Assembly: GCF_024347315.1 (NCBI RefSeq)
Contig: NZ_AP025460.1
Location: 2,046,001-2,110,000 of the forward strand
DNA length: 64,000 nt
Reading direction: 5' to 3'
Source of the DNA: Vibrio atlanticus
Lineage (GTDB): Bacteria > Pseudomonadota > Gammaproteobacteria > Enterobacterales > Vibrionaceae
The number at the start of each line of letters is the position of its first letter. Position 1 is the first letter of the stretch. Both the position numbers and the translations under genes were made by a program. Of this stretch, positions 1 to 64,000 are shown piece by piece. A model generated the notes under the pieces. It had not been told where the DNA came from. It worked only from the letters and a program-made list of their open reading frames with translations, and made no database searches.

Positions 1-182
1 TGATTGGTATGGGTATCGACCCTGAGCACATGAGCTGGTACCGCGACCTACGTAAATACGGCACAGTGCCGCACGCTGGCTTCGGTCTTGGTTTCGAGCG
101 TCTAGTATCTTACGTAACAGGTATGGGCAACGTTCGTGACGTTATCCCGTTCCCACGTACACCACGCTCTGCTAACTTCTAA
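1..182 (+). CDS. asnS: Asparaginyl-tRNA synthetase, C-terminal end (partial)
   Basis: Only the last ~60 codons lie in the window; the reading frame begins at base 3 and ends at TAA 180-182. The residues read [19 protein letters not shown], then a glycine-rich GFGLGFERL segment and the terminal [11 protein letters not shown]. GxGLGxER is class II synthetase motif 3, with the ATP-binding arginine, and the PFPRTP ending is typical of bacterial AsnS. The enzyme charges tRNA-Asn in the cytoplasm. A strong intrinsic terminator follows. The 5' part is outside the window, so domain content cannot be checked. Confidence 0.93.
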
Positions 183-226
183 TATCGGCTTGCTTCTTCT
201 TTAAAGAAGTCAGTATCAGATAAATT

Positions 227-257
227 AAAACCTCCGTATATACGGAGGTTTTTTATT
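227..257 (+). terminator. Rho-independent terminator after asnS
   Basis: An 8-bp perfect stem, CCTCCGTA/TACGGAGG with a TA centre, is preceded by A residues and followed by six T. It lies 45 bp after the asnS stop. The rest of 258-480 shows no convincing gene; a Shine-Dalgarno (AAGGGA) for the next gene lies just before base 488. Confidence 0.9.
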
Positions 258-520
258 CCCCGAGATTATTTCCGTTACCCACAGCCTCCCTGTCCCATCC
301 ACTAATTTTCCTGTGTATTCTCGATTCAAAATCAGTTAGACGCAAAGATAAAAAACAATAAATCATAGAGTTAATCATTGTAAGTTTATGTATTTGGATA
401 CAGGACAAAGACATACAGCATTCATCATTCGTATGCATTAAGCTTTGGCTCAACTGATTTATGAATGTGAAACCTTAAGGGACACCTATGAAAAAGACCT
501 TTATATCTACAGCTCTACTA

Positions 521-1403
521 GGGCGTGTTGATCTTTCGTGAGTGTTTTTTGAACAGCATGGTAAAGAGTTATAATTTGCTTCGCCAAAAGTAAAACCATA
601 ACCAATACCATGCCAAGAACAATGCTAACTGATATTCGCTGGGAACTGCTACTCCAAGTTATGAAAAGTACAGGTCGTATTTACGATAAAACTGAACATC
701 GAATGACATTTGAAGGAATACTTTATCGAATGAGAACAGGTATTCCTTGGCGAGATCTACCCTCTGAGTTCGGAGAGTGGAGTACCGTTTACAGACGATT
801 TAATCTTTGGTCAAAGAAAGGGATTTTAGATAAACTTTTCAAAAGCTTATCTAGCATGGCTGATTTTGAATGGGTCTTTCTTGATGGCTCTATAGTTCGA
901 GCGCATCAGCATAGTACAGGTGCAGCTACTGAAAGCTCAGAGCAAATAGGAAAAAGTCGCGGGGGCAACTCAACCAAAATTCACTTAGCCGTAGATAGTG
1001 GTGGTCTGCCGATTTGCTTTGATTTATCAGAAGGACAACGCCACGATATAGTGCATGCCGAAAGCTTAGTTGAACAACTCGATGAAGTTAATACTATCGT
1101 TTGTGATAAAGGATATGACAGCGAACCTTTCCGTACTTTTGTTAAGGAACGTGGCGGAGAAACGGTAATTGCTAAACGCAATTACGGACAAGATATAGAC
1201 AAAGACAGTATGGATTGGTGTCTATACAAGTATCGTCACTTGGTCGAAAATGCCTTTGGGAGAATTAAGCATTATCGAGCTATTTCAAGTAGATATGACA
1301 AGCTAGAAAGGAATTATGCCAGCATGTTATCGCTGGCATTCATGTTAATGTGGCTACCGATGTATTGTTGAACACAAAATGTACAGCAAAGATCAACACG
1401 CCC
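521..1403 (+). mobile_element. IS5-family insertion sequence (IS427-like), 883 bp
   Basis: The element starts GGGCGTGTTGATCTTT and ends AAAGATCAACACGCCC, a perfect 16-bp terminal inverted repeat. The flanks are TA at 519-520 and TA at 1404-1405, a 2-bp duplication. Deleting one TA restores the host reading frame exactly, which fixes the boundaries. It carries a single transposase ORF (610-1371). The size and the short TA duplication fit the IS427 group of the IS5 family. Confidence 0.9.
610..1371 (+). CDS. IS5-family transposase
   Basis: A 253-aa DDE transposase. The N-terminal helix-turn-helix region contains GILYRMRTGIPWRDLP, typical of IS427-group enzymes. The catalytic triad is visible as D92 (FLDGS), D166 (VCDKGYDS) and E213 (HLVENAFGRIK, the family's Y-R-E-K-like motif). 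It is a single uninterrupted frame, so no programmed frameshift is needed, unlike many IS427 members. No good Shine-Dalgarno precedes ATG 610; ATG 622 is an alternative start. It probably supports transposition unless the termini are inactive. Confidence 0.9.
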   Translation: MPRTMLTDIRWELLLQVMKSTGRIYDKTEHRMTFEGILYRMRTGIPWRDLPSEFGEWSTVYRRFNLWSKKGILDKLFKSLSSMADFEWVFLDGSIVRAHQHSTGAATESSEQIGKSRGGNSTKIHLAVDSGGLPICFDLSEGQRHDIVHAESLVEQLDEVNTIVCDKGYDSEPFRTFVKERGGETVIAKRNYGQDIDKDSMDWCLYKYRHLVENAFGRIKHYRAISSRYDKLERNYASMLSLAFMLMWLPMYC

Positions 1404-2778
1404 TAATCACTTTGGCCGGGTGTGGCGGTGGAGGCTCATCGACTCCCGCTAAAAAGCCAGCAGTAAAACCAGCACAAAAGCCGACTGTATTTACCTCTAA
1501 ATGTTCGCAGCCGTTAGGTGGTGATAAAGCCTTAACTTTCACAGTAATTAAAACGGTAGCCAATGTCGAAGGTATCGCGTGTAGTGGTAGCCCGAAAGCA
1601 TTTGACGACATGATGAAAGCTCATCCGAATACAAAAACGCTGAACTTCATCGATATGGGTGGCTCTATGAATGATGACGCTAACATCAAACTGGCGTACC
1701 AAGTAAGAGCAAAAAAATTAAACACTTACATCAGTTCTGTGGGACATGTAGCATCAGGGGGCACTGACCTTTTCGCTGCGGGTGTGAAAAGAACCATTGA
1801 AACGGGTGCCCTATTAGGCGTTCACTCATGGGCGCAAGGGTCTTTGCAAGGGGCTTCGCTGCCTGTCGGCCATAGCCAACATAAACCCTACATTGATTAT
1901 TATAAAAAGATGGGGCTACCAGATCCGAGTGGCTTCTACTGGTTTACACTAAAAGCAGCACCAGCTAACGGTATGCATTATATGACCCCAGGTGAAGTAG
2001 CTAAATATGGTTTAGCCACAGTAACCACCAGTTACAGCAAAGACCTCCGCGCGAATTACACCCCTAAACAGAGTATTTTGAACAATGATCTATTAGACGT
2101 AATCAGTGATAATTTAAAAGCTGTATCAGTTGAAAACCATGCGCGTAGTAACACCTACACACTCGATTACATAACTGCATTGCTGTTTAAACAATTTAAT
2201 GTCTCGAATCGAGATGAACTAATTACTTATTTAAAACTCAATGGCAAGTTAGATCCATCTGCTAAATCATACACCTTTAAAGCGACATCAGATAAGCCCA
2301 AAACGGTGTATTATGCAGCATTTGATTTGGTACGTGCATCATACTCCTCAAGTGATAAACATAGCATTCCAGCGAAGCCTTTAATTGAAACGAACATGGG
2401 TATTTTGGATTACATTCTCAAAGTACATACTTCTGATGTTGTTATTGAACTAGCAAAAAATAAGATCAACGCAACAATCGAAAATGACAAAGTCTCATTT
2501 GTTAAAAGCCCGACAAACACTCAAATAACCGAGTGTAAGATAAAAACCTCATCCATTAAATCTTTGGTACTGGTGCAAATATCAAACTGTGTAGAAAGTC
2601 GACTTAAGGGTGGTGATGTGCAATTTGTACATTTCCAACGTACATCTAAAACCCCACTCTCAGGCGGTACACCAACAATTAGCGACGCTACCGTTAAAAG
2701 CTCAAATTTTGAATTCAATGCTAAGCAAAGTACGCTAGTCACTAAGTAATTTTACACATTTCAGGACGAGAGAATTGT

Positions 2779-2812
2779 AAAAAAGAAGCCCACCAAATTT
2801 GGTGGGCTTCAG
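2779..2812. terminator. Bidirectional intrinsic terminator
   Basis: GAAGCCCACC/GGTGGGCTTC form a 10-bp stem around AAATTT. It lies between the convergent lipoprotein pseudogene and the small membrane protein gene. The A-run on the left serves the minus strand; the plus-strand side lacks a good T-run. Confidence 0.7.
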
Positions 2813-2838
2813 AAGATCATTTTCGTGTACTGAGAAAC

Positions 2839-3045
2839 TTAATCAACATCCTGGTCGCTAGCGTACTTTATTGCGAGACCGCAAATTGCCATCATAACGA
2901 ACGGGATAGCCGCCGTGGTGTATTCTGCCCATGGCATATTTGCGAATGCTTTTGCCAGCAGTACGTGGCCGAGGACTAACAGAAGTGCACACACAATCGC
3001 GACAATAATTAGCTTAACTTCATTTCCCATAGTCATTTTCAACAT
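2839..3045 (-). CDS. Small membrane protein, two predicted TM segments
   Basis: 68 aa with a good Shine-Dalgarno (GGAG, 8 nt before ATG at 3045), so the start is well supported. Residues ~9-30 (VKLIIVAIVCALLLVLGHVLL) and ~43-60 (TTAAIPFVMMAICGLAIKY) look like transmembrane helices joined by a short loop; the tail is acidic (SDQDVD). I do not recognise a family. It stands alone between two terminator or promoter regions and runs convergent to the upstream lipoprotein. Confidence 0.65.
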   Translation of the reverse strand: MLKMTMGNEVKLIIVAIVCALLLVLGHVLLAKAFANMPWAEYTTAAIPFVMMAICGLAIKYASDQDVD

Positions 3046-3237
3046 AACGGTATCTCCAATATTTGGTCTATCGTTATTGAATCACAACTCTCTGATCAAT
3101 TAGGCGTACAGTTACGCCACAAACAACCCGTACAGTTGAAATAATTGTCTTTTTTATGAGTGACTTAAGGTTTTGTGAACAACTTAGACTTTTGCTCTCT
3201 CAACAGTTAAACGAGATAAGCCGTTAGAGAATCTGTT

Positions 3238-4641
3238 TTAAGAATGCATCAATTGATGTGCGAGTTTGCCAAGTAGAATCAGCGCTTGCTCTTTCTCTGC
3301 TGTGAGTTCATAAGAAAAATTTAACCGAATCGCGTTGTCTACTCTGCCCTGCTCACTAAACAAATCGCCAGATGCGACACTAATACCTTGAGCAATCGCG
3401 AGTTGATGGAATTGTTGGCTATCGAAATGAGGAGAGAACCGTACCCACACGAAGTAACCACCAGCAGGGTCTTCAATCTCGATAGATTGGGGGAAGTATT
3501 GCTTGATAGCGCTAATAAACCGCTCTTTTCTGACCAAGAGATTTTTACGCAGTTTGCGAAGGTGATTATCATAGCTTTCATGAGTGAGGAAGTGTGCGAC
3601 CCCAAGCTGCACAGGAGCACTACTCGACAGCGTAGAAAGAAGCTGCAACTTTTGGATCGCATCGTTAAAACGCGTGTTCACAACCCAACCTACTCGATAG
3701 CCCGGACATAGGCTTTTGGAGTAAGATCCACACAACAATACAGAGTCTGTCTTGTCGAAAGCCTTTAGTGGCTTCGGCTTATGCCCTTCATAATACAGGT
3801 CACCATACACGTCATCTTCAATAATGTAGGTTTCATGTTGTTCAGCAACCTCAACCACTCGGCGCTTCGCATCTTCAGACAAACTTGTCCCTGTCGGGTT
3901 TTGAAACGTCGTCATCAGCCAACACGCTTTCACATCCTGGTTTTGTAGTGCGCTTTCAAACTGCTCAATATTCAATCCATTGATTGGACAAACATCCACT
4001 TCGATAGGGTTGAGTCCTAACCTCTCGACAGCTTGCAGAGCACCATAGAAAGCAGGAGATTCAATCACAACGTAGTCACCGGGCTTGGTTACAGTTTGAA
4101 GGCTCAAGTTAAGCGCTTCCATCGCACCAGAAGTAATCACGATATCTTGATGGTTGACGGTAATACCTTGCTGCAGGTAACGTTGAGCGATTTGTCTTCT
4201 TAGGGACTCACTGCCCGGTGGCAGATTATTGATCACACTAGCACCTGTCATCTTCCTTCCCGCACTGGCGAGGTTTCGAGTCAAGGTAGGCAAAGGGAAA
4301 AGGTCAGGATCTGGGAATGCTGATCCAAAAGGAATAACCCCCTCTGCCGAACTCGATTTCAAAAAGTCGAATAAGCGATCATTAATGGCTTTCTTTTTGT
4401 GTACTAACGGCAGTTCATAATCAACGCCGTCCACACGTGGTGCAACAAAGTAGCCCGACTGAGGCTTAGCGATGATCCACCCTTCGCTTTCTAACAATTG
4501 GTAGGCTTGTAAGACAGTACTATTGCTGACGCTGTAATTGCGACAACTCATGCGGACGGAAGGGATCTTTTCTCCTGAACGCCACGTGTTGTTCGCTATC
4601 TGAGTTCGAATATCCTTTGCAAGCTCTTCATAACGCGCCAT
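3238..4641 (-). CDS. MocR/PdxR-family transcriptional regulator (GntR wHTH fused to aminotransferase fold)
   Basis: 467 aa. The N-terminal winged helix (~1-70) reads ELAKDIRTQI, then GEKIPSVR and VLQAYQLLESEGWI, typical of the GntR superfamily. Residues ~100-460 form a fold-type I aminotransferase domain with FQNPTG (~247), EDDVYGD (~276) and the PLP-binding lysine K309 in GSYSKS. Such proteins usually sense PLP or an aminated metabolite and control a neighbouring transporter or enzyme gene. The gene diverges from the 99-aa gene at 4862, and the shared 220-bp region holds candidate operator sites. Its target is not evident from the sequence. Confidence 0.88.
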   Translation of the reverse strand: MARYEELAKDIRTQIANNTWRSGEKIPSVRMSCRNYSVSNSTVLQAYQLLESEGWIIAKPQSGYFVAPRVDGVDYELPLVHKKKAINDRLFDFLKSSSAEGVIPFGSAFPDPDLFPLPTLTRNLASAGRKMTGASVINNLPPGSESLRRQIAQRYLQQGITVNHQDIVITSGAMEALNLSLQTVTKPGDYVVIESPAFYGALQAVERLGLNPIEVDVCPINGLNIEQFESALQNQDVKACWLMTTFQNPTGTSLSEDAKRRVVEVAEQHETYIIEDDVYGDLYYEGHKPKPLKAFDKTDSVLLCGSYSKSLCPGYRVGWVVNTRFNDAIQKLQLLSTLSSSAPVQLGVAHFLTHESYDNHLRKLRKNLLVRKERFISAIKQYFPQSIEIEDPAGGYFVWVRFSPHFDSQQFHQLAIAQGISVASGDLFSEQGRVDNAIRLNFSYELTAEKEQALILLGKLAHQLMHS

Positions 4642-4744
4642 CTAATTGTACTACCTAGAGAAATTCTAATAAGCATGAGATTTTATCACTAACGTTAACA
4701 ACTATTGCTGCTATCCATATGATTGAGCCTAATTTCTATAATAG

Positions 4745-4760
4745 TGTGAATTGGTTCACA
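4745..4760. promoter_or_regulatory. Candidate CRP site in a divergent promoter region
   Basis: TGTGAATTGGTTCACA is a perfect dyad that matches the CRP core TGTGA-N6-TCACA exactly. A TATAAT hexamer lies at 4737-4742 just before it, and another TATAAT lies at 4824-4829 upstream of the 4862 gene. If transcription starts ~7 nt after the second hexamer, the site centre is near -83, compatible with class I activation. It could instead be a MocR operator. Prediction only. Confidence 0.5.
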
Positions 4761-4861
4761 GATAACTTTGTATGCTTTGCTAAGTTTGTAACCAAGGCGA
4801 GAGCCAAGTTCGTTCTACGCCTCTATAATTTGATGTAATCCAAAAAACATGCGAGATAAAA

Positions 4862-5161
4862 ATGAAAAAAATAGAAGCAGACCAGTTAAGTTATAAAGGA
4901 GAGTCAAACGGTGTTCATAGTTGGACAACACCGAGTGGCCAGCCATATTACTGGCACCCAGACTGGCTCCATATCGCTGAAGATGCAACAGGCTCACATC
5001 CAAAGCAGGAGATCGATGTCGATCAAGACCAAGCACCAACTGAGAAACACGCGGTGTCTGCTATTCTGAAACACCTAAACCAATGGGCATCAGACAAACT
5101 AGCATCTCACCCAGACATTGAAACCAACTCAATTGAATCTGAAATCAATCTGAAAAAGTAA
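4862..5161 (+). CDS. Hypothetical 99-aa protein
   Basis: A small soluble protein beginning MKKIEADQLSYKGESNGVH. It is rich in W, H, D and S, with a WTTPSGQPYYWHPDWLH segment and an acidic C-terminal half. There is no signal peptide or membrane segment. I do not recognise a family. The Shine-Dalgarno is weak (GCGAGAT). It is divergent from the MocR regulator and is therefore a possible target of it; the TATAAT at 4824-4829 is well placed as its -10 element. From 5162 to 5444 I see no gene. Confidence 0.6.
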   Translation: MKKIEADQLSYKGESNGVHSWTTPSGQPYYWHPDWLHIAEDATGSHPKQEIDVDQDQAPTEKHAVSAILKHLNQWASDKLASHPDIETNSIESEINLKK

Positions 5162-5444
5162 TTTGATTAGAGGTAAGTAGTCGTCAATCACTCTCGACTT
5201 CACTCAAATATATCGACTGAATAGTCTCGTATTTCAACCGGGACTATTCAAGTGTCTTCATAAAAACTGCCGTAATAACACCCATCTAGCTAACAATTAT
5301 CTAACACAAACCAATTTTTTGTATCATTCAACAAAAGCTATCGATAGAATCCCCGACCTTATTCACACTCGCTATACTAGCCATACATACCTACCAACCT
5401 CGTGAATTAATACACAAAATACGTATTCGTAAACTTAGGAATAG

Positions 5445-6986
5445 TTGCGAGACCTTAAGATGAAAATGAACAAAGGCTTATCGATGGATACTTCAAATTA
5501 CAATCAATCGCTAACGACTCAATTATACGTCATCGCTGGCGTGCTATTTGGCACCTACGGCAGTCGGGTATGCCCGATGCTCGAAAGCTTAACGACGTTA
5601 GAAATTTTCACCCAAGTCAGTAGTGTCTTTATCTTATTGTGGCTAGCGCGTCATTATTTGCTATCGCAACACACCTTAGTCAAACAAGGTCGATTTGCAC
5701 AACTCGATACTATGTTGTTCTTTGCCGCGAGTATTCCTTTCGCGCTCTACTACAACCTAAGCTACGACTTCACGATAGACAGTAACTTGAAAGTGCTGTT
5801 CGGCATGAGCCTATTTGGTTTCTTTACCGGTACCATTATTCAACTGAAAGCGAAGCTTAGCCAAATAGATGAAATGGAGATGACTGGGCAATTTGACTTC
5901 CACCTGATAGGTGAAAGAAGTTCACTGGTTAAACAAATGATTGGTTTGGTCATCGTGCTTCTGGTAACACTGACCACCATGCTGACTATGGTGGCCGTCA
6001 AAGACATCTTCTGGCTAGAACACAACCCCGGCCGTTTGCTAGATGGTACGGGCAAGATCAGCGTGATCAAAGAGTTCATTTATTTGGCGGTTGTACTAGG
6101 TGGATACGCGATAACCATCATGACTCTATGGAGCCAGCTGATTAGACGTATTCTTCTAAGCCAAGAGCACGCATTAAGTAAAGTAACTAATGGTGAGCCA
6201 GGCGTTCGCTTACCTATATTCAGCTACAACGAGCTTGGGTCAATAGCATCTATGACCAATACCATGCTTGATAGCCTCGAAAACGCTCAAGACGAAGTAA
6301 AAACCACACGTGACGTCGCGATTGTTAGCTTATCTGCACTAGCTGAATCTCGAGACAATGAAACTGGCGCCCATATTTTACGAACTCAAGAATACGTAAA
6401 GGTACTCGCACTGGAGCTCAGCAAATCTGAAGCTCACGCGATCTTATTAACACCCAACTATATCGAGCTGCTTTATAAATCTGCCCCACTGCATGATGTA
6501 GGTAAGGTTGGAGTACCTGACAGTGTGCTGCTAAAACCGGGCAAACTGACGGATGAAGAGTTTGAGATAATGAAAGGTCACCCTGCTATTGGCGCCGAAG
6601 CGTTATCTATTGCAGAAAAGCAATTGGGAAGCAGTTCTTTCTTAAGAGTCGCGAAAGAGATTTCTCTCACTCACCACGAGAAATGGAACGGCAGCGGTTA
6701 TCCCAACCAGCTGTCTGGGGAAGATATTCCTCTGTCCGGCCGCTTAATGGCATTGGCCGATGTTTATGACGCATTAATATCGAAGCGAGTCTACAAGCCA
6801 GCCTTTACTCATGAGCAAGCGAAACAGATTATCTTGGAAGGTAATGGGACCCATTTTGACCCGCAAGTTGTCCAAGCTTTTCTGGCCGTCGAACAAGAAT
6901 TCGTTTCAATTGCCGCGACCTACAAGGATGGAAAAAACATGCAAAGTGAACTTGAACGAGAAAGCTTTGTTGCTCAACCTGCTTAG
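5445..6986 (+). CDS. Membrane-bound HD-GYP domain protein, probable c-di-GMP phosphodiesterase
   Basis: Up to 513 aa. The N-terminal ~230 residues carry about six hydrophobic segments (near 25-45, 55-72, 85-105, 113-133, 165-185, 210-232). A HAMP-like linker (~232-285) precedes a complete HD-GYP domain (~295-490). The metal-binding HD pair is in SAPLHDVGKVGVPD (H350, D351), the GYP signature is at 418-420 (WNGSGYP), and HHEKW is present. All canonical residues are there, so hydrolysis of c-di-GMP is expected. The start is uncertain: TTG 5445 follows AGGA at close spacing, while ATG 5460 and 5466 are alternatives. There is no ligand-binding periplasmic domain, so the membrane region may itself be the sensor. 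Confidence 0.88.
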   Translation: MRDLKMKMNKGLSMDTSNYNQSLTTQLYVIAGVLFGTYGSRVCPMLESLTTLEIFTQVSSVFILLWLARHYLLSQHTLVKQGRFAQLDTMLFFAASIPFALYYNLSYDFTIDSNLKVLFGMSLFGFFTGTIIQLKAKLSQIDEMEMTGQFDFHLIGERSSLVKQMIGLVIVLLVTLTTMLTMVAVKDIFWLEHNPGRLLDGTGKISVIKEFIYLAVVLGGYAITIMTLWSQLIRRILLSQEHALSKVTNGEPGVRLPIFSYNELGSIASMTNTMLDSLENAQDEVKTTRDVAIVSLSALAESRDNETGAHILRTQEYVKVLALELSKSEAHAILLTPNYIELLYKSAPLHDVGKVGVPDSVLLKPGKLTDEEFEIMKGHPAIGAEALSIAEKQLGSSSFLRVAKEISLTHHEKWNGSGYPNQLSGEDIPLSGRLMALADVYDALISKRVYKPAFTHEQAKQIILEGNGTHFDPQVVQAFLAVEQEFVSIAATYKDGKNMQSELERESFVAQPA

Positions 6987-6997
6987 TCTTTTCGAAA

Positions 6998-7082
6998 ACC
7001 ACTAACTATACAGGCTCCGACTATACAGGTTACAGTAAGTTATGGGGTGTTATACAGGCTACAATAGTTATATAGGTTAGAT
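6998..7082. repeat. Short imperfect repeats with a TATACAGG core
   Basis: Four imperfect copies of TATACAGG(C/T)T occur in about 80 bp after the HD-GYP stop (CTATACAGGCT, CTATACAGGTT, TTATACAGGCT, TTATATAGGTT). Unit spacing is irregular. No function is evident; decayed repeat DNA or a protein-binding cluster are both possible. Confidence 0.4.
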
Positions 7083-7161
7083 CGCAGAGTGATTTTCTGA
7101 GTCAGCTTCATTCGAATGTTAAGTTAAGCGAAACAGGAATAGTGACTGAGTAAGATTCTAT

Positions 7162-7194
7162 AAAAAACCAGCATATATATGCTGGTTTTTTTTG
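7162..7194. terminator. Bidirectional terminator between convergent genes
   Basis: AAAAAACCAGCATA/TATGCTGGTTTTTTTT forms a long A/T-flanked stem between the HD-GYP gene (plus) and the first metalloprotease gene (minus). It should act in both directions. Confidence 0.85.
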
Positions 7195-7208
7195 GTTTAG
7201 AAGAAACA

Positions 7209-10200
7209 CTATCTTAGTAGTTGTACACCACCAAGAGCTACACCTGGGTTCTTCCCTTTGCTATCCAGATTTTCTACTTCATATACCCATTTTAGGGTCG
7301 TGGTATCATCTGGTAAATCAACGCGGTGAATACCGTAGCGCCCGACTTTAGTACCTCTAGGCACACTGACTGAAGAAGAACCGATGGAAGGCAAGCTAGA
7401 CCAGTTGTTACCAGACTTCGCTAATGCACCATCAACTATATTGTCTCCGACACTGTAAGCCTTCCAGATTTCAGAACCATTAGCAAATAGCTTAAGGGTA
7501 CCTTTTGGAACTTCTTGAGCTCCCGTCCAACCTTTTCCGATAACGGCCGTTCTAAAACGAATAACTTTCCAACTTTGACCACTTTCAGCTGTAACCGAAA
7601 CCTCTGATTTTTTCTCATCGCCACCAAGATAAAGGTGACCTTCCCAATTATAGGTAGATGGGGTTTGAGTCCAAGTATGCGCAAATGGGTCAGTTTGATT
7701 TCCATCGCCCCAACCAAATAAACAGTCGCCATTCTTGCTGACCGTACATTGTGGATACTTAGCGCCAGCGTTTACTTCAGCGTAGCTAAAAGAAACAGTC
7801 TGAATACCCGTTTTGAGTGAGTTACGAACAGACCATACTTTTCCAGTTTTGCCATCAACATCAATACGCCAGTATAAAACATCACTTGCAGAGTTTAGAT
7901 TAACATCTTGCCAACCTGAACCCGCGGAACCCGTACCCGACTGAATTTCTTGCCAAGTGCTATTGTCAGTGCTGGTATACACTTTGTATGCACTTGATTT
8001 AGAAAACTTCCAAGTGAACTTGTGAATACCTTTGAAGGGGATTGACTGCCCATTATATGGTCGCGGTGTGTGCGCATACTTCAGATTATCATTCGCAAGT
8101 TCTGCCATATCACCATCAGACAAAGCAAACGAACGCATCTCAATATTATCAACTAAGATGTTACCCGCCATTTGCTCAGACTTTAGGTTAGCCGTTGCAT
8201 CTTTACCTGCGTCCATCCAAGGCTTTGCAATAATCAACCCTTGGCTTGTCCCTGCAGACAAACGACTCCCTGCTCCCCAAACACCGGCATAACCCGTAGT
8301 CAGCTTGATGTCATCGACTTCTGCATCGCTATTATAATGGTCGACCAGCGTCGCTTGCTTACCATTCAACCAAATAGACACTTTCTGAGTAGTACGATCA
8401 ACACGCACAGCAACGGTATTCCACTGACTGAGGTTAAGTGCCTCTTTGGTTGTCACTGATACCTTTCTTAAATCATTTCCACCCGCATAAGTTGCTAACT
8501 GACGAGAAATCATGAACCACTCTAAAGTCCCCTCTTTAGTCAATTTAAGGTGGAAACCGTCACTCCAAATCCCTTTGCTAACCAGGTCAATTGGGTACTC
8601 TAGCTTTACATTCGGCTTCACTTTCAGTGATAGCGTAAAATCATCTTCCGCAAAGTCGAAATCATGCCCATAATGAAATTTGTATTTTAAAGACTCTTGA
8701 ACGTCATTCTCTAATAAGTTGGATTTGACAGATTCAAAGGCCCCGAGTTTCAATGTCTTCGAATTCGCGTAGCCTTGGTTAACCCAAACTTCAGAAATAG
8801 ACTGTTTGGTCGATTGCTTTACGGCTGCAATCTGCGAAGGTAAGCCCGTTTGAGCATTCACGATCCATAAGTCATCAACAGGAGTCTCTTCAAAATCGAA
8901 ACGAGCATATAGATCAGGCGATGTTACTTTCACATGAACGACGTCACGGTCGAACAGTTTTTTTCCATCTGTAATGACATAATGGAATTCGTCTTCACCG
9001 ATAAAACCTTTCGGCGCTTTATAGGTAATTTTGCCACTCGTGATAGTAAGTTCACCACCTTGTGCTGAATATTCATCCACTTTACTGAGCGAAATCGAAT
9101 CACCGTTGGCATCGAAATCATTTTTAAGTACATCTAGACTCGTCGTACTGTCTCGCTTTACGCTGAAGTGGTCTATCTTAGCCGAAGGCGGTAAAGGGTA
9201 ATCGGCTGGGCCAACCAAGCTTCTTCTTAAACGGTTATTTTTATAAATATTGAAATTGATATCGTCAACATGAGCTTCACCACCTTGAATACCATGACCT
9301 TCTGCTGAAGTACTATGACCAGTACCTAAGTAGTGTGCGGTTTCATGTAATACCACACCATCTGCACCTATCATGTTACCCGGTGAGCGAACAATGCTTC
9401 CGAAGTTCACGCCAAGGATCCAGTTACCTTTCAGCCACAGCATTCTGTGTTTAAGATCCCAACCTCGGATTTTTCTTTGCTGATCCCACCATTTGATAGC
9501 GGCGACACGAACGGGTTCATTCTCATGTTGATATCCCCAATTCTTACACGCGTCATGAGAAGCGCTTTTCAAACACGTTTGGTAGTGGTCATCTAAATAT
9601 CCCCAAGTTTCGATCAGTACATCGTTGACAGTGAAGCGCAACAAAGCATCTCGACTCAATACATAGTCAACTAAATTGATGTAGTAATCGACAAGGACCA
9701 TTGCGTCATCTAAGTTGCTATCCGCCTCCTGAACAAAGGCTTGGTAAGCGACATGAACCGCCACTTTTACTTTATGCAGCTGAACTTTACTTTTGTCTTT
9801 AGCAATTAAATTATCTAAACCTGACGTTGGCGCACTCGGACTTTCATCGATGGTTTTAATTGCTTTTTGAACATTATCTAAAATTACAGATTGAGGAGTA
9901 ACCGAACGTAAGTCTTGAGCTGTGGCGGTCAACTTGTTAGCCGATAAACCACTTATGATGTCTGCCTTCTCGATCGTCCACACTCTTTGACTACCACGGA
10001 ACGCCGTGACATAGAGTTTATTCTTTGTGGTTAGTGCAGCAATAACTTGTGTATTCTCATCACTGGTATCAACACCACGATAAACACGAATGTCCGGAGT
10101 ATTAATAGTGCTTGATGGAGCGTTCCCATTGATACGGTGATCCCATAGATATACTTTCATATCAGGCTCTCGGATCGAATATCGACGGAGCTCTAAAGTA

Positions 10201-10361
10201 CGCTTTTTACCATTAACAGTAATGGCTACAGAAAGATCGGGCGGGGATGCTTTGGTAGGGTTATAGACCATGGGCTTATGGCCTTCGTTTTTGCTATCTT
10301 TACACCCACCGGTTGTCACTACCGCTAGTACTATAAAAAATAGACTCAGTAATTTCTTCAT
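7209..10361 (-). CDS. Large lipoprotein metalloprotease (metzincin-like), paralogue A
   Basis: 1050 aa from ATG 10361, chosen because AAGGA lies 10 nt upstream and the product then starts with a lipoprotein signal MKKLLSLFFIVLAVVTTGGC (C20). A longer frame upstream to 10460 lacks these features. The catalytic region (~200-395) has HETAHYLGTGH at ~339-349, the HExxHxxGxxH zinc motif of metzincins, preceded by a helix-rich stretch (MVLVDYYINLVDYVLSRDAL). No methionine follows within the rest of that domain, so a canonical Met-turn is not visible. Next come a cadherin/Big-like module (~395-490: DVLKNDFDANGD, GFIGEDEFHYVITDG), a LamG-like lectin region (~500-790), an FN3-like segment and a beta-rich C-terminal module with cysteine pairs. 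Probably anchored in the outer membrane, acting on proteins or polysaccharide-linked substrates. It is 54-55% or so alike to its neighbour by eye. Confidence 0.8.
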   Translation of the reverse strand: MKKLLSLFFIVLAVVTTGGCKDSKNEGHKPMVYNPTKASPPDLSVAITVNGKKRTLELRRYSIREPDMKVYLWDHRINGNAPSSTINTPDIRVYRGVDTSDENTQVIAALTTKNKLYVTAFRGSQRVWTIEKADIISGLSANKLTATAQDLRSVTPQSVILDNVQKAIKTIDESPSAPTSGLDNLIAKDKSKVQLHKVKVAVHVAYQAFVQEADSNLDDAMVLVDYYINLVDYVLSRDALLRFTVNDVLIETWGYLDDHYQTCLKSASHDACKNWGYQHENEPVRVAAIKWWDQQRKIRGWDLKHRMLWLKGNWILGVNFGSIVRSPGNMIGADGVVLHETAHYLGTGHSTSAEGHGIQGGEAHVDDINFNIYKNNRLRRSLVGPADYPLPPSAKIDHFSVKRDSTTSLDVLKNDFDANGDSISLSKVDEYSAQGGELTITSGKITYKAPKGFIGEDEFHYVITDGKKLFDRDVVHVKVTSPDLYARFDFEETPVDDLWIVNAQTGLPSQIAAVKQSTKQSISEVWVNQGYANSKTLKLGAFESVKSNLLENDVQESLKYKFHYGHDFDFAEDDFTLSLKVKPNVKLEYPIDLVSKGIWSDGFHLKLTKEGTLEWFMISRQLATYAGGNDLRKVSVTTKEALNLSQWNTVAVRVDRTTQKVSIWLNGKQATLVDHYNSDAEVDDIKLTTGYAGVWGAGSRLSAGTSQGLIIAKPWMDAGKDATANLKSEQMAGNILVDNIEMRSFALSDGDMAELANDNLKYAHTPRPYNGQSIPFKGIHKFTWKFSKSSAYKVYTSTDNSTWQEIQSGTGSAGSGWQDVNLNSASDVLYWRIDVDGKTGKVWSVRNSLKTGIQTVSFSYAEVNAGAKYPQCTVSKNGDCLFGWGDGNQTDPFAHTWTQTPSTYNWEGHLYLGGDEKKSEVSVTAESGQSWKVIRFRTAVIGKGWTGAQEVPKGTLKLFANGSEIWKAYSVGDNIVDGALAKSGNNWSSLPSIGSSSVSVPRGTKVGRYGIHRVDLPDDTTTLKWVYEVENLDSKGKNPGVALGGVQLLR

Positions 10362-10493
10362 TCTAGATAGTTCCTTTATGTCGACGAGTCTAAACTGGCA
10401 TAAAAACCATATTGATAGCAATGATTTACGTTGAACAAAACAACAGCTATGTACAGTCATTCAAAAGGGGGATACGAGTAAGGTTGATGGCAT

Positions 10494-10534
10494 AAAAAAC
10501 CCGGCGTACTAATGCGCCGGGCTATTCAAATTAA
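10494..10534 (-). terminator. Terminator after metalloprotease B
   Basis: On the minus strand AGCCCGGCGCA/TACGCCGGG forms a GC-rich stem followed by TTTTTT. It separates the tandem paralogues, so A and B probably have separate transcripts. Confidence 0.85.
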
Positions 10535-10546
10535 ATAATGACAGTG

Positions 10547-13500
10547 TTACCTTATTAGTTGTACGCCGCCTATCACGGCCCCCGGAGTCATACCTTTGCT
10601 GTCCAAGCGTGAGCTTTCATATTGCCACTTGAGCTGTGTGACGTTTGCGGGAAGCTTTATAAAGTGAATGCCATACAAAGCCGTTTTTAGATTGCGAGGT
10701 ACGCTTACCCTATTAGTACCAATAGAAGGCAGTGACGCCCACTCTATACCGGCTTTAGTCCATACTTCGTCACCGATATTATGAGCCTTCCAAACTTCTT
10801 TCCCGTTAGCGTATAACTTTAGAGTACCTGGTGGGTAATCATCCGCGCCAGTCCAACCTTTGCCTGCAGCTGCAGCTCGGAAACGTACAGCAGACCACTG
10901 GCCTGAAGGAATATCCACTTGCAAGCTCAACGTTTTTTGTTTACCACCGAGGTATATATGACCTTCCCAGTTAGTAAAACCACCGTTGTCAATTGTCCAA
11001 GTATTACCATGTGGGTCGTCATAGCTATTTTGCGTTGATGGCCAACCAAATAAGCAGGTTACACCTGATTTGACTTCACAGTCAGGTATCGCTGCACCGT
11101 TATTAATTTCGGAGTGACTGAATGCAACTTCTTGACGACCATTGATTAGATTGTTTCGAACTGACCACACTTCACCAGCTGAACCATTAGCGTCAACACG
11201 CCAGTAAAGCGCCTCATCGGAGGCATTGAGCGTTACAGTATGTGAACCAGATGTACCATTACCACTCTTCGCAGCAGACCAAGATTTACCGTCACTACTT
11301 AGCATCAATTGATACGCTGACGACTTAGACAGTTTCCAGGTCAGTGTTTTAGTTCCAGAGAAAGGAATACCTTCACCATTATATGGGCGCGGTGCATAAG
11401 AGTACACATAACTGTTGTTGGCCAATGTTGAAATCTGGTTATCAGTAAGTGCAAATGACCTTAGTTCTACGTCATCAATGCGTAAATAACGGCTCTGGCT
11501 TTTTTGTAACTCCTGTTTGTGCAGCTCGTCCGTATCCCACCAAGCTTGCCCGATAGTTAAACCTTCACTAACACTTGATGCTCTTCGGCTACCGCCTCCC
11601 CAGAGCCCTGCATAGCCCTTGGGCAGTTCCACATCATTTAACGCCTTATCAACAAGCGGCTGCTTAACGCCATCAACCCATAAGCTCGCTTTGTTAGTTG
11701 AACGATCAACACGTACAGCTATTGCATGCCATGCGCTATCTGCAGGTAAAGGTGACTCCGTTGTCATTGTTACAATACGGAAATCAGTACCGCCTTTATA
11801 CATAGCGTATTGACGAGACTTCATGTACCACTTTAGTTTTCCATCTTTAAGTAGTCGTAAGTGGTAGCCTTCTCTCTCCATTCCTCGGTTAACCAAATTA
11901 ATGTCGTGAGGAAGTCTTGTCCCAACTTTAACTTTTAATGAAACCGTAAAGCTATCATCACCCAAATCAAATGCATGACCATAGTGGGTATGGTATTTAA
12001 ATGACTCTGGCACATCATATTTACTTCTGATTGACTTAACGGCTTCATGTGCCCCTAGGGTCAGAGTTTTGCCGTAAGAATCGTTAACGACTGATTTTGA
12101 GTAATCAACCCAAACATCCTTCCCTGAACGCCAATCACGACTAACATGAAGCTGACTTGCTAGTCCGGTCTGTTCATTAGGAATCCAAAAATCTTCAATC
12201 GCGCTTTCAAATCCGAACCTAGCGTACAAACCCGGGCTAGTAACTTTTAAGTGAACCTCTTCACGATCATACAACTGTTTTCCATGATGCTTAGTTGAGT
12301 CAGTGATTTGATAGAAGAACGAATCTTCACCCACAAACCCTTTCGGTGGGGTATAGACCAGCTTATCTCCGACGATCTTGACTTGACCACCTTGAACGGT
12401 AAGCGAGTCCACTTTATTTATCGATATCGCATCGCCATTTGCATCAAAGTCATTTTTCAACACATCTAATGTTTTCGCTGTATCACGCAATACACCAAAG
12501 TGATCAATTTTAGCCGACGGTGGTAGCGGGTAATCTGCAGGGCCTACAATCGCTCGTCTAGCGACACGGTTTCTGTAACCGACAAAACCAATATCTCCCA
12601 CGTGCGCTTCACCACCTTGTGAGGTTTCTTCCTCACCACCAGTATGGTGCCCCGTACCTAAATAGTGAGACGTTTCGTGTAGAACAACACCATCAGCTTG
12701 AATCAGTTGGCCCATGGAACGAACATAAGAGCCCCAGTTCACACCAACAACTCCACTGCCTACCAAATCAATCATGCGATGACGAACATCCCAATGGCGC
12801 GTTTTTCTTTGCTCATCCACCCAACGTCGTGTTGCGTCTTTAATTGGGGTATTCTCATTTTGGTAACCCCAGTCTTTACAGCTATCGTGGCTACTACTCT
12901 TTATACAGTTATTGTAGTGACTCCTTAAATGGCCCCATGTTTCAATTAGAACATCTTGAATAGAGAATCGAATTAACGCGTCACGACTATACACATAATC
13001 GACTAAGTTTATGTAGTAATCCGCTAAAACCATAGCATCATCAAAATTACCGCCAGCTTGCTCTTTAAAAGTCTGGTAACTAATTTGAACAAATGCATTT
13101 ATCTTACTCAGTTTAATGTCTGACATATTTGTGGGTAATATATTGTCTAGACCCGAAACTGGGTTGTCCGGACTTTTATCTATTGGCTTAATCGACTTCT
13201 GAACCGCATCTAATATACTGTTTTGTCGAGACACAGAAGAAAAGCTAGACTTCAGCGGTTGGATAGTACCCGCTGATTTACCACCAGTTACCGCCGCATC
13301 CTTGATAGACCAAACTCGGTGGCTACCACGAAAAGCAGTCACATATAGTTTATTGTTAGTGGTTAGTGCTGCAATAACTTGGGTATTCTCATCACTCGTA
13401 TCAACGCCTCGGTAAACGCGAATCCCAGGCGTAGTTATCGTACTTGAAGGGGCTTTAGAGTTAATACGCTGATCCCACAGATAAACCTTCATATCGGGCT

Positions 13501-13693
13501 CACGAACAGAGTAGCGGTTCAGCTCTAGCGTACGCTTTTTTCCATTAACCATAATCTCAACAGAAAGCTCTGACGGTGTGGCTTTCGTTGGCTTGTAGAC
13601 CATAGGTTTATGGCCTTCGTTTTTGCTATCTTTACAACCTCCAACAGTGACGACTGCCAGAGCCATGAAAAATAGACCTATTGTTTTCTTCAT
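10547..13693 (-). CDS. Large lipoprotein metalloprotease (metzincin-like), paralogue B
   Basis: 1048 aa from ATG 13693, with GAGGAAG upstream; the product starts MKKTIGLFFMALAVVTVGGC, a lipobox with C20 at the same place as in paralogue A. HETSHYLGTGH occupies ~339-349, identical in position to A, and again no methionine follows before the DVLKNDFDANGD module. The order of domains is the same: propeptide-like N-terminus with strongly conserved DENTQVIAALTT, catalytic domain, Big/cadherin-like, LamG-like, FN3-like and C-terminal beta module (LFGW, NWEGHIYLGG, GKGWTGAD). The tandem arrangement shows gene duplication. Each gene has its own Shine-Dalgarno and terminator. Substrate unknown; outer-membrane anchoring is inferred because residue +2 after the lipid cysteine is Lys, not Asp. 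Confidence 0.8.
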   Translation of the reverse strand: MKKTIGLFFMALAVVTVGGCKDSKNEGHKPMVYKPTKATPSELSVEIMVNGKKRTLELNRYSVREPDMKVYLWDQRINSKAPSSTITTPGIRVYRGVDTSDENTQVIAALTTNNKLYVTAFRGSHRVWSIKDAAVTGGKSAGTIQPLKSSFSSVSRQNSILDAVQKSIKPIDKSPDNPVSGLDNILPTNMSDIKLSKINAFVQISYQTFKEQAGGNFDDAMVLADYYINLVDYVYSRDALIRFSIQDVLIETWGHLRSHYNNCIKSSSHDSCKDWGYQNENTPIKDATRRWVDEQRKTRHWDVRHRMIDLVGSGVVGVNWGSYVRSMGQLIQADGVVLHETSHYLGTGHHTGGEEETSQGGEAHVGDIGFVGYRNRVARRAIVGPADYPLPPSAKIDHFGVLRDTAKTLDVLKNDFDANGDAISINKVDSLTVQGGQVKIVGDKLVYTPPKGFVGEDSFFYQITDSTKHHGKQLYDREEVHLKVTSPGLYARFGFESAIEDFWIPNEQTGLASQLHVSRDWRSGKDVWVDYSKSVVNDSYGKTLTLGAHEAVKSIRSKYDVPESFKYHTHYGHAFDLGDDSFTVSLKVKVGTRLPHDINLVNRGMEREGYHLRLLKDGKLKWYMKSRQYAMYKGGTDFRIVTMTTESPLPADSAWHAIAVRVDRSTNKASLWVDGVKQPLVDKALNDVELPKGYAGLWGGGSRRASSVSEGLTIGQAWWDTDELHKQELQKSQSRYLRIDDVELRSFALTDNQISTLANNSYVYSYAPRPYNGEGIPFSGTKTLTWKLSKSSAYQLMLSSDGKSWSAAKSGNGTSGSHTVTLNASDEALYWRVDANGSAGEVWSVRNNLINGRQEVAFSHSEINNGAAIPDCEVKSGVTCLFGWPSTQNSYDDPHGNTWTIDNGGFTNWEGHIYLGGKQKTLSLQVDIPSGQWSAVRFRAAAAGKGWTGADDYPPGTLKLYANGKEVWKAHNIGDEVWTKAGIEWASLPSIGTNRVSVPRNLKTALYGIHFIKLPANVTQLKWQYESSRLDSKGMTPGAVIGGVQLIR

Positions 13694-13954
13694 TCTAAAG
13701 AGCTTCCTCATGTTAACTTCTCTTAACATGAAGAAAAACAACATGATTGGCAATAAATTGCGTTAAACAAAATGCTATCTGCGGACAGTTATTTGACATT
13801 GAAATGCCGAAAAATTCCTTAAATTTAATTTTCAACGCTGCTAGTGAAAAATCGTTTTAATAAATTCTAGATTTTGAGTTGTATCAACCTTATATGAAAG
13901 GTATAAATACCGGAGTTATTATTACCTCCCTCTCAATTGACATGGATGAAGATT

Positions 13955-15145
13955 ATGTTTGAAAAAGTGTTAGCAGCTCCCGCAGATCCTATTCTCGGCC
14001 TTACTGAAGAATTTAAAAAAGACTCTCGTGCAGAGAAAATTAACCTTGGTGTTGGCATCTACAAAAATGAAGAAGGTCAAACGCCAGTACTTAAAACAGT
14101 AAAGAAAGCAGAAGCTGCACTTCTTGAAAACGAAAAAACCAAATCTTACCTAACGATTGAAGGTACCGCTGAATACGGTCTAGCGGTTCAGAAACTGCTT
14201 TTCGGTTCAGATGCAGAGATCGTAACGTCTCAACGCGCTAAAACAGCACAAGCTCCAGGTGGTACAGGTGCACTTCGCGTAGCGGGTGAATTCATCAAGC
14301 GCCAACTGGGTGACGTGAAAATCTGGATCAGTAACCCAACTTGGGCTAACCACAACGGCGTTTTCGCTGCTGCCGGTATCGAAACAGCTCAATACAGCTA
14401 CTACAACGCTGAAACCAAAGACAAAGACTTCGCAGGCATGGTTGCTGACCTAGAGAAAGCTTCTGAAGGCGACATCGTTCTTCTTCACGGCTGCTGTCAT
14501 AACCCAACAGGCATCGACCCAACAACTGAAGAGTGGGAAGTACTTGCTAAGCTAGTTGCTGAGAAGAAACTGCTTCCTCTATTCGATTTTGCCTACCAAG
14601 GTTTTGCTAAAGGTGTTGAAGAAGATGCAGCTGGCCTGCGCATTTTTGCTCAATACAACAAAGAGATTCTTGTTGCTAGCTCGTTCTCTAAGAACTTCGG
14701 CTTGTACAACGAGCGTGTGGGTGCATTCACTCTGGTTGCAGAATCTGCAGACGTAGCAACAACAGCGTTCTCTCAAGTTAAGAGCATCATCCGCTCTATC
14801 TACTCTAACCCACCAGCGCACGGCAGTGCTGTCGTTACTCACATCCTTGGTGATGCTGATCTACGTGCTGAATGGGAAGCAGAAGTAGCAGAAATGCGTG
14901 ACCGTATCCAAGAGATGCGCGAGCTATTCGTAACGACACTGAAATCTGAAGGTGTTGATGGAGACTTCACATTCATCGAGCGCCAAAACGGCATGTTCTC
15001 TTTCTCTGGTTTAAACAAAGAGCAAGTAACTCGCCTGAAAGACGAATTCGCTATCTACATTGTCGGTTCTGGCCGTATCAGCGTAGCGGGCATGACGAAG
15101 TCAAATATGGGTCCTCTATGTAAAGGTATCGCTGCGGTTCTTTAA
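13955..15145 (+). CDS. aspC: Aspartate/aromatic aminotransferase
   Basis: 396 aa from ATG 13955, the same length as E. coli AspC. A start six codons upstream is possible but less likely. Fold-type I, class I aminotransferase: NPTG at ~183-186, D211 contacting the PLP ring nitrogen (FDFAYQGF), and K246 forming the Schiff base in [15 protein letters not shown]. It interconverts aspartate and 2-oxoglutarate with oxaloacetate and glutamate, and may also act on aromatic amino acids. It is monocistronic. Its terminator hairpin has been split by an IS50-like element 50 bp downstream. Confidence 0.93.
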
Positions 15146-15182
15146 TCGAAAAAGAAACCTGCACTTGCAGACCAATAGATAT

Positions 15183-15202
15183 GCAAAAGCCAGCTATTAA
15201 GC
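15183..15202 (+). terminator. Left half of the aspC terminator, split by IS insertion
   Basis: CAAAAGCCAGCTATTAAGC here and the GCTATTAAGCTGGC + T-run at 16706-16728 re-form, when one 10-bp duplicate is removed, a stem AAAAGCCAGCT-ATTA-AGCTGGCTTTT with a T-run. This was the original aspC terminator. Confidence 0.85.
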
Positions 15203-15218
15203 CTGTCTCTTATACACA

Positions 15219-15250
15219 AATCCCTAAGCCACGCTTGGGGATTTTTTTTG
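15219..15250 (+). terminator. Inward-facing terminator inside the IS50-like left end (copy 1)
   Basis: ATCCCTAAGC-CAC-GCTTGGGGAT makes a 10-bp stem with one G-T pair, followed by eight T. It faces into the element, so it would stop transcription entering from aspC and would stand in for the split host terminator. Confidence 0.85.
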
Positions 15251-15305
15251 AACTATTTTTAGGTTTCATGATCTGATCATCTAAGCAATGACAAGGATGA
15301 TTATC

Positions 15306-16682
15306 ATGACCTATATAGAGCCAACCCTTTGGGCACAAAAACAGTTCGGTCAAGCCCACCTTAATGACCCTAGACGCACTCAAAGACTCGTTGCTCTCGC
15401 AGCCTCACTGGCCGAGCAACCTGGCGTACCCGTCTCGAAACTCATTATCTCCCCTGCTGAAATGGAAGGGGCTTATCGCTTCATCCGTAATGAGCAAATC
15501 AAAGCAGAAGATATCGCAGAAGCGGGTTTTTATGTCACTGCACAAGAAGCATTAGAGCAACAGACACTTCTTGCCTTAGAAGACACCACTTCTCTCAGTT
15601 ACTCCCATCGCAGCATTCGAGATGAACTCGGGCACTCCAATCAAGGTAATCGACATCGCGCCATGTTCGTACACTCAACCTTACTTTTTGCTCCCGACAC
15701 TCAATCTGTTATTGGTTTAATTGAACAACAGCGCTGGACTCGTGATATAGAAAAGCGAGGTCAAAGGCACCAGCATGCGACTCGACCATACAAAGAGAAA
15801 GAAAGTTATAAGTGGGAACAAGCCTCTCGCCATGTCGCTGAGCGACTTGGCGATAAAATTTCGGATGTCATTTCTGTGTGCGATAGAGAAGCCGACCTAT
15901 TTGAATACCTCACTTACAAGCGAGAGCAACAACAAAGGTTCCTCGTTCGCTCAATGCAAAGCCGCTGTATTGAAGAGCATGATAATCGTCTTTATAGCTA
16001 TGCCTCTACCCTGTTATCAGCCGGAGAGAAAGTGCTCGAAATACCGCAAAAAGGCGGTCGTAAAGCTCGCAAGGCTCATTTAGATATCAAATATGCCCCC
16101 GTGACACTCAAGTCTCCTGCTAACAAGAAAGAGTTCGATAACATTCCGCTTTACTACGTGGGATGTATAGAACAAGGAGAGAGTGGTAATAAGCTCGCAT
16201 GGCACTTACTGACTTCAGAGCCGATAACGAGCAAGGAAGAGGCACTCAAAATCGTCAGTTATTATGAGCGGCGCTGGCTAATAGAAGATTTTCATAAAGT
16301 CTGGAAAAGTGAAGGGACTGAAGTTGAGCAACTGAGAATGCAAAGTAAGGATAACTTAGAAAGGCTCAGCGTCGTTTTGGCTTTTATCGCGACTCGGTTA
16401 CTCCAATTGAGGTTTATGAATGAATCAGACGAGTTATCTAAGACCAGTTGTGAGCAGGTATTAAAAGGCAAAGCGTGGAAGTTAATGTGGCTCAAGTTGG
16501 AGAGCAAAAAACTACCGAAAGAAGCGCCTAATATATCATGGGCTTACAACGGTATTGCTCGGTTAGGTGGTTGGAAGAATACCAAGCGAACAGGTCGCGC
16601 TTCTATAAAGACGTTATGGCAAGGATGGCTTAGGTTACAAACCATCCTTGAAGGGTATGAACTCGCTAAGTCTCTTGATTAA
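15306..16682 (+). CDS. IS4-family transposase of the IS50/Tn5 group, copy 1
   Basis: 458 aa from ATG 15306, preferred over ATG 15288 because AAGGATG lies 7-8 nt upstream. Catalytic residues are D93 (ALEDTTS), D193 (VCDREAD) and E327 in YERRWLIEDFHKVWK, the Y-R-E-K signature; Tn5 transposase uses D97, D188 and E326. WKSEGTEVEQLRMQ also mirrors Tn5. The product should cut and paste the element by a hairpin mechanism, as known for Tn5. GATC sites at 15270 and 15275 lie in the presumed promoter, so Dam methylation may limit expression. The protein differs from copy 2 only at residue 380 (T here, S there). Confidence 0.93.
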   Translation: MTYIEPTLWAQKQFGQAHLNDPRRTQRLVALAASLAEQPGVPVSKLIISPAEMEGAYRFIRNEQIKAEDIAEAGFYVTAQEALEQQTLLALEDTTSLSYSHRSIRDELGHSNQGNRHRAMFVHSTLLFAPDTQSVIGLIEQQRWTRDIEKRGQRHQHATRPYKEKESYKWEQASRHVAERLGDKISDVISVCDREADLFEYLTYKREQQQRFLVRSMQSRCIEEHDNRLYSYASTLLSAGEKVLEIPQKGGRKARKAHLDIKYAPVTLKSPANKKEFDNIPLYYVGCIEQGESGNKLAWHLLTSEPITSKEEALKIVSYYERRWLIEDFHKVWKSEGTEVEQLRMQSKDNLERLSVVLAFIATRLLQLRFMNESDELSKTSCEQVLKGKAWKLMWLKLESKKLPKEAPNISWAYNGIARLGGWKNTKRTGRASIKTLWQGWLRLQTILEGYELAKSLD

Positions 16683-16703
16683 CCAGACTTGTGATCAAGA
16701 GAC
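16670..16703. repeat. Inverted repeat across the transposase stop codon and IS right end (copy 1)
   Basis: GTCTCTTGAT (16670-16679) and ATCAAGAGAC (16694-16703) are perfect complements with a 14-nt loop holding the TAA stop. The inner arm repeats the terminal ten bases of the element in opposite orientation. Confidence 0.8.
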
Positions 16704-16705
16704 AG

Positions 16706-16728
16706 GCTATTAAGCTGGCTTTTTTGTG
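16706..16728 (+). terminator. Right half of the split aspC terminator
   Basis: Second copy of the 10-bp target duplication (GCTATTAAGC) followed by TGGC and a T-run. With 15183-15202 it makes the ancestral hairpin; alone it cannot form the original stem. Confidence 0.8.
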
Positions 16729-16780
16729 TCTGTCTCCTTTATATGTCAGTTTTTAAGACGCTTAGTCTATATATCGCGAA

Positions 16781-17422
16781 CTAATACTCTAGGAAGAACT
16801 CTACACCTAGCTCGTTAGTGCGTTCACTACGAATCTTACCTTCGCCATTTCTGTGTTGGTAAGAGCCACCAATCGCAAATTTGTTGGTCATTAAATAGCG
16901 TAAACCTAGGTGGTAGACTTCCTCGTCAAACAAGTCACTGCGATTCACTTGTACACTGCCGTTCGCTATCCAACGTTTCGCAAAGCCATAGTTGAGTTCC
17001 GCTTTTATTCCTTGGATAAACTCCGTGTCAGACGAGCGAGTAATGTTAGTTCCATTATCTTCGACTTCCCCCTTAGTAATACCAAGCAGGTAGTAAGCCA
17101 CTATATCTAGATCTCGCTTAATACTGTAACGGTACCCAATGCCCGGCATAAGGGTATCCATTCGAGTTGTTGATTCATCTGGGTGAATGAAACGAGCACT
17201 GTAGTCACCCAACAATAGCCAATCATCCGTTATCGCATAGCTAATACCTAATCCATAGGATGATGCATTGTTATTGCTGCCTGCATCTTCATTCAAACTT
17301 CCCGAATGAGCGGTGGCGTATATATGGTCATAATCCAGAATATCCACACGGTGAGTTTCGGCCCACGAACTTGAAGAAAACATAAAAATTGCAGACACTA
17401 AACTAAGTTTCCACTTCGGCAT
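16781..17422 (-). CDS. Outer-membrane beta-barrel protein, ~213 aa
   Basis: The start at ATG 17422 (MPKWKLSLVS...) is preferred over 17431 because AAAGGA lies 8-9 nt upstream. A signal peptide ends in SSSSWA, with cleavage before ETHRVD. The mature protein shows alternating aromatic/hydrophobic strands (YGLGISYAI, WLLLGDYSARF, IGYRYSI, LDIVAYYLLG, AELNYGF, YHLGLRYLM, FAIGGSYQHR) and ends in GVEFFLEY with a C-terminal aromatic, as expected of a barrel inserted by the BAM complex. It is about the size of an eight-stranded OmpX/OmpW-type porin-like protein. Function unknown. Confidence 0.72.
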   Translation of the reverse strand: MPKWKLSLVSAIFMFSSSSWAETHRVDILDYDHIYATAHSGSLNEDAGSNNNASSYGLGISYAITDDWLLLGDYSARFIHPDESTTRMDTLMPGIGYRYSIKRDLDIVAYYLLGITKGEVEDNGTNITRSSDTEFIQGIKAELNYGFAKRWIANGSVQVNRSDLFDEEVYHLGLRYLMTNKFAIGGSYQHRNGEGKIRSERTNELGVEFFLEY

Positions 17423-17572
17423 TCCTATCATCCTTTAACTATCACCCTATTATTTGAAAGATTAGTCTATCCCTTAGACTTTAAAAAGGTTTTAGCTCAC
17501 AGATTGATTTGTGACGGCAAAATATTATCAAATGTTGTACCATGAAATCATACAAACCAATGGATGATCATT

Positions 17573-19462
17573 ATGGATGCTGAGTTATTAGAGATTCAAA
17601 ACTTTCTGGCACAATACCCCCCTTTCACAGAACTCCCAGAGGAGATGTTGGTGAAAGTGACCAGTAGCGTCGAAATTTCTTATTACCGCCAAGATACCCC
17701 TATCATTCACTTTGGTGATCAGATTAACGACCTTTACATTGTTCGAAGCGGCGAAGTAGAAGTCTATCGTCGTAAAGGTGAGCTCTATAACCGGCTGGAT
17801 GAGGGACACTTATTTGGCCAAATGGGGCTACTCACCAACAATAAAGTTCGCTTCCCGGTAAAAGCAACAGAAGACACCCTACTCTACTGTATCCCTGAAC
17901 CTATTTTCCAAGAACTCTACGACAACTATGATTCATTCGCTGACTTTGTCGAAGTAGAAGATAATGCGCGACTGCGTCAGGCTAACTCAGACAGCAACGA
18001 CGCTAACGATCTAACCACGTCAAAGGTAAAGACGCTGCTGACTAGCGAAGCGCCAATGATCGAAAAAACACGAACCATCCAACAAGCTGCTACCATGATG
18101 GCACAAGATAATGTTTCATCTTTGCTGATCATCGACCCGGATATTGTCGAAGATGATGAAGACGATTCGACGCCCGTTATTGGTATCATTACCGACCGTG
18201 ATCTGTGTACCCGAGTTTTAGCAGAAGGACTCGATCCATCGGATGAAGTATCAAGTGTAATGACAGCAGAGGTTATCTCGCTCGATCATAATGCCTATGT
18301 CTACGAAGCCATGATGACCATGCTTCGCTACAACGTGCATCACCTACCAGTACTAAAAGACAAGAAGCCTATTGGTATTATTGAAGCGACCGATATTGTA
18401 CGTTACGAGTCTCAAAACTCGCTGTTATTGGTAAGCAGCATCTTCCAGCAACAAAGTATCGAAGACCTAAAAGTCCTTTCTGAGCAAGTAAAAGACAGCT
18501 TTGTGCGCTTGGTTAACGAAGACGCCAACGCCCACATGGTGGGTACCGCAATGTCGGTAATTGGCCGTAGCTTTAAACAACGAATTATTGAACTAGCTGA
18601 AGATAAACTCGGTAAAGCGCCGATCCCTTATTGCTTCCTAGCGCTCGGCTCGATGGGGCGTGATGAGCAGCTGCTCGTTACTGACCAAGATAACGCAATT
18701 ATTCTTGATGATACCTACGACGAGAAAAAGCACGGTAAGTACTTTGAAGAACTATCGACCTTCATTTGTGATGGCTTAGACCAATGTGGCTATGTGTACT
18801 GTACCGGTGACATCATGGCCACTAACCCAACTTGGCGTATGACACGTCGACAATGGGAAGAATGCTTCGCTGATTGGATTGATGATCCAAACCCGAAAGC
18901 ACTACTGAACGCCTCTATCTTCTTTGATTTAGATGGTGTTTATGGCCGCTTAAAATGGGCAGAACAGTTAAATAGTTTTATTGTAAGACGTGCGCGTAAG
19001 AACAACCGTTTCTTGGCGTGTCTTGCTCGTAACGCACTCAACCGAACACCGCCTCTGGGTTTCTTTAAAGATTTCGTAATGGAGAAAGATGGTCGTCATA
19101 ACAACTCGATCAATCTTAAACGTCGTGGTACCGCACCACTTGCCGATCTAATCCGTGTTCACTCTTTAGCAGTCGCATCTCGCTCTAAGAACTCATTCGA
19201 ACGTTTAGATGACATTATCGACGCAGGTATTTTGCCAAAAGGTCGAGCTCAAGACTTGAAAGATGCGATGGAATTTATCTCTTTAGTTCGTATTCGCCAC
19301 CAAGCACACGATGTCGACAACAACATCGAACCGGATAACAACATCGAACCAGAGAACCTTTCTGACTTCGAGCGACGTAATCTAAAGGATGCATTCCAAA
19401 TATTAAGCAATGCACAGAACTTTCTTAAGTTCCGTTATCAAGCCAGCAATAAGTTTAAGTAG
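17573..19462 (+). CDS. cNMP-binding / CBS pair / DUF294 nucleotidyltransferase-like protein
   Basis: About 629 aa from ATG 17573 (GGATG upstream; ATG 17564 is also possible). Domains in order: cyclic-nucleotide-binding fold (~10-125, with GDQINDLYIVRSGEVEVYRR split by strands), two CBS motifs (~150-285), then a DUF294 nucleotidyltransferase-like domain with LGSMGRDEQLL and TDQDNA (~358-374), the GSxGR...D-x-D pattern of GlnD-type enzymes, and its C-terminal helical domain. The family is thought to sense adenylyl ligands and perhaps modify a partner, but substrates are not known. The next gene starts 5 bp later and encodes a DEDDh exonuclease, a pairing I have seen in other gammaproteobacteria. 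A tandem 18-bp repeat (DNNIEP twice) lies near residue 585. Confidence 0.85.
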   Translation: MDAELLEIQNFLAQYPPFTELPEEMLVKVTSSVEISYYRQDTPIIHFGDQINDLYIVRSGEVEVYRRKGELYNRLDEGHLFGQMGLLTNNKVRFPVKATEDTLLYCIPEPIFQELYDNYDSFADFVEVEDNARLRQANSDSNDANDLTTSKVKTLLTSEAPMIEKTRTIQQAATMMAQDNVSSLLIIDPDIVEDDEDDSTPVIGIITDRDLCTRVLAEGLDPSDEVSSVMTAEVISLDHNAYVYEAMMTMLRYNVHHLPVLKDKKPIGIIEATDIVRYESQNSLLLVSSIFQQQSIEDLKVLSEQVKDSFVRLVNEDANAHMVGTAMSVIGRSFKQRIIELAEDKLGKAPIPYCFLALGSMGRDEQLLVTDQDNAIILDDTYDEKKHGKYFEELSTFICDGLDQCGYVYCTGDIMATNPTWRMTRRQWEECFADWIDDPNPKALLNASIFFDLDGVYGRLKWAEQLNSFIVRRARKNNRFLACLARNALNRTPPLGFFKDFVMEKDGRHNNSINLKRRGTAPLADLIRVHSLAVASRSKNSFERLDDIIDAGILPKGRAQDLKDAMEFISLVRIRHQAHDVDNNIEPDNNIEPENLSDFERRNLKDAFQILSNAQNFLKFRYQASNKFK

Positions 19463-19467
19463 GCGCT

Positions 19468-20184
19468 ATGAACAAACTATTCAGATCCCCAGCGGTTGAT
19501 TGGCCATTTAAGTTTGCTCAGAAGCTCGAACGAGCGAGAGATGAACGCTTGAAGCAATTTTATAGCCAGCCTCTTCCTGCACCTGATACGCCATTATCAG
19601 AAGTGACTTTCTTAGCTGTCGACTTTGAGACAACGGGTTTAAACCCAAACAAAGATGGCATCATTACCATTGGTCTAGTTCCGTTTACGCTAAATCGAAT
19701 CTACCTAAGACAAGCCAAGCACTGGACCCTGAGACCAAAGCAGAAATTGGAAGAAGACTCGGTTGTTATCCATGGCATCACTCACAACGACATCATTGAT
19801 GCGCCAGACTTAAGTGAAGTATTAGATGAGATCTTAGAATCAATGGGCGGCCATATCCCAGTCGTTCATTATCGCCGCATCGAGCGTGATTTCTTGGATA
19901 ACGCGTTGAAGGTCAGATTAGGTGAAGGAATTGAGTTTCCAGTCCTCGACACGCTCGAGATTGAATCTCAAATCCAAAACAAACTGGCCGGCGGTCTATG
20001 GAATAAGCTAAAAGGTAAGAAGCCTGCGTCAGTAAGGCTTGGTCAGAGCCGTCGTAGATACCACTTGCCTGACTATACTCCGCATCATGCGTTAACTGAT
20101 GCGATTGCGACAGCGGAGCTTCTACAAGCACAGATTGCGCACCATTTTAGCCCTGATATGCCTGTTAAAGATTTCTGGTTATAG
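19468..20184 (+). CDS. DEDDh 3'-5' exonuclease (DnaQ/epsilon-like)
   Basis: 238 aa. ExoI motif AVDFETTGLNP supplies the first acidic pair (D and E near 51-53), VVIHGITHNDI follows, and HHALTDAIATAELL near the C-terminus supplies the ExoIII histidine and aspartate. The fold is that of DnaQ and RNase T; the sequence is not PolIII epsilon itself, which is encoded elsewhere in Vibrio. Starts 5 bp after the cNMP/CBS/DUF294 gene and so is translationally linked with it. Probable role in nucleic-acid processing or repair, substrate unknown. Confidence 0.85.
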   Translation: MNKLFRSPAVDWPFKFAQKLERARDERLKQFYSQPLPAPDTPLSEVTFLAVDFETTGLNPNKDGIITIGLVPFTLNRIYLRQAKHWTLRPKQKLEEDSVVIHGITHNDIIDAPDLSEVLDEILESMGGHIPVVHYRRIERDFLDNALKVRLGEGIEFPVLDTLEIESQIQNKLAGGLWNKLKGKKPASVRLGQSRRRYHLPDYTPHHALTDAIATAELLQAQIAHHFSPDMPVKDFWL

Positions 20185-20237
20185 CTAGATAAACTAGTCG
20201 CTGTTAGTTACTGACTAATAAGTGCTCACCTCAGAAC

Positions 20238-20275
20238 TAAAAACGCTCACATCTTCTAGATAGTGAGCGTTTTGT
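20238..20275. terminator. Bidirectional terminator
   Basis: AAAACGCTCAC/GTGAGCGTTTTG stem with a 12-nt loop between the exonuclease gene (plus) and the MOSC gene (minus). It can terminate both. Confidence 0.85.
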
Positions 20276-20312
20276 TTTGCGCATGATTGTCTTTTAAGCA
20301 TGAATAGAAAGT

Positions 20313-21005
20313 CTACTCGGCTGTCGGGCCAACCAATCTCATTTCCCAATCTTCAACTTCGCCAGTTTCAAGTCGACGTTCTACGAGCGTGCCCCAAGAT
20401 TCCACTAGAGGCAGCTCCGCCAATTCTCTAAGCTCTTGTTTATCCAAACAACCCGTGAACACCGCACCCATAACCCGGCTTAACGGCCATTCTGGGTAAG
20501 GTCTTTCACACAGGATAATCTCGTCGCCGGAGCCGATATCACCCTCTTCCAAAACACGGAAGTACCAGCCAGTTCGAAGGGTGTCTTGTAGCCTTTTCGC
20601 CATATCATTTTGATCGAATCGTACATTGAGCTTCCAACAAGGCATACGACCTTGTGAAACTTCCAGCAAGGTTGAACCAATTCGAATCTTATCTTTTAAA
20701 CAAATGGAAGCTTCAGTCACCCCACTTGAACTTATGTTCTCACCAAATGCACCTTCAGATTGGAAGATTGCTTTGTCGCCCAACTCCTCCTGCCAAATTA
20801 AGTAGTGCTCGCTTGGGTAGATATGAAGGGCTTTCTGAATACCACCATGAAAGCGAGGGTCGCCTTGCTCATCGTTAATAAATCCAAGCTCAGTGGTGTA
20901 TTGGCGCTCAGATAAAACCTGCTTATTGATAGCACTCTGTGTACCGTGAGCAAAAGCAACAACCTTACCGCCCAAAACACTGTTTACTGTACCTAACTTC
21001 TTCAT
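20313..21005 (-). CDS. MOSC domain protein, YiiM-like
   Basis: 230 aa from ATG 21005; AAGGAAGGGT lies directly upstream, so the longer frame to 21023 is unlikely. The MOSC fold is shown by DPRFHGGIQKALHIYPSEHY, FGENISSSGV, IRIGSTLLEVSQGRMPCWKL (given in parts; the last holds the conserved cysteine) and NVRF. YiiM-type proteins bind the molybdenum cofactor and reduce N-hydroxylated bases such as 6-N-hydroxylaminopurine. It is similar in length to E. coli YiiM (224 aa). Monocistronic. Confidence 0.82.
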   Translation of the reverse strand: MKKLGTVNSVLGGKVVAFAHGTQSAINKQVLSERQYTTELGFINDEQGDPRFHGGIQKALHIYPSEHYLIWQEELGDKAIFQSEGAFGENISSSGVTEASICLKDKIRIGSTLLEVSQGRMPCWKLNVRFDQNDMAKRLQDTLRTGWYFRVLEEGDIGSGDEIILCERPYPEWPLSRVMGAVFTGCLDKQELRELAELPLVESWGTLVERRLETGEVEDWEMRLVGPTAE

Positions 21006-21025
21006 ACCCTTCCTTTTCAGCAAGT

Positions 21026-21055
21026 AAAAAAAGAGGAGCTTTCGCTCCTCTTATT
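21026..21055 (-). terminator. Original serC terminator, now separated from serC by an ISL3 element
   Basis: AAGAGGAGC-TTTC-GCTCCTCTT stem; on the minus strand it is followed by TTTTTTT. It lies 20 bp beyond the ISL3 element, on the side away from serC, so it originally ended the serC transcript. It also lies just upstream of the MOSC gene. Confidence 0.8.
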
Positions 21056-21075
21056 GTGAAATACGCCTTAATTAA

Positions 21076-22367
21076 GGTTCATCGCGGCTTTCCGGGGAAA
21101 GCCGCTTTTATCTTCAAGAAGAAGTAGTCTGTATCTCGATAACCATATCCCATTCGCTTGATTAACTTTATCTTGTTGTTTATCCCTTCAAGCGTGCAGG
21201 TATTTAACGGGTAACTTGCCGATGCGATAACCCCGTGAAGATATGGTCTGAGTTTTCGTGCGAACTCTTTTAATGGCTTAATCCCACTCTCTTGCACTTG
21301 TTCCCACCACGCGTCCCAGAGCCCCTTTGCGTGCCCTTCTGATTCACAATACCAAAGCTCTTTGAGTTGTGCTCCGAGTATATAAGTGGTCATTAAGTCC
21401 TTATTGATATTCAATATTTCAGTAAGATAGCTATCTTGGCGTGTATTTAAGTTGCCTCTATTTTTCAGCAGTACCCAACGTGAACGCTTCACCCATTGCC
21501 TCGCTTTTTTGTCTTGCTTAAGTTTGTTGGCTTGGTCGATTCTAACTCTATCCATCACCTCGCGACCGAACTTAGCGACAACATGGAATAAGTCGTAAAC
21601 GATTTTTGCGTTCGGGCAATGCGCTTGAACTTCAAGATCGAAAGCCGTATTCATGTCCATCGCGACAGCTTCGATATTTATCCCATGCTCGCCTAGTTGC
21701 TCGAAGAACGGTCGTATGTCTTTGCGGCTACGACCTAATCCTATCCAAATGACTTGGTGAGTCTTAGCGTCAGCGATGACCGTGGCATATCGATGTCCTT
21801 TAAAGATGGCGAACTCGTCCATGACGAGTTGCCTTAGGTCTTCCCATTTTATTGACGGTACAACTTGTCTAAGCCGGCGTTTATCTATCTCTTTAATAGT
21901 GTGCCAATGAACGCTCGTTAACTGGGAGATATGCTTAATGGGGAGAAGAGGTAATAGTTGTTCTATATAGCTTTTTAGGCGCTTCGTTATGCGAGCATAA
22001 GGCTCTAACCAAGATAGAGACTCTGTTTTTATGCCGCAGTCGCGACACTTAATCCTTCGAGTTTGAACGGAAAGTTCAACTGGAACACCGAGTAACATGG
22101 CATCCTTTACATGACGCCATTGATACTCATGGATAGCTTCGGCTTCAAGACCACAGAGGCATTTAGCTTCAGAGTTAGGTTTAAGAGTCAGGGTAATAAG
22201 TGTTGCTGTCTGGTGAGACTTTACTATTTGAAAGCCTTCCCAGAATGAAGATAGGAAAGTATGATTCGGCATGGAAACGGTAGTTTGTGTATGATTTTTG
22301 TTTGGCGACTAAACCATATCACTTACTACCGTTTTTGTTTTAAGTTCCCGCTAATCCGCGATGAACC
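21076..22367 (-). mobile_element. ISL3-family insertion sequence, 1292 bp
   Basis: Terminal repeats GGTTCATCGCGG and CCGCGATGAACC (12 bp perfect) are flanked by an 8-bp duplication TTAATTAA (21068-21075 and 22368-22375), the length expected for ISL3. The element holds one transposase gene on the minus strand, in the same direction as serC. A perfect 10-bp hairpin GCGGCTTTCC/GGAAAGCCGC (21084-21105) followed by TTTT on the plus strand lies just inside the left end and would block transcription entering antisense to the transposase. Confidence 0.92.
21079..22272 (-). CDS. ISL3-family transposase
   Basis: 397 aa. The N-terminal zinc finger is visible as CLCG and CRDCG cysteine pairs, followed by a helix-turn-helix region (ISQLTSVHWHTIKEIDKRRL) and a DDE core: VMDEFAIFKGHRY (first D), VAMDMNTAFDLEV (second D) and a C-terminal NTCTLEGINNKIKLIKR (E). 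This order is typical of ISL3 transposases. The stop codon (TGA, 21079-21081) lies inside the terminal inverted repeat. No frameshift is visible, so the element is probably competent. Confidence 0.9.
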   Translation of the reverse strand: MPNHTFLSSFWEGFQIVKSHQTATLITLTLKPNSEAKCLCGLEAEAIHEYQWRHVKDAMLLGVPVELSVQTRRIKCRDCGIKTESLSWLEPYARITKRLKSYIEQLLPLLPIKHISQLTSVHWHTIKEIDKRRLRQVVPSIKWEDLRQLVMDEFAIFKGHRYATVIADAKTHQVIWIGLGRSRKDIRPFFEQLGEHGINIEAVAMDMNTAFDLEVQAHCPNAKIVYDLFHVVAKFGREVMDRVRIDQANKLKQDKKARQWVKRSRWVLLKNRGNLNTRQDSYLTEILNINKDLMTTYILGAQLKELWYCESEGHAKGLWDAWWEQVQESGIKPLKEFARKLRPYLHGVIASASYPLNTCTLEGINNKIKLIKRMGYGYRDTDYFFLKIKAAFPGKPR

Positions 22368-22371
22368 TTAA

Positions 22372-23466
22372 TTAAGCGTATTTCTCTTCAAAGTCTTTCA
22401 TGAAGCTGACTAATACTTGCACGCCTTCCAGAGACATCGCGTTGTAAAGTGATGCTCGCATCCCACCTACCGCTCTGTGGCCTTTTAGTGATTTCAGACC
22501 AGCAGCATCAGCCAACTCTAAAAACTTAGCATCTAGCTCTGGTTTCGCTAATTGGAATGGCACGTTCATTCTTGAACGGTTTACTGTATGAACATCGTTT
22601 CTGTAGAAAGCTGAGCTATCAATCGCATTATAAAGCAGCGCAGCTTTCTCTTTGTTCACTAATTCCATCGCTTCAACACCACCTTGAGCTTTCAACCACT
22701 TGAATACGAGGCCTGATAGGTACCAAGCATACGTTGGCGGTGTGTTGAACATTGAGTCTTTTTCAGCAAGTACTTTGTAGTTAAGAATGCTCGGCAATAC
22801 GTCGTTTGCTAGCTCTAGCAGATCATCACGCACGATAGCAATGCAAATACCAGCAGGGCCTATATTCTTTTGAGCGCCAGCGTAGATAACACCGTACTGA
22901 GACACATCGATCTTACGAGACAGAATGTTAGATGACATATCCGCTACGATTGGCTTATCCGTTTGAGGAAGCTCACTGATTTCAATACCATCGATGGTCT
23001 CATTTGGACAGAAATGTACATACGCCGCTTCCGGGTCGATTTTCCAATCTTTAGCTGGAACAACCGCTGCTTTGCCATCAATTGACGCCTTGGCGTTGAA
23101 TACATCGATTTCGCAATATTTGCTCGCTTCAGTCACTGCACTTTCTGCCCAGTAACCCGCATCAATGTAAGTCGCTTTCGTCGCGTCACCTAAAAGGTTT
23201 AGAGGAACAGCAGCGAATTGAGCACGAGCGCCCCCCTGACAGAAAAGAACTTTGTAGTTGTCTGGGATGTTCAGAAGATCACGTAGGTCCTGTTCGGACT
23301 CGTCAGCAACTTGAATAAATTCCTTGCTGCGATGGCTGATTTCCATCACGGAAGTCCCTAAACCATTCCAATCAATAAAGTCCGCCTGCGCTTGTTTCAT
23401 TACCGGTTTAGGCAGTGCAGCTGGGCCAGCACTGAAGTTGAATACGTTATCTAATGTAAGTTCCAT
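22372..23466 (-). CDS. serC: Phosphoserine aminotransferase
   Basis: 364 aa from ATG 23466; AGGAG lies 11 nt upstream and the product begins [19 protein letters not shown], the standard SerC start. Residues upstream of this in the longer frame have no support. Key features: [23 protein letters not shown] segment ([11 protein letters not shown]), CQGGARAQF and the PLP-binding lysine K200 in [10 protein letters not shown]. It makes 3-phosphoserine from 3-phosphohydroxypyruvate and glutamate, and also acts in pyridoxine synthesis. An ISL3 element sits next to its stop codon; the reading frame is intact, but the transcript now runs into the element. Confidence 0.95.
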
Positions 23467-23532
23467 GGGGATGATTGCTCCTGCTAAATAATAACTATGC
23501 AAGTAATACCATGTTTTACCCAACATAAAAAC

Positions 23533-23565
23533 AACAAAAGAGGTCTTAAGACCTCTTTTGTTTTG
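23533..23565. terminator. Terminator after the DUF945 gene
   Basis: AAAAGAGGTCTTAAGACCTCTTTT is a 12-bp perfect dyad with a T-run on each strand. It ends the 23630 gene on the minus strand just before the serC promoter region. Confidence 0.85.
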
Positions 23566-23629
23566 TACCGTATAAAATGTTTAAGCTGAACCTGCTAAAT
23601 CACCCTATCAGTATTCAAGCCTGTTCTGT

Positions 23630-24892
23630 TTATTGAACAAAAACCGGCATAAGTAGAGCGATTAATGGAATTTCTTGTCCATTTTCGAACACTAGGTTTC
23701 CATTTTCTAAGTCAGCGCTGATTTCATAACCACTTTCTGTTTCCTTGATCATTTCCATCACAAGCAATTCATCAATACCTTCACGGATGAATGGGTACTC
23801 TTCAACAAGCTCATTTGAGAAGCTAGAGTGAACGTTACCCTTTAATGCAGGTACAATCATCGAAGGATTACTGCTGATGTTTTCGGTTCCTTCCGGTACG
23901 CTCACTAACCACTTAGATTCGAATTGACCCTTACCTAGATCTAACGACATATTGTTCATTGAAAGGTCGAAGCCTTTAGCAAACAGGATATCGATAAATG
24001 GAATGATCTCGGCAACGTCTTCTTGCGTCATTACTGGATTAGATTGGTAAATCTCAAAGATTTTCTCAAACGATTCGCTATCCAATTTCGACATTTCGAA
24101 ATCGACGTTTAGGTTGTTCAACTGGCCTTCACTGGTCTCGATGTTTGCGATATCCAGCTTAAGGTTGCTGCGCAGACGCTTAGTCGCTTCATCTAGATGT
24201 GATTCAAAATCGTACTTAGAGTTTTCAATGGTCATGAAAGGCTGCATGGCAGAGTCTGTAACCAAGAAGCTATCGATAGTAAAATTCTGAGAACCTAACC
24301 AGTAGCCTTTCGCTTGTTGACCTGAACCTACACCTTTTAGGTTTGACAGTGTTACCTCTTCACCGGTTTCAAAATCAATTTGAACTGAAGGGATTGAAAG
24401 CTCGTAATCAACTTGCCCTAAAACAGTGGCATGGCCAGACAGATTCGATTTCGTGATTGATACCGAAGTACCATTCTCATCAGAACCTTGATGATTGAAC
24501 TGGCTTAACTCGAAGTTAAAGTCAGTGTTGCCGTTTAGCTCAGTGCTAGTTGTCAGAGTTAGAGGCAGAATACCAGTATTATCAAACGTCGACAGTGCAT
24601 TCAGGCTCACCAAACCGTGGCTAACCGCACTATTGATGACAAACTCACTCGGCAGCCCATCAATCGCGAGTTGTTCTTTCAGGTTTTCATCGGTCACAGT
24701 TAGGCGAGTAGTTACGTTAGAAGACAGGTAACCTCTATCGTACTCCACGATCTCCGCTTGAATGCTTGAATTGTTAAGCTTTGCAACGCCATCGGTAATG
24801 GCATTTTGTCCAATTTGGCCAACCGCTAGTGGCCAACAAAGTGCCAATGAGATTGCGCCGCCAATTGCACCAATTTTTCTTAACTGTTCCAT
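23630..24892 (-). CDS. YdgA-like (DUF945) protein
   Basis: 420 aa. The N-terminus has one hydrophobic segment (IGAIGGAISLALCWPLAVG), a signal anchor or uncleaved signal. The rest is a soluble periplasmic domain rich in beta structure, with YDRGYLSSNVTTRL, characteristic of the DUF945/YdgA family. The function of the family is poorly defined; E. coli YdgA is an inner-membrane protein. ATG 24892 has a purine-rich AGAGAA upstream. It is divergent from the histidine kinase gene at 25076. Confidence 0.78.
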   Translation of the reverse strand: MEQLRKIGAIGGAISLALCWPLAVGQIGQNAITDGVAKLNNSSIQAEIVEYDRGYLSSNVTTRLTVTDENLKEQLAIDGLPSEFVINSAVSHGLVSLNALSTFDNTGILPLTLTTSTELNGNTDFNFELSQFNHQGSDENGTSVSITKSNLSGHATVLGQVDYELSIPSVQIDFETGEEVTLSNLKGVGSGQQAKGYWLGSQNFTIDSFLVTDSAMQPFMTIENSKYDFESHLDEATKRLRSNLKLDIANIETSEGQLNNLNVDFEMSKLDSESFEKIFEIYQSNPVMTQEDVAEIIPFIDILFAKGFDLSMNNMSLDLGKGQFESKWLVSVPEGTENISSNPSMIVPALKGNVHSSFSNELVEEYPFIREGIDELLVMEMIKETESGYEISADLENGNLVFENGQEIPLIALLMPVFVQ

Positions 24893-25075
24893 GAGTTCTC
24901 TTTCTACACGTGTCTGTTTTTTTTAGTCTAACCCATCAGTAGCAAACAAGAAACATTGAGTTAAATCAGTCTATTGCTCGATACTTCGATTGCCTCAATA
25001 AATTAACGGCTAGCTCTCATCCTTATTCGGCGGTTCTTGCTAGGCTAGAGACGTCGCTACTATTAAGGTTGAGCT

Positions 25076-27019
25076 GTGAATCAATACGCTGTTATCTGTT
25101 TGGACAATAATCCGGTTAGCATTGAAAGAATACGTTCGGAGTTGGCTCCGTTGGCTTCTGTATTCGATATTTATACTGCCGAGAACATAGAAGACGCGCA
25201 TCACGCATTAGAAGATATTCATGATCACAACCAAACCGTAGCCTTGGTGATCACTCATCATCATTCTGAATTTAATGGCGTGCAATTTCTGATTGAACTC
25301 GAACAGCTGCCCCATAGTAATACCGCAAGAACGATATTAGTCAGCGCTTCGTCAGACATTCAATCCATTCTAACCGCTGTAAATGAAGGCAGGCTCAACC
25401 ACTGTCTAACCAAGCCAGTTCAAGATCAGGTTCTATTCAAATCAGCGCAAAAAGAGCTAACGTCTTTTGTCATCCAATACGACTCAGAAAACCTGCTCTC
25501 TTACAGCGATGCATTGGATCAACAGCGCTTACTCAGAGCGCACATTGAACAAAAGATTCACTCTTTCCAATCGGGTTTCATTCACGATTACCACCAGCTT
25601 TCTGACAATGCCCTTGCTGAGCGTGTCGTCAGTGCTCTGCAGGATGTCTTTTCAAAAGATGATAAAACCAAGGCCATTCGTGATTATTCACCAGAGCATC
25701 TGCTGACGGTTGAGGGCGAAGATAATCGCTTTCTTTGGTTAATTATTGAAGGTGAAGCGGCGCTCTATAAAAAAGATGAACTGGGGCAGCAACGCGAAGT
25801 TGTGCGTCACTCTAAGGGCAATATTGTCGGAGGGATGTCATTCGTGACGGGTGAGCCTTCGTTTTCTACTGCGATTACTCTGACTCAGACCCAAGTCATC
25901 AAACTGGATAAAGATAGCTTTGCTCAGGTGATGCATTCAAACAACACTCTGCTGCCGCTGTTTACCAATCTACTACTCCGTCACTTTAACCGACGATTAC
26001 AAAGAAGCATCAACAATAAGATCCAGCTTCAGCAAACGCTAGAATCGTTGGAATCTGCACATCAACAATTGATAGAGAAAGAGAAAATGGCGATGCTCGG
26101 CCAACTCGTGGCGGGTGTTGCACATGAGTTGAACAACCCGATTGCAGCGATCTTGCGAAGCATTGAAACCTTGTCTGAACATCTCGATCAAATACTCGAG
26201 AACTCGGCACTCCCAGAATCCAATAAAGGGACGGATGTATTAGCACAGTCAAAAATGGCGAAGCCACTATCAACAGCTCAAGAAAGACAACTTGTAAAAC
26301 ACCTCACCTCTACTATCGATGACCGCGCGCTAGCTAAAAAAGCCGTAAGACTGAACCTGAGCCAAGACTCTGCGGTTCTAGATACCTTAAAAGGCTCCCC
26401 AGTCGCAGGCAAAGAGCTACTTAATGACTTAGAGCATTATCACTATGTTGGAAACTCTATCCGCTCAATTCAAGTTTGCAGCAAACGTATTGCCGATATG
26501 GTCAAAAGCCTAAAAAGCTATGCCCGAGAAGATGAAGAGGTTCGCCACTACGCGGATGTTCACGAAGGACTTGAAGATACCTTAGTGATCTTTGAAAACA
26601 GGCTCAAACACCACCAACTAGAGAAGCATTACGACACCGACTTGCCGCCTCTATTGTGCCAGTCGCTCTCGCTGCAACAAGTGTGGACCAACCTTCTCTC
26701 TAATGCACTTGATGCTCTTTCAGAGCGAGGCAAAGTCTCTATCACCACATCTCAAGACACTAAAGGTGACGACACGTTTCTTGTAGTGCAAATATCGGAC
26801 ACTGGACACGGTATCGCCAAAGAAGACATCAACACTATTTTCAACCCAAACTTCACGACCAAAAAAGAAGGCAACTTCGGTTTAGGGATTGGGTTATCCA
26901 TTTCTCAACAAATCGTTTCGGCTCATCAAGGTTTTATTTTGGTGGAGTCTGAGGTAGGCAGCCATACACACATGCAAGTGTGGCTTCCATTCAAACAAGA
27001 AGGAGCACCTCATGAATAA
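25076..27019 (+). CDS. Hybrid histidine kinase with degenerate receiver and cNMP-binding-like domain
   Basis: 647 aa from GTG 25076 (AAGGTTGAG upstream). Domains: N-terminal receiver-like fold (1-~125), cyclic-nucleotide-binding-like fold (~205-300), coiled helix (~305-335), HisKA with H350 in AHELNNP, then HATPase (~520-640) with N-box LLSNALDAL, DTGHGI and LGIGLS. There is no transmembrane segment, so it is cytoplasmic. In the receiver the phospho-acceptor position aligns with His (ITHHHSEFNG at ~59-68) instead of Asp, although LDNNP and KP near 113 remain. It therefore probably works as a pseudo-receiver that binds a partner. The true receiver is encoded next and overlaps by 8 bp. Confidence 0.88.
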   Translation: MNQYAVICLDNNPVSIERIRSELAPLASVFDIYTAENIEDAHHALEDIHDHNQTVALVITHHHSEFNGVQFLIELEQLPHSNTARTILVSASSDIQSILTAVNEGRLNHCLTKPVQDQVLFKSAQKELTSFVIQYDSENLLSYSDALDQQRLLRAHIEQKIHSFQSGFIHDYHQLSDNALAERVVSALQDVFSKDDKTKAIRDYSPEHLLTVEGEDNRFLWLIIEGEAALYKKDELGQQREVVRHSKGNIVGGMSFVTGEPSFSTAITLTQTQVIKLDKDSFAQVMHSNNTLLPLFTNLLLRHFNRRLQRSINNKIQLQQTLESLESAHQQLIEKEKMAMLGQLVAGVAHELNNPIAAILRSIETLSEHLDQILENSALPESNKGTDVLAQSKMAKPLSTAQERQLVKHLTSTIDDRALAKKAVRLNLSQDSAVLDTLKGSPVAGKELLNDLEHYHYVGNSIRSIQVCSKRIADMVKSLKSYAREDEEVRHYADVHEGLEDTLVIFENRLKHHQLEKHYDTDLPPLLCQSLSLQQVWTNLLSNALDALSERGKVSITTSQDTKGDDTFLVVQISDTGHGIAKEDINTIFNPNFTTKKEGNFGLGIGLSISQQIVSAHQGFILVESEVGSHTHMQVWLPFKQEGAPHE

Positions 27020-27509
27020 GTACCTAATTTTATGTGTCGATGATGAACCTGAAGTTCTCAATAGTGTCCTTCAAGATTTAGCACCATTTGAAGACAACTT
27101 TATTGTTGAAGGTGCCGAATCGGTCGATGAAGCTAAGCAAGTCATTCAAGAAATGGGACAGGAAGGTATTAAGCTCGCCTTAATCTTGTGTGACCACATC
27201 ATGCCTGACAAAACGGGGATCGACTTTCTTATCGAACTTAACCAGCACGATTCTACAAAGCCAACACGCAAGCTGCTGCTCACCGGGCAAGCTGGGCTAG
27301 AAGATACCGTCACAGCAATTAACAACGCGGCGCTTGATTTTTATATTTCAAAACCTTGGCAAGGCGATCAACTTAGAGACACGATTACTCAACAACTGAC
27401 AGACTATGTCATTGCAAACGACAAGCAGTTGTTAAACTGGACTTCCATTTTAGATACTGAGCGAATACTGACATCAATGTCGGACAAGCGAACTAGTTTC
27501 GGTGAATAG
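27012..27509 (+). CDS. Stand-alone response regulator
   Basis: 165 aa. A complete receiver: D10/D11 (LCVDDEP), phospho-acceptor D61 (LILCDHIMP), T/S near 91 (LLLTGQAG) and the K of ISKPW near 113. A ~40-aa helical tail follows, with no DNA-binding or enzymatic output domain, so it may signal by protein contact. Its start codon overlaps the end of the kinase gene (ATG 27012 inside the kinase stop region), showing translational coupling. Likely partner of the kinase; its receiver resembles the degenerate one of the kinase and may derive from the same ancestor. Confidence 0.88.
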   Translation: MNKYLILCVDDEPEVLNSVLQDLAPFEDNFIVEGAESVDEAKQVIQEMGQEGIKLALILCDHIMPDKTGIDFLIELNQHDSTKPTRKLLLTGQAGLEDTVTAINNAALDFYISKPWQGDQLRDTITQQLTDYVIANDKQLLNWTSILDTERILTSMSDKRTSFGE

Positions 27510-27866
27510 CGATAGGTTGGTAAATATAGATTGTTTACTGAATAGTGATTAGATGATGAATAGCGATTTAATCGCTATTGCAGTTTTAACACGAAGTGTA
27601 TTTTGCATAACAGTGAGTAAATTAAGTGTATCTAATAGTTATCAATAACAAGTGAATGGATACTAGATTTTGTTAAATAGTCCTAAAACATGAGATCTCT
27701 GTAACAGAGCAGTGCTTTACTTGCTTATTTTTTAGCTAAATGACAAATGAATTGCATTTTTATGGGTTATTTTTCCGCGAGTTAGATTAAACTGTCTCAA
27801 TGTTTATGGTTTGGCTATTTTTTATCAAACCAAAGGGATCAACACTAATAAAGGTTTACGGTCGTT
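27510..27866 (+). other. Intergenic region between response regulator and OMP gene
   Basis: 357 bp with no convincing gene. It holds an A/T-rich hairpin AATAGCGAT-TTA-ATCGCTATT (27559-27579) followed by TTTT a few bases later, a plausible terminator for the kinase/regulator operon, and three short GAATAGYGAT repeats. The A/T-rich stretch at ~27700-27840 probably contains the OMP promoter. Confidence 0.6.
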
Positions 27867-28421
27867 ATGCGCAAAATTTTACTTACTACCGCTATGCTAT
27901 TGGCTTCTAGCCAAGCACTAGCTGTCGATGGACAACCAAATGAACAAGCACAAGTAATGAGCAACTTTAGCTACGATTACTTTGACGCTCGTATCGGTGC
28001 GAGCCCAATTACATTTGGTGGTGCGTTCAGTAAGTCAATCCACCCGAATGCTCACGCAGTAGCGCGTATCGATTCAGAATTTGAAGGCGATTACGACTCT
28101 GCTGTAGGTCTTGGTTTCCACGCTCCAATTAACAACTGGGCAGATCTAACGGGTGAAATGCTAGCTCGTATAGTTCAACCAGCAGCGAAAAGCTCTCCTG
28201 ATGTTGGTATGGAATTCAACGTTGGTGTTCGTCAATGGCTTGGCCCACAACTAGAAGTTGGCGGCAAAGGCGGTTACGTTTCTATCGATGATAAAGATGA
28301 TTGGATCGGTTCTGCTTACGTGCGTTTCCACTCTACAGAACTATTCTCTCTAGGTGCAGAAGTTCGTATAAATGATTTCTACGGTGATCAGTTAATGTTC
28401 ACGACTCGTTTCAAGCTTTAA
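27867..28421 (+). CDS. Small outer-membrane-like protein
   Basis: 184 aa. Signal peptide MRKILLTTAMLLASSQALA, cleavage before VDGQP. The mature part alternates polar and hydrophobic residues (YDYFDARIGAS, VARIDSEFEGDYDSAVGLGFHA, MEFNVGVRQWLG, GSAYVRFHS, LFSLGAEVRIND) and ends in MFTTRFKL, with a C-terminal Phe-x-x pattern near a barrel end. No family recognised with confidence. Followed by a strong terminator, so probably monocistronic. Confidence 0.7.
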   Translation: MRKILLTTAMLLASSQALAVDGQPNEQAQVMSNFSYDYFDARIGASPITFGGAFSKSIHPNAHAVARIDSEFEGDYDSAVGLGFHAPINNWADLTGEMLARIVQPAAKSSPDVGMEFNVGVRQWLGPQLEVGGKGGYVSIDDKDDWIGSAYVRFHSTELFSLGAEVRINDFYGDQLMFTTRFKL

Positions 28422-28478
28422 GTAAAACGAGAAAGCTCTTAATAAGGGCTTAGCCTTTAAAACGGGCTAGATAGAAAC

Positions 28479-28510
28479 AAAAAAACCGAGGAAATCCCTC
28501 GGTTTTTATA
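28479..28510. terminator. Bidirectional terminator between OMP gene and tfoX
   Basis: AAAAAAACCGAGG...CCTCGGTTTTT stem with a 4-nt loop. It lies between convergent genes and can serve both. Confidence 0.85.
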
Positions 28511-28547
28511 TATAAAAAGTAATCTTATGCATATACAGGCGATATCT

Positions 28548-29129
28548 TTAGTGGCAGCTCTTTAATAATTGCTGCTTGCGTGGCTCTTGTAATAGTTTCC
28601 AGTGAATACCATCAATTGCACCCGCAAACTTCCAAAGTAATTTTAGGTCAACATCGTTTCCGTACGCTTCGCGAACCTTATTAAACACTTCAGATGCACC
28701 CAACTGCATAAACATTGAAACATCATCCACTCCAGCCTTTTTAACCATGCGTTCTAACGTCAGTTGCATGTTAGGCAAATCCCTTAATCTAAGGCTCGCA
28801 GATGATTTTTTGAAGCTACGCTGCTGAATTGAATTATCGATTGAAGTACGAATAATACTATCCAATTCAGGATGCTCAGACGTAAAGAGATCCGTGATGT
28901 CGTAGTAATTCACGGTTGCTGTCGTCTGCTTTTTTACGTGACGATACTTTTCACAATCAAGCCCCGTCAGCTTTTTATCTAATAACTTCCCACCTCGAAT
29001 GAATACACAATCTTCACTCAACAAAGCGAACATAGCGTCATTTTGAAAGAGGCCAATACCTCCAAACATAGAGCGCTTTTGATGTTCACCAAATTGATTC
29101 ACGTAATTAATAAATGCTGTCTCGGTCAT
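28548..29129 (-). CDS. tfoX: TfoX-family regulator, probably TfoX itself
   Basis: 193 aa. N-terminal TfoX domain with FGEHQKRSMFGGIGLF and the C-terminal TfoX domain (RLRDLPNMQLTLERM, LKLLWKFAGAIDG). TfoX activates competence and type VI secretion genes together with CRP in Vibrio, and its translation is known to depend on the sRNA TfoR. ATG 29129 has AAGGATC upstream. Between TfoX and TfoY I favour TfoX because the same neighbours (kinase, receiver, serC) surround tfoX as I recall it from V. cholerae. Monocistronic on the minus strand. Confidence 0.82.
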   Translation of the reverse strand: MTETAFINYVNQFGEHQKRSMFGGIGLFQNDAMFALLSEDCVFIRGGKLLDKKLTGLDCEKYRHVKKQTTATVNYYDITDLFTSEHPELDSIIRTSIDNSIQQRSFKKSSASLRLRDLPNMQLTLERMVKKAGVDDVSMFMQLGASEVFNKVREAYGNDVDLKLLWKFAGAIDGIHWKLLQEPRKQQLLKSCH

Positions 29130-29230
29130 ATCCGTTGATCCTTAATCAAATTACCCCGATTAGGTTGATCGCCAGACAAGCAGCTTTTTATGCGAAAATT
29201 TTAAATCTATTTAATGTTTAGGTGAATATT

Positions 29231-29422
29231 ATGGTTTCGTTTGTCACCTTTGAAATAAATGATACTTCGAAAAGAAAAATAAGTCAGGGCGCAGCTCACA
29301 TCAATCAGTTGAATATCCTTGCTTTTAATGATTTACATCACATTAAACTATCAAATCACGCCAAGAATTTAATTCTTAGTGATACCCCCGTTCAAGTTAT
29401 CAAAGCTTATGTGGTTCGATGA
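29231..29422 (+). CDS. Possible 63-aa small protein
   Basis: ATG 29231 has AGGTGA at the right distance, which is the main support. The product starts MVSFVTFEINDTSKRKISQG and has no signal peptide or recognised domain. It ends just before the presumed start of the HDOD gene. No homologue is recognised; it could equally be chance coding in a 5' region. Confidence 0.3.
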   Translation: MVSFVTFEINDTSKRKISQGAAHINQLNILAFNDLHHIKLSNHAKNLILSDTPVQVIKAYVVR

Positions 29423-29483
29423 GTATTGCCTCGCAGCATCGCGGCTTGTAAAATGGTACGACATACATGTTCTTACTCTTAAT

Positions 29484-30404
29484 ATGAATCATTTATCATT
29501 TTTCTGGCTACCACAAAATAAAGCTCTTCTCCTTAAGGGCCTAGAATCCGAGTTTGCCCAACTTGTTGGACATTCCATCTCAGCGGGAAAAATAACTCTT
29601 CCTCCGATTCCTGAGGTTGTACTTAAAATTCAAAAGCTATGTACTCTTGAACCAACAGGCGTCGCCGAAGTTGCCGAGTGCTTACTTGAAGACCCAGGGC
29701 TGACAGCAATCGTGATCAGAGTTGCTAACTCAGTTGTCTTCAACAGACGCAATATTACTTGTGTCGATGTTATGACGGCCGTATCGCGTCTTGGTATATT
29801 GAGAGTGCGTGACATTGTCACGGCTCAGGCTATTGAACAACTTAAACATTCCGTCAATTTGAGTAAAGAGTGCAACGAGCTATTGGTTCAGAGCGCTTCT
29901 GTATCAAAAGAACTCGCCGCAACTATGGTGTTAGTCACTAACCTATTTAAAGAACTATCCCCTACCGAATACCGTTATCTAGAGCATGAAAAGTCACTAC
30001 TTGTTGGGTTACTTGCAGACATTGGCTTGTTCTGTTTGGTTAGTGAATATCACCTCTACCTAGACAACGGGAACTATTTAGATCACGACATCGCACTGCA
30101 AATATTCCAAGGCCAATGTTCAGCAACCAGTAAGTTGGTCCTTAGACGCTGGGGTTTCGACAGCGACTTTATCGATGTGTGCAGCAACACCATTAATAAT
30201 CACGAAGAGCGCGAGGTGTCTTACCTTGATATTGCGCGAATAGCTAACCACCTACTGATGTTTAGAAACAAGGATGAGAACATTGATGAGCACGAAGTAG
30301 AACTAAACGTGACAGGAGCGGAAGTACTTTATAAATTAAGCAACTTGAGCAAACAGGATTTTAATGCAAAGCTAAGTGACGTGATCAATACTAGCGGCTT
30401 CTAA
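29484..30404 (+). CDS. HDOD-domain signalling protein
   Basis: 306 aa from ATG 29484 (MNHLSFFWLPQNKALLL...). A longer frame begins at 29379, but its extra N-terminus looks non-coding and overlaps the small upstream ORF. The HDOD domain spans most of the protein: LPPIPEVVLKIQKL, EDPGLTAIVIRVANS, MTAVSRLGILRVRDIV. HDOD proteins are catalytically inactive relatives of HD phosphohydrolases and act in signalling, often in c-di-GMP or nucleotide networks. The Shine-Dalgarno at either start is weak. Confidence 0.8.
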   Translation: MNHLSFFWLPQNKALLLKGLESEFAQLVGHSISAGKITLPPIPEVVLKIQKLCTLEPTGVAEVAECLLEDPGLTAIVIRVANSVVFNRRNITCVDVMTAVSRLGILRVRDIVTAQAIEQLKHSVNLSKECNELLVQSASVSKELAATMVLVTNLFKELSPTEYRYLEHEKSLLVGLLADIGLFCLVSEYHLYLDNGNYLDHDIALQIFQGQCSATSKLVLRRWGFDSDFIDVCSNTINNHEEREVSYLDIARIANHLLMFRNKDENIDEHEVELNVTGAEVLYKLSNLSKQDFNAKLSDVINTSGF

Positions 30405-30458
30405 GTTACTGTTAAATTGCTAGTAAATGCAATATGAAGTCAATGCAATGGGGAAAGC

Positions 30459-31364
30459 ATGTTTACAGGGGTGATCTTTATATTTGCGCCACTCGTCGTG
30501 GGGTATCTTTTTTCAATTTCGAACGCTCAGACGCTAGAATTTATCAACCGCTCTACTTCGCGGTTGATCTACGTGATTCTCGCGTTAATGGGACTTAGCT
30601 TAGCCGCACTCGATAACCTAGGCAGTAACCTGCAGACAATTCTTCTATACACGGCCACTTTCTTCGTCTGCTTAAGCGTTTGTAATCTAATGGCGCTACC
30701 TGCTATTGATAAGTTACTGCCACTCCAGACAGACAGCTGTAATAAGAAACTCCCCCTGTCTTCTATGGCGATGGAGTCTGCCAAACTCATCTTAGTGGTC
30801 GGTTCCGGCCTTATTGCGGGTTTAGTTCTGCCTATTGGACTTGATTGGGTTGATACCGCGAGTGAATGGATTCTGTTTGTTCTACTGTTCTTTATTGGCA
30901 TTCAGTTACGCAATAGCGGACTAACACTTCGTCAAATCTTACTCAACAAGCACGGTATGGTAATCGCAATCGCAATCATCACCACCTCAATGCTTGGTGG
31001 TATTATTGCGGCTTATATCCTTGATATTCCTTTGTTCAGAGCCTTGGCAATGTCTTCAGGGTTTGGCTGGTATTCTTTAGCCGGTATCTTGATGGGCGAC
31101 GCCTTTGGTCCTATTTATGGTGGTGCTTCGTTCATGCTCGAACTGCTGAGGGAGTTAGTTGCTTTAATACTTATTCCTGTGCTGATCCGAAGCTACCCAT
31201 GCACATCGATTGGTTATGCAGGCGCAACAGCGATGGATTTCACATTACCTGTCATTCAAACCACAGGTGGCGTTCGGTGCGTGCCAGTCGCCATAGTCAG
31301 TGGCTTTATCCTCAGCTTGCTTGTCCCGATATTGATGTTGTTCTTTGTATCTCTTGCTAACTAG
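30459..31364 (+). CDS. lysO: Lysine exporter LysO (YbjE)
   Basis: 301 aa with about eight hydrophobic segments, matching the DUF340/LysO family and the length of E. coli LysO (299 aa). Characteristic pieces are the conserved GFGWYSLAGILMGD segment, AIDYTLP-like AMDFTLPVIQ and RELVALILIPVL. It exports L-lysine (and thialysine) across the inner membrane. The gene starts 54 bp after the HDOD gene. In E. coli transcription needs ArgP; no such site could be judged here. A GACACT-A-AGTGTC dyad follows at 31449-31461. Confidence 0.88.
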   Translation: MFTGVIFIFAPLVVGYLFSISNAQTLEFINRSTSRLIYVILALMGLSLAALDNLGSNLQTILLYTATFFVCLSVCNLMALPAIDKLLPLQTDSCNKKLPLSSMAMESAKLILVVGSGLIAGLVLPIGLDWVDTASEWILFVLLFFIGIQLRNSGLTLRQILLNKHGMVIAIAIITTSMLGGIIAAYILDIPLFRALAMSSGFGWYSLAGILMGDAFGPIYGGASFMLELLRELVALILIPVLIRSYPCTSIGYAGATAMDFTLPVIQTTGGVRCVPVAIVSGFILSLLVPILMLFFVSLAN

Positions 31365-31538
31365 ATCGCAGGAATAGCGTTTGTTTTAGATTAGAATGCA
31401 ACTCGAATACCGATGCCCAAGACACCGATACAGTTACCGAAATAAAAAGACACTAAGTGTCATTGCTCAACAAATAATGATCACGGTAATCTGTAACGAC
31501 ACCGTTATAAAAAGAATAAACTTACAAAAGGAACCGCT

Positions 31539-32066
31539 ATGAAACGCCTTTGCGTCGCATTACTGCTAGCTTCAACTTCGACTTTCTCTTTTGCAGCAGA
31601 TTCAATGTCTGAGACAAATCAGTGCCAAGCAAAAAAATATGATGCGTACATCGACGCCTCTTTAGGTTGGTATGCTGACCTCGCTACATTAACTTCTGAG
31701 CAATACCCAGAATTGACAGAAGTAAGCGAGTGGTTCCTAGAAGGTCGTAAGCACCACTTCGAGCTTAATCGCGCTGCGGTAAACTACTACCTTGTGAACG
31801 ATTCAAGCAAAGTGGCAACAGAGCAACCGGTAGAAGGCTGGCTGCAACTGGAACAACACGACATTAAGACGTTATCAACACGTGATGATGAGCTTGGTAG
31901 AATTGCGAAAACAACGTTCGACGACCGCCAATCAACACCTCACGCTCAAAACTACGAGCTACGTTCCGCCTTTGCTGAGCTGCTTAGTCACCCTAAGCAA
32001 ATCGATACAGCACTGCAGCGTTACAACCAGTCGATCGCCAAACTAGAAGCGATCAAGTGTAAATAA
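31539..32066 (+). CDS. Periplasmic protein of unknown function
   Basis: 175 aa. Signal peptide MKRLCVALLLASTSTFSFAA, cleavage before DSMSE. The mature part is helical and charged, with two cysteines (QCQ and the IKC near the C-terminus) that could form a disulfide. ATG 31539 has AAAGGAACC upstream. I do not recognise a family. It lies between lysO and panP; a weak GC hairpin with a T-run follows at ~32113. Confidence 0.68.
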   Translation: MKRLCVALLLASTSTFSFAADSMSETNQCQAKKYDAYIDASLGWYADLATLTSEQYPELTEVSEWFLEGRKHHFELNRAAVNYYLVNDSSKVATEQPVEGWLQLEQHDIKTLSTRDDELGRIAKTTFDDRQSTPHAQNYELRSAFAELLSHPKQIDTALQRYNQSIAKLEAIKCK

Positions 32067-32112
32067 CCCTTAATTTACTATGCTTTTATGGGAAGTTGGA
32101 TTTCATAATTAA

Positions 32113-32140
32113 GACGGGACATTGTTCCCGTTTTCGTTTA
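32113..32140 (+). terminator. Probable terminator upstream of panP
   Basis: ACGGGAC-ATTG-TTCCCGT-like stem followed by TTTTCGTTT. Serves the periplasmic protein gene; stem is short and imperfect. Confidence 0.5.
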
Positions 32141-32184
32141 GATTATCCCGCTCGCGTCAATATAAGAAAAATAACTCGCTTGCT

Positions 32185-33828
32185 ATGGTTACGGAACAAA
32201 AAACAGCAGATGTTAGCTTTGACAGTCTTCTACGTATCTTTACAGTACCAGAAGGCCCAGACTCAACACTCACTCAAATCGAAGACAAACTTTCACGAAA
32301 CCTGAATCAATTCTTACGTGAACACATTGTGGCTGAAGAAAAGCCATTACGTGAGATTGAGAAAGATTTTTCGAATGCTCATATCCCAGAGCAGCCTGAG
32401 TTTGTTTCAGAACATACCGAGCATCTCCTCGATTCTCTTGTATCTCATTCTGTACATACGTCGTCGCCAAGTTTTATTGGTCACATGACGTCTGCGCTAC
32501 CCTATTTCCTGATGCCGCTGTCTAAAATCATGATTGCGCTAAATCAGAATCTAGTAAAAATCGAGACCTCAAAAGCTTTCACTCCCCTAGAACGTCAAGT
32601 TCTGGGTATGTTACATCGCCTGATTTATCAGGATAGCGACCAGTTTTATTCTCGCTGGATGCACAGTGCCAACCACTCTTTAGGAGCGTTTTGTTCTGGC
32701 GGTACCATCGCGAATATTACTGCGCTTTGGGTTGCTCGTAACAATGCGCTAAAAGCACAAGGTTCGTTCAAAGGTGTGGAAAAAGAAGGCTTATTTAAAG
32801 CCATGAAGCACTACGGCTACGAAGGCCTTGCTATCTTGGTTTCTGAACGTGGTCACTACTCTCTGAAAAAAGCAGCGGATGTCCTTGGTATTGGTCAAGA
32901 AGGTCTAGTGTCTGTTAAAACGGATAACGACAACCGCATTTGTACTGACGATCTAAGACTCAAGATTGAACAGCTCAAGCAGAATAAGATAAAGCCTTTC
33001 GCTGTCATTGGTGTGGCTGGTACAACCGAAACCGGTAATATCGACCCTCTAAGAGACATTGCAGAAGTGTGTGCTGAATCCGATTGTCATTTCCATGTTG
33101 ATGCCGCTTGGGGCGGTGCGACTCTAATGTCGAACAACCATCGTCACCTACTTGATGGTATTGAATTGGCTGATTCAGTTACGATTGATGCACATAAACA
33201 GCTTTATATCCCTATGGGTGCTGGCATGGTTTTGTTTAAGAAGCCAGATGCGATGACCGCAATCGAACATCATGCTCAATACATCCTTCGCAAAGGCTCA
33301 AAAGACTTAGGTAGCCATACGTTAGAAGGCTCTCGTTCAGGTATGGCAATGTTAGTCTACGCCTCAATGCACATCATCAGTCGCCCTGGGTATGAACTGC
33401 TGATCGACCAGAGCATCAATAAAGCGCGCTACTTTGCTGACCTGATTAAAGATCAAAACGACTTCGAACTGGTTTCAGAGCCTGAGCTTTGCCTACTGAC
33501 CTATCGCTATGTGCCTGAATCAGTCAAAGCAGCACTACTCAAGGCTAAAGCACCAGAGCGTGTTGAACTGAATGAGCTACTGAATGAACTGACCAAGTTT
33601 ATTCAGAAGAAGCAACGTGAAACGGGCAAGTCTTTCGTATCGCGCACCCGCTTAAACCCCGAAATATGGGCGCATCAGCCAATCATCGTTTTCCGTGTAG
33701 TATTAGCAAACCCACTGACGGGCAACGATATTCTCTCTTCAGTGCTTGAAGAACAGCGTGAAATCTCTAAACTAGCACCCAACTTGATGAGTAAAATCAC
33801 CAAATTGGTTAAGCTAATCAACGCCTAG
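32185..33828 (+). CDS. panP: PLP-dependent aspartate 1-decarboxylase PanP
   Basis: 547 aa from ATG 32185; the longer upstream frame to 32122 passes through a terminator hairpin and is unlikely. Group II decarboxylase fold: FCSGGTIANITAL, HVDAAWGG (D306) and the PLP lysine K338 in TIDAHKQLYIPMGAG. Vibrio lacks canonical PanD in many species and uses PanP to make beta-alanine for pantothenate and CoA; that is known of the family, the assignment here is by similarity to the Vibrio members and context. It could also be annotated glutamate decarboxylase-like, but the length and N-terminus fit PanP. Confidence 0.85.
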   Translation: MVTEQKTADVSFDSLLRIFTVPEGPDSTLTQIEDKLSRNLNQFLREHIVAEEKPLREIEKDFSNAHIPEQPEFVSEHTEHLLDSLVSHSVHTSSPSFIGHMTSALPYFLMPLSKIMIALNQNLVKIETSKAFTPLERQVLGMLHRLIYQDSDQFYSRWMHSANHSLGAFCSGGTIANITALWVARNNALKAQGSFKGVEKEGLFKAMKHYGYEGLAILVSERGHYSLKKAADVLGIGQEGLVSVKTDNDNRICTDDLRLKIEQLKQNKIKPFAVIGVAGTTETGNIDPLRDIAEVCAESDCHFHVDAAWGGATLMSNNHRHLLDGIELADSVTIDAHKQLYIPMGAGMVLFKKPDAMTAIEHHAQYILRKGSKDLGSHTLEGSRSGMAMLVYASMHIISRPGYELLIDQSINKARYFADLIKDQNDFELVSEPELCLLTYRYVPESVKAALLKAKAPERVELNELLNELTKFIQKKQRETGKSFVSRTRLNPEIWAHQPIIVFRVVLANPLTGNDILSSVLEEQREISKLAPNLMSKITKLVKLINA

Positions 33829-34178
33829 CCATTCAATTTTAGTTGCATCAAATTGAAAATTTCTTTCTTTTTGATGTAACTTAGCTGTCAGTTCATACTC
33901 AATTTGCATTCTTTTTGCTCAAACCCTCTTCCAATTCTGTAGTTTTCTAAAATTTTGTTGAGGTTTGTCATATTCTTAAGCATTGATGCCGTGTTTTTGT
34001 ATTAGTGAATAGTATGTTGGGTTTATACTGACTCTATGGTGCTAGTTAGCTTGATATCTATTTGATGCAGTAGAATTTACAATACCGAATATAAGTTTGG
34101 TTTTGTATTTTCTTATATTTGTTTCAGCCATACCCCCTGGTAAAAGATATTAACTAGCAAGTTGTTCTCTATACCCTT
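33829..34178 (+). other. panP-hexR intergenic region
   Basis: 350 bp. Right after panP two overlapping dyads occur: TTCAATTT/AAATTGAA, and GTTGCATCAA with TTGATGTAAC (9 of 10 paired, 20-nt loop); these may act as a weak terminator or regulatory hairpin. The remainder is A/T-rich, without a gene. The hexR promoter is presumably near 34080-34150. A HexR-like box (TGTAAT-N3-ATTACA) was looked for and not found. Confidence 0.55.
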
Positions 34179-34187
34179 GTGAACACT

Positions 34188-35042
34188 ATGAATACATTAG
34201 AAAAAATACAAAAAAACCTGGAAAACTTCAGCAAGTCTGAGCGTAAGGTAGCCGAAGTAATCATGGCTTCCCCTCAAACTGCAATTCATTCTAGCATTGC
34301 TACCTTAGCGAAAATGGCTGACGTGAGTGAGCCTACAGTTAACCGCTTCTGTCGTCGTTTAGACACAAAGGGCTTCCCTGACTTTAAACTTCACCTAGCT
34401 CAAAGCTTGGCGAACGGTACACCTTACGTGAACCGTAATGTTGAAGAAGATGACGGCCCAGATGCTTACACGCATAAGATTTTTGAATCAACTATGGCTT
34501 GTCTAGATGTTGCTAAAAACAGTTTAGACGCGATGCAAGTAAATCGAGCGGTTGACTTACTGACTCAAGCAAAACGCATTTCGTTCTTCGGACTGGGTGC
34601 CTCTTCTGCTGTAGCCAAAGATGCTCAAAACAAATTCATTCGTTTCAATATCCCAATCACTTGTTTCGAAGACATCGTGATGCAACGCATGAGCTGCATT
34701 AACTGCAGTGATAACGATGTTATTGTTCTGATCTCTCACACTGGCCGCACTAAAAGCCAAGTAGAGATTGCGAACTTAGCTCGTGAAAACGGCGCGACAG
34801 TTATCGCTATCACAGCAAAAGACTCTCCGCTAGATAAAGCGAGTTCTCTGTCTATCTCATTGGATGTACCGGAAGACACTGACGTTTACATGCCAATGGC
34901 AAGTCGTGTTGTTCAGATGACGGTTATCGATGTGTTAGCAACAGGCTTTACGCTTCGTCGTGGTTCTGGCTTCCGAGAGAACCTGAAACGAGTAAAAGAG
35001 TCACTTCGTGATTCACGTTACGAAAAGTACTCTCAGTTCTAA
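34188..35042 (+). CDS. hexR: RpiR-family transcriptional regulator HexR
   Basis: 284 aa from ATG 34188; GTG 34179 (three codons upstream) is an alternative and neither has a strong Shine-Dalgarno. N-terminal RpiR HTH (~1-77: SKSERKVAEVIMASP, TIAT-like SIATLAKMADVSEPTVNRFCRRL) and SIS domain (~125-260: RISFFGLGASSAVAKDA, VIVLISHTGRT). HexR represses sugar catabolism and responds to 2-keto-3-deoxy-6-phosphogluconate; the SIS domain holds the effector site. Monocistronic with a strong terminator. Confidence 0.88.
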   Translation: MNTLEKIQKNLENFSKSERKVAEVIMASPQTAIHSSIATLAKMADVSEPTVNRFCRRLDTKGFPDFKLHLAQSLANGTPYVNRNVEEDDGPDAYTHKIFESTMACLDVAKNSLDAMQVNRAVDLLTQAKRISFFGLGASSAVAKDAQNKFIRFNIPITCFEDIVMQRMSCINCSDNDVIVLISHTGRTKSQVEIANLARENGATVIAITAKDSPLDKASSLSISLDVPEDTDVYMPMASRVVQMTVIDVLATGFTLRRGSGFRENLKRVKESLRDSRYEKYSQF

Positions 35043-35077
35043 TCTGTTAAGATGTGAGCTTAAGAATTAAATTCAAT

Positions 35078-35110
35078 TGAAAAACGGAGCCTAGAGCTCC
35101 GTTTTTATTT
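35078..35110. terminator. Bidirectional terminator between hexR and the Fe-ADH gene
   Basis: AAAAACGGAGC-CTAGA-like loop-GCTCCGTTTTT. Works for the convergent hexR and adh genes. Confidence 0.85.
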
Positions 35111-35182
35111 GTCTGTTTAAATGGGTTTGTGCTGTGATTGATTATAGTGTGTCTGGTTATGCCGAGAACAGATTGAAGACTG

Positions 35183-36475
35183 TTAGATAGTCCAGCTATT
35201 GCCCTTCTCAACCACGCTGTTCTCGGACGCATAAGAGTTGATAATGGTAAAGTTCGACTCGGCGGCAGGCTCTTGCTCAATTTGATTCATTGAAGCTCCC
35301 TCATGACGCCCTTCTACACAACCGCACTTCTCGCAAACCTTCTTCAGAATACGTACGAGTCGTTCTTGGTTCAGCGGTAAAGGGTTCCCTTTAATCGCCA
35401 CCGATTTGAGCGCGTCGGCAGACACCTCATCAAACTGGGCTTCACAGACACCAAATTCCAGTAAGCTTGGAAGCTTGAGCGTATCCAACACTTCAGACAA
35501 CCAAGAAATTGCCTCTTCCTCTGTTGCTTCTACGTTACCTGTCACTATCTGAGAAATTCGCTGATAACGCGCTAGGATGTCACTCCTCTGCTGTTCTTTC
35601 GCAACAGCGATGTTCTCCATCATCACAAATGGCGCTATGCGCGCTGTTATAACACTGTGTGGTGCAGATATCTTGCCACCTAACGCAGAAGCCAAACCAT
35701 GCGCAGCACCAAGTTTGGCGTTAGTTATCGCTATTCCCCCTAACATAGAGGAAAACGCGAGATCAGAACGCGCTTGAGGTTCATCGTAGATACACGCCTG
35801 AATGACAGAGCCACTCAGCTTACGTAAGCCTTCTTCACAGATCATATCAGTCAGTGGGTTCGGTTCACCGCACACATAGGCTTCCATTAGATGGGTAAAT
35901 GCGTCCATAGCACCTCGCCCCGACAAATACAGATTCGTACCATGAGTTAGGGTTGGGTCAACAATCGCAACGTCAGCCAGCATGTCTGGGTTTCTAAGGC
36001 TGATTTTCACTTGGTCTTGCCCTGATTTCAGCACCGCGTTTTTAGTGACTTCTGCACCTGTACTCGCTGTGGTTGGAATCGCAATGAACGGAAGTGGTTT
36101 GGTTTTAAGAGGGACATTACGCCCAACGACTTCAACATAGTCATACAAACTACCTTGGTTAGGTAAAACCGCGGCTAACGCTTTGCCCATATCGATGGCG
36201 CTACCGCCCCCCATAGCGACAACCATATCTGGCTTAAATCGACGTGCAGAAATAGCAGCCTCCTCAACCATTTTGATATTAGGTTCACCGGATACGGCAA
36301 TGTGTTGATAGCGCATACTCTGTGCATCGAGATAGTCAGTAACTATTGAAGTGCGCTCTAATGTATTGCCAGTCACCAATAGCACGCTGTAACCGTATTG
36401 ATTAAAGAGAGACAATGAAGCGGAGAGTGCTCCATCACCAAAGATGATCTTTGTAGATGTCATAAATTGAAACAT
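35183..36475 (-). CDS. Iron-containing alcohol dehydrogenase with an unusual C-terminal tail
   Basis: 430 aa. NAD-binding motif MGGGSAIDMGKA (~99-110) and the metal ligands D and H in GAMDAFTHLMEAY (~195), AAHGLASALGG (~267) and APHSVI (~281) are intact. Group III alcohol dehydrogenases are usually ~380-390 aa; here about 45 extra residues follow ILKKVCEKCG. The tail contains CEKCGC, an acidic stretch and ends VEKGNSWTI. Substrate cannot be read from the sequence. Its 5' region is rich in dyads and in an unusual homopolymer tract. Confidence 0.85.
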   Translation of the reverse strand: MFQFMTSTKIIFGDGALSASLSLFNQYGYSVLLVTGNTLERTSIVTDYLDAQSMRYQHIAVSGEPNIKMVEEAAISARRFKPDMVVAMGGGSAIDMGKALAAVLPNQGSLYDYVEVVGRNVPLKTKPLPFIAIPTTASTGAEVTKNAVLKSGQDQVKISLRNPDMLADVAIVDPTLTHGTNLYLSGRGAMDAFTHLMEAYVCGEPNPLTDMICEEGLRKLSGSVIQACIYDEPQARSDLAFSSMLGGIAITNAKLGAAHGLASALGGKISAPHSVITARIAPFVMMENIAVAKEQQRSDILARYQRISQIVTGNVEATEEEAISWLSEVLDTLKLPSLLEFGVCEAQFDEVSADALKSVAIKGNPLPLNQERLVRILKKVCEKCGCVEGRHEGASMNQIEQEPAAESNFTIINSYASENSVVEKGNSWTI

Positions 36476-37006
36476 GGTGCCTCCTGCGCCTATGACCGAA
36501 CAAAACTGCGAACTCTTGGTTTTTAGAAAATTGATTTCTGGAAATTGGTCTCTTGGATTTTACATTTGGAATTTGATTTTCGTATTTACAACACAATCTC
36601 GCCCCCCCCAAAAAAAATACGAATGCACTAAAACATCATTACTTCAGACAGCTTACAGAATATGGTTCCATACCTAGATAAAGGATGCCTCGTTCTGCGT
36701 TTGATTTTTTTGACAAGGTGCAACTTGTCGCACTAAATATCGACTAAAGTTGCAATCTTAGGGGGAATTCACATACTAATATTGAGGGGAATTCACGATG
36801 ACAGTGGCCAGTAAACAAGACTCTAGCCTTTTATGATTAATATTTGCGCTGATAGGCAAAACCTATCGTATTAAGAGGCAATTCCATCTTTATTTCCCCA
36901 TGCCATTGAGGCATAGTTGGTTTTAAGAAATTTTGAGTGGCATTCATAATAGAATAGTTAACATAAATGAGTTAACGAGCCTCATCCCGTATTTAGGAGA
37001 AATTAA
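36476..37006 (+). other. Intergenic region with dyads, repeats and a C8A8 tract
   Basis: 531 bp between the divergent Fe-ADH and grxA genes. It contains a C8 (36602-36609) and A8 (36610-36617) tract inside an inverted repeat TTCGTATTT (36579-36587)/AAATACGAA (36615-36623); a GACAAG-N6-CTTGTC dyad (36712-36729); TGCAACTT (36719)/AAGTTGCA (36747); and two GGGGAATTCAC copies 24 bp apart (36762, 36786). The second is followed by a 12-codon frame from ATG 36799 with GAGGGG upstream. The grxA Shine-Dalgarno AGGAG lies before 37007. No larger gene seen. Confidence 0.7.
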
Positions 37007-37270
37007 ATGTTTGTAGTTATTTTTGGTCGCCCTGCTTGTCCATTCTGTGTTCGCGCAAAAGAGCATGCTGAAACTCTTAAAGCTAAACGCGATGACTTCA
37101 ACTACCGTTACGTTGACATCCACGCTGAAGGCATCAGCAAAGCTGACCTAGAGAAGACTGTTGGTAAACCTGTAGACACAGTTCCACAAATCTTCATCGA
37201 CCAAGATCACATTGGCGGCTGCACAGAATTTGAAGCATACGCAAAAGAAAACCTAGGTCTTTTCGACTAA
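37007..37270 (+). CDS. grxA: Glutaredoxin 1 (GrxA)
   Basis: 87 aa, close to E. coli Grx1 (85 aa). Active site CPFC (E. coli has CPYC) in FGRPACPFCVRAKEHAE, cis-proline in TVPQIFID and the glutathione-binding GGCTEFEAY. It reduces disulfides, including ribonucleotide reductase, with glutathione. ATG 37007 has AGGAG upstream. Followed by its own terminator. The presence of ybjL next follows the arrangement of E. coli grxA-ybjC/ybjL. Confidence 0.92.
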   Translation: MFVVIFGRPACPFCVRAKEHAETLKAKRDDFNYRYVDIHAEGISKADLEKTVGKPVDTVPQIFIDQDHIGGCTEFEAYAKENLGLFD

Positions 37271-37347
37271 ACTGGGATTTCTCAAACGAAAATCGAGGCT
37301 AAAGCCTAAACAGCTGATAGATAAAACAGTTAGACTGTATGATTGAT

Positions 37348-37380
37348 ATAAAGCCCGCTCATTGTAGCGGGCTTTTTTAT
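37348..37380 (+). terminator. grxA terminator
   Basis: AAAGCCCGCT-CATTG-TAGCGGGCTTTTTT: 10-bp GC-rich stem and T-run. Confidence 0.9.
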
Positions 37381-37517
37381 GACAATTTTTCAACCGGAGT
37401 AAGATTAAGGTCAATATCGAATAAAATTGAAAATAGCACTTATAATTTATTTATATTTAGATACAATTCATTCCTCAAACTGATCCTGTGTTTCACGCTA
37501 ATTATTGAGCAATCACT

Positions 37518-39200
37518 GTGAATATCGACGTTGTCTTGCTGTTAAAACAAAACCCCATCCTTCTCATTTTTGTTGTGTTATCTATTGGCCTCGCCATTGG
37601 TAAAATTCGTTTCGGTAGTCTCCAACTAGGAAATTCAATCGGTGTTCTGATTACTTCTCTTATCATGGGACATCTTGGCTTTTCCTTTAACGCCGACGCT
37701 CTCACGATTGGTTTCATGCTCTTCATTTACTGTGTAGGTATTGAAGCTGGCCCCAACTTCTTCGGTATATTCTTCAGAGACGGTAAGCATTACCTCATTC
37801 TTAGCCTCGTTGTACTTTCTACGGCTATTGCCCTTACTTATTTTTGCAGCGAATATTTAGGTCTTGGTTTCGGACTTTCCGCCGGCATGATGGCGGGAGC
37901 ACTAACTGCAACACCAATATTAGTTGGTGCGCAAGATGCACTCAATTCAGGTTTAGCTGAAGTGCCAAGAAACATGGACCTGGGTCTGGTCATAGAAAAC
38001 CTCTCTGTAGGTTACGCGATGGCTTATTTAGTCGGCTTAATCAGTATGATTATGTTTGCCCGCCTTATTCCAAAGCTTCAGAAAGTAAACCTACACGACT
38101 CTGCAGAACAAATAGCTCAAGAGCGTGGCCTAGGCACCTCTGGCCAGCGTAAGGTTTACTTACCTATTATCCGAGCTTATCGTGTGGGACCAGAACTCAT
38201 TACCTGGACTGATGGCAAGAACCTTCGTGAGCTTGGCATCTATCGCCAAACTGGTTGCTACATCGAGCGGATCCGACGTAATGGTATTCTTGCCCACCCT
38301 GATGGCGATGCCATTCTGCAAGAAGGTGATGAAATCGCATTAGTTGGCTTCCCTGACAGCCACGCTCGTCTTGATCCAAGTTTCCGAAACGGCAAAGAAG
38401 TTTTTGACCGTAATCTTCTCGATCTACGAATCGTTGAAGAAGAGATCGTCGTTAAAAGTGACAACATCGCGGGTAAGCGTTTATCTGACTTAAACTTATC
38501 CGAATACGGCTGTTTCCTTAACCGCGTAGTAAGAGCTCAAATTGAAATGCCGATGGACTTAAACATCGTACTTTCTAAAGGTGATGTACTACAAGTCAGT
38601 GGTGAAAAGAGCCGTGTTCACGGCCTTGCAGAAAAAATTGGTTTCATCTCGATTCACAGCCAAATGGCCGATTTGACGGCTTTCTGTAGCTTCTTCATTC
38701 TGGGTATTTTGTTTGGTTTGATCACCATGACATTCGGACAAGTCTCATTTGGTTTAGGTAATGCGGTTGGTCTTCTTTTATCAGGCATCATGCTTGGCTT
38801 CTTACGAGCGAACCACCCTACCTTCGGTTACGTTCCTCAAGGGGCGTTGAATATGGTTAAAGATCTCGGTTTGATGTTCTTTATGGTCGGTATCGGCTTG
38901 AGCGCCGGGGGTAAGATATTTGAGCATTTGACCCAAGTGGGTCCGCAAGTTATCGGGATAGCACTTATCGTGAGTGTACTGCCGGTATTCTTCGCTTACT
39001 TAGTCGGCGCTTACGCACTGAAAATGAATCGAGCTCTTCTTTTTGGAGCCATCATTGGCGCACGAACCTGTGCTCCGGCGATGGACATAGTGAATGACCA
39101 CGCTCGTTCAACTATCCCAGCACTGGGGTACGCGGGTACGTACGCAATAGCCAATATATTGATGACCTTAGCGGGTACCTTTATCATTATCATTAGCTAG
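37518..39200 (+). CDS. ybjL: Putative transporter YbjL (AspT/AAE family)
   Basis: 560 aa with the family layout: ~5 N-terminal TM helices (1-180), two RCK_C/TrkA-C domains (~205-375; [16 protein letters not shown] in parts) and ~5 C-terminal helices (~385-560) ending in FIIIIS. Duplicate AspT-like motifs occur: [16 protein letters not shown] and [16 protein letters not shown]. The length matches E. coli YbjL (561 aa). Substrate unproven; AspT members are aspartate:alanine exchangers. The start at GTG 37518 is as for E. coli. Confidence 0.86.
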
Positions 39201-39236
39201 TTTATTCAGCGTTATAACGCTTTAGATTAGATATTT

Positions 39237-39276
39237 TAAATGCACTAATTCATCTTTGAGTTAGTGCATTTTTTAT
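39237..39276 (+). terminator. ybjL terminator
   Basis: AAATGCACTAA and TTAGTGCATTTTTT flank a 12-nt loop; T-run follows. Confidence 0.85.
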
Positions 39277-39330
39277 TACTTAATCTCTTTTCTCATCCCA
39301 CATCTCTATACTACTTCCCTCAAACTACAG

Positions 39331-39372
39331 ACAAAAAAATAGGCGCTCAATGAGCGCCTATTTCGTTTTGAT
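39331..39372 (-). terminator. fabV terminator
   Basis: AAAAAAATAGGCGCTCA/TGAGCGCCTATTTC: long perfect stem, T-run on the minus strand. Confidence 0.88.
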
Positions 39373-39385
39373 TCGATTGTTTGAA

Positions 39386-40588
39386 TTAGATGTCAGCTAC
39401 ATCAAATTCAACAGCTGTCTCAACGTCAGCTTCGTAATCAACACCATCAACACCGAAACCGAACAACTTCAAGAACTCTTCTTTGTACTCTACGTAGTCA
39501 GTCAGTTCTTTCAGGTTTTCAGTTGTGATTTGAGGCCATAGGTTACGACAATGCTCTTGAATGTCGTCACGAAGTTCTAGGTCGTCTAGACGTAGACGGT
39601 TCACTTCGTCAACTTCTGCTGCGCTACCATCTTCTTTGTATAAACGTTGGCTGAACATACGGAAGATCTGTTCCATACAACCTTCGTGAATGCCTTCTTC
39701 ACGCATTTTCTTGAACACCATAGCGATGTAAAGAGGCATAACAGGGATTGCAGAACTTGCTTGAGTCACAACAGACTTAAGAACAGCAACGTTTGCAGTA
39801 CCACCAGTTTGGCCTAGTTTCTCGTTAAGCGCTGACGCTGCACGGTCTAGATCCATCTTAGCTTTACCTAGCGCGCCATCCCAGTAGATTGGCCACGTTA
39901 GCTCAGTACCGATGTAGCTGTAAGCAACAGTCTTACAACCGTCAGCTAGAACACCCGCTTCAGAAAGTGCGTTGATCCAAAGTTCCCAATCTTCACCGCC
40001 CATTACAGTAACAGTGTCTTTGATCTCTTCTTCAGTAGCAGGCTCAACGCTTGCTTCAATGATCGCATCTTTGTTTGTATCTACCGCTGTAGATGTGTAA
40101 GTCTCACCGATAGGTTTAAGAGATGAACGAATCACTTCGCCAGTCTCTGGCATTTTACGCACTGGAGATGCCAGTGAGTACACAACCATATCGATTTGAC
40201 CTAGATCTTCTTTGATCAGGTCAATTGTTTTCTGTTTAGCTTCGTTAGAGAAAGCATCGCCGTTAAGGCTTTTTGAATACAGGCCTTCTTCTTTAGCTAG
40301 CTTATCGAACGCTGCTGAGTTGTAAAAACCAGCTGTGCCCGGCTTTTTCTCAGTACCGGCTTTCTCGAAGAAAACACCGATAGTTGAAGCGCCGCCACCA
40401 AATGCAGCCGCAATACGTGAAGACAAGCCGTAGCCACTTGAAGAGCCAACAACGAGTACACGTTTAGGTGCATTTGCGATTGGGCCTTGAGCTTTTGTGT
40501 AAGCAATTTGTTCTTTTACATTAGCTTCACAACCGACTGGATGTGTTGTAGTACAGATGAATCCGCGAATTCGAGGTTTGATGATCAT
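39386..40588 (-). CDS. fabV: Enoyl-ACP reductase FabV
   Basis: 400 aa from ATG 40588, chosen over 40594 because AAGGAAG lies ~8 nt upstream. The cofactor-binding [13 protein letters not shown] and the catalytic pair Y235 and K244 ([10 protein letters not shown]) fall at the residue numbers known for V. cholerae FabV. It performs the last reduction of fatty-acid elongation with NADH and is resistant to triclosan, unlike FabI. Adjacent IS and fadE suggest a local fatty-acid region, but fabV has its own promoter region (40589-40760). Confidence 0.95.
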
Positions 40589-40757
40589 ATTCAACTTCCT
40601 TAAAAAATCAGGTTAAGGATAAGAGTTTCGTGCGCAAATGGCATCTAATTTCTGTAAAAATGTGGTGAAAATGCAAGTGGTTGGAGCACTCAACTGATAT
40701 TTGCTGACTAAGTCACCATTTGTTAACGCATGTATTGAGACTTCTACGACAAAAACT

Positions 40758-40777
40758 AAAAAAGGCACCTTATTAGG
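40758..40777 (-). terminator. Left part of the fadE terminator, split by IS insertion
   Basis: Here AAAAAAGGCACCTTATTAGG, and at 42281-42300 CCTTATTAGGTGCC then TTTT. Removing one 10-bp duplicate restores AAAAGGCACCT-TATT-AGGTGCCTTTT, the terminator expected for fadE on the minus strand. Confidence 0.82.
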
Positions 40778-40793
40778 CTGTCTCTTATACACA

Positions 40794-40825
40794 AATCCCT
40801 AAGCCACGCTTGGGGATTTTTTTTG
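40794..40825 (+). terminator. Inward-facing terminator inside the IS50-like left end (copy 2)
   Basis: Same 10-bp stem and eight-T run as in copy 1. Here the adjacent gene fabV points away, so the terminator only protects the transposase from outside transcription. Confidence 0.82.
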
Positions 40826-40880
40826 AACTATTTTTAGGTTTCATGATCTGATCATCTAAGCAATGACAAGGATGATTATC

Positions 40881-42257
40881 ATGACCTATATAGAGCCAAC
40901 CCTTTGGGCACAAAAACAGTTCGGTCAAGCCCACCTTAATGACCCTAGACGCACTCAAAGACTCGTTGCTCTCGCAGCCTCACTGGCCGAGCAGCCTGGC
41001 GTACCCGTCTCGAAACTCATTATCTCCCCTGCTGAAATGGAAGGGGCTTATCGCTTCATCCGTAATGAGCAAATCAAAGCAGAAGATATCGCAGAAGCGG
41101 GTTTTTATGTCACCGCACAAGAAGCATTAGAGCAACAAACACTTCTTGCCTTAGAAGACACCACTTCTCTCAGTTACTCCCATCGCAGCATTCGAGATGA
41201 ACTCGGGCACTCCAATCAAGGCAATCGACATCGCGCCATGTTCGTACACTCAACCTTACTTTTTGCTCCCGACACTCAATCTGTTATTGGTTTAATTGAA
41301 CAACAGCGCTGGACTCGTGATATAGAAAAGCGAGGTCAAAGGCACCAGCATGCGACTCGACCATACAAAGAGAAAGAAAGTTATAAGTGGGAACAAGCCT
41401 CTCGCCATGTCGCTGAGCGACTTGGCGATAAAATTTCGGATGTCATTTCTGTGTGCGATAGAGAAGCCGACCTATTTGAATACCTCACTTACAAGCGAGA
41501 GCAACAACAAAGGTTCCTCGTTCGCTCAATGCAAAGCCGCTGTATTGAAGAGCATGATAATCGTCTTTATAGCTATGCCTCTACCCTGTTATCAGCCGGA
41601 GAGAAAGTGCTCGAAATACCGCAAAAAGGCGGTCGTAAAGCTCGCAAGGCTCATTTAGATATCAAATATGCCCCCGTGACACTCAAGTCTCCTGCTAACA
41701 AGAAAGAGTTCGATAACATTCCGCTTTACTACGTGGGATGTATAGAACAAGGAGAGAGTGGTAATAAGCTCGCATGGCACTTACTGACTTCAGAGCCGAT
41801 AACGAGCAAGGAAGAGGCACTCAAAATCGTCAGTTATTATGAGCGGCGCTGGCTAATAGAAGATTTTCATAAAGTCTGGAAAAGTGAAGGGACTGAAGTT
41901 GAGCAACTGAGAATGCAAAGTAAGGATAACTTAGAAAGGCTCAGCGTCGTTTTGGCTTTTATCGCGACTCGGTTACTCCAGTTGAGGTTTATGAATGAAT
42001 CAGACGAGTTATCTAAGAGCAGTTGTGAGCAGGTATTAAAAGGCAAAGCGTGGAAGTTAATGTGGCTCAAGTTGGAGAGCAAAAAACTACCGAAAGAAGC
42101 GCCTAATATATCATGGGCTTACAACGGTATTGCTCGGTTAGGTGGTTGGAAGAATACCAAGCGAACAGGTCGCGCTTCTATAAAGACGTTATGGCAAGGA
42201 TGGCTTAGGTTACAAACCATCCTTGAAGGGTATGAACTCGCTAAGTCTCTTGATTAA
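40881..42257 (+). CDS. IS4-family transposase of the IS50/Tn5 group, copy 2
   Basis: 458 aa from ATG 40881, with the same start logic and catalytic residues as copy 1 (D93, D193, E327), and S380 instead of T380. No stop or frameshift separates it from the other copy, so both appear intact. Very high nucleotide identity indicates recent transposition or gene conversion. Confidence 0.92.
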   Translation: MTYIEPTLWAQKQFGQAHLNDPRRTQRLVALAASLAEQPGVPVSKLIISPAEMEGAYRFIRNEQIKAEDIAEAGFYVTAQEALEQQTLLALEDTTSLSYSHRSIRDELGHSNQGNRHRAMFVHSTLLFAPDTQSVIGLIEQQRWTRDIEKRGQRHQHATRPYKEKESYKWEQASRHVAERLGDKISDVISVCDREADLFEYLTYKREQQQRFLVRSMQSRCIEEHDNRLYSYASTLLSAGEKVLEIPQKGGRKARKAHLDIKYAPVTLKSPANKKEFDNIPLYYVGCIEQGESGNKLAWHLLTSEPITSKEEALKIVSYYERRWLIEDFHKVWKSEGTEVEQLRMQSKDNLERLSVVLAFIATRLLQLRFMNESDELSKSSCEQVLKGKAWKLMWLKLESKKLPKEAPNISWAYNGIARLGGWKNTKRTGRASIKTLWQGWLRLQTILEGYELAKSLD

Positions 42258-42311
42258 CCAGACTTGTGATCAAGAGACAGCCTTATTAGGTGCCTTTTAT
42301 CATTTCCTTAT

Positions 42312-44594
42312 CTAAGCAACGCTATTTAGCTTAGGTTTTAACTCTTTTCGCGTCAAAGTTTCGCTAAAATCATGACTGAAGTGGTCAACTTGAATCGCTG
42401 TATAGCGTAGTTTATCAGCAGCAACAATTTGGTCGACTTCTTCTTGTGTCAGAACGTCAGCAGCAAGTGCTTGAGCCAGTTTGTCTGCCAACAAGCCTTT
42501 ACGAGCCACTTTGCCCTCTTTCACTGCTTTGAAGATTTTACGCTCCAGAGGCTTGATGCTGTACATCGCATTGAACGCGTTCTCCATAAGGCCAACACTA
42601 TCATCCTCTTCCTTGCCGATGTAGCAAAGGTGAGTCAGACGTTCACGGTGTGCTCCCGGAGTCATCAAGCTTTCTGCTAGTTGAACTGTTAGGTTATCAC
42701 TTGGTTTTTCGAAGTGGTTACCTACAGGGAAAACTAGACCTTTAAGTACTTTACCAACCATCTTGTTCGGGAAGTTACGGTACGCTTCTTGTAACGACTT
42801 AGCCGCATTGTGGAAACAGTGTTGAACCGCGTAGTGGACGTAGTCTAGGTCAGCTTGTTGACGACCTTCGTCTTCATACTTCTTAAGCGCAGCAGACGCC
42901 ATGTATAGGTAACTTAGACCATCACCTAAACGTGCAGAGATAAGCTCTTTACGTTTCAGTTCACCACCTAGCGTCAGCATTGCGAAATCCGCACTCACTG
43001 CAAGCGCACGGCTCAAACGAGTCAAATCTTGGTAGTAAGGCTTAGTTGGACCGCTCATGTCGGCTTTAATGAACTTAGAGCCAGTTAGTGCTGCGCCAAA
43101 CGCGCCGAACGTGTTCTTAGTTGCGTGAGAGATGTGCTTGAACAACAAGCTATCAAAGTCTTTTGCACCTTGCTTCTCGTCTGGGTTCGCTGCCGCTTCC
43201 ATTTCGCTCAATACGTATGGGTGACAACGTGTCGCACCTTGACCGAAGATCATCAGGTTACGAGTTAGAATGTTCGCACCTTCTACTGTGATAGCAACTG
43301 GAATACCTAGGTAAGGCGCAGCCAAGTAGTTCATTGGGCCATCTTGAATTGCACGACCTGAATGGATATCCATTGAGTCATTCAGAATAGTACGAGCCAT
43401 CTCTGTCATGTGATACTTCGCGATAGCCGTTACGATACCCGGCTTCTCTTTCATATCAAGTGAAGTGGTTGTCAGTGTACGAGTCGCTTCTAATAGATAC
43501 GTTAAACCACCAATACGGCCTAAGCTCTCTGCAACACCTTCAAATTTACCAATCGACATACCGAACTGCTTACGAACATAAGCGTATGCGCCGGTCGTTT
43601 TCGCTGTTAGGTGGCCCATCGCCGTACCAAGTGCGGGTAATGAGATACCACGACCTGCAGACAAACATTCCACCAGCATACGCCAGCCTTTACCTGCGTA
43701 ATCTGCGCCACCGATTAGCCATTCCATAGGAATAAATACATCGTGACCGCGTGTTGGGCCATTCATAAACGCAAGACCAAGTGGATCATGACGCTCACCG
43801 ATCACAACACCTTCGTGGTCTGCCGGGATAAGCGCACAAGTGATACCAATGTCTTCTTTGTCACCCAGTAGCTTTTCTGGATCGTGCAGTTTGAAAGCCA
43901 AACCAAGTACCGTTGCCACTGGTGCAAGCGTAATGTAACGCTTGTTCCAGTTAAGCTTGATGCCTAGTGTCTCTTTACCTTCGTGCATGCCCATACACAC
44001 AGTGCCGACATCAGGGATACCACCCGCATCAGAACCTGCTTCAGGGCCTGTTAGTGCGAAACAAGGGATATCTGTACCGTCAGCTAGACGTGGAAGCCAG
44101 TAGTCTTTTTGATCTTGAGTTCCGTAGTGAGACAGTAGCTCACCAGGGCCAAGAGAGTTTGGAACCATTACCGAAACCGCGGTACTGATACTACGCGTTG
44201 CAATCTTAGTTACGATTGTAGAGTTGGCGTGCGCCGAAAATTCACGGCCGCCGTACCCTTTCGCGATAATTAGCGAGAAGAAACGCTCTTTGCGTAAGAA
44301 GTTCCACACCTCTTCAGGAAGGTCCCGGTCTTCTTTCACAATTTTGTGGTCATCAAGCATAGCGAGTAGAGTTTCAAGTTCATTGTCCATGAACGATTGC
44401 TCTTCTGCTGTCAGCTGTGGCTTTGGATATTGGTGTAGCTTAGTGAAATCTGGTTTACCAGAAAACAGCTCTCCGTCCCACCACACGCTACCCGCTTCCA
44501 TCGCTTCTTTCTCGGTGCTAGATAGGGGTGGTAGTACTTTTTTAAAGAGTTTAAAAGCTGGGTCACTTACCCATTTTTGTCTTAGAGAGCTCAT
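42312..44594 (-). CDS. fadE: Acyl-CoA dehydrogenase FadE
   Basis: 760 aa, slightly shorter than E. coli FadE (814 aa). The FAD-binding FALTGPEAGSDAGG (~190), ISLPALGTAMGHLTAK, IHSGRAIQDGPMNYL and the C-terminal FadE-specific domain are present. It catalyses the first step of beta-oxidation at the inner membrane. AAAGGATC precedes ATG 44594. It lies 55 bp after psrA on the same strand, probably one operon. Its terminator was split by the IS50-like element, so its transcript may now extend antisense to the transposase and towards fabV. Confidence 0.9.
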   Translation of the reverse strand: MSSLRQKWVSDPAFKLFKKVLPPLSSTEKEAMEAGSVWWDGELFSGKPDFTKLHQYPKPQLTAEEQSFMDNELETLLAMLDDHKIVKEDRDLPEEVWNFLRKERFFSLIIAKGYGGREFSAHANSTIVTKIATRSISTAVSVMVPNSLGPGELLSHYGTQDQKDYWLPRLADGTDIPCFALTGPEAGSDAGGIPDVGTVCMGMHEGKETLGIKLNWNKRYITLAPVATVLGLAFKLHDPEKLLGDKEDIGITCALIPADHEGVVIGERHDPLGLAFMNGPTRGHDVFIPMEWLIGGADYAGKGWRMLVECLSAGRGISLPALGTAMGHLTAKTTGAYAYVRKQFGMSIGKFEGVAESLGRIGGLTYLLEATRTLTTTSLDMKEKPGIVTAIAKYHMTEMARTILNDSMDIHSGRAIQDGPMNYLAAPYLGIPVAITVEGANILTRNLMIFGQGATRCHPYVLSEMEAAANPDEKQGAKDFDSLLFKHISHATKNTFGAFGAALTGSKFIKADMSGPTKPYYQDLTRLSRALAVSADFAMLTLGGELKRKELISARLGDGLSYLYMASAALKKYEDEGRQQADLDYVHYAVQHCFHNAAKSLQEAYRNFPNKMVGKVLKGLVFPVGNHFEKPSDNLTVQLAESLMTPGAHRERLTHLCYIGKEEDDSVGLMENAFNAMYSIKPLERKIFKAVKEGKVARKGLLADKLAQALAADVLTQEEVDQIVAADKLRYTAIQVDHFSHDFSETLTRKELKPKLNSVA

Positions 44595-44649
44595 AGTTCA
44601 GATCCTTTTGTTCACTATATTGTTTGTGAATATTTTGCTTTTTATTGTT

Positions 44650-45279
44650 TTATTCTTTTGCTGACATGCCAGCGGCCAGATATGGAATAAGAATATCGAC
44701 CACTGCCTTAGCATCTATCTTTCTGTCATAGTCATTCTCTGCAATTTCTATTAGAGCCTGGCTAGATGCCATGGTGAATACACAAGTCCCTAGGGTGAAG
44801 TGCAATCGCCAAAATAACTGTTCTTGAGTGAGGTTTGGGTTAGCTTTCATTACTGAGTTGGTAAACAAAGTCAGTACTTCGCTATAACGAGTAGTAATGA
44901 ACCAACGCAAATGACCTTGCACATCTGTATAGCCTCGACCAATGAGTAACATAAATCGGCTCGTACCATTTGGCCTTACATCATTGAGTGCCCTTAGTGG
45001 CTGTCTTAAAGACTCAAACACGTCACTCATAGAATACGTTTCGTTCAAATTTAAGTTCACTAGTGCATCTTGCAATGCTGGCATAAATGCTTCTAAGTAA
45101 CGATTGAGTACCGCACGAACCAGAGTCTTCTTATCGCCAAAGTGGTAGTTCACTGAAGCAAGATTGACATTGGCTTTACTCGTAATCGTGCGTAAAGAGG
45201 TGTCATTAAAACCGTGCTCAGCAAATAAGCCTTCAGCCACATCTAAGATTTTGTCTTTGGTTGTACTTCTTGGTGCCAT
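44650..45279 (-). CDS. psrA: TetR-family fatty-acid regulator, PsrA-like
   Basis: 209 aa from ATG 45279 (GAGTG upstream; GTG 45288 is three codons earlier). N-terminal TetR HTH: KILDVAEGLFAEHGFNDTSL, ITSKANVNLASVNYHFGDKK. The C-terminal part LFWRLHFTLG...AAGM resembles P. aeruginosa PsrA. PsrA represses beta-oxidation genes and is released by long-chain fatty acids. A candidate PsrA box lies 6-15 nt upstream of the start. Directly upstream of fadE, its probable target. Confidence 0.8.
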   Translation of the reverse strand: MAPRSTTKDKILDVAEGLFAEHGFNDTSLRTITSKANVNLASVNYHFGDKKTLVRAVLNRYLEAFMPALQDALVNLNLNETYSMSDVFESLRQPLRALNDVRPNGTSRFMLLIGRGYTDVQGHLRWFITTRYSEVLTLFTNSVMKANPNLTQEQLFWRLHFTLGTCVFTMASSQALIEIAENDYDRKIDAKAVVDILIPYLAAGMSAKE

Positions 45280-45293
45280 TTCAATCACTCGTA

Positions 45294-45310
45294 TTAAACA
45301 ACTGTTTGAA
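45294..45310. promoter_or_regulatory. Candidate PsrA operator at the psrA start
   Basis: On the minus strand TTCAAACAGTTGTTTAA contains CAAAC-N4-GTTTA, one base from the PsrA consensus (G/C)AAAC-N2-4-GTTT(G/C). It would overlap the ribosome-binding region, fitting autorepression. Confidence 0.5.
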
Positions 45311-45419
45311 ATATACGCTTAGAACATTTATTTAACAAGCAAGCAACATCACATTTTCACAAATTGGTCGTACCAGTTATAAGCATTACGTTCTAAGCGA
45401 TTGAATAGAGACGCGTTTA

Positions 45420-45647
45420 ATTAAAAAGAGAAAATTAATGAATTTTTGGGGAACTGAAATGGTAATCGAGAGTCATAAATTAAGTAGAAAACAGAGTATT
45501 TAGATGTTTAACAGGCCGTCAAACTTGTTTCTCACTGTTTTCTTAATTACTGCATTTTCCTTATTAACTCCTATACTTGTATCCGCCCAAACCGCGTTGG
45601 TTTGGGCTTTTTTTTGTCTAAGATCACGGTGTTTTTTTTAGGTTAAT
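45420..45647 (+). ncRNA. Possible small RNA or 47-aa signal-peptide-like ORF with its own terminator
   Basis: A strong plus-strand terminator (GCCCAAACC-GCGTT-GGTTTGGGC + eight T, 45584-45613) has no annotated gene upstream on that strand. A frame at ATG 45504-45647 begins MFNRPSNLFLTVFLITAFS and ends in VSAQTALVWAFF and a short tail; its 3' part is the terminator itself, and its Shine-Dalgarno is weak. Either a sRNA or a leader-like peptide is possible. Boundaries are guesses. Confidence 0.4.
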
Positions 45648-45654
45648 AGTAGAC

Positions 45655-45690
45655 ACAAAAAAGCCCTCGAAACCGAAGGCTTTCATTACA
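45655..45690 (-). terminator. Terminator of the VCBS adhesin gene
   Basis: On the minus strand AAAGCCTTCG/CGAGGGCTTT stem with a TTTTTT tail. Confidence 0.75.
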
Positions 45691-45718
45691 TTAAAGTTCA
45701 AAGCATTTCACGATCCTA

Positions 45719-48700
45719 CTAGGCAGCATCATTTTTGATTAACTCGGCTAGCACCGAAAGATCATTGCCGAGATCAACCGAAGCTCCCATTTCCGTTGCA
45801 ATACCTTCAACCACTATGGTTTGAGTATCACTGCCGCCATTGATTGGAATCGATAGTGCGATATCGTCTCCATCAACAGACACTTCAATCATGCCAAGCA
45901 GCTCGGCCATTTGAGTTTCATCTTGTGTGTCTTCAAGTAGATCATTGAGGTCAATCAGATCACCGGCGCCCTCCGTATAAAGCTCAAAGTCTTTAATGAT
46001 ATCGGTCCCATTGTCGAGCGTAGAGTCTAGCCAAGTGAAGATGTTGTCTCCGCTATCTCCAATCAGCAGATCGTTGCCTGACTCGGCATACAAAGGTTCA
46101 TTACTCGCTGCACTAATAACGTTATATTGCTGCGGTTCTTCGATATCTATGGTGACCGTCTCTACCGTGCTTTCTGCGCCATTAGAGTCGACCGCGACAT
46201 AATCAAACTGCGGGTCTTCAGTTACCGCCTCGTTACCTTGGACATAGCGTAACTCCCAACTGCCCCCTGTCGATGACAACTCCATTCCAACGATCAGATT
46301 ATCTGGTGATGAATAACTAAAATCATAAAGAAGTTGGCTATTTCCGGTGTCTCCGGGGTCTTTCTGATACTGCTCTGTATGCGTTGTACCATCAGCAAAG
46401 GTATAGAGTACTTCAACATAAACATTACTATTGGTGTTAAATGAACCACCCAAACCATCTAAACCAAAATCAACGACCCCTAATGGATTATTCGTAAAAT
46501 CGAGGACTAAGGTCTCCTGTTTGTTCATACCTCTACCATCGGTATCACCAATACCAAAACCGACATGAGACTGTTCACCTTGATACTGTTTCAAAGGTTT
46601 ATTATTGTTGTCTTCAATCGTAACCGTAATCGTATTGCCGTTATCTAGGGTAATAAGTCTCTCGGTTGGTGACACCGCGACGCCCCAATTATAGAAACCA
46701 TCAACGAGCTCTGGCATATCGTCAGGGTCACCACTGAAGCCCATTTCAAACATTTCTCCTGGCCCGGCAACGAAGCTGATACTGTTTGGGACAAACAACA
46801 CACCGTTGTCGACGTCAGACTGCAAAATTTCTCGCGTGACGCCATTTTCATCGGTATACAAAAGGCTGCCGTTGGTTGGCAAACTTTCTATCCGAATATT
46901 AAGTGGAATGTCGTCATGATCATCTTCTATATCTGAGATATAATCTGGCATGCCGCCATCTTCAGAATCGAAGAGGATAGGTATAATCGCGTCCTCATCA
47001 TTAACGACCGTAAAGCTGGTCGCTTCAGGGGCGTCATTGACACCATTGATTGTTATCTCGATAACATGCTCTACACCATCGATGGCGGTAACTACATATC
47101 GCTCAATAACCGTGTCGTCATCGTTCAAGTATTGAACCGCATCGTTATCAACGACATAACTCCATGCCCCTTCAGGAGTAATCGTTAACATTCCTAGTGC
47201 AAGTGCATAAGTAGATCCAACAGGGGTAAACACGCCATTAGGTTTAAATGCAGGCATGTCACTCGTGTCGACGTCAGTAATCGTTAAAGTACCAGACACC
47301 GAGAGTTCGTTGGTATCTTCATTGACATCGACGTCCTCTGTCACTTCTCCCACGTCAGAGTCACCTTCCCCAACCGTAATCTCAGATGGGTCATCGGCAC
47401 CGTTGATGGTGATGGTCACTTCACTTGTGGTTCCGTCAATCGCAGTAACCGTGTAAACCTCGGTGACAAATTCATCGTCATCGAGATATTGCACATCATC
47501 GTTGTCCACGACGTAAGTCCATTCGCCATCGTCGGTAATGGTCAACATACCCAACGCAGTATCATTGGTCGAACCTTCAGGATTAAACGTTCCGTTAGGT
47601 TGAAAAGCCGCGACATCGTTAGCATCAACATCGGTAATCGTCAGTGTTCCCGTCGCCATCAAGTCGTTACTCTCCGGGTCAACATCGACATCTTCCGTCA
47701 CCTCCCCCATGTCTGAGTCACCTTCTCCGACAGTAATTTCGGATGGATCATCAGCACCATTGATGGTGACAGTTACTTCACTTGTGGTTCCGTCAATCGC
47801 AGTCACCGTGTAAACCTCGATGACAAATTCATCGTCATCGAGATATTGCACATCGTCGTTGTCTACGACGTAAGTCCATTCACCACCATCGGTAATGGTC
47901 AAAAAACCCAGAGCGGTATCATTGGTCGAACCTTCAGGATTAAACGTTCCGTTAGGTTGAAAAGCCGCCACATCATTAGCATCAACATCGGTAATCGTCA
48001 GTGTTCCCGTCGCCATCAAGTCGTTACTCTCCGGGTCAACATCTACATCTTCCGTCACCTCACCCATGTCTGAGTCACCTTCCCCGACAGTAATTTCGGA
48101 TGGATCATCAGCACCGTTGATGGTGATGATTACTTCACTTGTGGTTCCATCAATCGCAGTAACGGTGTAAACCTCGGTGACAAACTCATCGTCGTCAAGG
48201 TATTGCACATCATCATTGTTGACGACGTAAGTCCATTCGCCACTATCGGTAATGGTCAAAAAACCCAACGCGGTATCATTGGTCGAACCTTCTGGGTTAA
48301 ACACACCGTTTGGTTCGAAAGCAGCGACGTCGTTATCGTCGACATCGGTGATGGTTAGCGTCCCTGACGTCGCTAAGTTGTTGCTCTCTTGATCAACATC
48401 CACATCCTCAGTCACTTCTCCTGTGTCTGAATCACCTTCACCAACAGTTATGTCAGATGGATCATCGGCACCGTTAATAGTGATAGTCACTTCGCTAGTG
48501 GTACCGTCACTGGCTGTCACGGTATAAACCTCAGTAACGAATTCATCGTCATCCAAGTACTGAACATCGTCGTTGTTAACTACGTAAGTCCAAGCACCAT
48601 CAGGGTCGATGCTCAATACGCCTAGCTGTGATTCGTTTGTTGAACCTACGAGGTTAAACTCACCGTCAGCTGAAAAGGTAGGAGTGTCGCTGTCTACATC

Positions 48701-49534
48701 TGTAATTACGATCTGACCAGACGTCACTAATTGATTGGTGATGTCATCTACATCAATGTCCTCAGTCACACTGCCCGAGTCATCGGTTGCGACTGCCGCA
48801 TCATCAGTACCAATGATGGTGACGGTGATGACTTGTTCGCCACCGTCAGAGGTTTGCACTGTCGTCGTATCTTGAATTTGCTCGCCATCAGCAAGTTCAT
48901 CAAATGGACTGTTGGCCACGAATGTCCACGAGCCATCCTCATTAACAACAAAAGACCCGAACCCATTTTCGCCTTCCGCATCTTTGGCGATAAAGGTAAC
49001 GTCCGGATCGTCAATGGTTAAAGCGCCCCCGGTTTCAATAGGCTCATCCTGTTCAAACTCAATAACGTTGGTTTCACCTGAAACAAGCGCAAGAGCAATG
49101 ATATCGAAAAGAGCAATACTTTGAGTTTCGGACAACCCTTGAGATTCAAGTCCGTCAGTTTCAAAGTTTGTTGAAGCCAGAGTTTCAGCCCCTGTACGTT
49201 CAATCCTACCGCTGTTGGTTAGACTTGAGCCTTGCTCACCCGCGGCGGCATCAAACTCTTCACCCAATTCTGTTGGATCAAACCCTTCTTCAATAGCACG
49301 TTGAACTTGAGCGATCGCATCATCAGTGTCTATCACGTTTTGCTGACCTTGGTCATCGACAAACCGTGCAGAAACGTTTGGCACGCTCTCTTCAGTTGTT
49401 TCGACAGTGACAATGACGTCGCTAGCAGCTGGTTGCTCGCCCGGAGACAAACGTCTAACTTGGCCTTGAGCGTCGAGCACTATAACGCCGTTCGCAAGAC
49501 CTAGTATATTTAGGTTGATATTTCCCATATCCAT
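45719..49534 (-). CDS. VCBS-repeat T1SS adhesin with a LapG-type retention module
   Basis: 1271 aa from ATG 49534 (GTGGGA upstream; ATG 49528 also possible). The N-terminus (~1-130) resembles retention modules of LapA-type adhesins: LGLANGVIVLDAQGQVRRLSPGEQ, then DAAAG at ~95-99, which fits the LapG cleavage pattern [TAP]AA[GV]. Five VCBS-type repeats of 119 aa follow (~240-835), each with TINGADDPSEITVGEGDSD, TEDVDVDPESN and WTYVVDNDDVQYLDDDE parts. A DUF/immunoglobulin-like part and a C-terminal type I secretion signal with one RTX-like GGxGxD degenerate (ESGNDLLIGDSGDN) and the T1SS-143 type end complete it. It would be exported by a T1SS and held in the outer membrane until LapG cuts it when c-di-GMP is low. 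Confidence 0.85.
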   Translation of the reverse strand: MDMGNINLNILGLANGVIVLDAQGQVRRLSPGEQPAASDVIVTVETTEESVPNVSARFVDDQGQQNVIDTDDAIAQVQRAIEEGFDPTELGEEFDAAAGEQGSSLTNSGRIERTGAETLASTNFETDGLESQGLSETQSIALFDIIALALVSGETNVIEFEQDEPIETGGALTIDDPDVTFIAKDAEGENGFGSFVVNEDGSWTFVANSPFDELADGEQIQDTTTVQTSDGGEQVITVTIIGTDDAAVATDDSGSVTEDIDVDDITNQLVTSGQIVITDVDSDTPTFSADGEFNLVGSTNESQLGVLSIDPDGAWTYVVNNDDVQYLDDDEFVTEVYTVTASDGTTSEVTITINGADDPSDITVGEGDSDTGEVTEDVDVDQESNNLATSGTLTITDVDDNDVAAFEPNGVFNPEGSTNDTALGFLTITDSGEWTYVVNNDDVQYLDDDEFVTEVYTVTAIDGTTSEVIITINGADDPSEITVGEGDSDMGEVTEDVDVDPESNDLMATGTLTITDVDANDVAAFQPNGTFNPEGSTNDTALGFLTITDGGEWTYVVDNDDVQYLDDDEFVIEVYTVTAIDGTTSEVTVTINGADDPSEITVGEGDSDMGEVTEDVDVDPESNDLMATGTLTITDVDANDVAAFQPNGTFNPEGSTNDTALGMLTITDDGEWTYVVDNDDVQYLDDDEFVTEVYTVTAIDGTTSEVTITINGADDPSEITVGEGDSDVGEVTEDVDVNEDTNELSVSGTLTITDVDTSDMPAFKPNGVFTPVGSTYALALGMLTITPEGAWSYVVDNDAVQYLNDDDTVIERYVVTAIDGVEHVIEITINGVNDAPEATSFTVVNDEDAIIPILFDSEDGGMPDYISDIEDDHDDIPLNIRIESLPTNGSLLYTDENGVTREILQSDVDNGVLFVPNSISFVAGPGEMFEMGFSGDPDDMPELVDGFYNWGVAVSPTERLITLDNGNTITVTIEDNNNKPLKQYQGEQSHVGFGIGDTDGRGMNKQETLVLDFTNNPLGVVDFGLDGLGGSFNTNSNVYVEVLYTFADGTTHTEQYQKDPGDTGNSQLLYDFSYSSPDNLIVGMELSSTGGSWELRYVQGNEAVTEDPQFDYVAVDSNGAESTVETVTIDIEEPQQYNVISAASNEPLYAESGNDLLIGDSGDNIFTWLDSTLDNGTDIIKDFELYTEGAGDLIDLNDLLEDTQDETQMAELLGMIEVSVDGDDIALSIPINGGSDTQTIVVEGIATEMGASVDLGNDLSVLAELIKNDAA
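47028..48812 (-). repeat. Five tandem 357-bp repeats in the adhesin gene
   Basis: Units start at 47028, 47385, 47742, 48099 and 48456; the same GATGG(A/G)TCATC core recurs at an exact 357-bp spacing (119 codons) with no insertion or deletion. The central units are nearly identical; the outer ones are diverged. Confidence 0.88.
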
Positions 49535-49829
49535 ATTCCCACTTCTGCCCAGAACACACCAAACGCGGATCCAATCCCACTCTGCGCTGTGGCTATTTCC
49601 TACAATAAATTTAGTAGTGGCATTATTGATAATCAACTCACTAAAAGCATGGGAATGCGATGCTTTTTAAATTAGTCAATGGCAATAGCGACTTACATTC
49701 AAAAAAAAACCAACAAACTTCGCATTTTTTTGCAAATGTCCTAAGCTTCGTTTAATACCATTCACTCAATTCAACGGTAAACGTAGGTTGGGAAGCGGAT
49801 GAGGCATTGAAAGTAGAAGGAGAGCTACT

Positions 49830-51137
49830 TTGAAATTGTTTAAATTATCCATAATGTGTTGCTTAGTTGCTGCAGCACCACTCGCCGCTCAAACTCTGGA
49901 ACAGTCTGTGGCTATTACCCTGGCAACGAATCCAGAGATAAAAAGCATCTTTAACGAATATGTGAGCGTTAGAAAGCGTAATGACGCCTCTGGTGGGGCA
50001 TACAGGCCGAGTATCGACCTTGATGCCGGTATTGGTTATGAAGGTATAAACCCTGCACCAAATAACGGTCCGGACACGGATCTAACAAGAAAGGAAGCAA
50101 CGATTTCCCTCACTCAATTGCTGTGGGATGGTTCTTCGACTCTGAACGATATTGACCGTACCGCTGCAGAAGCTGAATCAGTTCGTTTGCAATTGATAGC
50201 AGATGCCGAAGACAAAGCACTGGAGGTAACACAAATATATCTCGACGCAGTAAAAGCGACTGAGGTACTGGCGCTGTCAGAAAGTAACCTTGCGATACAC
50301 AAGAAAATCTATAAAGACATAAAAAAACGAGCGAGTTCAGGCATAGGTTCTACCGCAGACGTTTCGCAAGTAGAAGCTAGGATTGCAAAAGCTCATGGTA
50401 ACTTATTGGCCGCCCAGAATAATTTGATCGACACACATACCCAATTTAGAAGAGTTGTAGGACAAGAACCGCTAGGTCTGATTTACCCAAGGGCCGATAT
50501 ATCTTGGATTCCACTGTCATTGTCAGATGCCCTAGTTGATGCTTTAGATAAACACCCTGTGATTAAAATAGCGGCGGCAGATGTCGACGCAGCACATTTT
50601 CAATACAAACAGTCCAAAGGCGTAAACTACCCTACATTCTCTATAGAAGCGTCTCAGTCATGGCGTGATGATGCAGGAGGCGATGAAGGTTCAAGTCAAG
50701 AAACGCTCGCAATGCTGAGAATGCGGTATAACTTGTACAATGGTGGTACAGACAGCGCCAATTCAGAAGCTTCTGCTTACCAACTAAATAAAGCGAAAGA
50801 TCTTAGAGATCGTGCTTATCGCCAAGTCGAAGAAGGACTTCGCCTCTCATGGAGCGCCTTAGATCTCACACTGCAACAGAAAAACTTTTTGTCCGACCAT
50901 GTTGATTCAGCTTCAGAAACCGTTATCGCCTATGAAAAACAATACCGAATAGGTAAACGTACTCTGCTTGACCTGCTCAATACTGAAAACGAACTGTTTG
51001 AAGCACGCAAAGATTATTTGGATGCCCATTATTCGGAGCAGTACGCTAAATACCGAGTGATGAACGCTACAGGTTCTTTATTGAATGCTCTGCTGGTTGA
51101 TATACCGGAAGAGTGGACAACGGCCGTGGAGTATTAA
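49830..51137 (+). CDS. TolC-family outer-membrane channel
   Basis: 435 aa. TTG 49830 is the start: AAGGAG lies 8 nt upstream. Signal peptide MKLFKLSIMCCLVAAAPLAA, cleavage before QTLEQ. OEP repeats typical of TolC/LapE: LTQLLWDGSSTLNDIDRT, RMRYNLYNGGTDSANSEA and YRIGKRTLLDLLNTENELFEA. It is divergent from the adhesin and is presumably its type I secretion channel. The matching ABC transporter and fusion protein are not nearby. Confidence 0.85.
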   Translation: MKLFKLSIMCCLVAAAPLAAQTLEQSVAITLATNPEIKSIFNEYVSVRKRNDASGGAYRPSIDLDAGIGYEGINPAPNNGPDTDLTRKEATISLTQLLWDGSSTLNDIDRTAAEAESVRLQLIADAEDKALEVTQIYLDAVKATEVLALSESNLAIHKKIYKDIKKRASSGIGSTADVSQVEARIAKAHGNLLAAQNNLIDTHTQFRRVVGQEPLGLIYPRADISWIPLSLSDALVDALDKHPVIKIAAADVDAAHFQYKQSKGVNYPTFSIEASQSWRDDAGGDEGSSQETLAMLRMRYNLYNGGTDSANSEASAYQLNKAKDLRDRAYRQVEEGLRLSWSALDLTLQQKNFLSDHVDSASETVIAYEKQYRIGKRTLLDLLNTENELFEARKDYLDAHYSEQYAKYRVMNATGSLLNALLVDIPEEWTTAVEY

Positions 51138-51748
51138 TGATGAAAATAACTTACTTATTACTTCCCGTATTAACGATGACTTTATTTGCCTGCTCTAACC
51201 AGCAACGAGAAGCCTACATCGAGACGCCCGAAGCTGAACAAATTTCCGATCTGCAAGACGATGATAGAGATGGTGTAGTAAACGCGCGAGATACCTGCCC
51301 TGGTACACCAGAAACATCACAAGTCGACAATGATGGCTGTGGTGAAACAATTCGAGCAGAAGAAGTACGACAACTAAAAATACTCTTTGCTCATGACTCA
51401 TTTGAAGTAAACCCAATATTTTCTAGCCAAATTAGCACCATGGCAGAGTTTCTCGAAAACTACAAAAGCGCTTCAATTGAAATCCAAGGTTACGCCAGTA
51501 AAGTGGGCTCCAACGAATACAACTTAGACTTGTCAAAGAAACGAGCAAACAATGTACAAGATGAGTTACTTTCGAATGGTATAGAACCAGAGCGCGTGAG
51601 AATTGTTGGCTATGGTGAAGAACGCTTAGAAAACGATGGTGACGATCCTACTTCACACGCACTGAATCGTAAGGTAACCGCGACCGTAGTTGGGTTAAGT
51701 GAGCAGATCGTTGAAGAGTGGACCATTTTTACCACACTAGAAAAGTAA
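51137..51748 (+). CDS. OmpA-family lipoprotein with TSP3-like repeat
   Basis: 203 aa from ATG 51137, overlapping the TolC stop (TAATGATG) or ATG 51140. Lipoprotein signal MMKITYLLLPVLTMTLFAC. A thrombospondin type 3-like calcium motif follows (DDDRDGVVNARDTCPG, DNDGCG), then an OmpA-like peptidoglycan-binding domain (IEIQGYASKVGSNEYNLDLSKKRA, NGIEPERVRIVGYGEE). It probably links the outer membrane to peptidoglycan and may support the adhesin or its channel. Translationally coupled to tolC-like gene. Confidence 0.85.
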   Translation: MMKITYLLLPVLTMTLFACSNQQREAYIETPEAEQISDLQDDDRDGVVNARDTCPGTPETSQVDNDGCGETIRAEEVRQLKILFAHDSFEVNPIFSSQISTMAEFLENYKSASIEIQGYASKVGSNEYNLDLSKKRANNVQDELLSNGIEPERVRIVGYGEERLENDGDDPTSHALNRKVTATVVGLSEQIVEEWTIFTTLEK

Positions 51749-51820
51749 CGTGACATCATCACTGAAAGCGCAAGATGTAAGGTAAATTCGCTTACAAATA
51801 CAGCTTAGCTTCAAGATCAA

Positions 51821-51858
51821 TAAAGCCGTGATAGGGTTACCCATCACGGCTTTTTGTT
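51821..51858 (+). terminator. Terminator after the OmpA-like gene
   Basis: AAAGCCGTGAT-AGGGTTACCC-ATCACGGCTTTTTG; stem 11 bp. Confidence 0.88.
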
Positions 51859-51985
51859 CTTTGTCGTCACATGAATCGTAAAGGTGATTCTGTGACTCTT
51901 CTTGCTACTCAGAAATTGACTTGTTACTCAGTGAGTAGGCTCCCTCTTAAGCGAACCTACTACCAATTATGCTTTTACCTACCAA

Positions 51986-53149
51986 TTATAGCTTTACTTC
52001 TTGATGCTTAGTTTTCGGTAGAGAAATACTTAGCAGGAAGTAACCTAAGATAGCTGCGGTCGTTGAGCCCATCAGGATACCTAATCGAGCAAGCGTATCA
52101 AAATCTGCGTTCGTTGGACCAAATGCTAGCGATGAAATAAAGATAGACATCGTAAAGCCAATACCACACAACACAGATACCGCGAAGATGTTCATGAAGT
52201 TCACACCTTCAGGAAGCTTAGCGATGCCCGTTTTCACAGCACCCCAGCTGAATAGGAAGATACCCAGAGGCTTACCAACCAATAGACCCATAGCAATACC
52301 AAGAGGTAGCATGCCTGTAAGGTTTGAAATTGAGATGCCTTCTAGTGAGATACCTGCGTTTGCAAATGCGAAGATTGGCAAAATTGCAAAAGCGACGTAT
52401 GGGTGCAGAGCATGTTCTAGATGTTTCAGCGGAGAACGCTCTCCTTTATTGCCTTTCAGTGGGATAGCAAAACCAATGACTACACCAGCCAATGTTGCGT
52501 GAACACCTGACTTCAATACTGCGAACCACAGAATTGCACCAACAATAAGGTAAACACTCAGCTTAGTTACATGCTTGTTGTTTAGCATGAACAGCACACC
52601 AGTTGCAATGAAGCCAACCGTTAGTGCAAGCGTCGATAGATCACCTGAGTAGAACAGTGCAATGATAACAACAACCCCTAGATCATCGATAATTGCCAAC
52701 GCTAGTAGGAATACCTTCAAGCTTACCGGTACACGGTTACCAAGAAGAGCCATGATGCCCAATGCGAAAGCGATATCAGTTGCCGCTGGGATAGCCCAAC
52801 CTTGAAGCGCTTCAGGGTTACTTGAATTGAATAGCACGTAAATAAGTGCAGGAGCTAGCATACCACCCACCGCTGCGATAGCTGGGAAGATTGCTGTCTC
52901 TTTAGACTTTAATGCGCCTTCTAACAGTTCGCGCTTAACTTCTAAGCCAATTAGAAGGAAGAAGACAGCCATTAAGCCATCGTTAATCCAGTGTGATACA
53001 GACATACCAAGAACATAGCTGTGCAGTACCCCTTGGTACATTTCGTTCAATGGTGAGTTTGCTACAAACATTGCGATCGCCGCAGCGATGACTAGTATGA
53101 TGCCGCCAGCAGATTCCAATTTAAAGAAGTCACGGATGACGTCGGTCAT
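51986..53149 (-). CDS. nhaA: Na+/H+ antiporter NhaA
   Basis: 387 aa from ATG 53149 (AGGGCG upstream), nearly the E. coli length (388 aa). It has about twelve TM segments and the transport-site aspartates in [17 protein letters not shown]. Exchanges Na+ for H+ at the inner membrane and supports salt and alkaline pH tolerance, fitting a marine Vibrio. The downstream OmpA terminator region is convergent; no obvious own terminator was seen. Confidence 0.94.
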
Positions 53150-53388
53150 GATTTCGCCCTTATATTTATTATTTAAATAAACGAATAACAAAGAATAACC
53201 ACGAGTTTATATCCAAGCTCTATCGATAGATAATCACTTCTTCGGATGTTTAACTTCGGTTTTTCCTACAAATACTAAACAATACGTCGTATATTCCATA
53301 ATGTTGTTATGCACCATGAATTAAGTATAGATGAGTTCACCAAGGCTGTATGCACAAATAATTCGAGGGTTGTCGGAATATCAAACAT

Positions 53389-53416
53389 AAAAAAAGGCTA
53401 TCAAATGATAGCCTTA
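53389..53416 (-). terminator. Terminator of the att-type operon
   Basis: AAAAAAGGCTATCA/TGATAGCC; on the minus strand followed by TTTTTT. Confidence 0.85.
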
Positions 53417-53424
53417 GGTGTTTT

Positions 53425-54573
53425 TTAGTAGCCAGTTAACTGCATAAAGCCTGTTGCTTCATGGCTTCCGCTCGCCATAATTGGCCCTTCCCAATAGGGT
53501 ATGACAAAAGGCAGCCACATATCCCTACGTTTGATACGCGTAGTGAGATTGATATCGTGTTGTGGCACGTTAATAATCCATTGGAGCGGCATTCTTCTAC
53601 CATTCATTAGCGTCGTATTCTGTAATGGCTTGATAGAAATGTTGGAGTCCGTTAGCTGATACACTTTGCCAGAACGAGTTGCTAATGTTCCAAAAACATA
53701 AGGCAATTGTTGATTGTGGCGATAGCGGTTAATGCTCAGTGCAGTACCGTCATCGAGATTAAACACGAACCAATCCCAGCCTTGCTGACCGACTCCGAGT
53801 AAACCACTGCCCCACTCTTTATGCACCCACGCAGTACCTTCGACTTCTTTCGTTACACCGTCGAGATTCAAAACCCCACTCAAAGATAAAAACGGAGCGC
53901 TGAAGTTATAAGACGCGACAGGCAATAAGTCGTGCTTTTTCTGATAGCCGTTATCGCCGTTGAGCACGTATGGCCCTTTCGCAATAGTGTCGAGTTCAAG
54001 GCCAAACGTATCGGTTTGTACTTGAAGGCGACCTGGAAACGGTGTGTTACCCAGAGCACGCCAGTTCCAGTTATCAATCCAAATTCTAAATGGATGACTG
54101 GTCATACCCGCCTGTCCAATGCCGCCACGCGCCAAACGTTGCTCTTTCCAAACCTTAGATTCAGACGAAATTACCACATTTGAAATATAAACCTGCGGGC
54201 TTTGCCACCCCCGAGTTTCTCTCTCGTCAGTTGCTATACGAAAGAAGCTCCACTGTACCGAGTACTTTTTCCCATCATCCCCTTTTAGAGACGCAAAATA
54301 ATGCCACCACTCATGCTGGAATTCTGGGTGGAACTGGAAATCACGAGGCAACGAAACGCCTCGGTCTGGCAATACAGGTTCAAACACATTGAAGTGCTCA
54401 CTGACAAGTACTGAATTAACCTCATTCTCGCCCTTATCGCCAACATCGACAAAATAGGAATAGTAAGCCCATACAGCTAAAATAGTGCCAAAGAAGCCAA
54501 TCAGTAATAGAGCAGAAACAAATCGGTGTCTGAGTTTTTTTGAGCCATTTCGTTGAAGCATATTAAAGCGCAT
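53425..54573 (-). CDS. attH: AttH/CrtC-like lipocalin-domain protein
   Basis: 382 aa. One N-terminal TM segment (FVSALLLIGFFGTILAVWAYYSYF), then a periplasmic domain with FQHEWWHYFASL, typical of the AttH/CrtC (hydroxyneurosporene synthase-like) family, and WVHKEWGSG. The start overlaps the permease gene end by ~11 bp; ATG 54561 is an alternative. Genes for an FtsX-like permease and a LolD-like ATPase lie upstream, so it works with an ABC exporter. Substrate unknown. Confidence 0.8.
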   Translation of the reverse strand: MRFNMLQRNGSKKLRHRFVSALLLIGFFGTILAVWAYYSYFVDVGDKGENEVNSVLVSEHFNVFEPVLPDRGVSLPRDFQFHPEFQHEWWHYFASLKGDDGKKYSVQWSFFRIATDERETRGWQSPQVYISNVVISSESKVWKEQRLARGGIGQAGMTSHPFRIWIDNWNWRALGNTPFPGRLQVQTDTFGLELDTIAKGPYVLNGDNGYQKKHDLLPVASYNFSAPFLSLSGVLNLDGVTKEVEGTAWVHKEWGSGLLGVGQQGWDWFVFNLDDGTALSINRYRHNQQLPYVFGTLATRSGKVYQLTDSNISIKPLQNTTLMNGRRMPLQWIINVPQHDINLTTRIKRRDMWLPFVIPYWEGPIMASGSHEATGFMQLTGY

Positions 54574-57016
54574 CCCTCAGTGATTTCATCGGTGTGTTCC
54601 GAATCATTCTCATCACTGGCAATGCACCAGCTAACATTAATGCTGCCATGGCCCACGCAAATGTCTGCAAATAGTCCCAAGGAATCACTTGTAATTCGAG
54701 TGACCACCCAAAAGACTGCTTAATGACAATATCGACGATCAAGCTGGCTAACGCCAATCCGAGCGGGATAGCAATCAAGGAAGAAATAAGTCCGAACACA
54801 AACAACTGCAAGCTGCCTGTAAAAATCAGCTCTTTTGCCGAGACCCCTAAGCAACGTTGCAATGAAATATGCCTTTGTCGAGACACTTCACCCGCAACCG
54901 TCGCGAAAAAGATGCCGAAGACCGCGATGACCAAAGTGATGTTACCCAATGTATCAGCTATCGCGAATGTTCTATCAAACACTCTCATCGCCTGACTGTG
55001 AATATTGTTATTATCAAAAATACGCTCAGATCCAAGCCTGAATACGCTTTCCAATCGACTTCGAAGTCCTACCGAATTGACATCATCTTTGAGTATGACG
55101 CCTAGACCGACATTTCCGCGTCCAGCAAACCCAGATAGCCAGTTTCGATGTGACATCATGACTTGATGGTAAGGGTTGCCATAATCGTAATAAACACCGA
55201 CAACCTGCCAACCAGAGCCAAGACTGTCATAAAGGTCTATATAGTCGCCTGGGCGAATCCCTAACTTGAGAGACATCGATTCACTGATCAACACACCTTT
55301 CGAATGATGCAGGTGGTACCAGTAATTCGGAATACCTAACTTGATCGTCAGCGCTTCTAATTCGCCTTCAGAAGGACCAGTACTGACCACCTGGGTACTT
55401 CCGACAGGGGAAGCGACATCTTTCTCCCAACGCCACCAAACTGAATCGACTTCAGGCTGTTCTGACAGCCAATTACTCATACGAGCAGCGGCGTTGTTGG
55501 TTGGGTAGATGTACAGGTCTGCAGCCAAACGCTGTGTTAGCCATTTATCTGTGGTATCCCTAAAGCTGCCCACCATGGTTTCTACACCAATATTCGCTGT
55601 TAAGGCTAGCATGAACGCCATTGTCGCCACACCACGATAACTCATGCTTGAAGCGGCATCCGCAAAGAACCAGCGAGCACGAACCCAACGCAGTGAATAA
55701 GACAAACTGTTGAACAGCTTCCACATCAAGAAAGGCGTAAACAAAGCCACACTGACGAGCATCAGGGCAATAATCGCAAAACCAGATTCTTGCGTTTGTG
55801 GGGCTTGATACACAGCGACAGCTGCAACCAAGAAACCACAACCAATCAATGCTTGCCAAGTAAACTCAGTGCCAGCAAAACGCATCAAAGATAAACGAGA
55901 TGACAAACGAATCGGTTGCGACCTCAGCAAACGAACCAATGGCCATGCACACGCTAGGAATGCACCAAGCAACGCCATTAATAAGCTATAACCACTCCAA
56001 CGCCAACTCCAGCTAAGGGTTAAGCCCACATTCGCATCGTAAAGATCACCTAAACTCGAAGAAACGGCAGGTAACAGCTGGTTTGCCAACATGACACCGA
56101 ATACATTGCCGCAGATCCAGCTCAGTAGAACCAATAACAATAACTCTAAGCAAAGCGCTTTAGTCAGTTGCCAACCAGACACACCTGTTTGTCTCAAGAT
56201 TCCGACGAGTGGTTGGCGCTGAATGAAAGACAGCGACATCGCTTGATAGAAAATAAACAAGCCAACGACAAACGACAGCATGCCCATCGCTTTTAGATTT
56301 AAGTGGAAAGCGCTAGTCAATGACTCAAGCTCAGCTTTAGAGCTGCGAGAGATTGTCAAACCATTGGGCAACATGTTTTTAAGACGTTCAAACTTCTCGG
56401 GAGACATGTCTGAACACGCAATCACGGAAAGCCCTGCACTGCGTTTAAGCATTCGGAGCAAGGAGATATCCGCAATCAACCTTGTACCATTAATCAGGTT
56501 ATTTTGGTCAACTACCACAGGACCAAGCTCAGAACCATCCATAAGTGGGATGTAGTCCCCATCCTTCCATTCCATATGTTCAGCAAGATCATCACTCACT
56601 AGGATCGGATATGGTGGTTTCATAAGATCTAACGTGGTGAGTTCTTTTAGGGCAGCACCAGGCTGAAGCTGAAGCATAGAAACCGGGTCTATGCCAATAA
56701 GCATAAAGTTTGCACCATTTTCATCAGTGATACTATGGTGGTCAAAAGGAGAACACTGCTGAAAGCCTTCACGACGAAGCTGAATGTAAAAACCTTGCGG
56801 GATCTTATTCGCGTTATGTTTTGGTCGAATACGGTAAGGAAGAGGATTCGAAAAGAGTTTTTCGCCATGCGTATAACTTTGCTTGGCGTGTTGGTTGATA
56901 GCGGTAACACCAACCAAAAGCGATACGCCTAGGGTTAAACCAAGCCATACCAAGATAATCTGAAGTGGGTAACGTCGATAGTGACCAAGTAGCGCTTTAA
57001 CTACGGGCCATAACAT
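54563..57016 (-). CDS. FtsX-family ABC permease, probable AttF/AttG fusion
   Basis: 817 aa from ATG 57016 (AGGAGG upstream). It starts with a TM helix, a large periplasmic domain, then further TM groups around residues 250-430 and 690-800, i.e. two FtsX halves in one protein. It overlaps the ATPase gene by ~20 bp and attH by ~11 bp, indicating a translationally coupled operon. Likely exports a lipid-like or hydrophobic molecule to the AttH partner. Confidence 0.82.
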   Translation of the reverse strand: MLWPVVKALLGHYRRYPLQIILVWLGLTLGVSLLVGVTAINQHAKQSYTHGEKLFSNPLPYRIRPKHNANKIPQGFYIQLRREGFQQCSPFDHHSITDENGANFMLIGIDPVSMLQLQPGAALKELTTLDLMKPPYPILVSDDLAEHMEWKDGDYIPLMDGSELGPVVVDQNNLINGTRLIADISLLRMLKRSAGLSVIACSDMSPEKFERLKNMLPNGLTISRSSKAELESLTSAFHLNLKAMGMLSFVVGLFIFYQAMSLSFIQRQPLVGILRQTGVSGWQLTKALCLELLLLVLLSWICGNVFGVMLANQLLPAVSSSLGDLYDANVGLTLSWSWRWSGYSLLMALLGAFLACAWPLVRLLRSQPIRLSSRLSLMRFAGTEFTWQALIGCGFLVAAVAVYQAPQTQESGFAIIALMLVSVALFTPFLMWKLFNSLSYSLRWVRARWFFADAASSMSYRGVATMAFMLALTANIGVETMVGSFRDTTDKWLTQRLAADLYIYPTNNAAARMSNWLSEQPEVDSVWWRWEKDVASPVGSTQVVSTGPSEGELEALTIKLGIPNYWYHLHHSKGVLISESMSLKLGIRPGDYIDLYDSLGSGWQVVGVYYDYGNPYHQVMMSHRNWLSGFAGRGNVGLGVILKDDVNSVGLRSRLESVFRLGSERIFDNNNIHSQAMRVFDRTFAIADTLGNITLVIAVFGIFFATVAGEVSRQRHISLQRCLGVSAKELIFTGSLQLFVFGLISSLIAIPLGLALASLIVDIVIKQSFGWSLELQVIPWDYLQTFAWAMAALMLAGALPVMRMIRNTPMKSLRDAL

Positions 57017-57668
57017 GCAGTTGCCCTCCTTGTAGGCGAATTCTGCCATCCATATGCAATGCAACTTTCTCACTGTGTGTCACCAGCAATAAGGTACATT
57101 CTAACTGGCGGGCCAAAGAGGTCAGCAAACGCATTACCGCTTCTGCATTACGCTCATCAAGGCTTCCCGTTGGTTCATCGGCCAACAAAATTTTCGGTTC
57201 CATATACAAGGCACGAGCAATCGCAGCACGTTGTTGCTGGCCACCAGACGCTTCTTCAGGGTAACGACCAAGCAAAGGCATAAGGTCTAAAGCAGAAAGA
57301 ATCTGTCTCCAGAGTCCCTTATCTTCAGGTAAACCTTTTAACTGGCGGCAAAAACGGATGTTGTCGGCAATGTTAAGCGTCGGCAGCAAATTGAATTGCT
57401 GAAAGATATGACCGATGTTGTTTCTACGATAAGCGGTGCGGTCACGCTCGGTCGAGTCGTGCATATCGAAGTGAGGGAAAGCGATTTCACCTGAATCGGC
57501 GAGGTCTAAACCCGCGATAAGATTCAGTAAAGTACTCTTACCTGAGCCACTTTCTCCCATTAATGCCAGCTGATCACCTTGATTTAATGTTAATTCAGCA
57601 CCTTGCAAAACAGGGTGAAACTCCCCCCCATCAACATAGCCTTTACACAGGTCTGACAGCTTTAACAT
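56997..57668 (-). CDS. LolD-like ABC ATPase
   Basis: 223 aa from ATG 57668 (upstream of it ATG 57680 is possible). Walker A GESGSGKST, Q-loop region, signature SGGQQQR and Walker B ILLADEP are intact. It energises the downstream permease. First gene of the three-gene att-type operon. Confidence 0.88.
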   Translation of the reverse strand: MLKLSDLCKGYVDGGEFHPVLQGAELTLNQGDQLALMGESGSGKSTLLNLIAGLDLADSGEIAFPHFDMHDSTERDRTAYRRNNIGHIFQQFNLLPTLNIADNIRFCRQLKGLPEDKGLWRQILSALDLMPLLGRYPEEASGGQQQRAAIARALYMEPKILLADEPTGSLDERNAEAVMRLLTSLARQLECTLLLVTHSEKVALHMDGRIRLQGGQLHVMARS

Positions 57669-57790
57669 TAAACAGCTCACATTAGTTAGAATTTGGAATG
57701 AGAATCTACACTAATTCCCTGTTAGGAGGAAGTATTTTGAAAGATAGATCACACACCAACGATAAAGTGATGGGGTTGATGCGCTCTACT

Positions 57791-59164
57791 TCAATTTCCT
57801 ATCAAGTTTTTAATCCATTTTCTTGTTTTCATGCGATAGAGCGACCCACCCCACTTAAGCACTTCTTCAGTGAGGAAAAGTAGATATATCCACTCAGGTG
57901 GAAACTTCAGATAGATAGCGGCAATCGCGGCGAGCGGAATACCGATCACCCATTGGGCAATCAGGTCTTGATAAAGGCAGAACTTCACATCACCGCCCGC
58001 TCTCAACACACCAACGATCACAGTCATCGGTACCGATCGGATAACAATACCCACGCTTAAAATTAGAATGAACTTTTCTGAGAGGGCTCTGGTTTCTTCC
58101 GTCAGTGCACTAAAAGCATTCAGTATTGGCGTTTGTACGAAGTAAAGAAAAACGGCCACAGCGATACTGGTCAAGAAACACAAAATCGTTAAGCCTAACG
58201 CTTGGTAATAAACCGCTTCATTATTCTTTGCGCCAAGTTGATTTCCAACCAAAACAGAAGCCGCATTCGACATCCCAATCAATAAACTCAATGAAATAGA
58301 TTCAACCGGCGTCATCACTGAAAGTGCAGCCAGACCTTGGACACCCGATTGCCCCATGATCGCGTGGTAAGCAAACAAGCCACCCGCCCATGCCAAAAAG
58401 TTAAACGTCGTCGGCAGCGATAACTTTAAGAAGCGAACCACTTTTTCAATCGAAGCTGCTGCTTTTATATCGCAGAACTTAAAGGCTAATAAATGCTTAG
58501 AGAAATAGAGATAACCAAACAAAGTTGCCACTTCAATCGCACCACTCAGTACCGTCGCAATCGCCGCACCTTTGATTCCAAGCGCAGGAAAGCCTAAGTT
58601 ACCGAAGATCAGCACCCAGTTTAAGAACACGTTAGACAGGATGCCGATACCGCTGAAGAAGGTGCTTAGTCCGGGTTTGTGCATCGCTCTCAAACCTACA
58701 GCCATACTGCTAACGCACGATACTGCTAGCATGCTAAACGAGGTGATAACAATGTAGTCAACACCAAGGTTGATCACTTCTTGGGAGTCAGTCGTCACAC
58801 CCATGATTTGTGCGGGAAATGAAACGAAGAAAACAATGGTTAGTAACGCAAATAGTGTCGAAACCAACCATGTAAGCGCGGTACTTTCTCGCACACCTTG
58901 TTTGTTACCTGCGCCCCAATATTGAGCAGTAAGAAGTGCACCACCCGTGGTGACACCCACCAGCATAATGGTCGTCACAAACATCGCACGGCTCGCAACA
59001 CCTACAGCCGCAATATCCGCTTCACCAAGCTGACCTAACATCAACACATCCACTAAGCCTCGGCTTGAAAACATAATGCTCTGCAAAGTAATAGGCAAAG
59101 CAATCGCAATAAGCCTACGAACAAAATCACCTCGAGTGTGATGAATAATTGAAGAGAGCAACAT
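57791..59164 (-). CDS. MATE-family efflux transporter
   Basis: 457 aa with about twelve TM helices in two bundles (N-part RRLIAIALPITLQSIMFSS, then AAVGVASRAMFVT, VNFL-like segments and a second repeat around SLSLLIGMSNAASVLVGNQLG). Sequence type is NorM/DinF-like. It would export cationic drugs or metabolites using Na+ or H+. No own terminator is obvious before the att operon end, 100 bp downstream of which its 3' end lies. Confidence 0.85.
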   Translation of the reverse strand: MLLSSIIHHTRGDFVRRLIAIALPITLQSIMFSSRGLVDVLMLGQLGEADIAAVGVASRAMFVTTIMLVGVTTGGALLTAQYWGAGNKQGVRESTALTWLVSTLFALLTIVFFVSFPAQIMGVTTDSQEVINLGVDYIVITSFSMLAVSCVSSMAVGLRAMHKPGLSTFFSGIGILSNVFLNWVLIFGNLGFPALGIKGAAIATVLSGAIEVATLFGYLYFSKHLLAFKFCDIKAAASIEKVVRFLKLSLPTTFNFLAWAGGLFAYHAIMGQSGVQGLAALSVMTPVESISLSLLIGMSNAASVLVGNQLGAKNNEAVYYQALGLTILCFLTSIAVAVFLYFVQTPILNAFSALTEETRALSEKFILILSVGIVIRSVPMTVIVGVLRAGGDVKFCLYQDLIAQWVIGIPLAAIAAIYLKFPPEWIYLLFLTEEVLKWGGSLYRMKTRKWIKNLIGN

Positions 59165-59260
59165 AGAGATACCTAAACGGAACGTATTGATGAATAAAGA
59201 TAAATATCGCGCTATTATATCAATGTTCGGTTTTTAACCACAGAGATAAATGGAGTAACA

Positions 59261-60697
59261 ATGAAGAAAGTACTGGTTTTAGGCGCTTCTGGATACGTTG
59301 GTTCGCAGCTCCTCCCTCTCTTGCTTGAGCAAGGCTATCAAGTCACAGCTGCAGCAAGGCATATCGACTATTTAAAAGCACGAACAGAGCCTCACGATAA
59401 CCTATCGCTCGTGTATCTAGATCTTGCCGATCAAGCTGCGACACAAGCGCTCGTCCCTGACTTTGACCTTATTTTCTTTCTTGTACATGGAATGGCTGAA
59501 GGCCATGATTTCATTGATTACGAACTCAACTTGGCTCGTAACTTTGTTTCGGCTCTTGGGCCAAAAAACCAACACGTCATCTACCTCAGTTCGCTTCAGC
59601 CCCAAACTGGTGATTCAGAGCACCTTCAAGCGAGAAAACAAACCGGACAACTGCTTCGTAAAGGACCAGTACCGGTAACCGAACTTCAAGCAGGCGTCAT
59701 CATTGGCCCCGGCTCTGCAGCGTTCGAGATCATGCGAGACTTTGTGTACAACTTGCCTATTATGATTGCGCCAAAATGGGTCGACTCTAAAGCCAACCCT
59801 ATTGCCTTGCAGAACCTGAACCACTACTTGCTCAAACTCGCACAAGACACGCCTAGCGAAAGCCAAACTTTCGAGGTTGGCGGGCCAGATATTGTCTCTT
59901 ATCGAAATCAATTTGCTCACATTGCCAAAACAGCCGATCGTCCACTCAGGCTGTGGGCGACATCACTTCTCACACCTTCAATGGCGTCTTATTGGTTGGG
60001 CGTGGTGACTTCTGTTCCGTCCAACATAGGCAGAGCGCTTCTCGCGGGCTTAAAGCACGACTTCATCTCCAGTTCGACCATCATTAGAGAAAAGTACCCT
60101 CAGAAACTTATCTCATTCGAAAGTATGGTTGAGCAAGCGATTCATTCTGAAGGCAACTTCGTAAAAAGTAATGTTTGGGGCTTTGACAAAACCGCATTCA
60201 AACGCTGGCAAGCTGGGTATGGCTATTACCCGAAGAAAACAGGCGCAAGTATCACCTCAAGCGCTTCATTGGAATCGCTTTGGCATGTTGCTCAGCAAAT
60301 CGGAAGCCCGAAGCAAGGTTACTTCTTTGCTAACACTTTATGGCGCACACGCGAATGGTTGGATGTTCTTTTCGGTGGAGGTGTACCGGTTCGACAAATG
60401 CCAGAAGGGCCCAACCTAAAAGTCGGTGACAAAATCGATTCATGGAAGGTCATTCGCTGTGAAGAGAATCAGTTTTTATCCCTGCTTTTCGGTATGAAAG
60501 GCCCCGGTTTAGGGCGACTCGAGATTACCGTCTCTGACCTCGGTGATTCTCGTGAACTGAACATTTCAGCTTGGTGGCATCCAAAAGGCTTTTTAGGCTT
60601 ACTGTATTGGTTCGCGATGATGCCAGCTCACCTATTTATCTTTAAAGGCATGGTGAAGGCGATTGAGAAGCAAGCTAAAGATCAGATGAAGGATTAA
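59261..60697 (+). CDS. ybjT: SDR-like NAD(P)-binding protein YbjT
   Basis: 478 aa, same length as E. coli YbjT (476 aa). N-terminal Rossmann GASGYVGSQLLP, followed by SDR-type sequence (LSSLQPQTGDSEHLQARK) and a C-terminal DUF2867 domain (FGMKGPGLGRLEITVSDLG). The first part probably acts in quinone or lipid-related redox chemistry; the function is not proven. Starts 96 bp after the MATE start region (divergent); its 3' end is close to the IS4 element. Confidence 0.85.
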   Translation: MKKVLVLGASGYVGSQLLPLLLEQGYQVTAAARHIDYLKARTEPHDNLSLVYLDLADQAATQALVPDFDLIFFLVHGMAEGHDFIDYELNLARNFVSALGPKNQHVIYLSSLQPQTGDSEHLQARKQTGQLLRKGPVPVTELQAGVIIGPGSAAFEIMRDFVYNLPIMIAPKWVDSKANPIALQNLNHYLLKLAQDTPSESQTFEVGGPDIVSYRNQFAHIAKTADRPLRLWATSLLTPSMASYWLGVVTSVPSNIGRALLAGLKHDFISSSTIIREKYPQKLISFESMVEQAIHSEGNFVKSNVWGFDKTAFKRWQAGYGYYPKKTGASITSSASLESLWHVAQQIGSPKQGYFFANTLWRTREWLDVLFGGGVPVRQMPEGPNLKVGDKIDSWKVIRCEENQFLSLLFGMKGPGLGRLEITVSDLGDSRELNISAWWHPKGFLGLLYWFAMMPAHLFIFKGMVKAIEKQAKDQMKD

Positions 60698-60854
60698 AGC
60701 AGATTCGAGATTCGGGCAACGAGATGCGAAGAAATTAAGAGCTATAGATGAGACTCCCTCCACACCTTCTTGCTAGAAAAAGACCGCCATTTAGGCTAAC
60801 ACTGATCATTTAAGCATTTTCCTGATCAGTTGAACGATCCTACAGATGGTTAAC

Positions 60855-60891
60855 AATACCCTTAAGCACTTTTGTTTAAGGGTATTTTTTT
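60855..60891 (+). terminator. Terminator/attenuator upstream of the IS4 transposase start
   Basis: AATACCCTTAA and TTTAAGGGTATTTTTTT flank a 9-nt loop; the ATG begins directly after the T-run. The Shine-Dalgarno-like AAGGG is in the 3' arm, so read-through RNA would both terminate and hide the ribosome-binding site. Confidence 0.8.
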
Positions 60892-62229
60892 ATGCTGTCA
60901 CACTGGTTAATCGATGTTGACGATTTTGCTAATCCAGAATCTCTTTCTTTGTTCCAAAAAGACCTTCCGCTAGATTGGATAAACCAAGCTTTATCTGAAA
61001 CGAACAAAGCGAGCATGCGCCGTAGAAAGTTACCTGCCGAACTTGTTGTATGGTTAGTCGTTGGTATTGGTCTATATCGAGATAGACCGATTACTGATGT
61101 ACTCGATAAACTCGACCTCAAATTGTCTAATTCATTGGGTGAAACAATTGCACCTAGTGCAATTCCTCAGGCAAGAAAACGCCTCACCGCTAAGCCTTTA
61201 AAGTCATTATTCTCAATCACAGCAAAGCACTGGACACAGTCGGAAGATGCGGGTGATAAATGGAATGGTTTGAGCCTATTTTCAATCGATGGCACACAGT
61301 TTAGAACTCACGACAATCCAAGCTTAGCTGAGCATTATCAATATGTTTACTACCGAAAAGACAGGCACACTGAATATCCAATCGTTCGAATGTGCGCACT
61401 CACATCACTACGGAGTCGACTTATTCATGATGTGGCTTTTGGGGAAAGTTCTAAAGGTGAAATCAGCTATGCAAAAGATTTAATTTCATCAGCAGTCCCG
61501 AATTCATTGACCATTTTTGACCGTTGCTACTTGAGCGCAGAACTTATGCTTAACTGGCAACAAGAGCATGGGACAAGTCACTGGATGACGCCAATAAAGT
61601 CGAATGTGAAATATGAAACCATCGAGCAACTCGATGATGATGGGCGAGATCTGATTGTAGAGATGAAAGTCTCTCCACAAGCTAGAAAGCAAGACCCGAG
61701 CCTCCCGGAAACGTGGAAAGCTAGGCTGGCTCTATACCCCGATGATGGTGAACAACAACCCAATCATATACAAGGGCTGCTGACTTCTCTAACAGATAGA
61801 AAATACAGTTTAAAATCATTATTAGATGTGTACTTCGAAAGGTGGGAAATCGAGAATAGTTATGGCGAGATTAAGCATGACATGCTTGACGATGAAATTC
61901 TGCTCCGCAGTCAATCTGTAGAGGGTGTAGAGCAAGAGATATGGGGTATCCTTATCGCGTATAACTTAATCCGCCTGGAGATTAGCCGAATAGCAAAAGA
62001 GGCTGAAGTCTCACCACTTAGGATAAGCTTTACGATGGCACTTCGAGATATTCAAGATGAGCTAATGTGGTGTGCTATCGCCTCCCCAGGTTCGGTTCCC
62101 AAAAAGCTGCGAGCTATGAGAGAGCGAGTGAAACGTTATATTTTGCCCGAAAAACAAAAACGGCCCAAAGATAGGACCGTTCGTTTTAGTAAGACTCGCT
62201 ACACTGTGCGATCTAAACACCTTAAATGA
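60892..62229 (+). CDS. IS4-family transposase
   Basis: 445 aa. DDE core: D in FSIDGTQFRTHDN, D in TIFDRCYLSAE and E in YFERWEIENSYGEIK, the Y-R-E-K motif. The N-terminal region RRRKLPAELVVWLVVGIGL is typical of ISs of the IS4 subgroup (InsG-like). ATG 60892 follows AAGGG at ~8 nt, inside a terminator arm. No frameshift seen; likely intact. Confidence 0.9.
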   Translation: MLSHWLIDVDDFANPESLSLFQKDLPLDWINQALSETNKASMRRRKLPAELVVWLVVGIGLYRDRPITDVLDKLDLKLSNSLGETIAPSAIPQARKRLTAKPLKSLFSITAKHWTQSEDAGDKWNGLSLFSIDGTQFRTHDNPSLAEHYQYVYYRKDRHTEYPIVRMCALTSLRSRLIHDVAFGESSKGEISYAKDLISSAVPNSLTIFDRCYLSAELMLNWQQEHGTSHWMTPIKSNVKYETIEQLDDDGRDLIVEMKVSPQARKQDPSLPETWKARLALYPDDGEQQPNHIQGLLTSLTDRKYSLKSLLDVYFERWEIENSYGEIKHDMLDDEILLRSQSVEGVEQEIWGILIAYNLIRLEISRIAKEAEVSPLRISFTMALRDIQDELMWCAIASPGSVPKKLRAMRERVKRYILPEKQKRPKDRTVRFSKTRYTVRSKHLK

Positions 62230-62277
62230 TAGGTGTTGGCCATTTAGGCGGTCTTTATATTTTTAACTGTCACGAGA

Positions 62278-62937
62278 TTAGCCAATAACGCTAATTGGGA
62301 TCTCAGCAAGCTGGTTGCCTTGGTTAGCAGGATACACGATGTATTCACCGTGATACTTCACCGCTGACTTGTAGTCAGTGACTTTGTGAAGCATGAAACC
62401 CGCTTCCATCGCTGCTTGAATAAACTCAGCGTGGTTACCACGAACAAACCAGTTCATTGGTTTTACCATCAACTCACCGTCGAACGAGTCATCACACTGT
62501 TTGCCACAAAGTGCAAAAGAGTGCTCACCATCAGTGAAGAACTGAATTTTGCCGCCAGTCGTTAGCTCGTCTTCACTTGATACACTCCAACCCATCTCGT
62601 ACATTTTGTCCATGAACGCTTCAACATCACTGTCTTTTAGCGCTTTAGGCTCTTCGCCTTCAGGGAAAAAACGTCCGTAAAACGCAGAGATACGTTTAAA
62701 GGTAAAAGTTAAATCAGAGTTATTGCCCTTTGAACGGCCCTGTTTCTGCCAGCGAACCAAGTCAGGCACAATCACACGATCATAAGACTGAGCCTTAATC
62801 GCCTTCGTTACCCAACGAACTAAATAAAGGTTGTTCGCAATAGGCGCATCAATCGCTTTGCCTGCTTTGTGCAGAGCGTAAAGCTCTCCCAATGCATCAT
62901 TCACTAACTTCTGAATTTCAATATAGTATTTTGACAT
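62278..62937 (-). CDS. DUF2913 family protein
   Basis: 219 aa from ATG 62937 (AGAAGG upstream), overlapping the stop codon of the MFS gene (TAATG). The sequence is soluble with no signal peptide, ending AEIPISVIG. Resembles DUF2913 proteins of Vibrio, of unknown function. Coupled to the Bcr/CflA gene, suggesting the two are co-expressed. Confidence 0.72.
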   Translation of the reverse strand: MSKYYIEIQKLVNDALGELYALHKAGKAIDAPIANNLYLVRWVTKAIKAQSYDRVIVPDLVRWQKQGRSKGNNSDLTFTFKRISAFYGRFFPEGEEPKALKDSDVEAFMDKMYEMGWSVSSEDELTTGGKIQFFTDGEHSFALCGKQCDDSFDGELMVKPMNWFVRGNHAEFIQAAMEAGFMLHKVTDYKSAVKYHGEYIVYPANQGNQLAEIPISVIG

Positions 62938-64000
62938 TATGCCTTCTTTCCTAATGTCCAATATAGTAATGCTGACATTACTGCACACGCAGCCATTACC
63001 ATAGCCATAGACCCAGCACTGTCACTTGGCAGCATCGCAACGATAGCTCCAACGACAGAACCAGTACCAAATCTTAACGTTCCCGCAAGCGATGAAGCCG
63101 TACCGGCCATGTTTGGATAACCACTGAGCAATAGACCCATAGAGTTACTGCCGATAGTAGAAATGGTGCCAATAAATAGCATCACAAACGGCACAATACC
63201 CCAAAGCCCGAGATCCAATAACCAACCAACCAGTAAACCGACGCCAGCTAATAATTGAATGACCAGCGCGGCTCTCAGCATGGTATGAGAGCCAACCTTC
63301 TTAACAATTCGACCATTAATTGTCGTCATCAGAATCATCGCAACGATGTTCAGACCAAACAGGTAACCAAACAGGTCAGGACGTACTCCATAGACATCAA
63401 TGTAGACAAAAGAGCCTGCGGTTAAGAATGCAAACATCCCAGAGAACGAGAACGCACCCGAGAAAATTAGGCCCATAGCGGTCGAGTTTTTACATAAACG
63501 AGCGTAATTGCGAATCGTGGTTTTAAAGCGCAATGGCTGACGATTTTCAACAGGCAGTGTTTCAGGGATCTTAATGATAACCGCAAGAATCACGATAACC
63601 GCAAAAATAGCCAACACCCAAAAGATTGAACGCCAACCGAACCACAATGCCAAATAACCACCAATCATAGGGGCAATTAATGGCGCAACCGTCATCACTA
63701 AGGTAACGAACGACATGGTTCTTGCGAAATCTTCACGGTCGAACATATCGCGCACAACCGCTTGGATAATAACCGCTGCGGCAGCACCTGCAAAACCTTG
63801 AGCCGTACGAACTAACGTTAACGCTTCAATACCATGAGTCGTCGCACTCACGACAGACGCTATCGCAAAGAAGAGCACACCAATCAGTAGAACTGGCTTG
63901 CGACCATAACTGTCGGCTAACGGACCATGTAACAACTGACCTAAAGCGAAACCTGCGGTGTACGCGGTAAGTGTGATTTGCACTTCCCCTGCTGTCACAC
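62937..64000 (-). CDS. Bcr/CflA-family MFS drug exporter (partial, 5' end outside)
   Basis: At least 354 aa in the window, running off the right edge. MFS signature GPLADSYGRKPVLL and RTAQGFAGAAAAVI with the Bcr motif RDMFDREDFARTMS; about ten TM helices are visible. Exports drugs such as bicyclomycin or sulfonamides by proton antiport. The true start is beyond base 64000. Confidence 0.88.
   Translation of the reverse strand, partial: VTAGEVQITLTAYTAGFALGQLLHGPLADSYGRKPVLLIGVLFFAIASVVSATTHGIEALTLVRTAQGFAGAAAAVIIQAVVRDMFDREDFARTMSFVTLVMTVAPLIAPMIGGYLALWFGWRSIFWVLAIFAVIVILAVIIKIPETLPVENRQPLRFKTTIRNYARLCKNSTAMGLIFSGAFSFSGMFAFLTAGSFVYIDVYGVRPDLFGYLFGLNIVAMILMTTINGRIVKKVGSHTMLRAALVIQLLAGVGLLVGWLLDLGLWGIVPFVMLFIGTISTIGSNSMGLLLSGYPNMAGTASSLAGTLRFGTGSVVGAIVAMLPSDSAGSMAMVMAACAVMSALLYWTLGKKA

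Follow-up and report, generated by a model that had tools for sequence, protein, structure and literature searches.

An IS50-like insertion sequence of Vibrio atlanticus lies in intrinsic terminators and duplicates the interior of their hairpins

An IS50-like element of 1503 bp was found in 21 nearly identical copies in the genome of Vibrio atlanticus, and all 19 independent insertion sites with matching duplicates had the form of an intrinsic terminator (A-tract, hairpin, T-tract) with the duplicate centred on it. The element would be a cut-and-paste IS of the IS50 subgroup (Tn5-like) whose transposase targets terminator palindromes. The joint on each strand has a fixed position immediately inside the base of the stem (A-tract plus 4 nt; half-site consensus AAAGGC[T/A]^CC), so that the direct duplicate equals the hairpin interior and its length, 8–12 bp, follows that interior. 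The whole proposal, which combines terminator targeting, attack on a paired structure and a built-in replacement terminator, we consider on balance probable.

Two copies are located in the window, the whole stretch of 64,000 nucleotides that was analysed. The relevant features are as follows.

13937..15145, plus strand: aspC-like gene, class I/II aminotransferase (Pfam PF00155, E 1.1e-83)
15185..15202, plus strand: left half of the aspC-like terminator, with A-tract (15185–15188), GCCA (15189–15192) and duplicate GCTATTAAGC (15193–15202); read directly, duplicate found by script
15203..16705, plus strand: IS copy 1, 1503 bp, ends CTGTCTCTTATACACAA...TTGTGATCAAGAGACAG (from the sequence)
15218..15249, plus strand: built-in intrinsic terminator of copy 1, with 12-bp stem, CAC loop and T-run (folding, covariation)
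15288..16682, plus strand: transposase of copy 1, 464 aa, Tn5/IS50 type with DDE and YREK (Pfam PF14706, PF01609)
16706..16725, plus strand: right side of copy 1, with duplicate GCTATTAAGC (16706–16715), TGGC (16716–16719), then the T-tract (from the sequence)
40758..40777, plus strand: left half of the fadE-side terminator, with A-tract (40758–40763), GGCA (40764–40767) and duplicate CCTTATTAGG (40768–40777); from the sequence and by script
40778..42280, plus strand: IS copy 2, 1503 bp (from the sequence)
40793..40824, plus strand: built-in intrinsic terminator of copy 2, read as identical in its letters to that of copy 1, on which the folding was run
40863..42257, plus strand: transposase of copy 2, 464 aa (Pfam)
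42281..42298, plus strand: right side of copy 2, with duplicate CCTTATTAGG (42281–42290), TGCC (42291–42294) and T-tract (42295–42298); from the sequence
42312..44594, minus strand: fadE-like acyl-CoA dehydrogenase gene, whose own terminator holds copy 2 (Pfam PF09317, E 1e-112; PF02771, PF00441, PF02770)

The aspC-like gene lies upstream of copy 1 and is transcribed into its left end. The reconstructed empty sites have 11-bp stems and 4-nt loops and, folded as RNA, reach -15.6 and -16.0 kcal/mol (z -4.45 and -5.13). At the orthologous places, an uninterrupted terminator of the same form was present in the closest relatives, four for the aspC-like gene (L300, L301, L302, L304) and five for fadE (L330, L331, L333, L334, L335); farther relatives had different hairpins there, or none by the strict scan. 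The claims of the first-pass annotation that both copies sit in intrinsic terminators, and that these belong to unrelated genes (aspC-like on the plus strand, fadE-like on the minus strand, by Pfam), were thus borne out.

The survey was run on all copies. The 21 copies were reduced to 19 independent sites by counting a tandem pair once and leaving out L013, the flanks of which are unequal. In close relatives, 30 of 30 sites were likewise terminator hairpins with centred duplicates, the outer pairs being complementary in 3–4 of 4 and the inner pairs in 2 of 2; one outer pair was mispaired in 5 of the 49 sites. At least five of six test pairs were complementary at 19/19 own sites vs 3065 of 500,000 random positions (0.6%), and the strict form (AAA, four complementary bases, 8–12 nt, four bases, TTT) occurred 43 times in 1,994,000 position-by-length tests over 400 kb. 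The whole-genome copies therefore agree with the two copies of the window, and the original observation is confirmed as no coincidence. The suggestion that the transposase chooses terminator hairpins holds as regards targeting, whereas recognition of a DNA structure, as opposed to a palindromic sequence, has been shown only in part.

The duplicates at the 19 own sites measured 8 bp (four sites), 9 bp (two), 10 bp (eight), 11 bp (three) and 12 bp (two). The distance from the cut was 4 nt to the A-tract in 18/19 sites and 4 nt to the T-tract in all 19, and it stayed constant while duplicate length varied. Each cut thus lies 4 nt from its tract, on the hairpin side, and the sequence between the two cuts becomes the duplicate. 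Description of the 10-bp duplicate as the loop plus three pairs is exact for both window copies, but it is only the commonest case and was dropped as a general rule. It is the stem base, or a short motif there, and not the loop that positions the cut. One orthologous terminator, occupied in two species, differed in its interior, and the duplicate differed with it (L003: 10 nt, 10 bp; L068: 9 nt, 9 bp); together with the constant tract distance, this shows that duplicate length tracks the hairpin interior. The stem base as a universal ruler was also rejected, on account of the G186 and G195 elements, whose cuts track a short motif instead. Nine terminators were common to different species, and since the elements were oppositely oriented at four of them (one of these, L013/L058, judged on a single flank), the hits were probably independent.

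The transposase may act on the palindrome in its base-paired form, most likely as a small cruciform bound within the transpososome. Both cut sites on a cruciform would be equidistant from the junction whatever the loop length, which would explain duplicates of 8–14 bp in a relative of the 9-bp-duplicating Tn5. Dependence on an extruded or supercoiled target would have no more than indirect support, from the shared terminators, the duplicate lengths and the G186 element. This element is 61% identical and produces duplicates of 9–14 bp, its outer motif being merely CCA^...^TGG. Inner pairs 1–4 were all complementary in 5/8 of its sites (two of the five with one common interior), against a background of 5/647 CCA/TGG places in 400 kb and 2/40 of those outside ORFs. 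Such counts suggest that G186 sites favour pairing itself. For G195 the background was 4/12 paired places, 3/5 outside ORFs.

A bounded interior length tempers the cruciform reading. Interiors longer than 12 nt were found in 0/15 occupied GGCW sites vs 21/35 empty GGCW places (Fisher p 3.6e-5); 31 of the 35 empty places were complementary, 18 of them longer than 12 nt (p 8e-5), and with CC..GG interiors left out the comparison was 0/5 vs 18/30 (p 0.019). This upper limit weighs against attack on a free cruciform, because a pure cruciform reading predicts none. The outer mispair in 5 of the 49 sites and the motif-following cuts of G186 and G195 also count against the paired-structure reading. 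In addition, when places of the own genome are sampled by half-site sequence score alone, with a few top-scoring places carrying the weight, about 91% are expected to be complementary; therefore, the element of the window does not by itself separate structure from sequence.

The same results bear on the alternative that a transposase dimer reads the half-site AAAGGCT^CC together with its complement in normal duplex DNA, at a spacing of 8–12 bp that would be unusually elastic, terminators being hit as places where such inverted half-sites occur. It accords with the strong half-site consensus, with the predicted complementarity and with an interior bounded near one helix turn ± 2; also, among the 50 forward matches to AAAGSCW-N8-12-WGSCTTT listed of 70, all 32 in host DNA were complementary. 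Variable duplicates are known in the IS4 family (IS231, 10–12 bp; IS4, 10–13 bp; PMC2266710). However, spacings of 8 and 12 bp would differ by 144 degrees of helical twist, Tn5 itself gives 9 bp (PMC2229646), and G186 interiors are palindromic, in many different sequences, far more often than CCA/TGG places are in general. Only hairpin sites, moreover, had duplicates of more than 10 bp (18/80 vs 0/24 non-hairpin sites; Fisher p 0.011, relatedness uncorrected). The remaining 18 of the 50 forward matches listed were AAAGGCTCAGCGTCGTTTTGGCTTT, a consensus match inside the IS that is no hairpin and in which no copy was found; this is weak evidence, as the right half of the match departs from consensus within the duplicate. 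Taken together, we regard duplex reading as a possible but doubtful explanation.

Recruitment of the transposase by termination at active terminators, whether by the pausing RNA polymerase, the hairpin as it forms or the open bubble, would fit the terminator form of all own sites and the left neighbour gene, which points toward the IS in 20/21 copies. However, the cuts are symmetric on both strands with single-base precision, orientation is not fixed at shared sites, and G186 palindromes include cases with little or no A/T-tract (L081, L082, L172), making this reading improbable. Random insertion followed by purging from genes and regulatory DNA, although in line with the lack of own copies with open frames to both edges, is refuted by the base-level register of the cuts, since selection could neither centre duplicates to the base nor fix a 4-nt distance, and elements of 51% identity do persist in non-hairpin DNA.

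Those elements (G027, G134, G040) had an open frame reaching an edge in 3/5 copies examined (L097, L098, L099), and several more distant relatives showed 8–10 bp duplicates in hairpin-free DNA. The comparison of relatives also concerned a second trait, an intrinsic terminator of the element's own, located 16–42 nt inside the left end and showing compensatory changes. Among 14 chosen elements, 99.4% of the cells were paired, two-sided changes affected 7/12 pairs, and none of 500 shuffles attained the covariation score. G202, G108, G178, G046, G170 and G006 were excluded from this set; in G202, present as one copy, the built-in terminator was degraded. A covarying left-end terminator was found in nearly all terminator-targeting groups tested, and it was absent from five non-targeting relatives and present in others. 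Isolated hairpin sites also occur in deep-branching elements that lack the built-in terminator (L272, L278). G122 has the terminator, though 4/5 of its sites lie in a non-hairpin repeat, and G040 and L242, each non-targeting and represented by one site, have a weak one. Because of these patchy cases, targeting and the built-in terminator are associated rather than locked together.

The built-in terminator may replace the host terminator split by the insertion and may shield the transposase gene against read-through; copies might therefore accumulate at gene ends at low cost. The proposed minimisation of harm to coding sequence is strengthened by the presence of this terminator, the effect of which would be as just described. 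None of the 21 own copies had open frames reaching both edges, and one stop-to-stop frame starts 1 base from the right end of L012. An orientation bias toward the upstream gene (16 vs 6 co-directional neighbours in the close clade, not de-duplicated and including one own tandem partner; p 0.052) is not claimed, because G186/G170 and G195 show the opposite trend (1 vs 4 each).

In seven aligned transposases, D99, D199, E333 and Y326, R329, E333, K340 were invariant, and from the alignment to Tn5 we take D99, D199 and E333 to be catalytic. Their spacing agrees with D(60-110)D(100-150)E and with Y(2)R(3)E(6)K, as defined for the IS4 family, IS50 subgroup (PMC2266710). The closest PDB chain was Tn5 transposase 1mm8 (phmmer, E 1.4e-79, residues 5–463); the PF02281 match fell just below the Pfam cut-off. 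The ends (CTGTCTCTTATACACAAAT) and the length of 1503 bp conform to the subgroup pattern CW------Y---CA-A--W- and range of 1350–1550 bp (PMC2266710). However, the direct repeats of 8–12 bp, and up to 14 bp in G186, exceed the 8–9 bp of the range summary in Table 1 of PMC2266710, and the element is therefore a variant and not a typical member of the subgroup.

The element resembles IS50/Tn5 in transposase family, DDE and YREK residues, end sequence and length of about 1.5 kb, and a preferred assay target of Tn5, GCTCAGAGC, is palindrome-like (PMC2229646). Tn5 differs in its large-scale randomness and 9-bp duplicate (PMC2229646), whereas the copies counted here lie in terminators with duplicates of 8–12 bp. 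IS1272 (IS1182 family) likewise targets inverted repeats of varied sequence, and a cruciform model was proposed for it, some hypothetical branches of which would duplicate the stem-loop or the loop; however, its target stem-loop is deleted and no duplicate is formed (PMC5678879), whereas here the interior is kept and duplicated. As matching duplicates were found at 19/20 independent own sites (the flanks of L013 being unequal), the element shares only a similar target with the IS1182 family and does not belong to it. Insertion at a palindrome axis is also known for ISRm22 (IS4 family), which targets REP repeats (PMC1525189), unlike the terminators of many genes hit here. IS231 and IS4 share variable-length duplicates, and some IS4-subgroup elements have conserved arms flanking the duplicate; they belong to other subgroups, and the available part of that source describes no link of duplicate length to a hairpin interior (PMC2266710). 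The stems and loops of the own sites differ, with a short half-site alone in common, so the target does not appear to be one repeated sequence family of the REP type. Group IIC introns also insert at intrinsic terminators, but they are retroelements that work via RNA and have no transposase. Tn916 is protected from transcription of the host by a terminator close to one of its ends; it is a conjugative element, and the abstract draws no link to insertion into terminators (PMC11658703).

No description of IS50-type elements in intrinsic terminators was found by title and abstract start, with most subscription journals outside the search, and the part of PMC6382973 available held nothing bearing on them. 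Palindrome-seeking ISs are known (IS1272, ISRm22); what appears to be new is a specificity for terminators combined with duplicates set by the hairpin. The Tn5 transposase is in wide use and is assumed to choose its targets almost at random, whereas these natural relatives are found almost only at terminators. Targeting and non-targeting relatives at 50–60% identity offer ready comparisons for the determinants of target choice and stagger, and a simple insertion assay could now address the long-standing question of the existence and use of cruciforms in vivo. A terminator-seeking relative of Tn5 might find further use as a tool for gentle insertion.

As a tentative reading that may well prove wrong, a DDE transposase of Tn5 type would use the extruded terminator cruciform, with junction-fixed cuts, a duplicate set by hairpin geometry rather than by a fixed stagger, and a built-in replacement terminator; this low-harm strategy would have evolved in one large clade and may have done so anew in others. 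In this genome 21 IS copies were reached with no sign of any gene hit, which suggests that hairpin targeting and a terminator of its own may allow such an element to spread at little cost to the host.

Both copies in the window have the termini CTGTCTCTTATACACAA and TTGTGATCAAGAGACAG and carry one gene, which encodes a 464-aa transposase with Tn5 domains; its closest solved structure is the Tn5 transposase 1mm8 (E 1.4e-79). The whole V. atlanticus genome (5.1 Mb, 3 contigs) contained 21 copies with 99–100% identity, including a tandem pair:

15203-16705: IS copy 1, 1503 bp
40778-42280: IS copy 2, 1503 bp
G000:C1:1472770-1475785: tandem IS pair, copies L008 and L010

The 21 copies provided 19 independent insertion sites, as the tandem pair was counted as one site (L008 dropped) and L013 was dropped because its left and right flanks differ from each other; a single extra G next to the right end was ignored in L019 and the tandem pair. 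All four outer base pairs were complementary in 18 of the 19 sites and three in the remaining one, the first two pairs within the target duplicate were complementary in all 19, and 56 of 57 positions were A directly upstream and T directly downstream. A further 30 sites from 10 other genomes, with elements of at least 73% protein identity, showed four outer pairs in 26 cases, three in 4, and both inner pairs in 30. This set includes the internally deleted copy L160 and a G006 copy with a broken transposase gene; L055, L070, L157, and L159, whose duplicates did not match, were excluded. Only 0.6% of random positions reach five of six complementary pairs. Uninterrupted terminators of the same form were found in close relatives at both window sites, downstream of the aspC-like gene and of fadE. 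In genome G042, the orthologous place downstream of fadE (L332) holds the first terminator half only, followed by other sequence, and is perhaps the scar of a lost insertion. Four of the five copies with unequal flanks (L013, L055, L157, and L159, not L070) had, by eye, a full hairpin interior on either flank, as expected if copies had recombined with each other. The direct tandem copies L008 and L010 have a common 8-bp interior, CCCGAGGG, in one terminator.

The first-pass annotation had described the duplicate as a 4-nt loop plus three pairs on each side, 10 bp in all and centred on the dyad. This describes the commonest case but fails as a general rule: the distance from the duplicate was 4 to the A-tract in 18 of 19 sites (5 in one) and 4 to the T-tract in all 19, whereas the duplicate measured 8 (4 sites), 9 (2), 10 (8), 11 (3), or 12 bp (2). 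Thus, the described arrangement is a special case of a different rule. Nine terminators were occupied in more than one species; in one of them, the interior and the duplicate were both 10 long in V. atlanticus (L003) and both 9 in G147 (L068). The element orientation was opposite between species at four of the nine (L003, L009, L013, and L019, with L013 judged from a single flank), and therefore these hits were probably independent.

Among 104 classified sites of own-genome, same-genus, and named-genome copies, 80 were hairpins and 24 were not; seven first-set copies without matching duplicates were excluded. One search gave 72 loci, of which 62 were scanned. A duplicate of 8 bp or more was present in 31 of these, and removal of four repeats of other rows and one locus with too short a flank left 26. 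Hairpin targeting was found throughout the clade of the window element and in G072 (74%), at 5/5 Alishewanella copies with resolved duplicates (60%), and at 7/8 sites of G186 (61%); it recurred in G195 (54%; 8/8 sites) and turned up singly in other elements elsewhere. No hairpin was present at the four sites of G027 and G134 (51%; 9-bp duplicates), at the one site of G040, or at six of seven resolved Photorhabdus copies, and G122 had one in five. Four G122 copies (L089, L090, L092, and L093) lie in GGGGGAGTTAGAGGGGGGAT-like non-hairpin sequence, yet this related element possesses the built-in terminator described below. Duplicates exceeded 10 bp at 18/80 hairpin and 0/24 other sites (Fisher p 0.011, indicative only, because the sites are related through descent of the elements).

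Alignment to Tn5 revealed a basic-rich insertion of about 9 residues at transposase positions ~151-168. It directly precedes an EKES.KW stretch, where the alignment would place Tn5 K160 and K164, for which an influence on target choice or capture has been reported (PMC2229646). The insertion does not explain the difference in targeting, since the non-targeting G027 transposase shares it.

The half-site of the own element, AAAGGCT^CCC (^, cut), is strong. Half-site scoring alone predicted 91% complementary sites over 400 kb of the own genome, and, among the matches listed for AAAGSCW-N8-12-WGSCTTT, the host ones were complementary in 32/32 cases; thus, the own genome does not separate a reading of sequence from one of structure. 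This pattern has 70 forward matches in the genome, and 18 of the 50 listed represent a single place within the IS copies (21 expected). Approximately 49 host places stand empty and 16 of the 19 occupied sites conform, giving an estimated occupancy of about one quarter.

The G186 element has the outer motif CCA^...^TGG, duplicates of 9 to 14 bp, and interiors of differing sequence that are mostly palindromic. Inner pairs 1–4 were all complementary in 5/8 sites (two of the five with a common interior), compared with 5/647 CCA/TGG background places and 2/40 outside ORFs. For the longer motif CCA^SC..GS^TGG, pairs 3 and 4 were complementary in 5/6 inserted sites, against 2/13 background places and 0/2 outside ORFs. 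These small numbers favour pairing itself. In the own genome, the interior was at most 12 nt in 15/15 occupied GGCW sites and longer in 21/35 empty ones (p 3.6e-5), including 18 of the 31 complementary empty places (p 8e-5); without CC..GG interiors, the counts above 12 nt were 0/5 occupied and 18/30 empty (p 0.019). On balance, the transpososome would probably hold its target as a small cruciform or a strained hairpin. A linear palindrome read with elastic spacing is a possible but somewhat doubtful alternative; it accommodates the 12-nt limit, but G186 interiors are palindromic beyond the CCA/TGG background, in small numbers. The same limit counts against a free cruciform.

Palindrome-seeking members of the IS4 family (PMC1525189), a stem-loop-replacing IS (PMC5678879), and IS4-family duplicates of variable length (PMC2266710) have already been published. 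Our search of titles and abstract openings found no report of IS50-type elements inserted in intrinsic terminators, nor of a duplicate fixed by the hairpin interior.

The element also carries a terminator of its own, which lies in copy 1 at:

15218-15249: built-in covarying intrinsic terminator, left end of copy 1

Left-end bases 16–42 comprise a 12-bp stem and a T-run, with a fold of -14.7 kcal/mol and z -4.37 for a 36-nt piece. In 14 elements picked among those possessing this terminator, 99.4% of stem cells were paired, 7/12 pairs had two-sided changes, and the covariation score was 0.495 versus 0.215 shuffled (0/500 shuffles reached it). The stem is maintained through compensatory changes. 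Judged on one representative per group, the terminator was present in the same-genus targeting groups save G202 (degraded), in L233 and L268, and also in G122 and, weakly, G040 and L242, whose elements lie mostly or wholly outside hairpins. No such terminator was detected in the representatives of G027 and G134, in the Photorhabdus copy L243, or in L265 and L289; L272 and L278, which have single hairpin sites, likewise yielded none. Of the terminator-targeting groups tested, nearly all have it, and several non-targeting ones lack it. A right-end counterpart was seen only in the G108 representative, ~50 nt inside.

Three loci hold two IS left ends joined in the hairpin of this terminator:

G072 C2:1626725-1626783: L163, palindrome of two IS left ends
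G072 C1:1520564-1520622: L164, palindrome of two IS left ends
G186 C1:1996964-1997020: L184, palindrome of two IS left ends

They are near-perfect palindromes of 57–59 bp between hairpin-like flanks and may be remnants or minimal non-autonomous elements; close to L184, the flanks resemble those of the full copy L080.

With frames called mechanically, 14 of the 21 own copies have convergent neighbour genes and no copy has divergent ones. Since the left neighbour gene is directed at the IS in 20/21, an insertion that splits the host terminator would at the same time give the upstream gene a replacement a few bases further along. The built-in terminator would also shield the transposase gene from read-through. 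Shielding the transposase gene and replacing the host terminator would be equally good reasons for the element to carry it.
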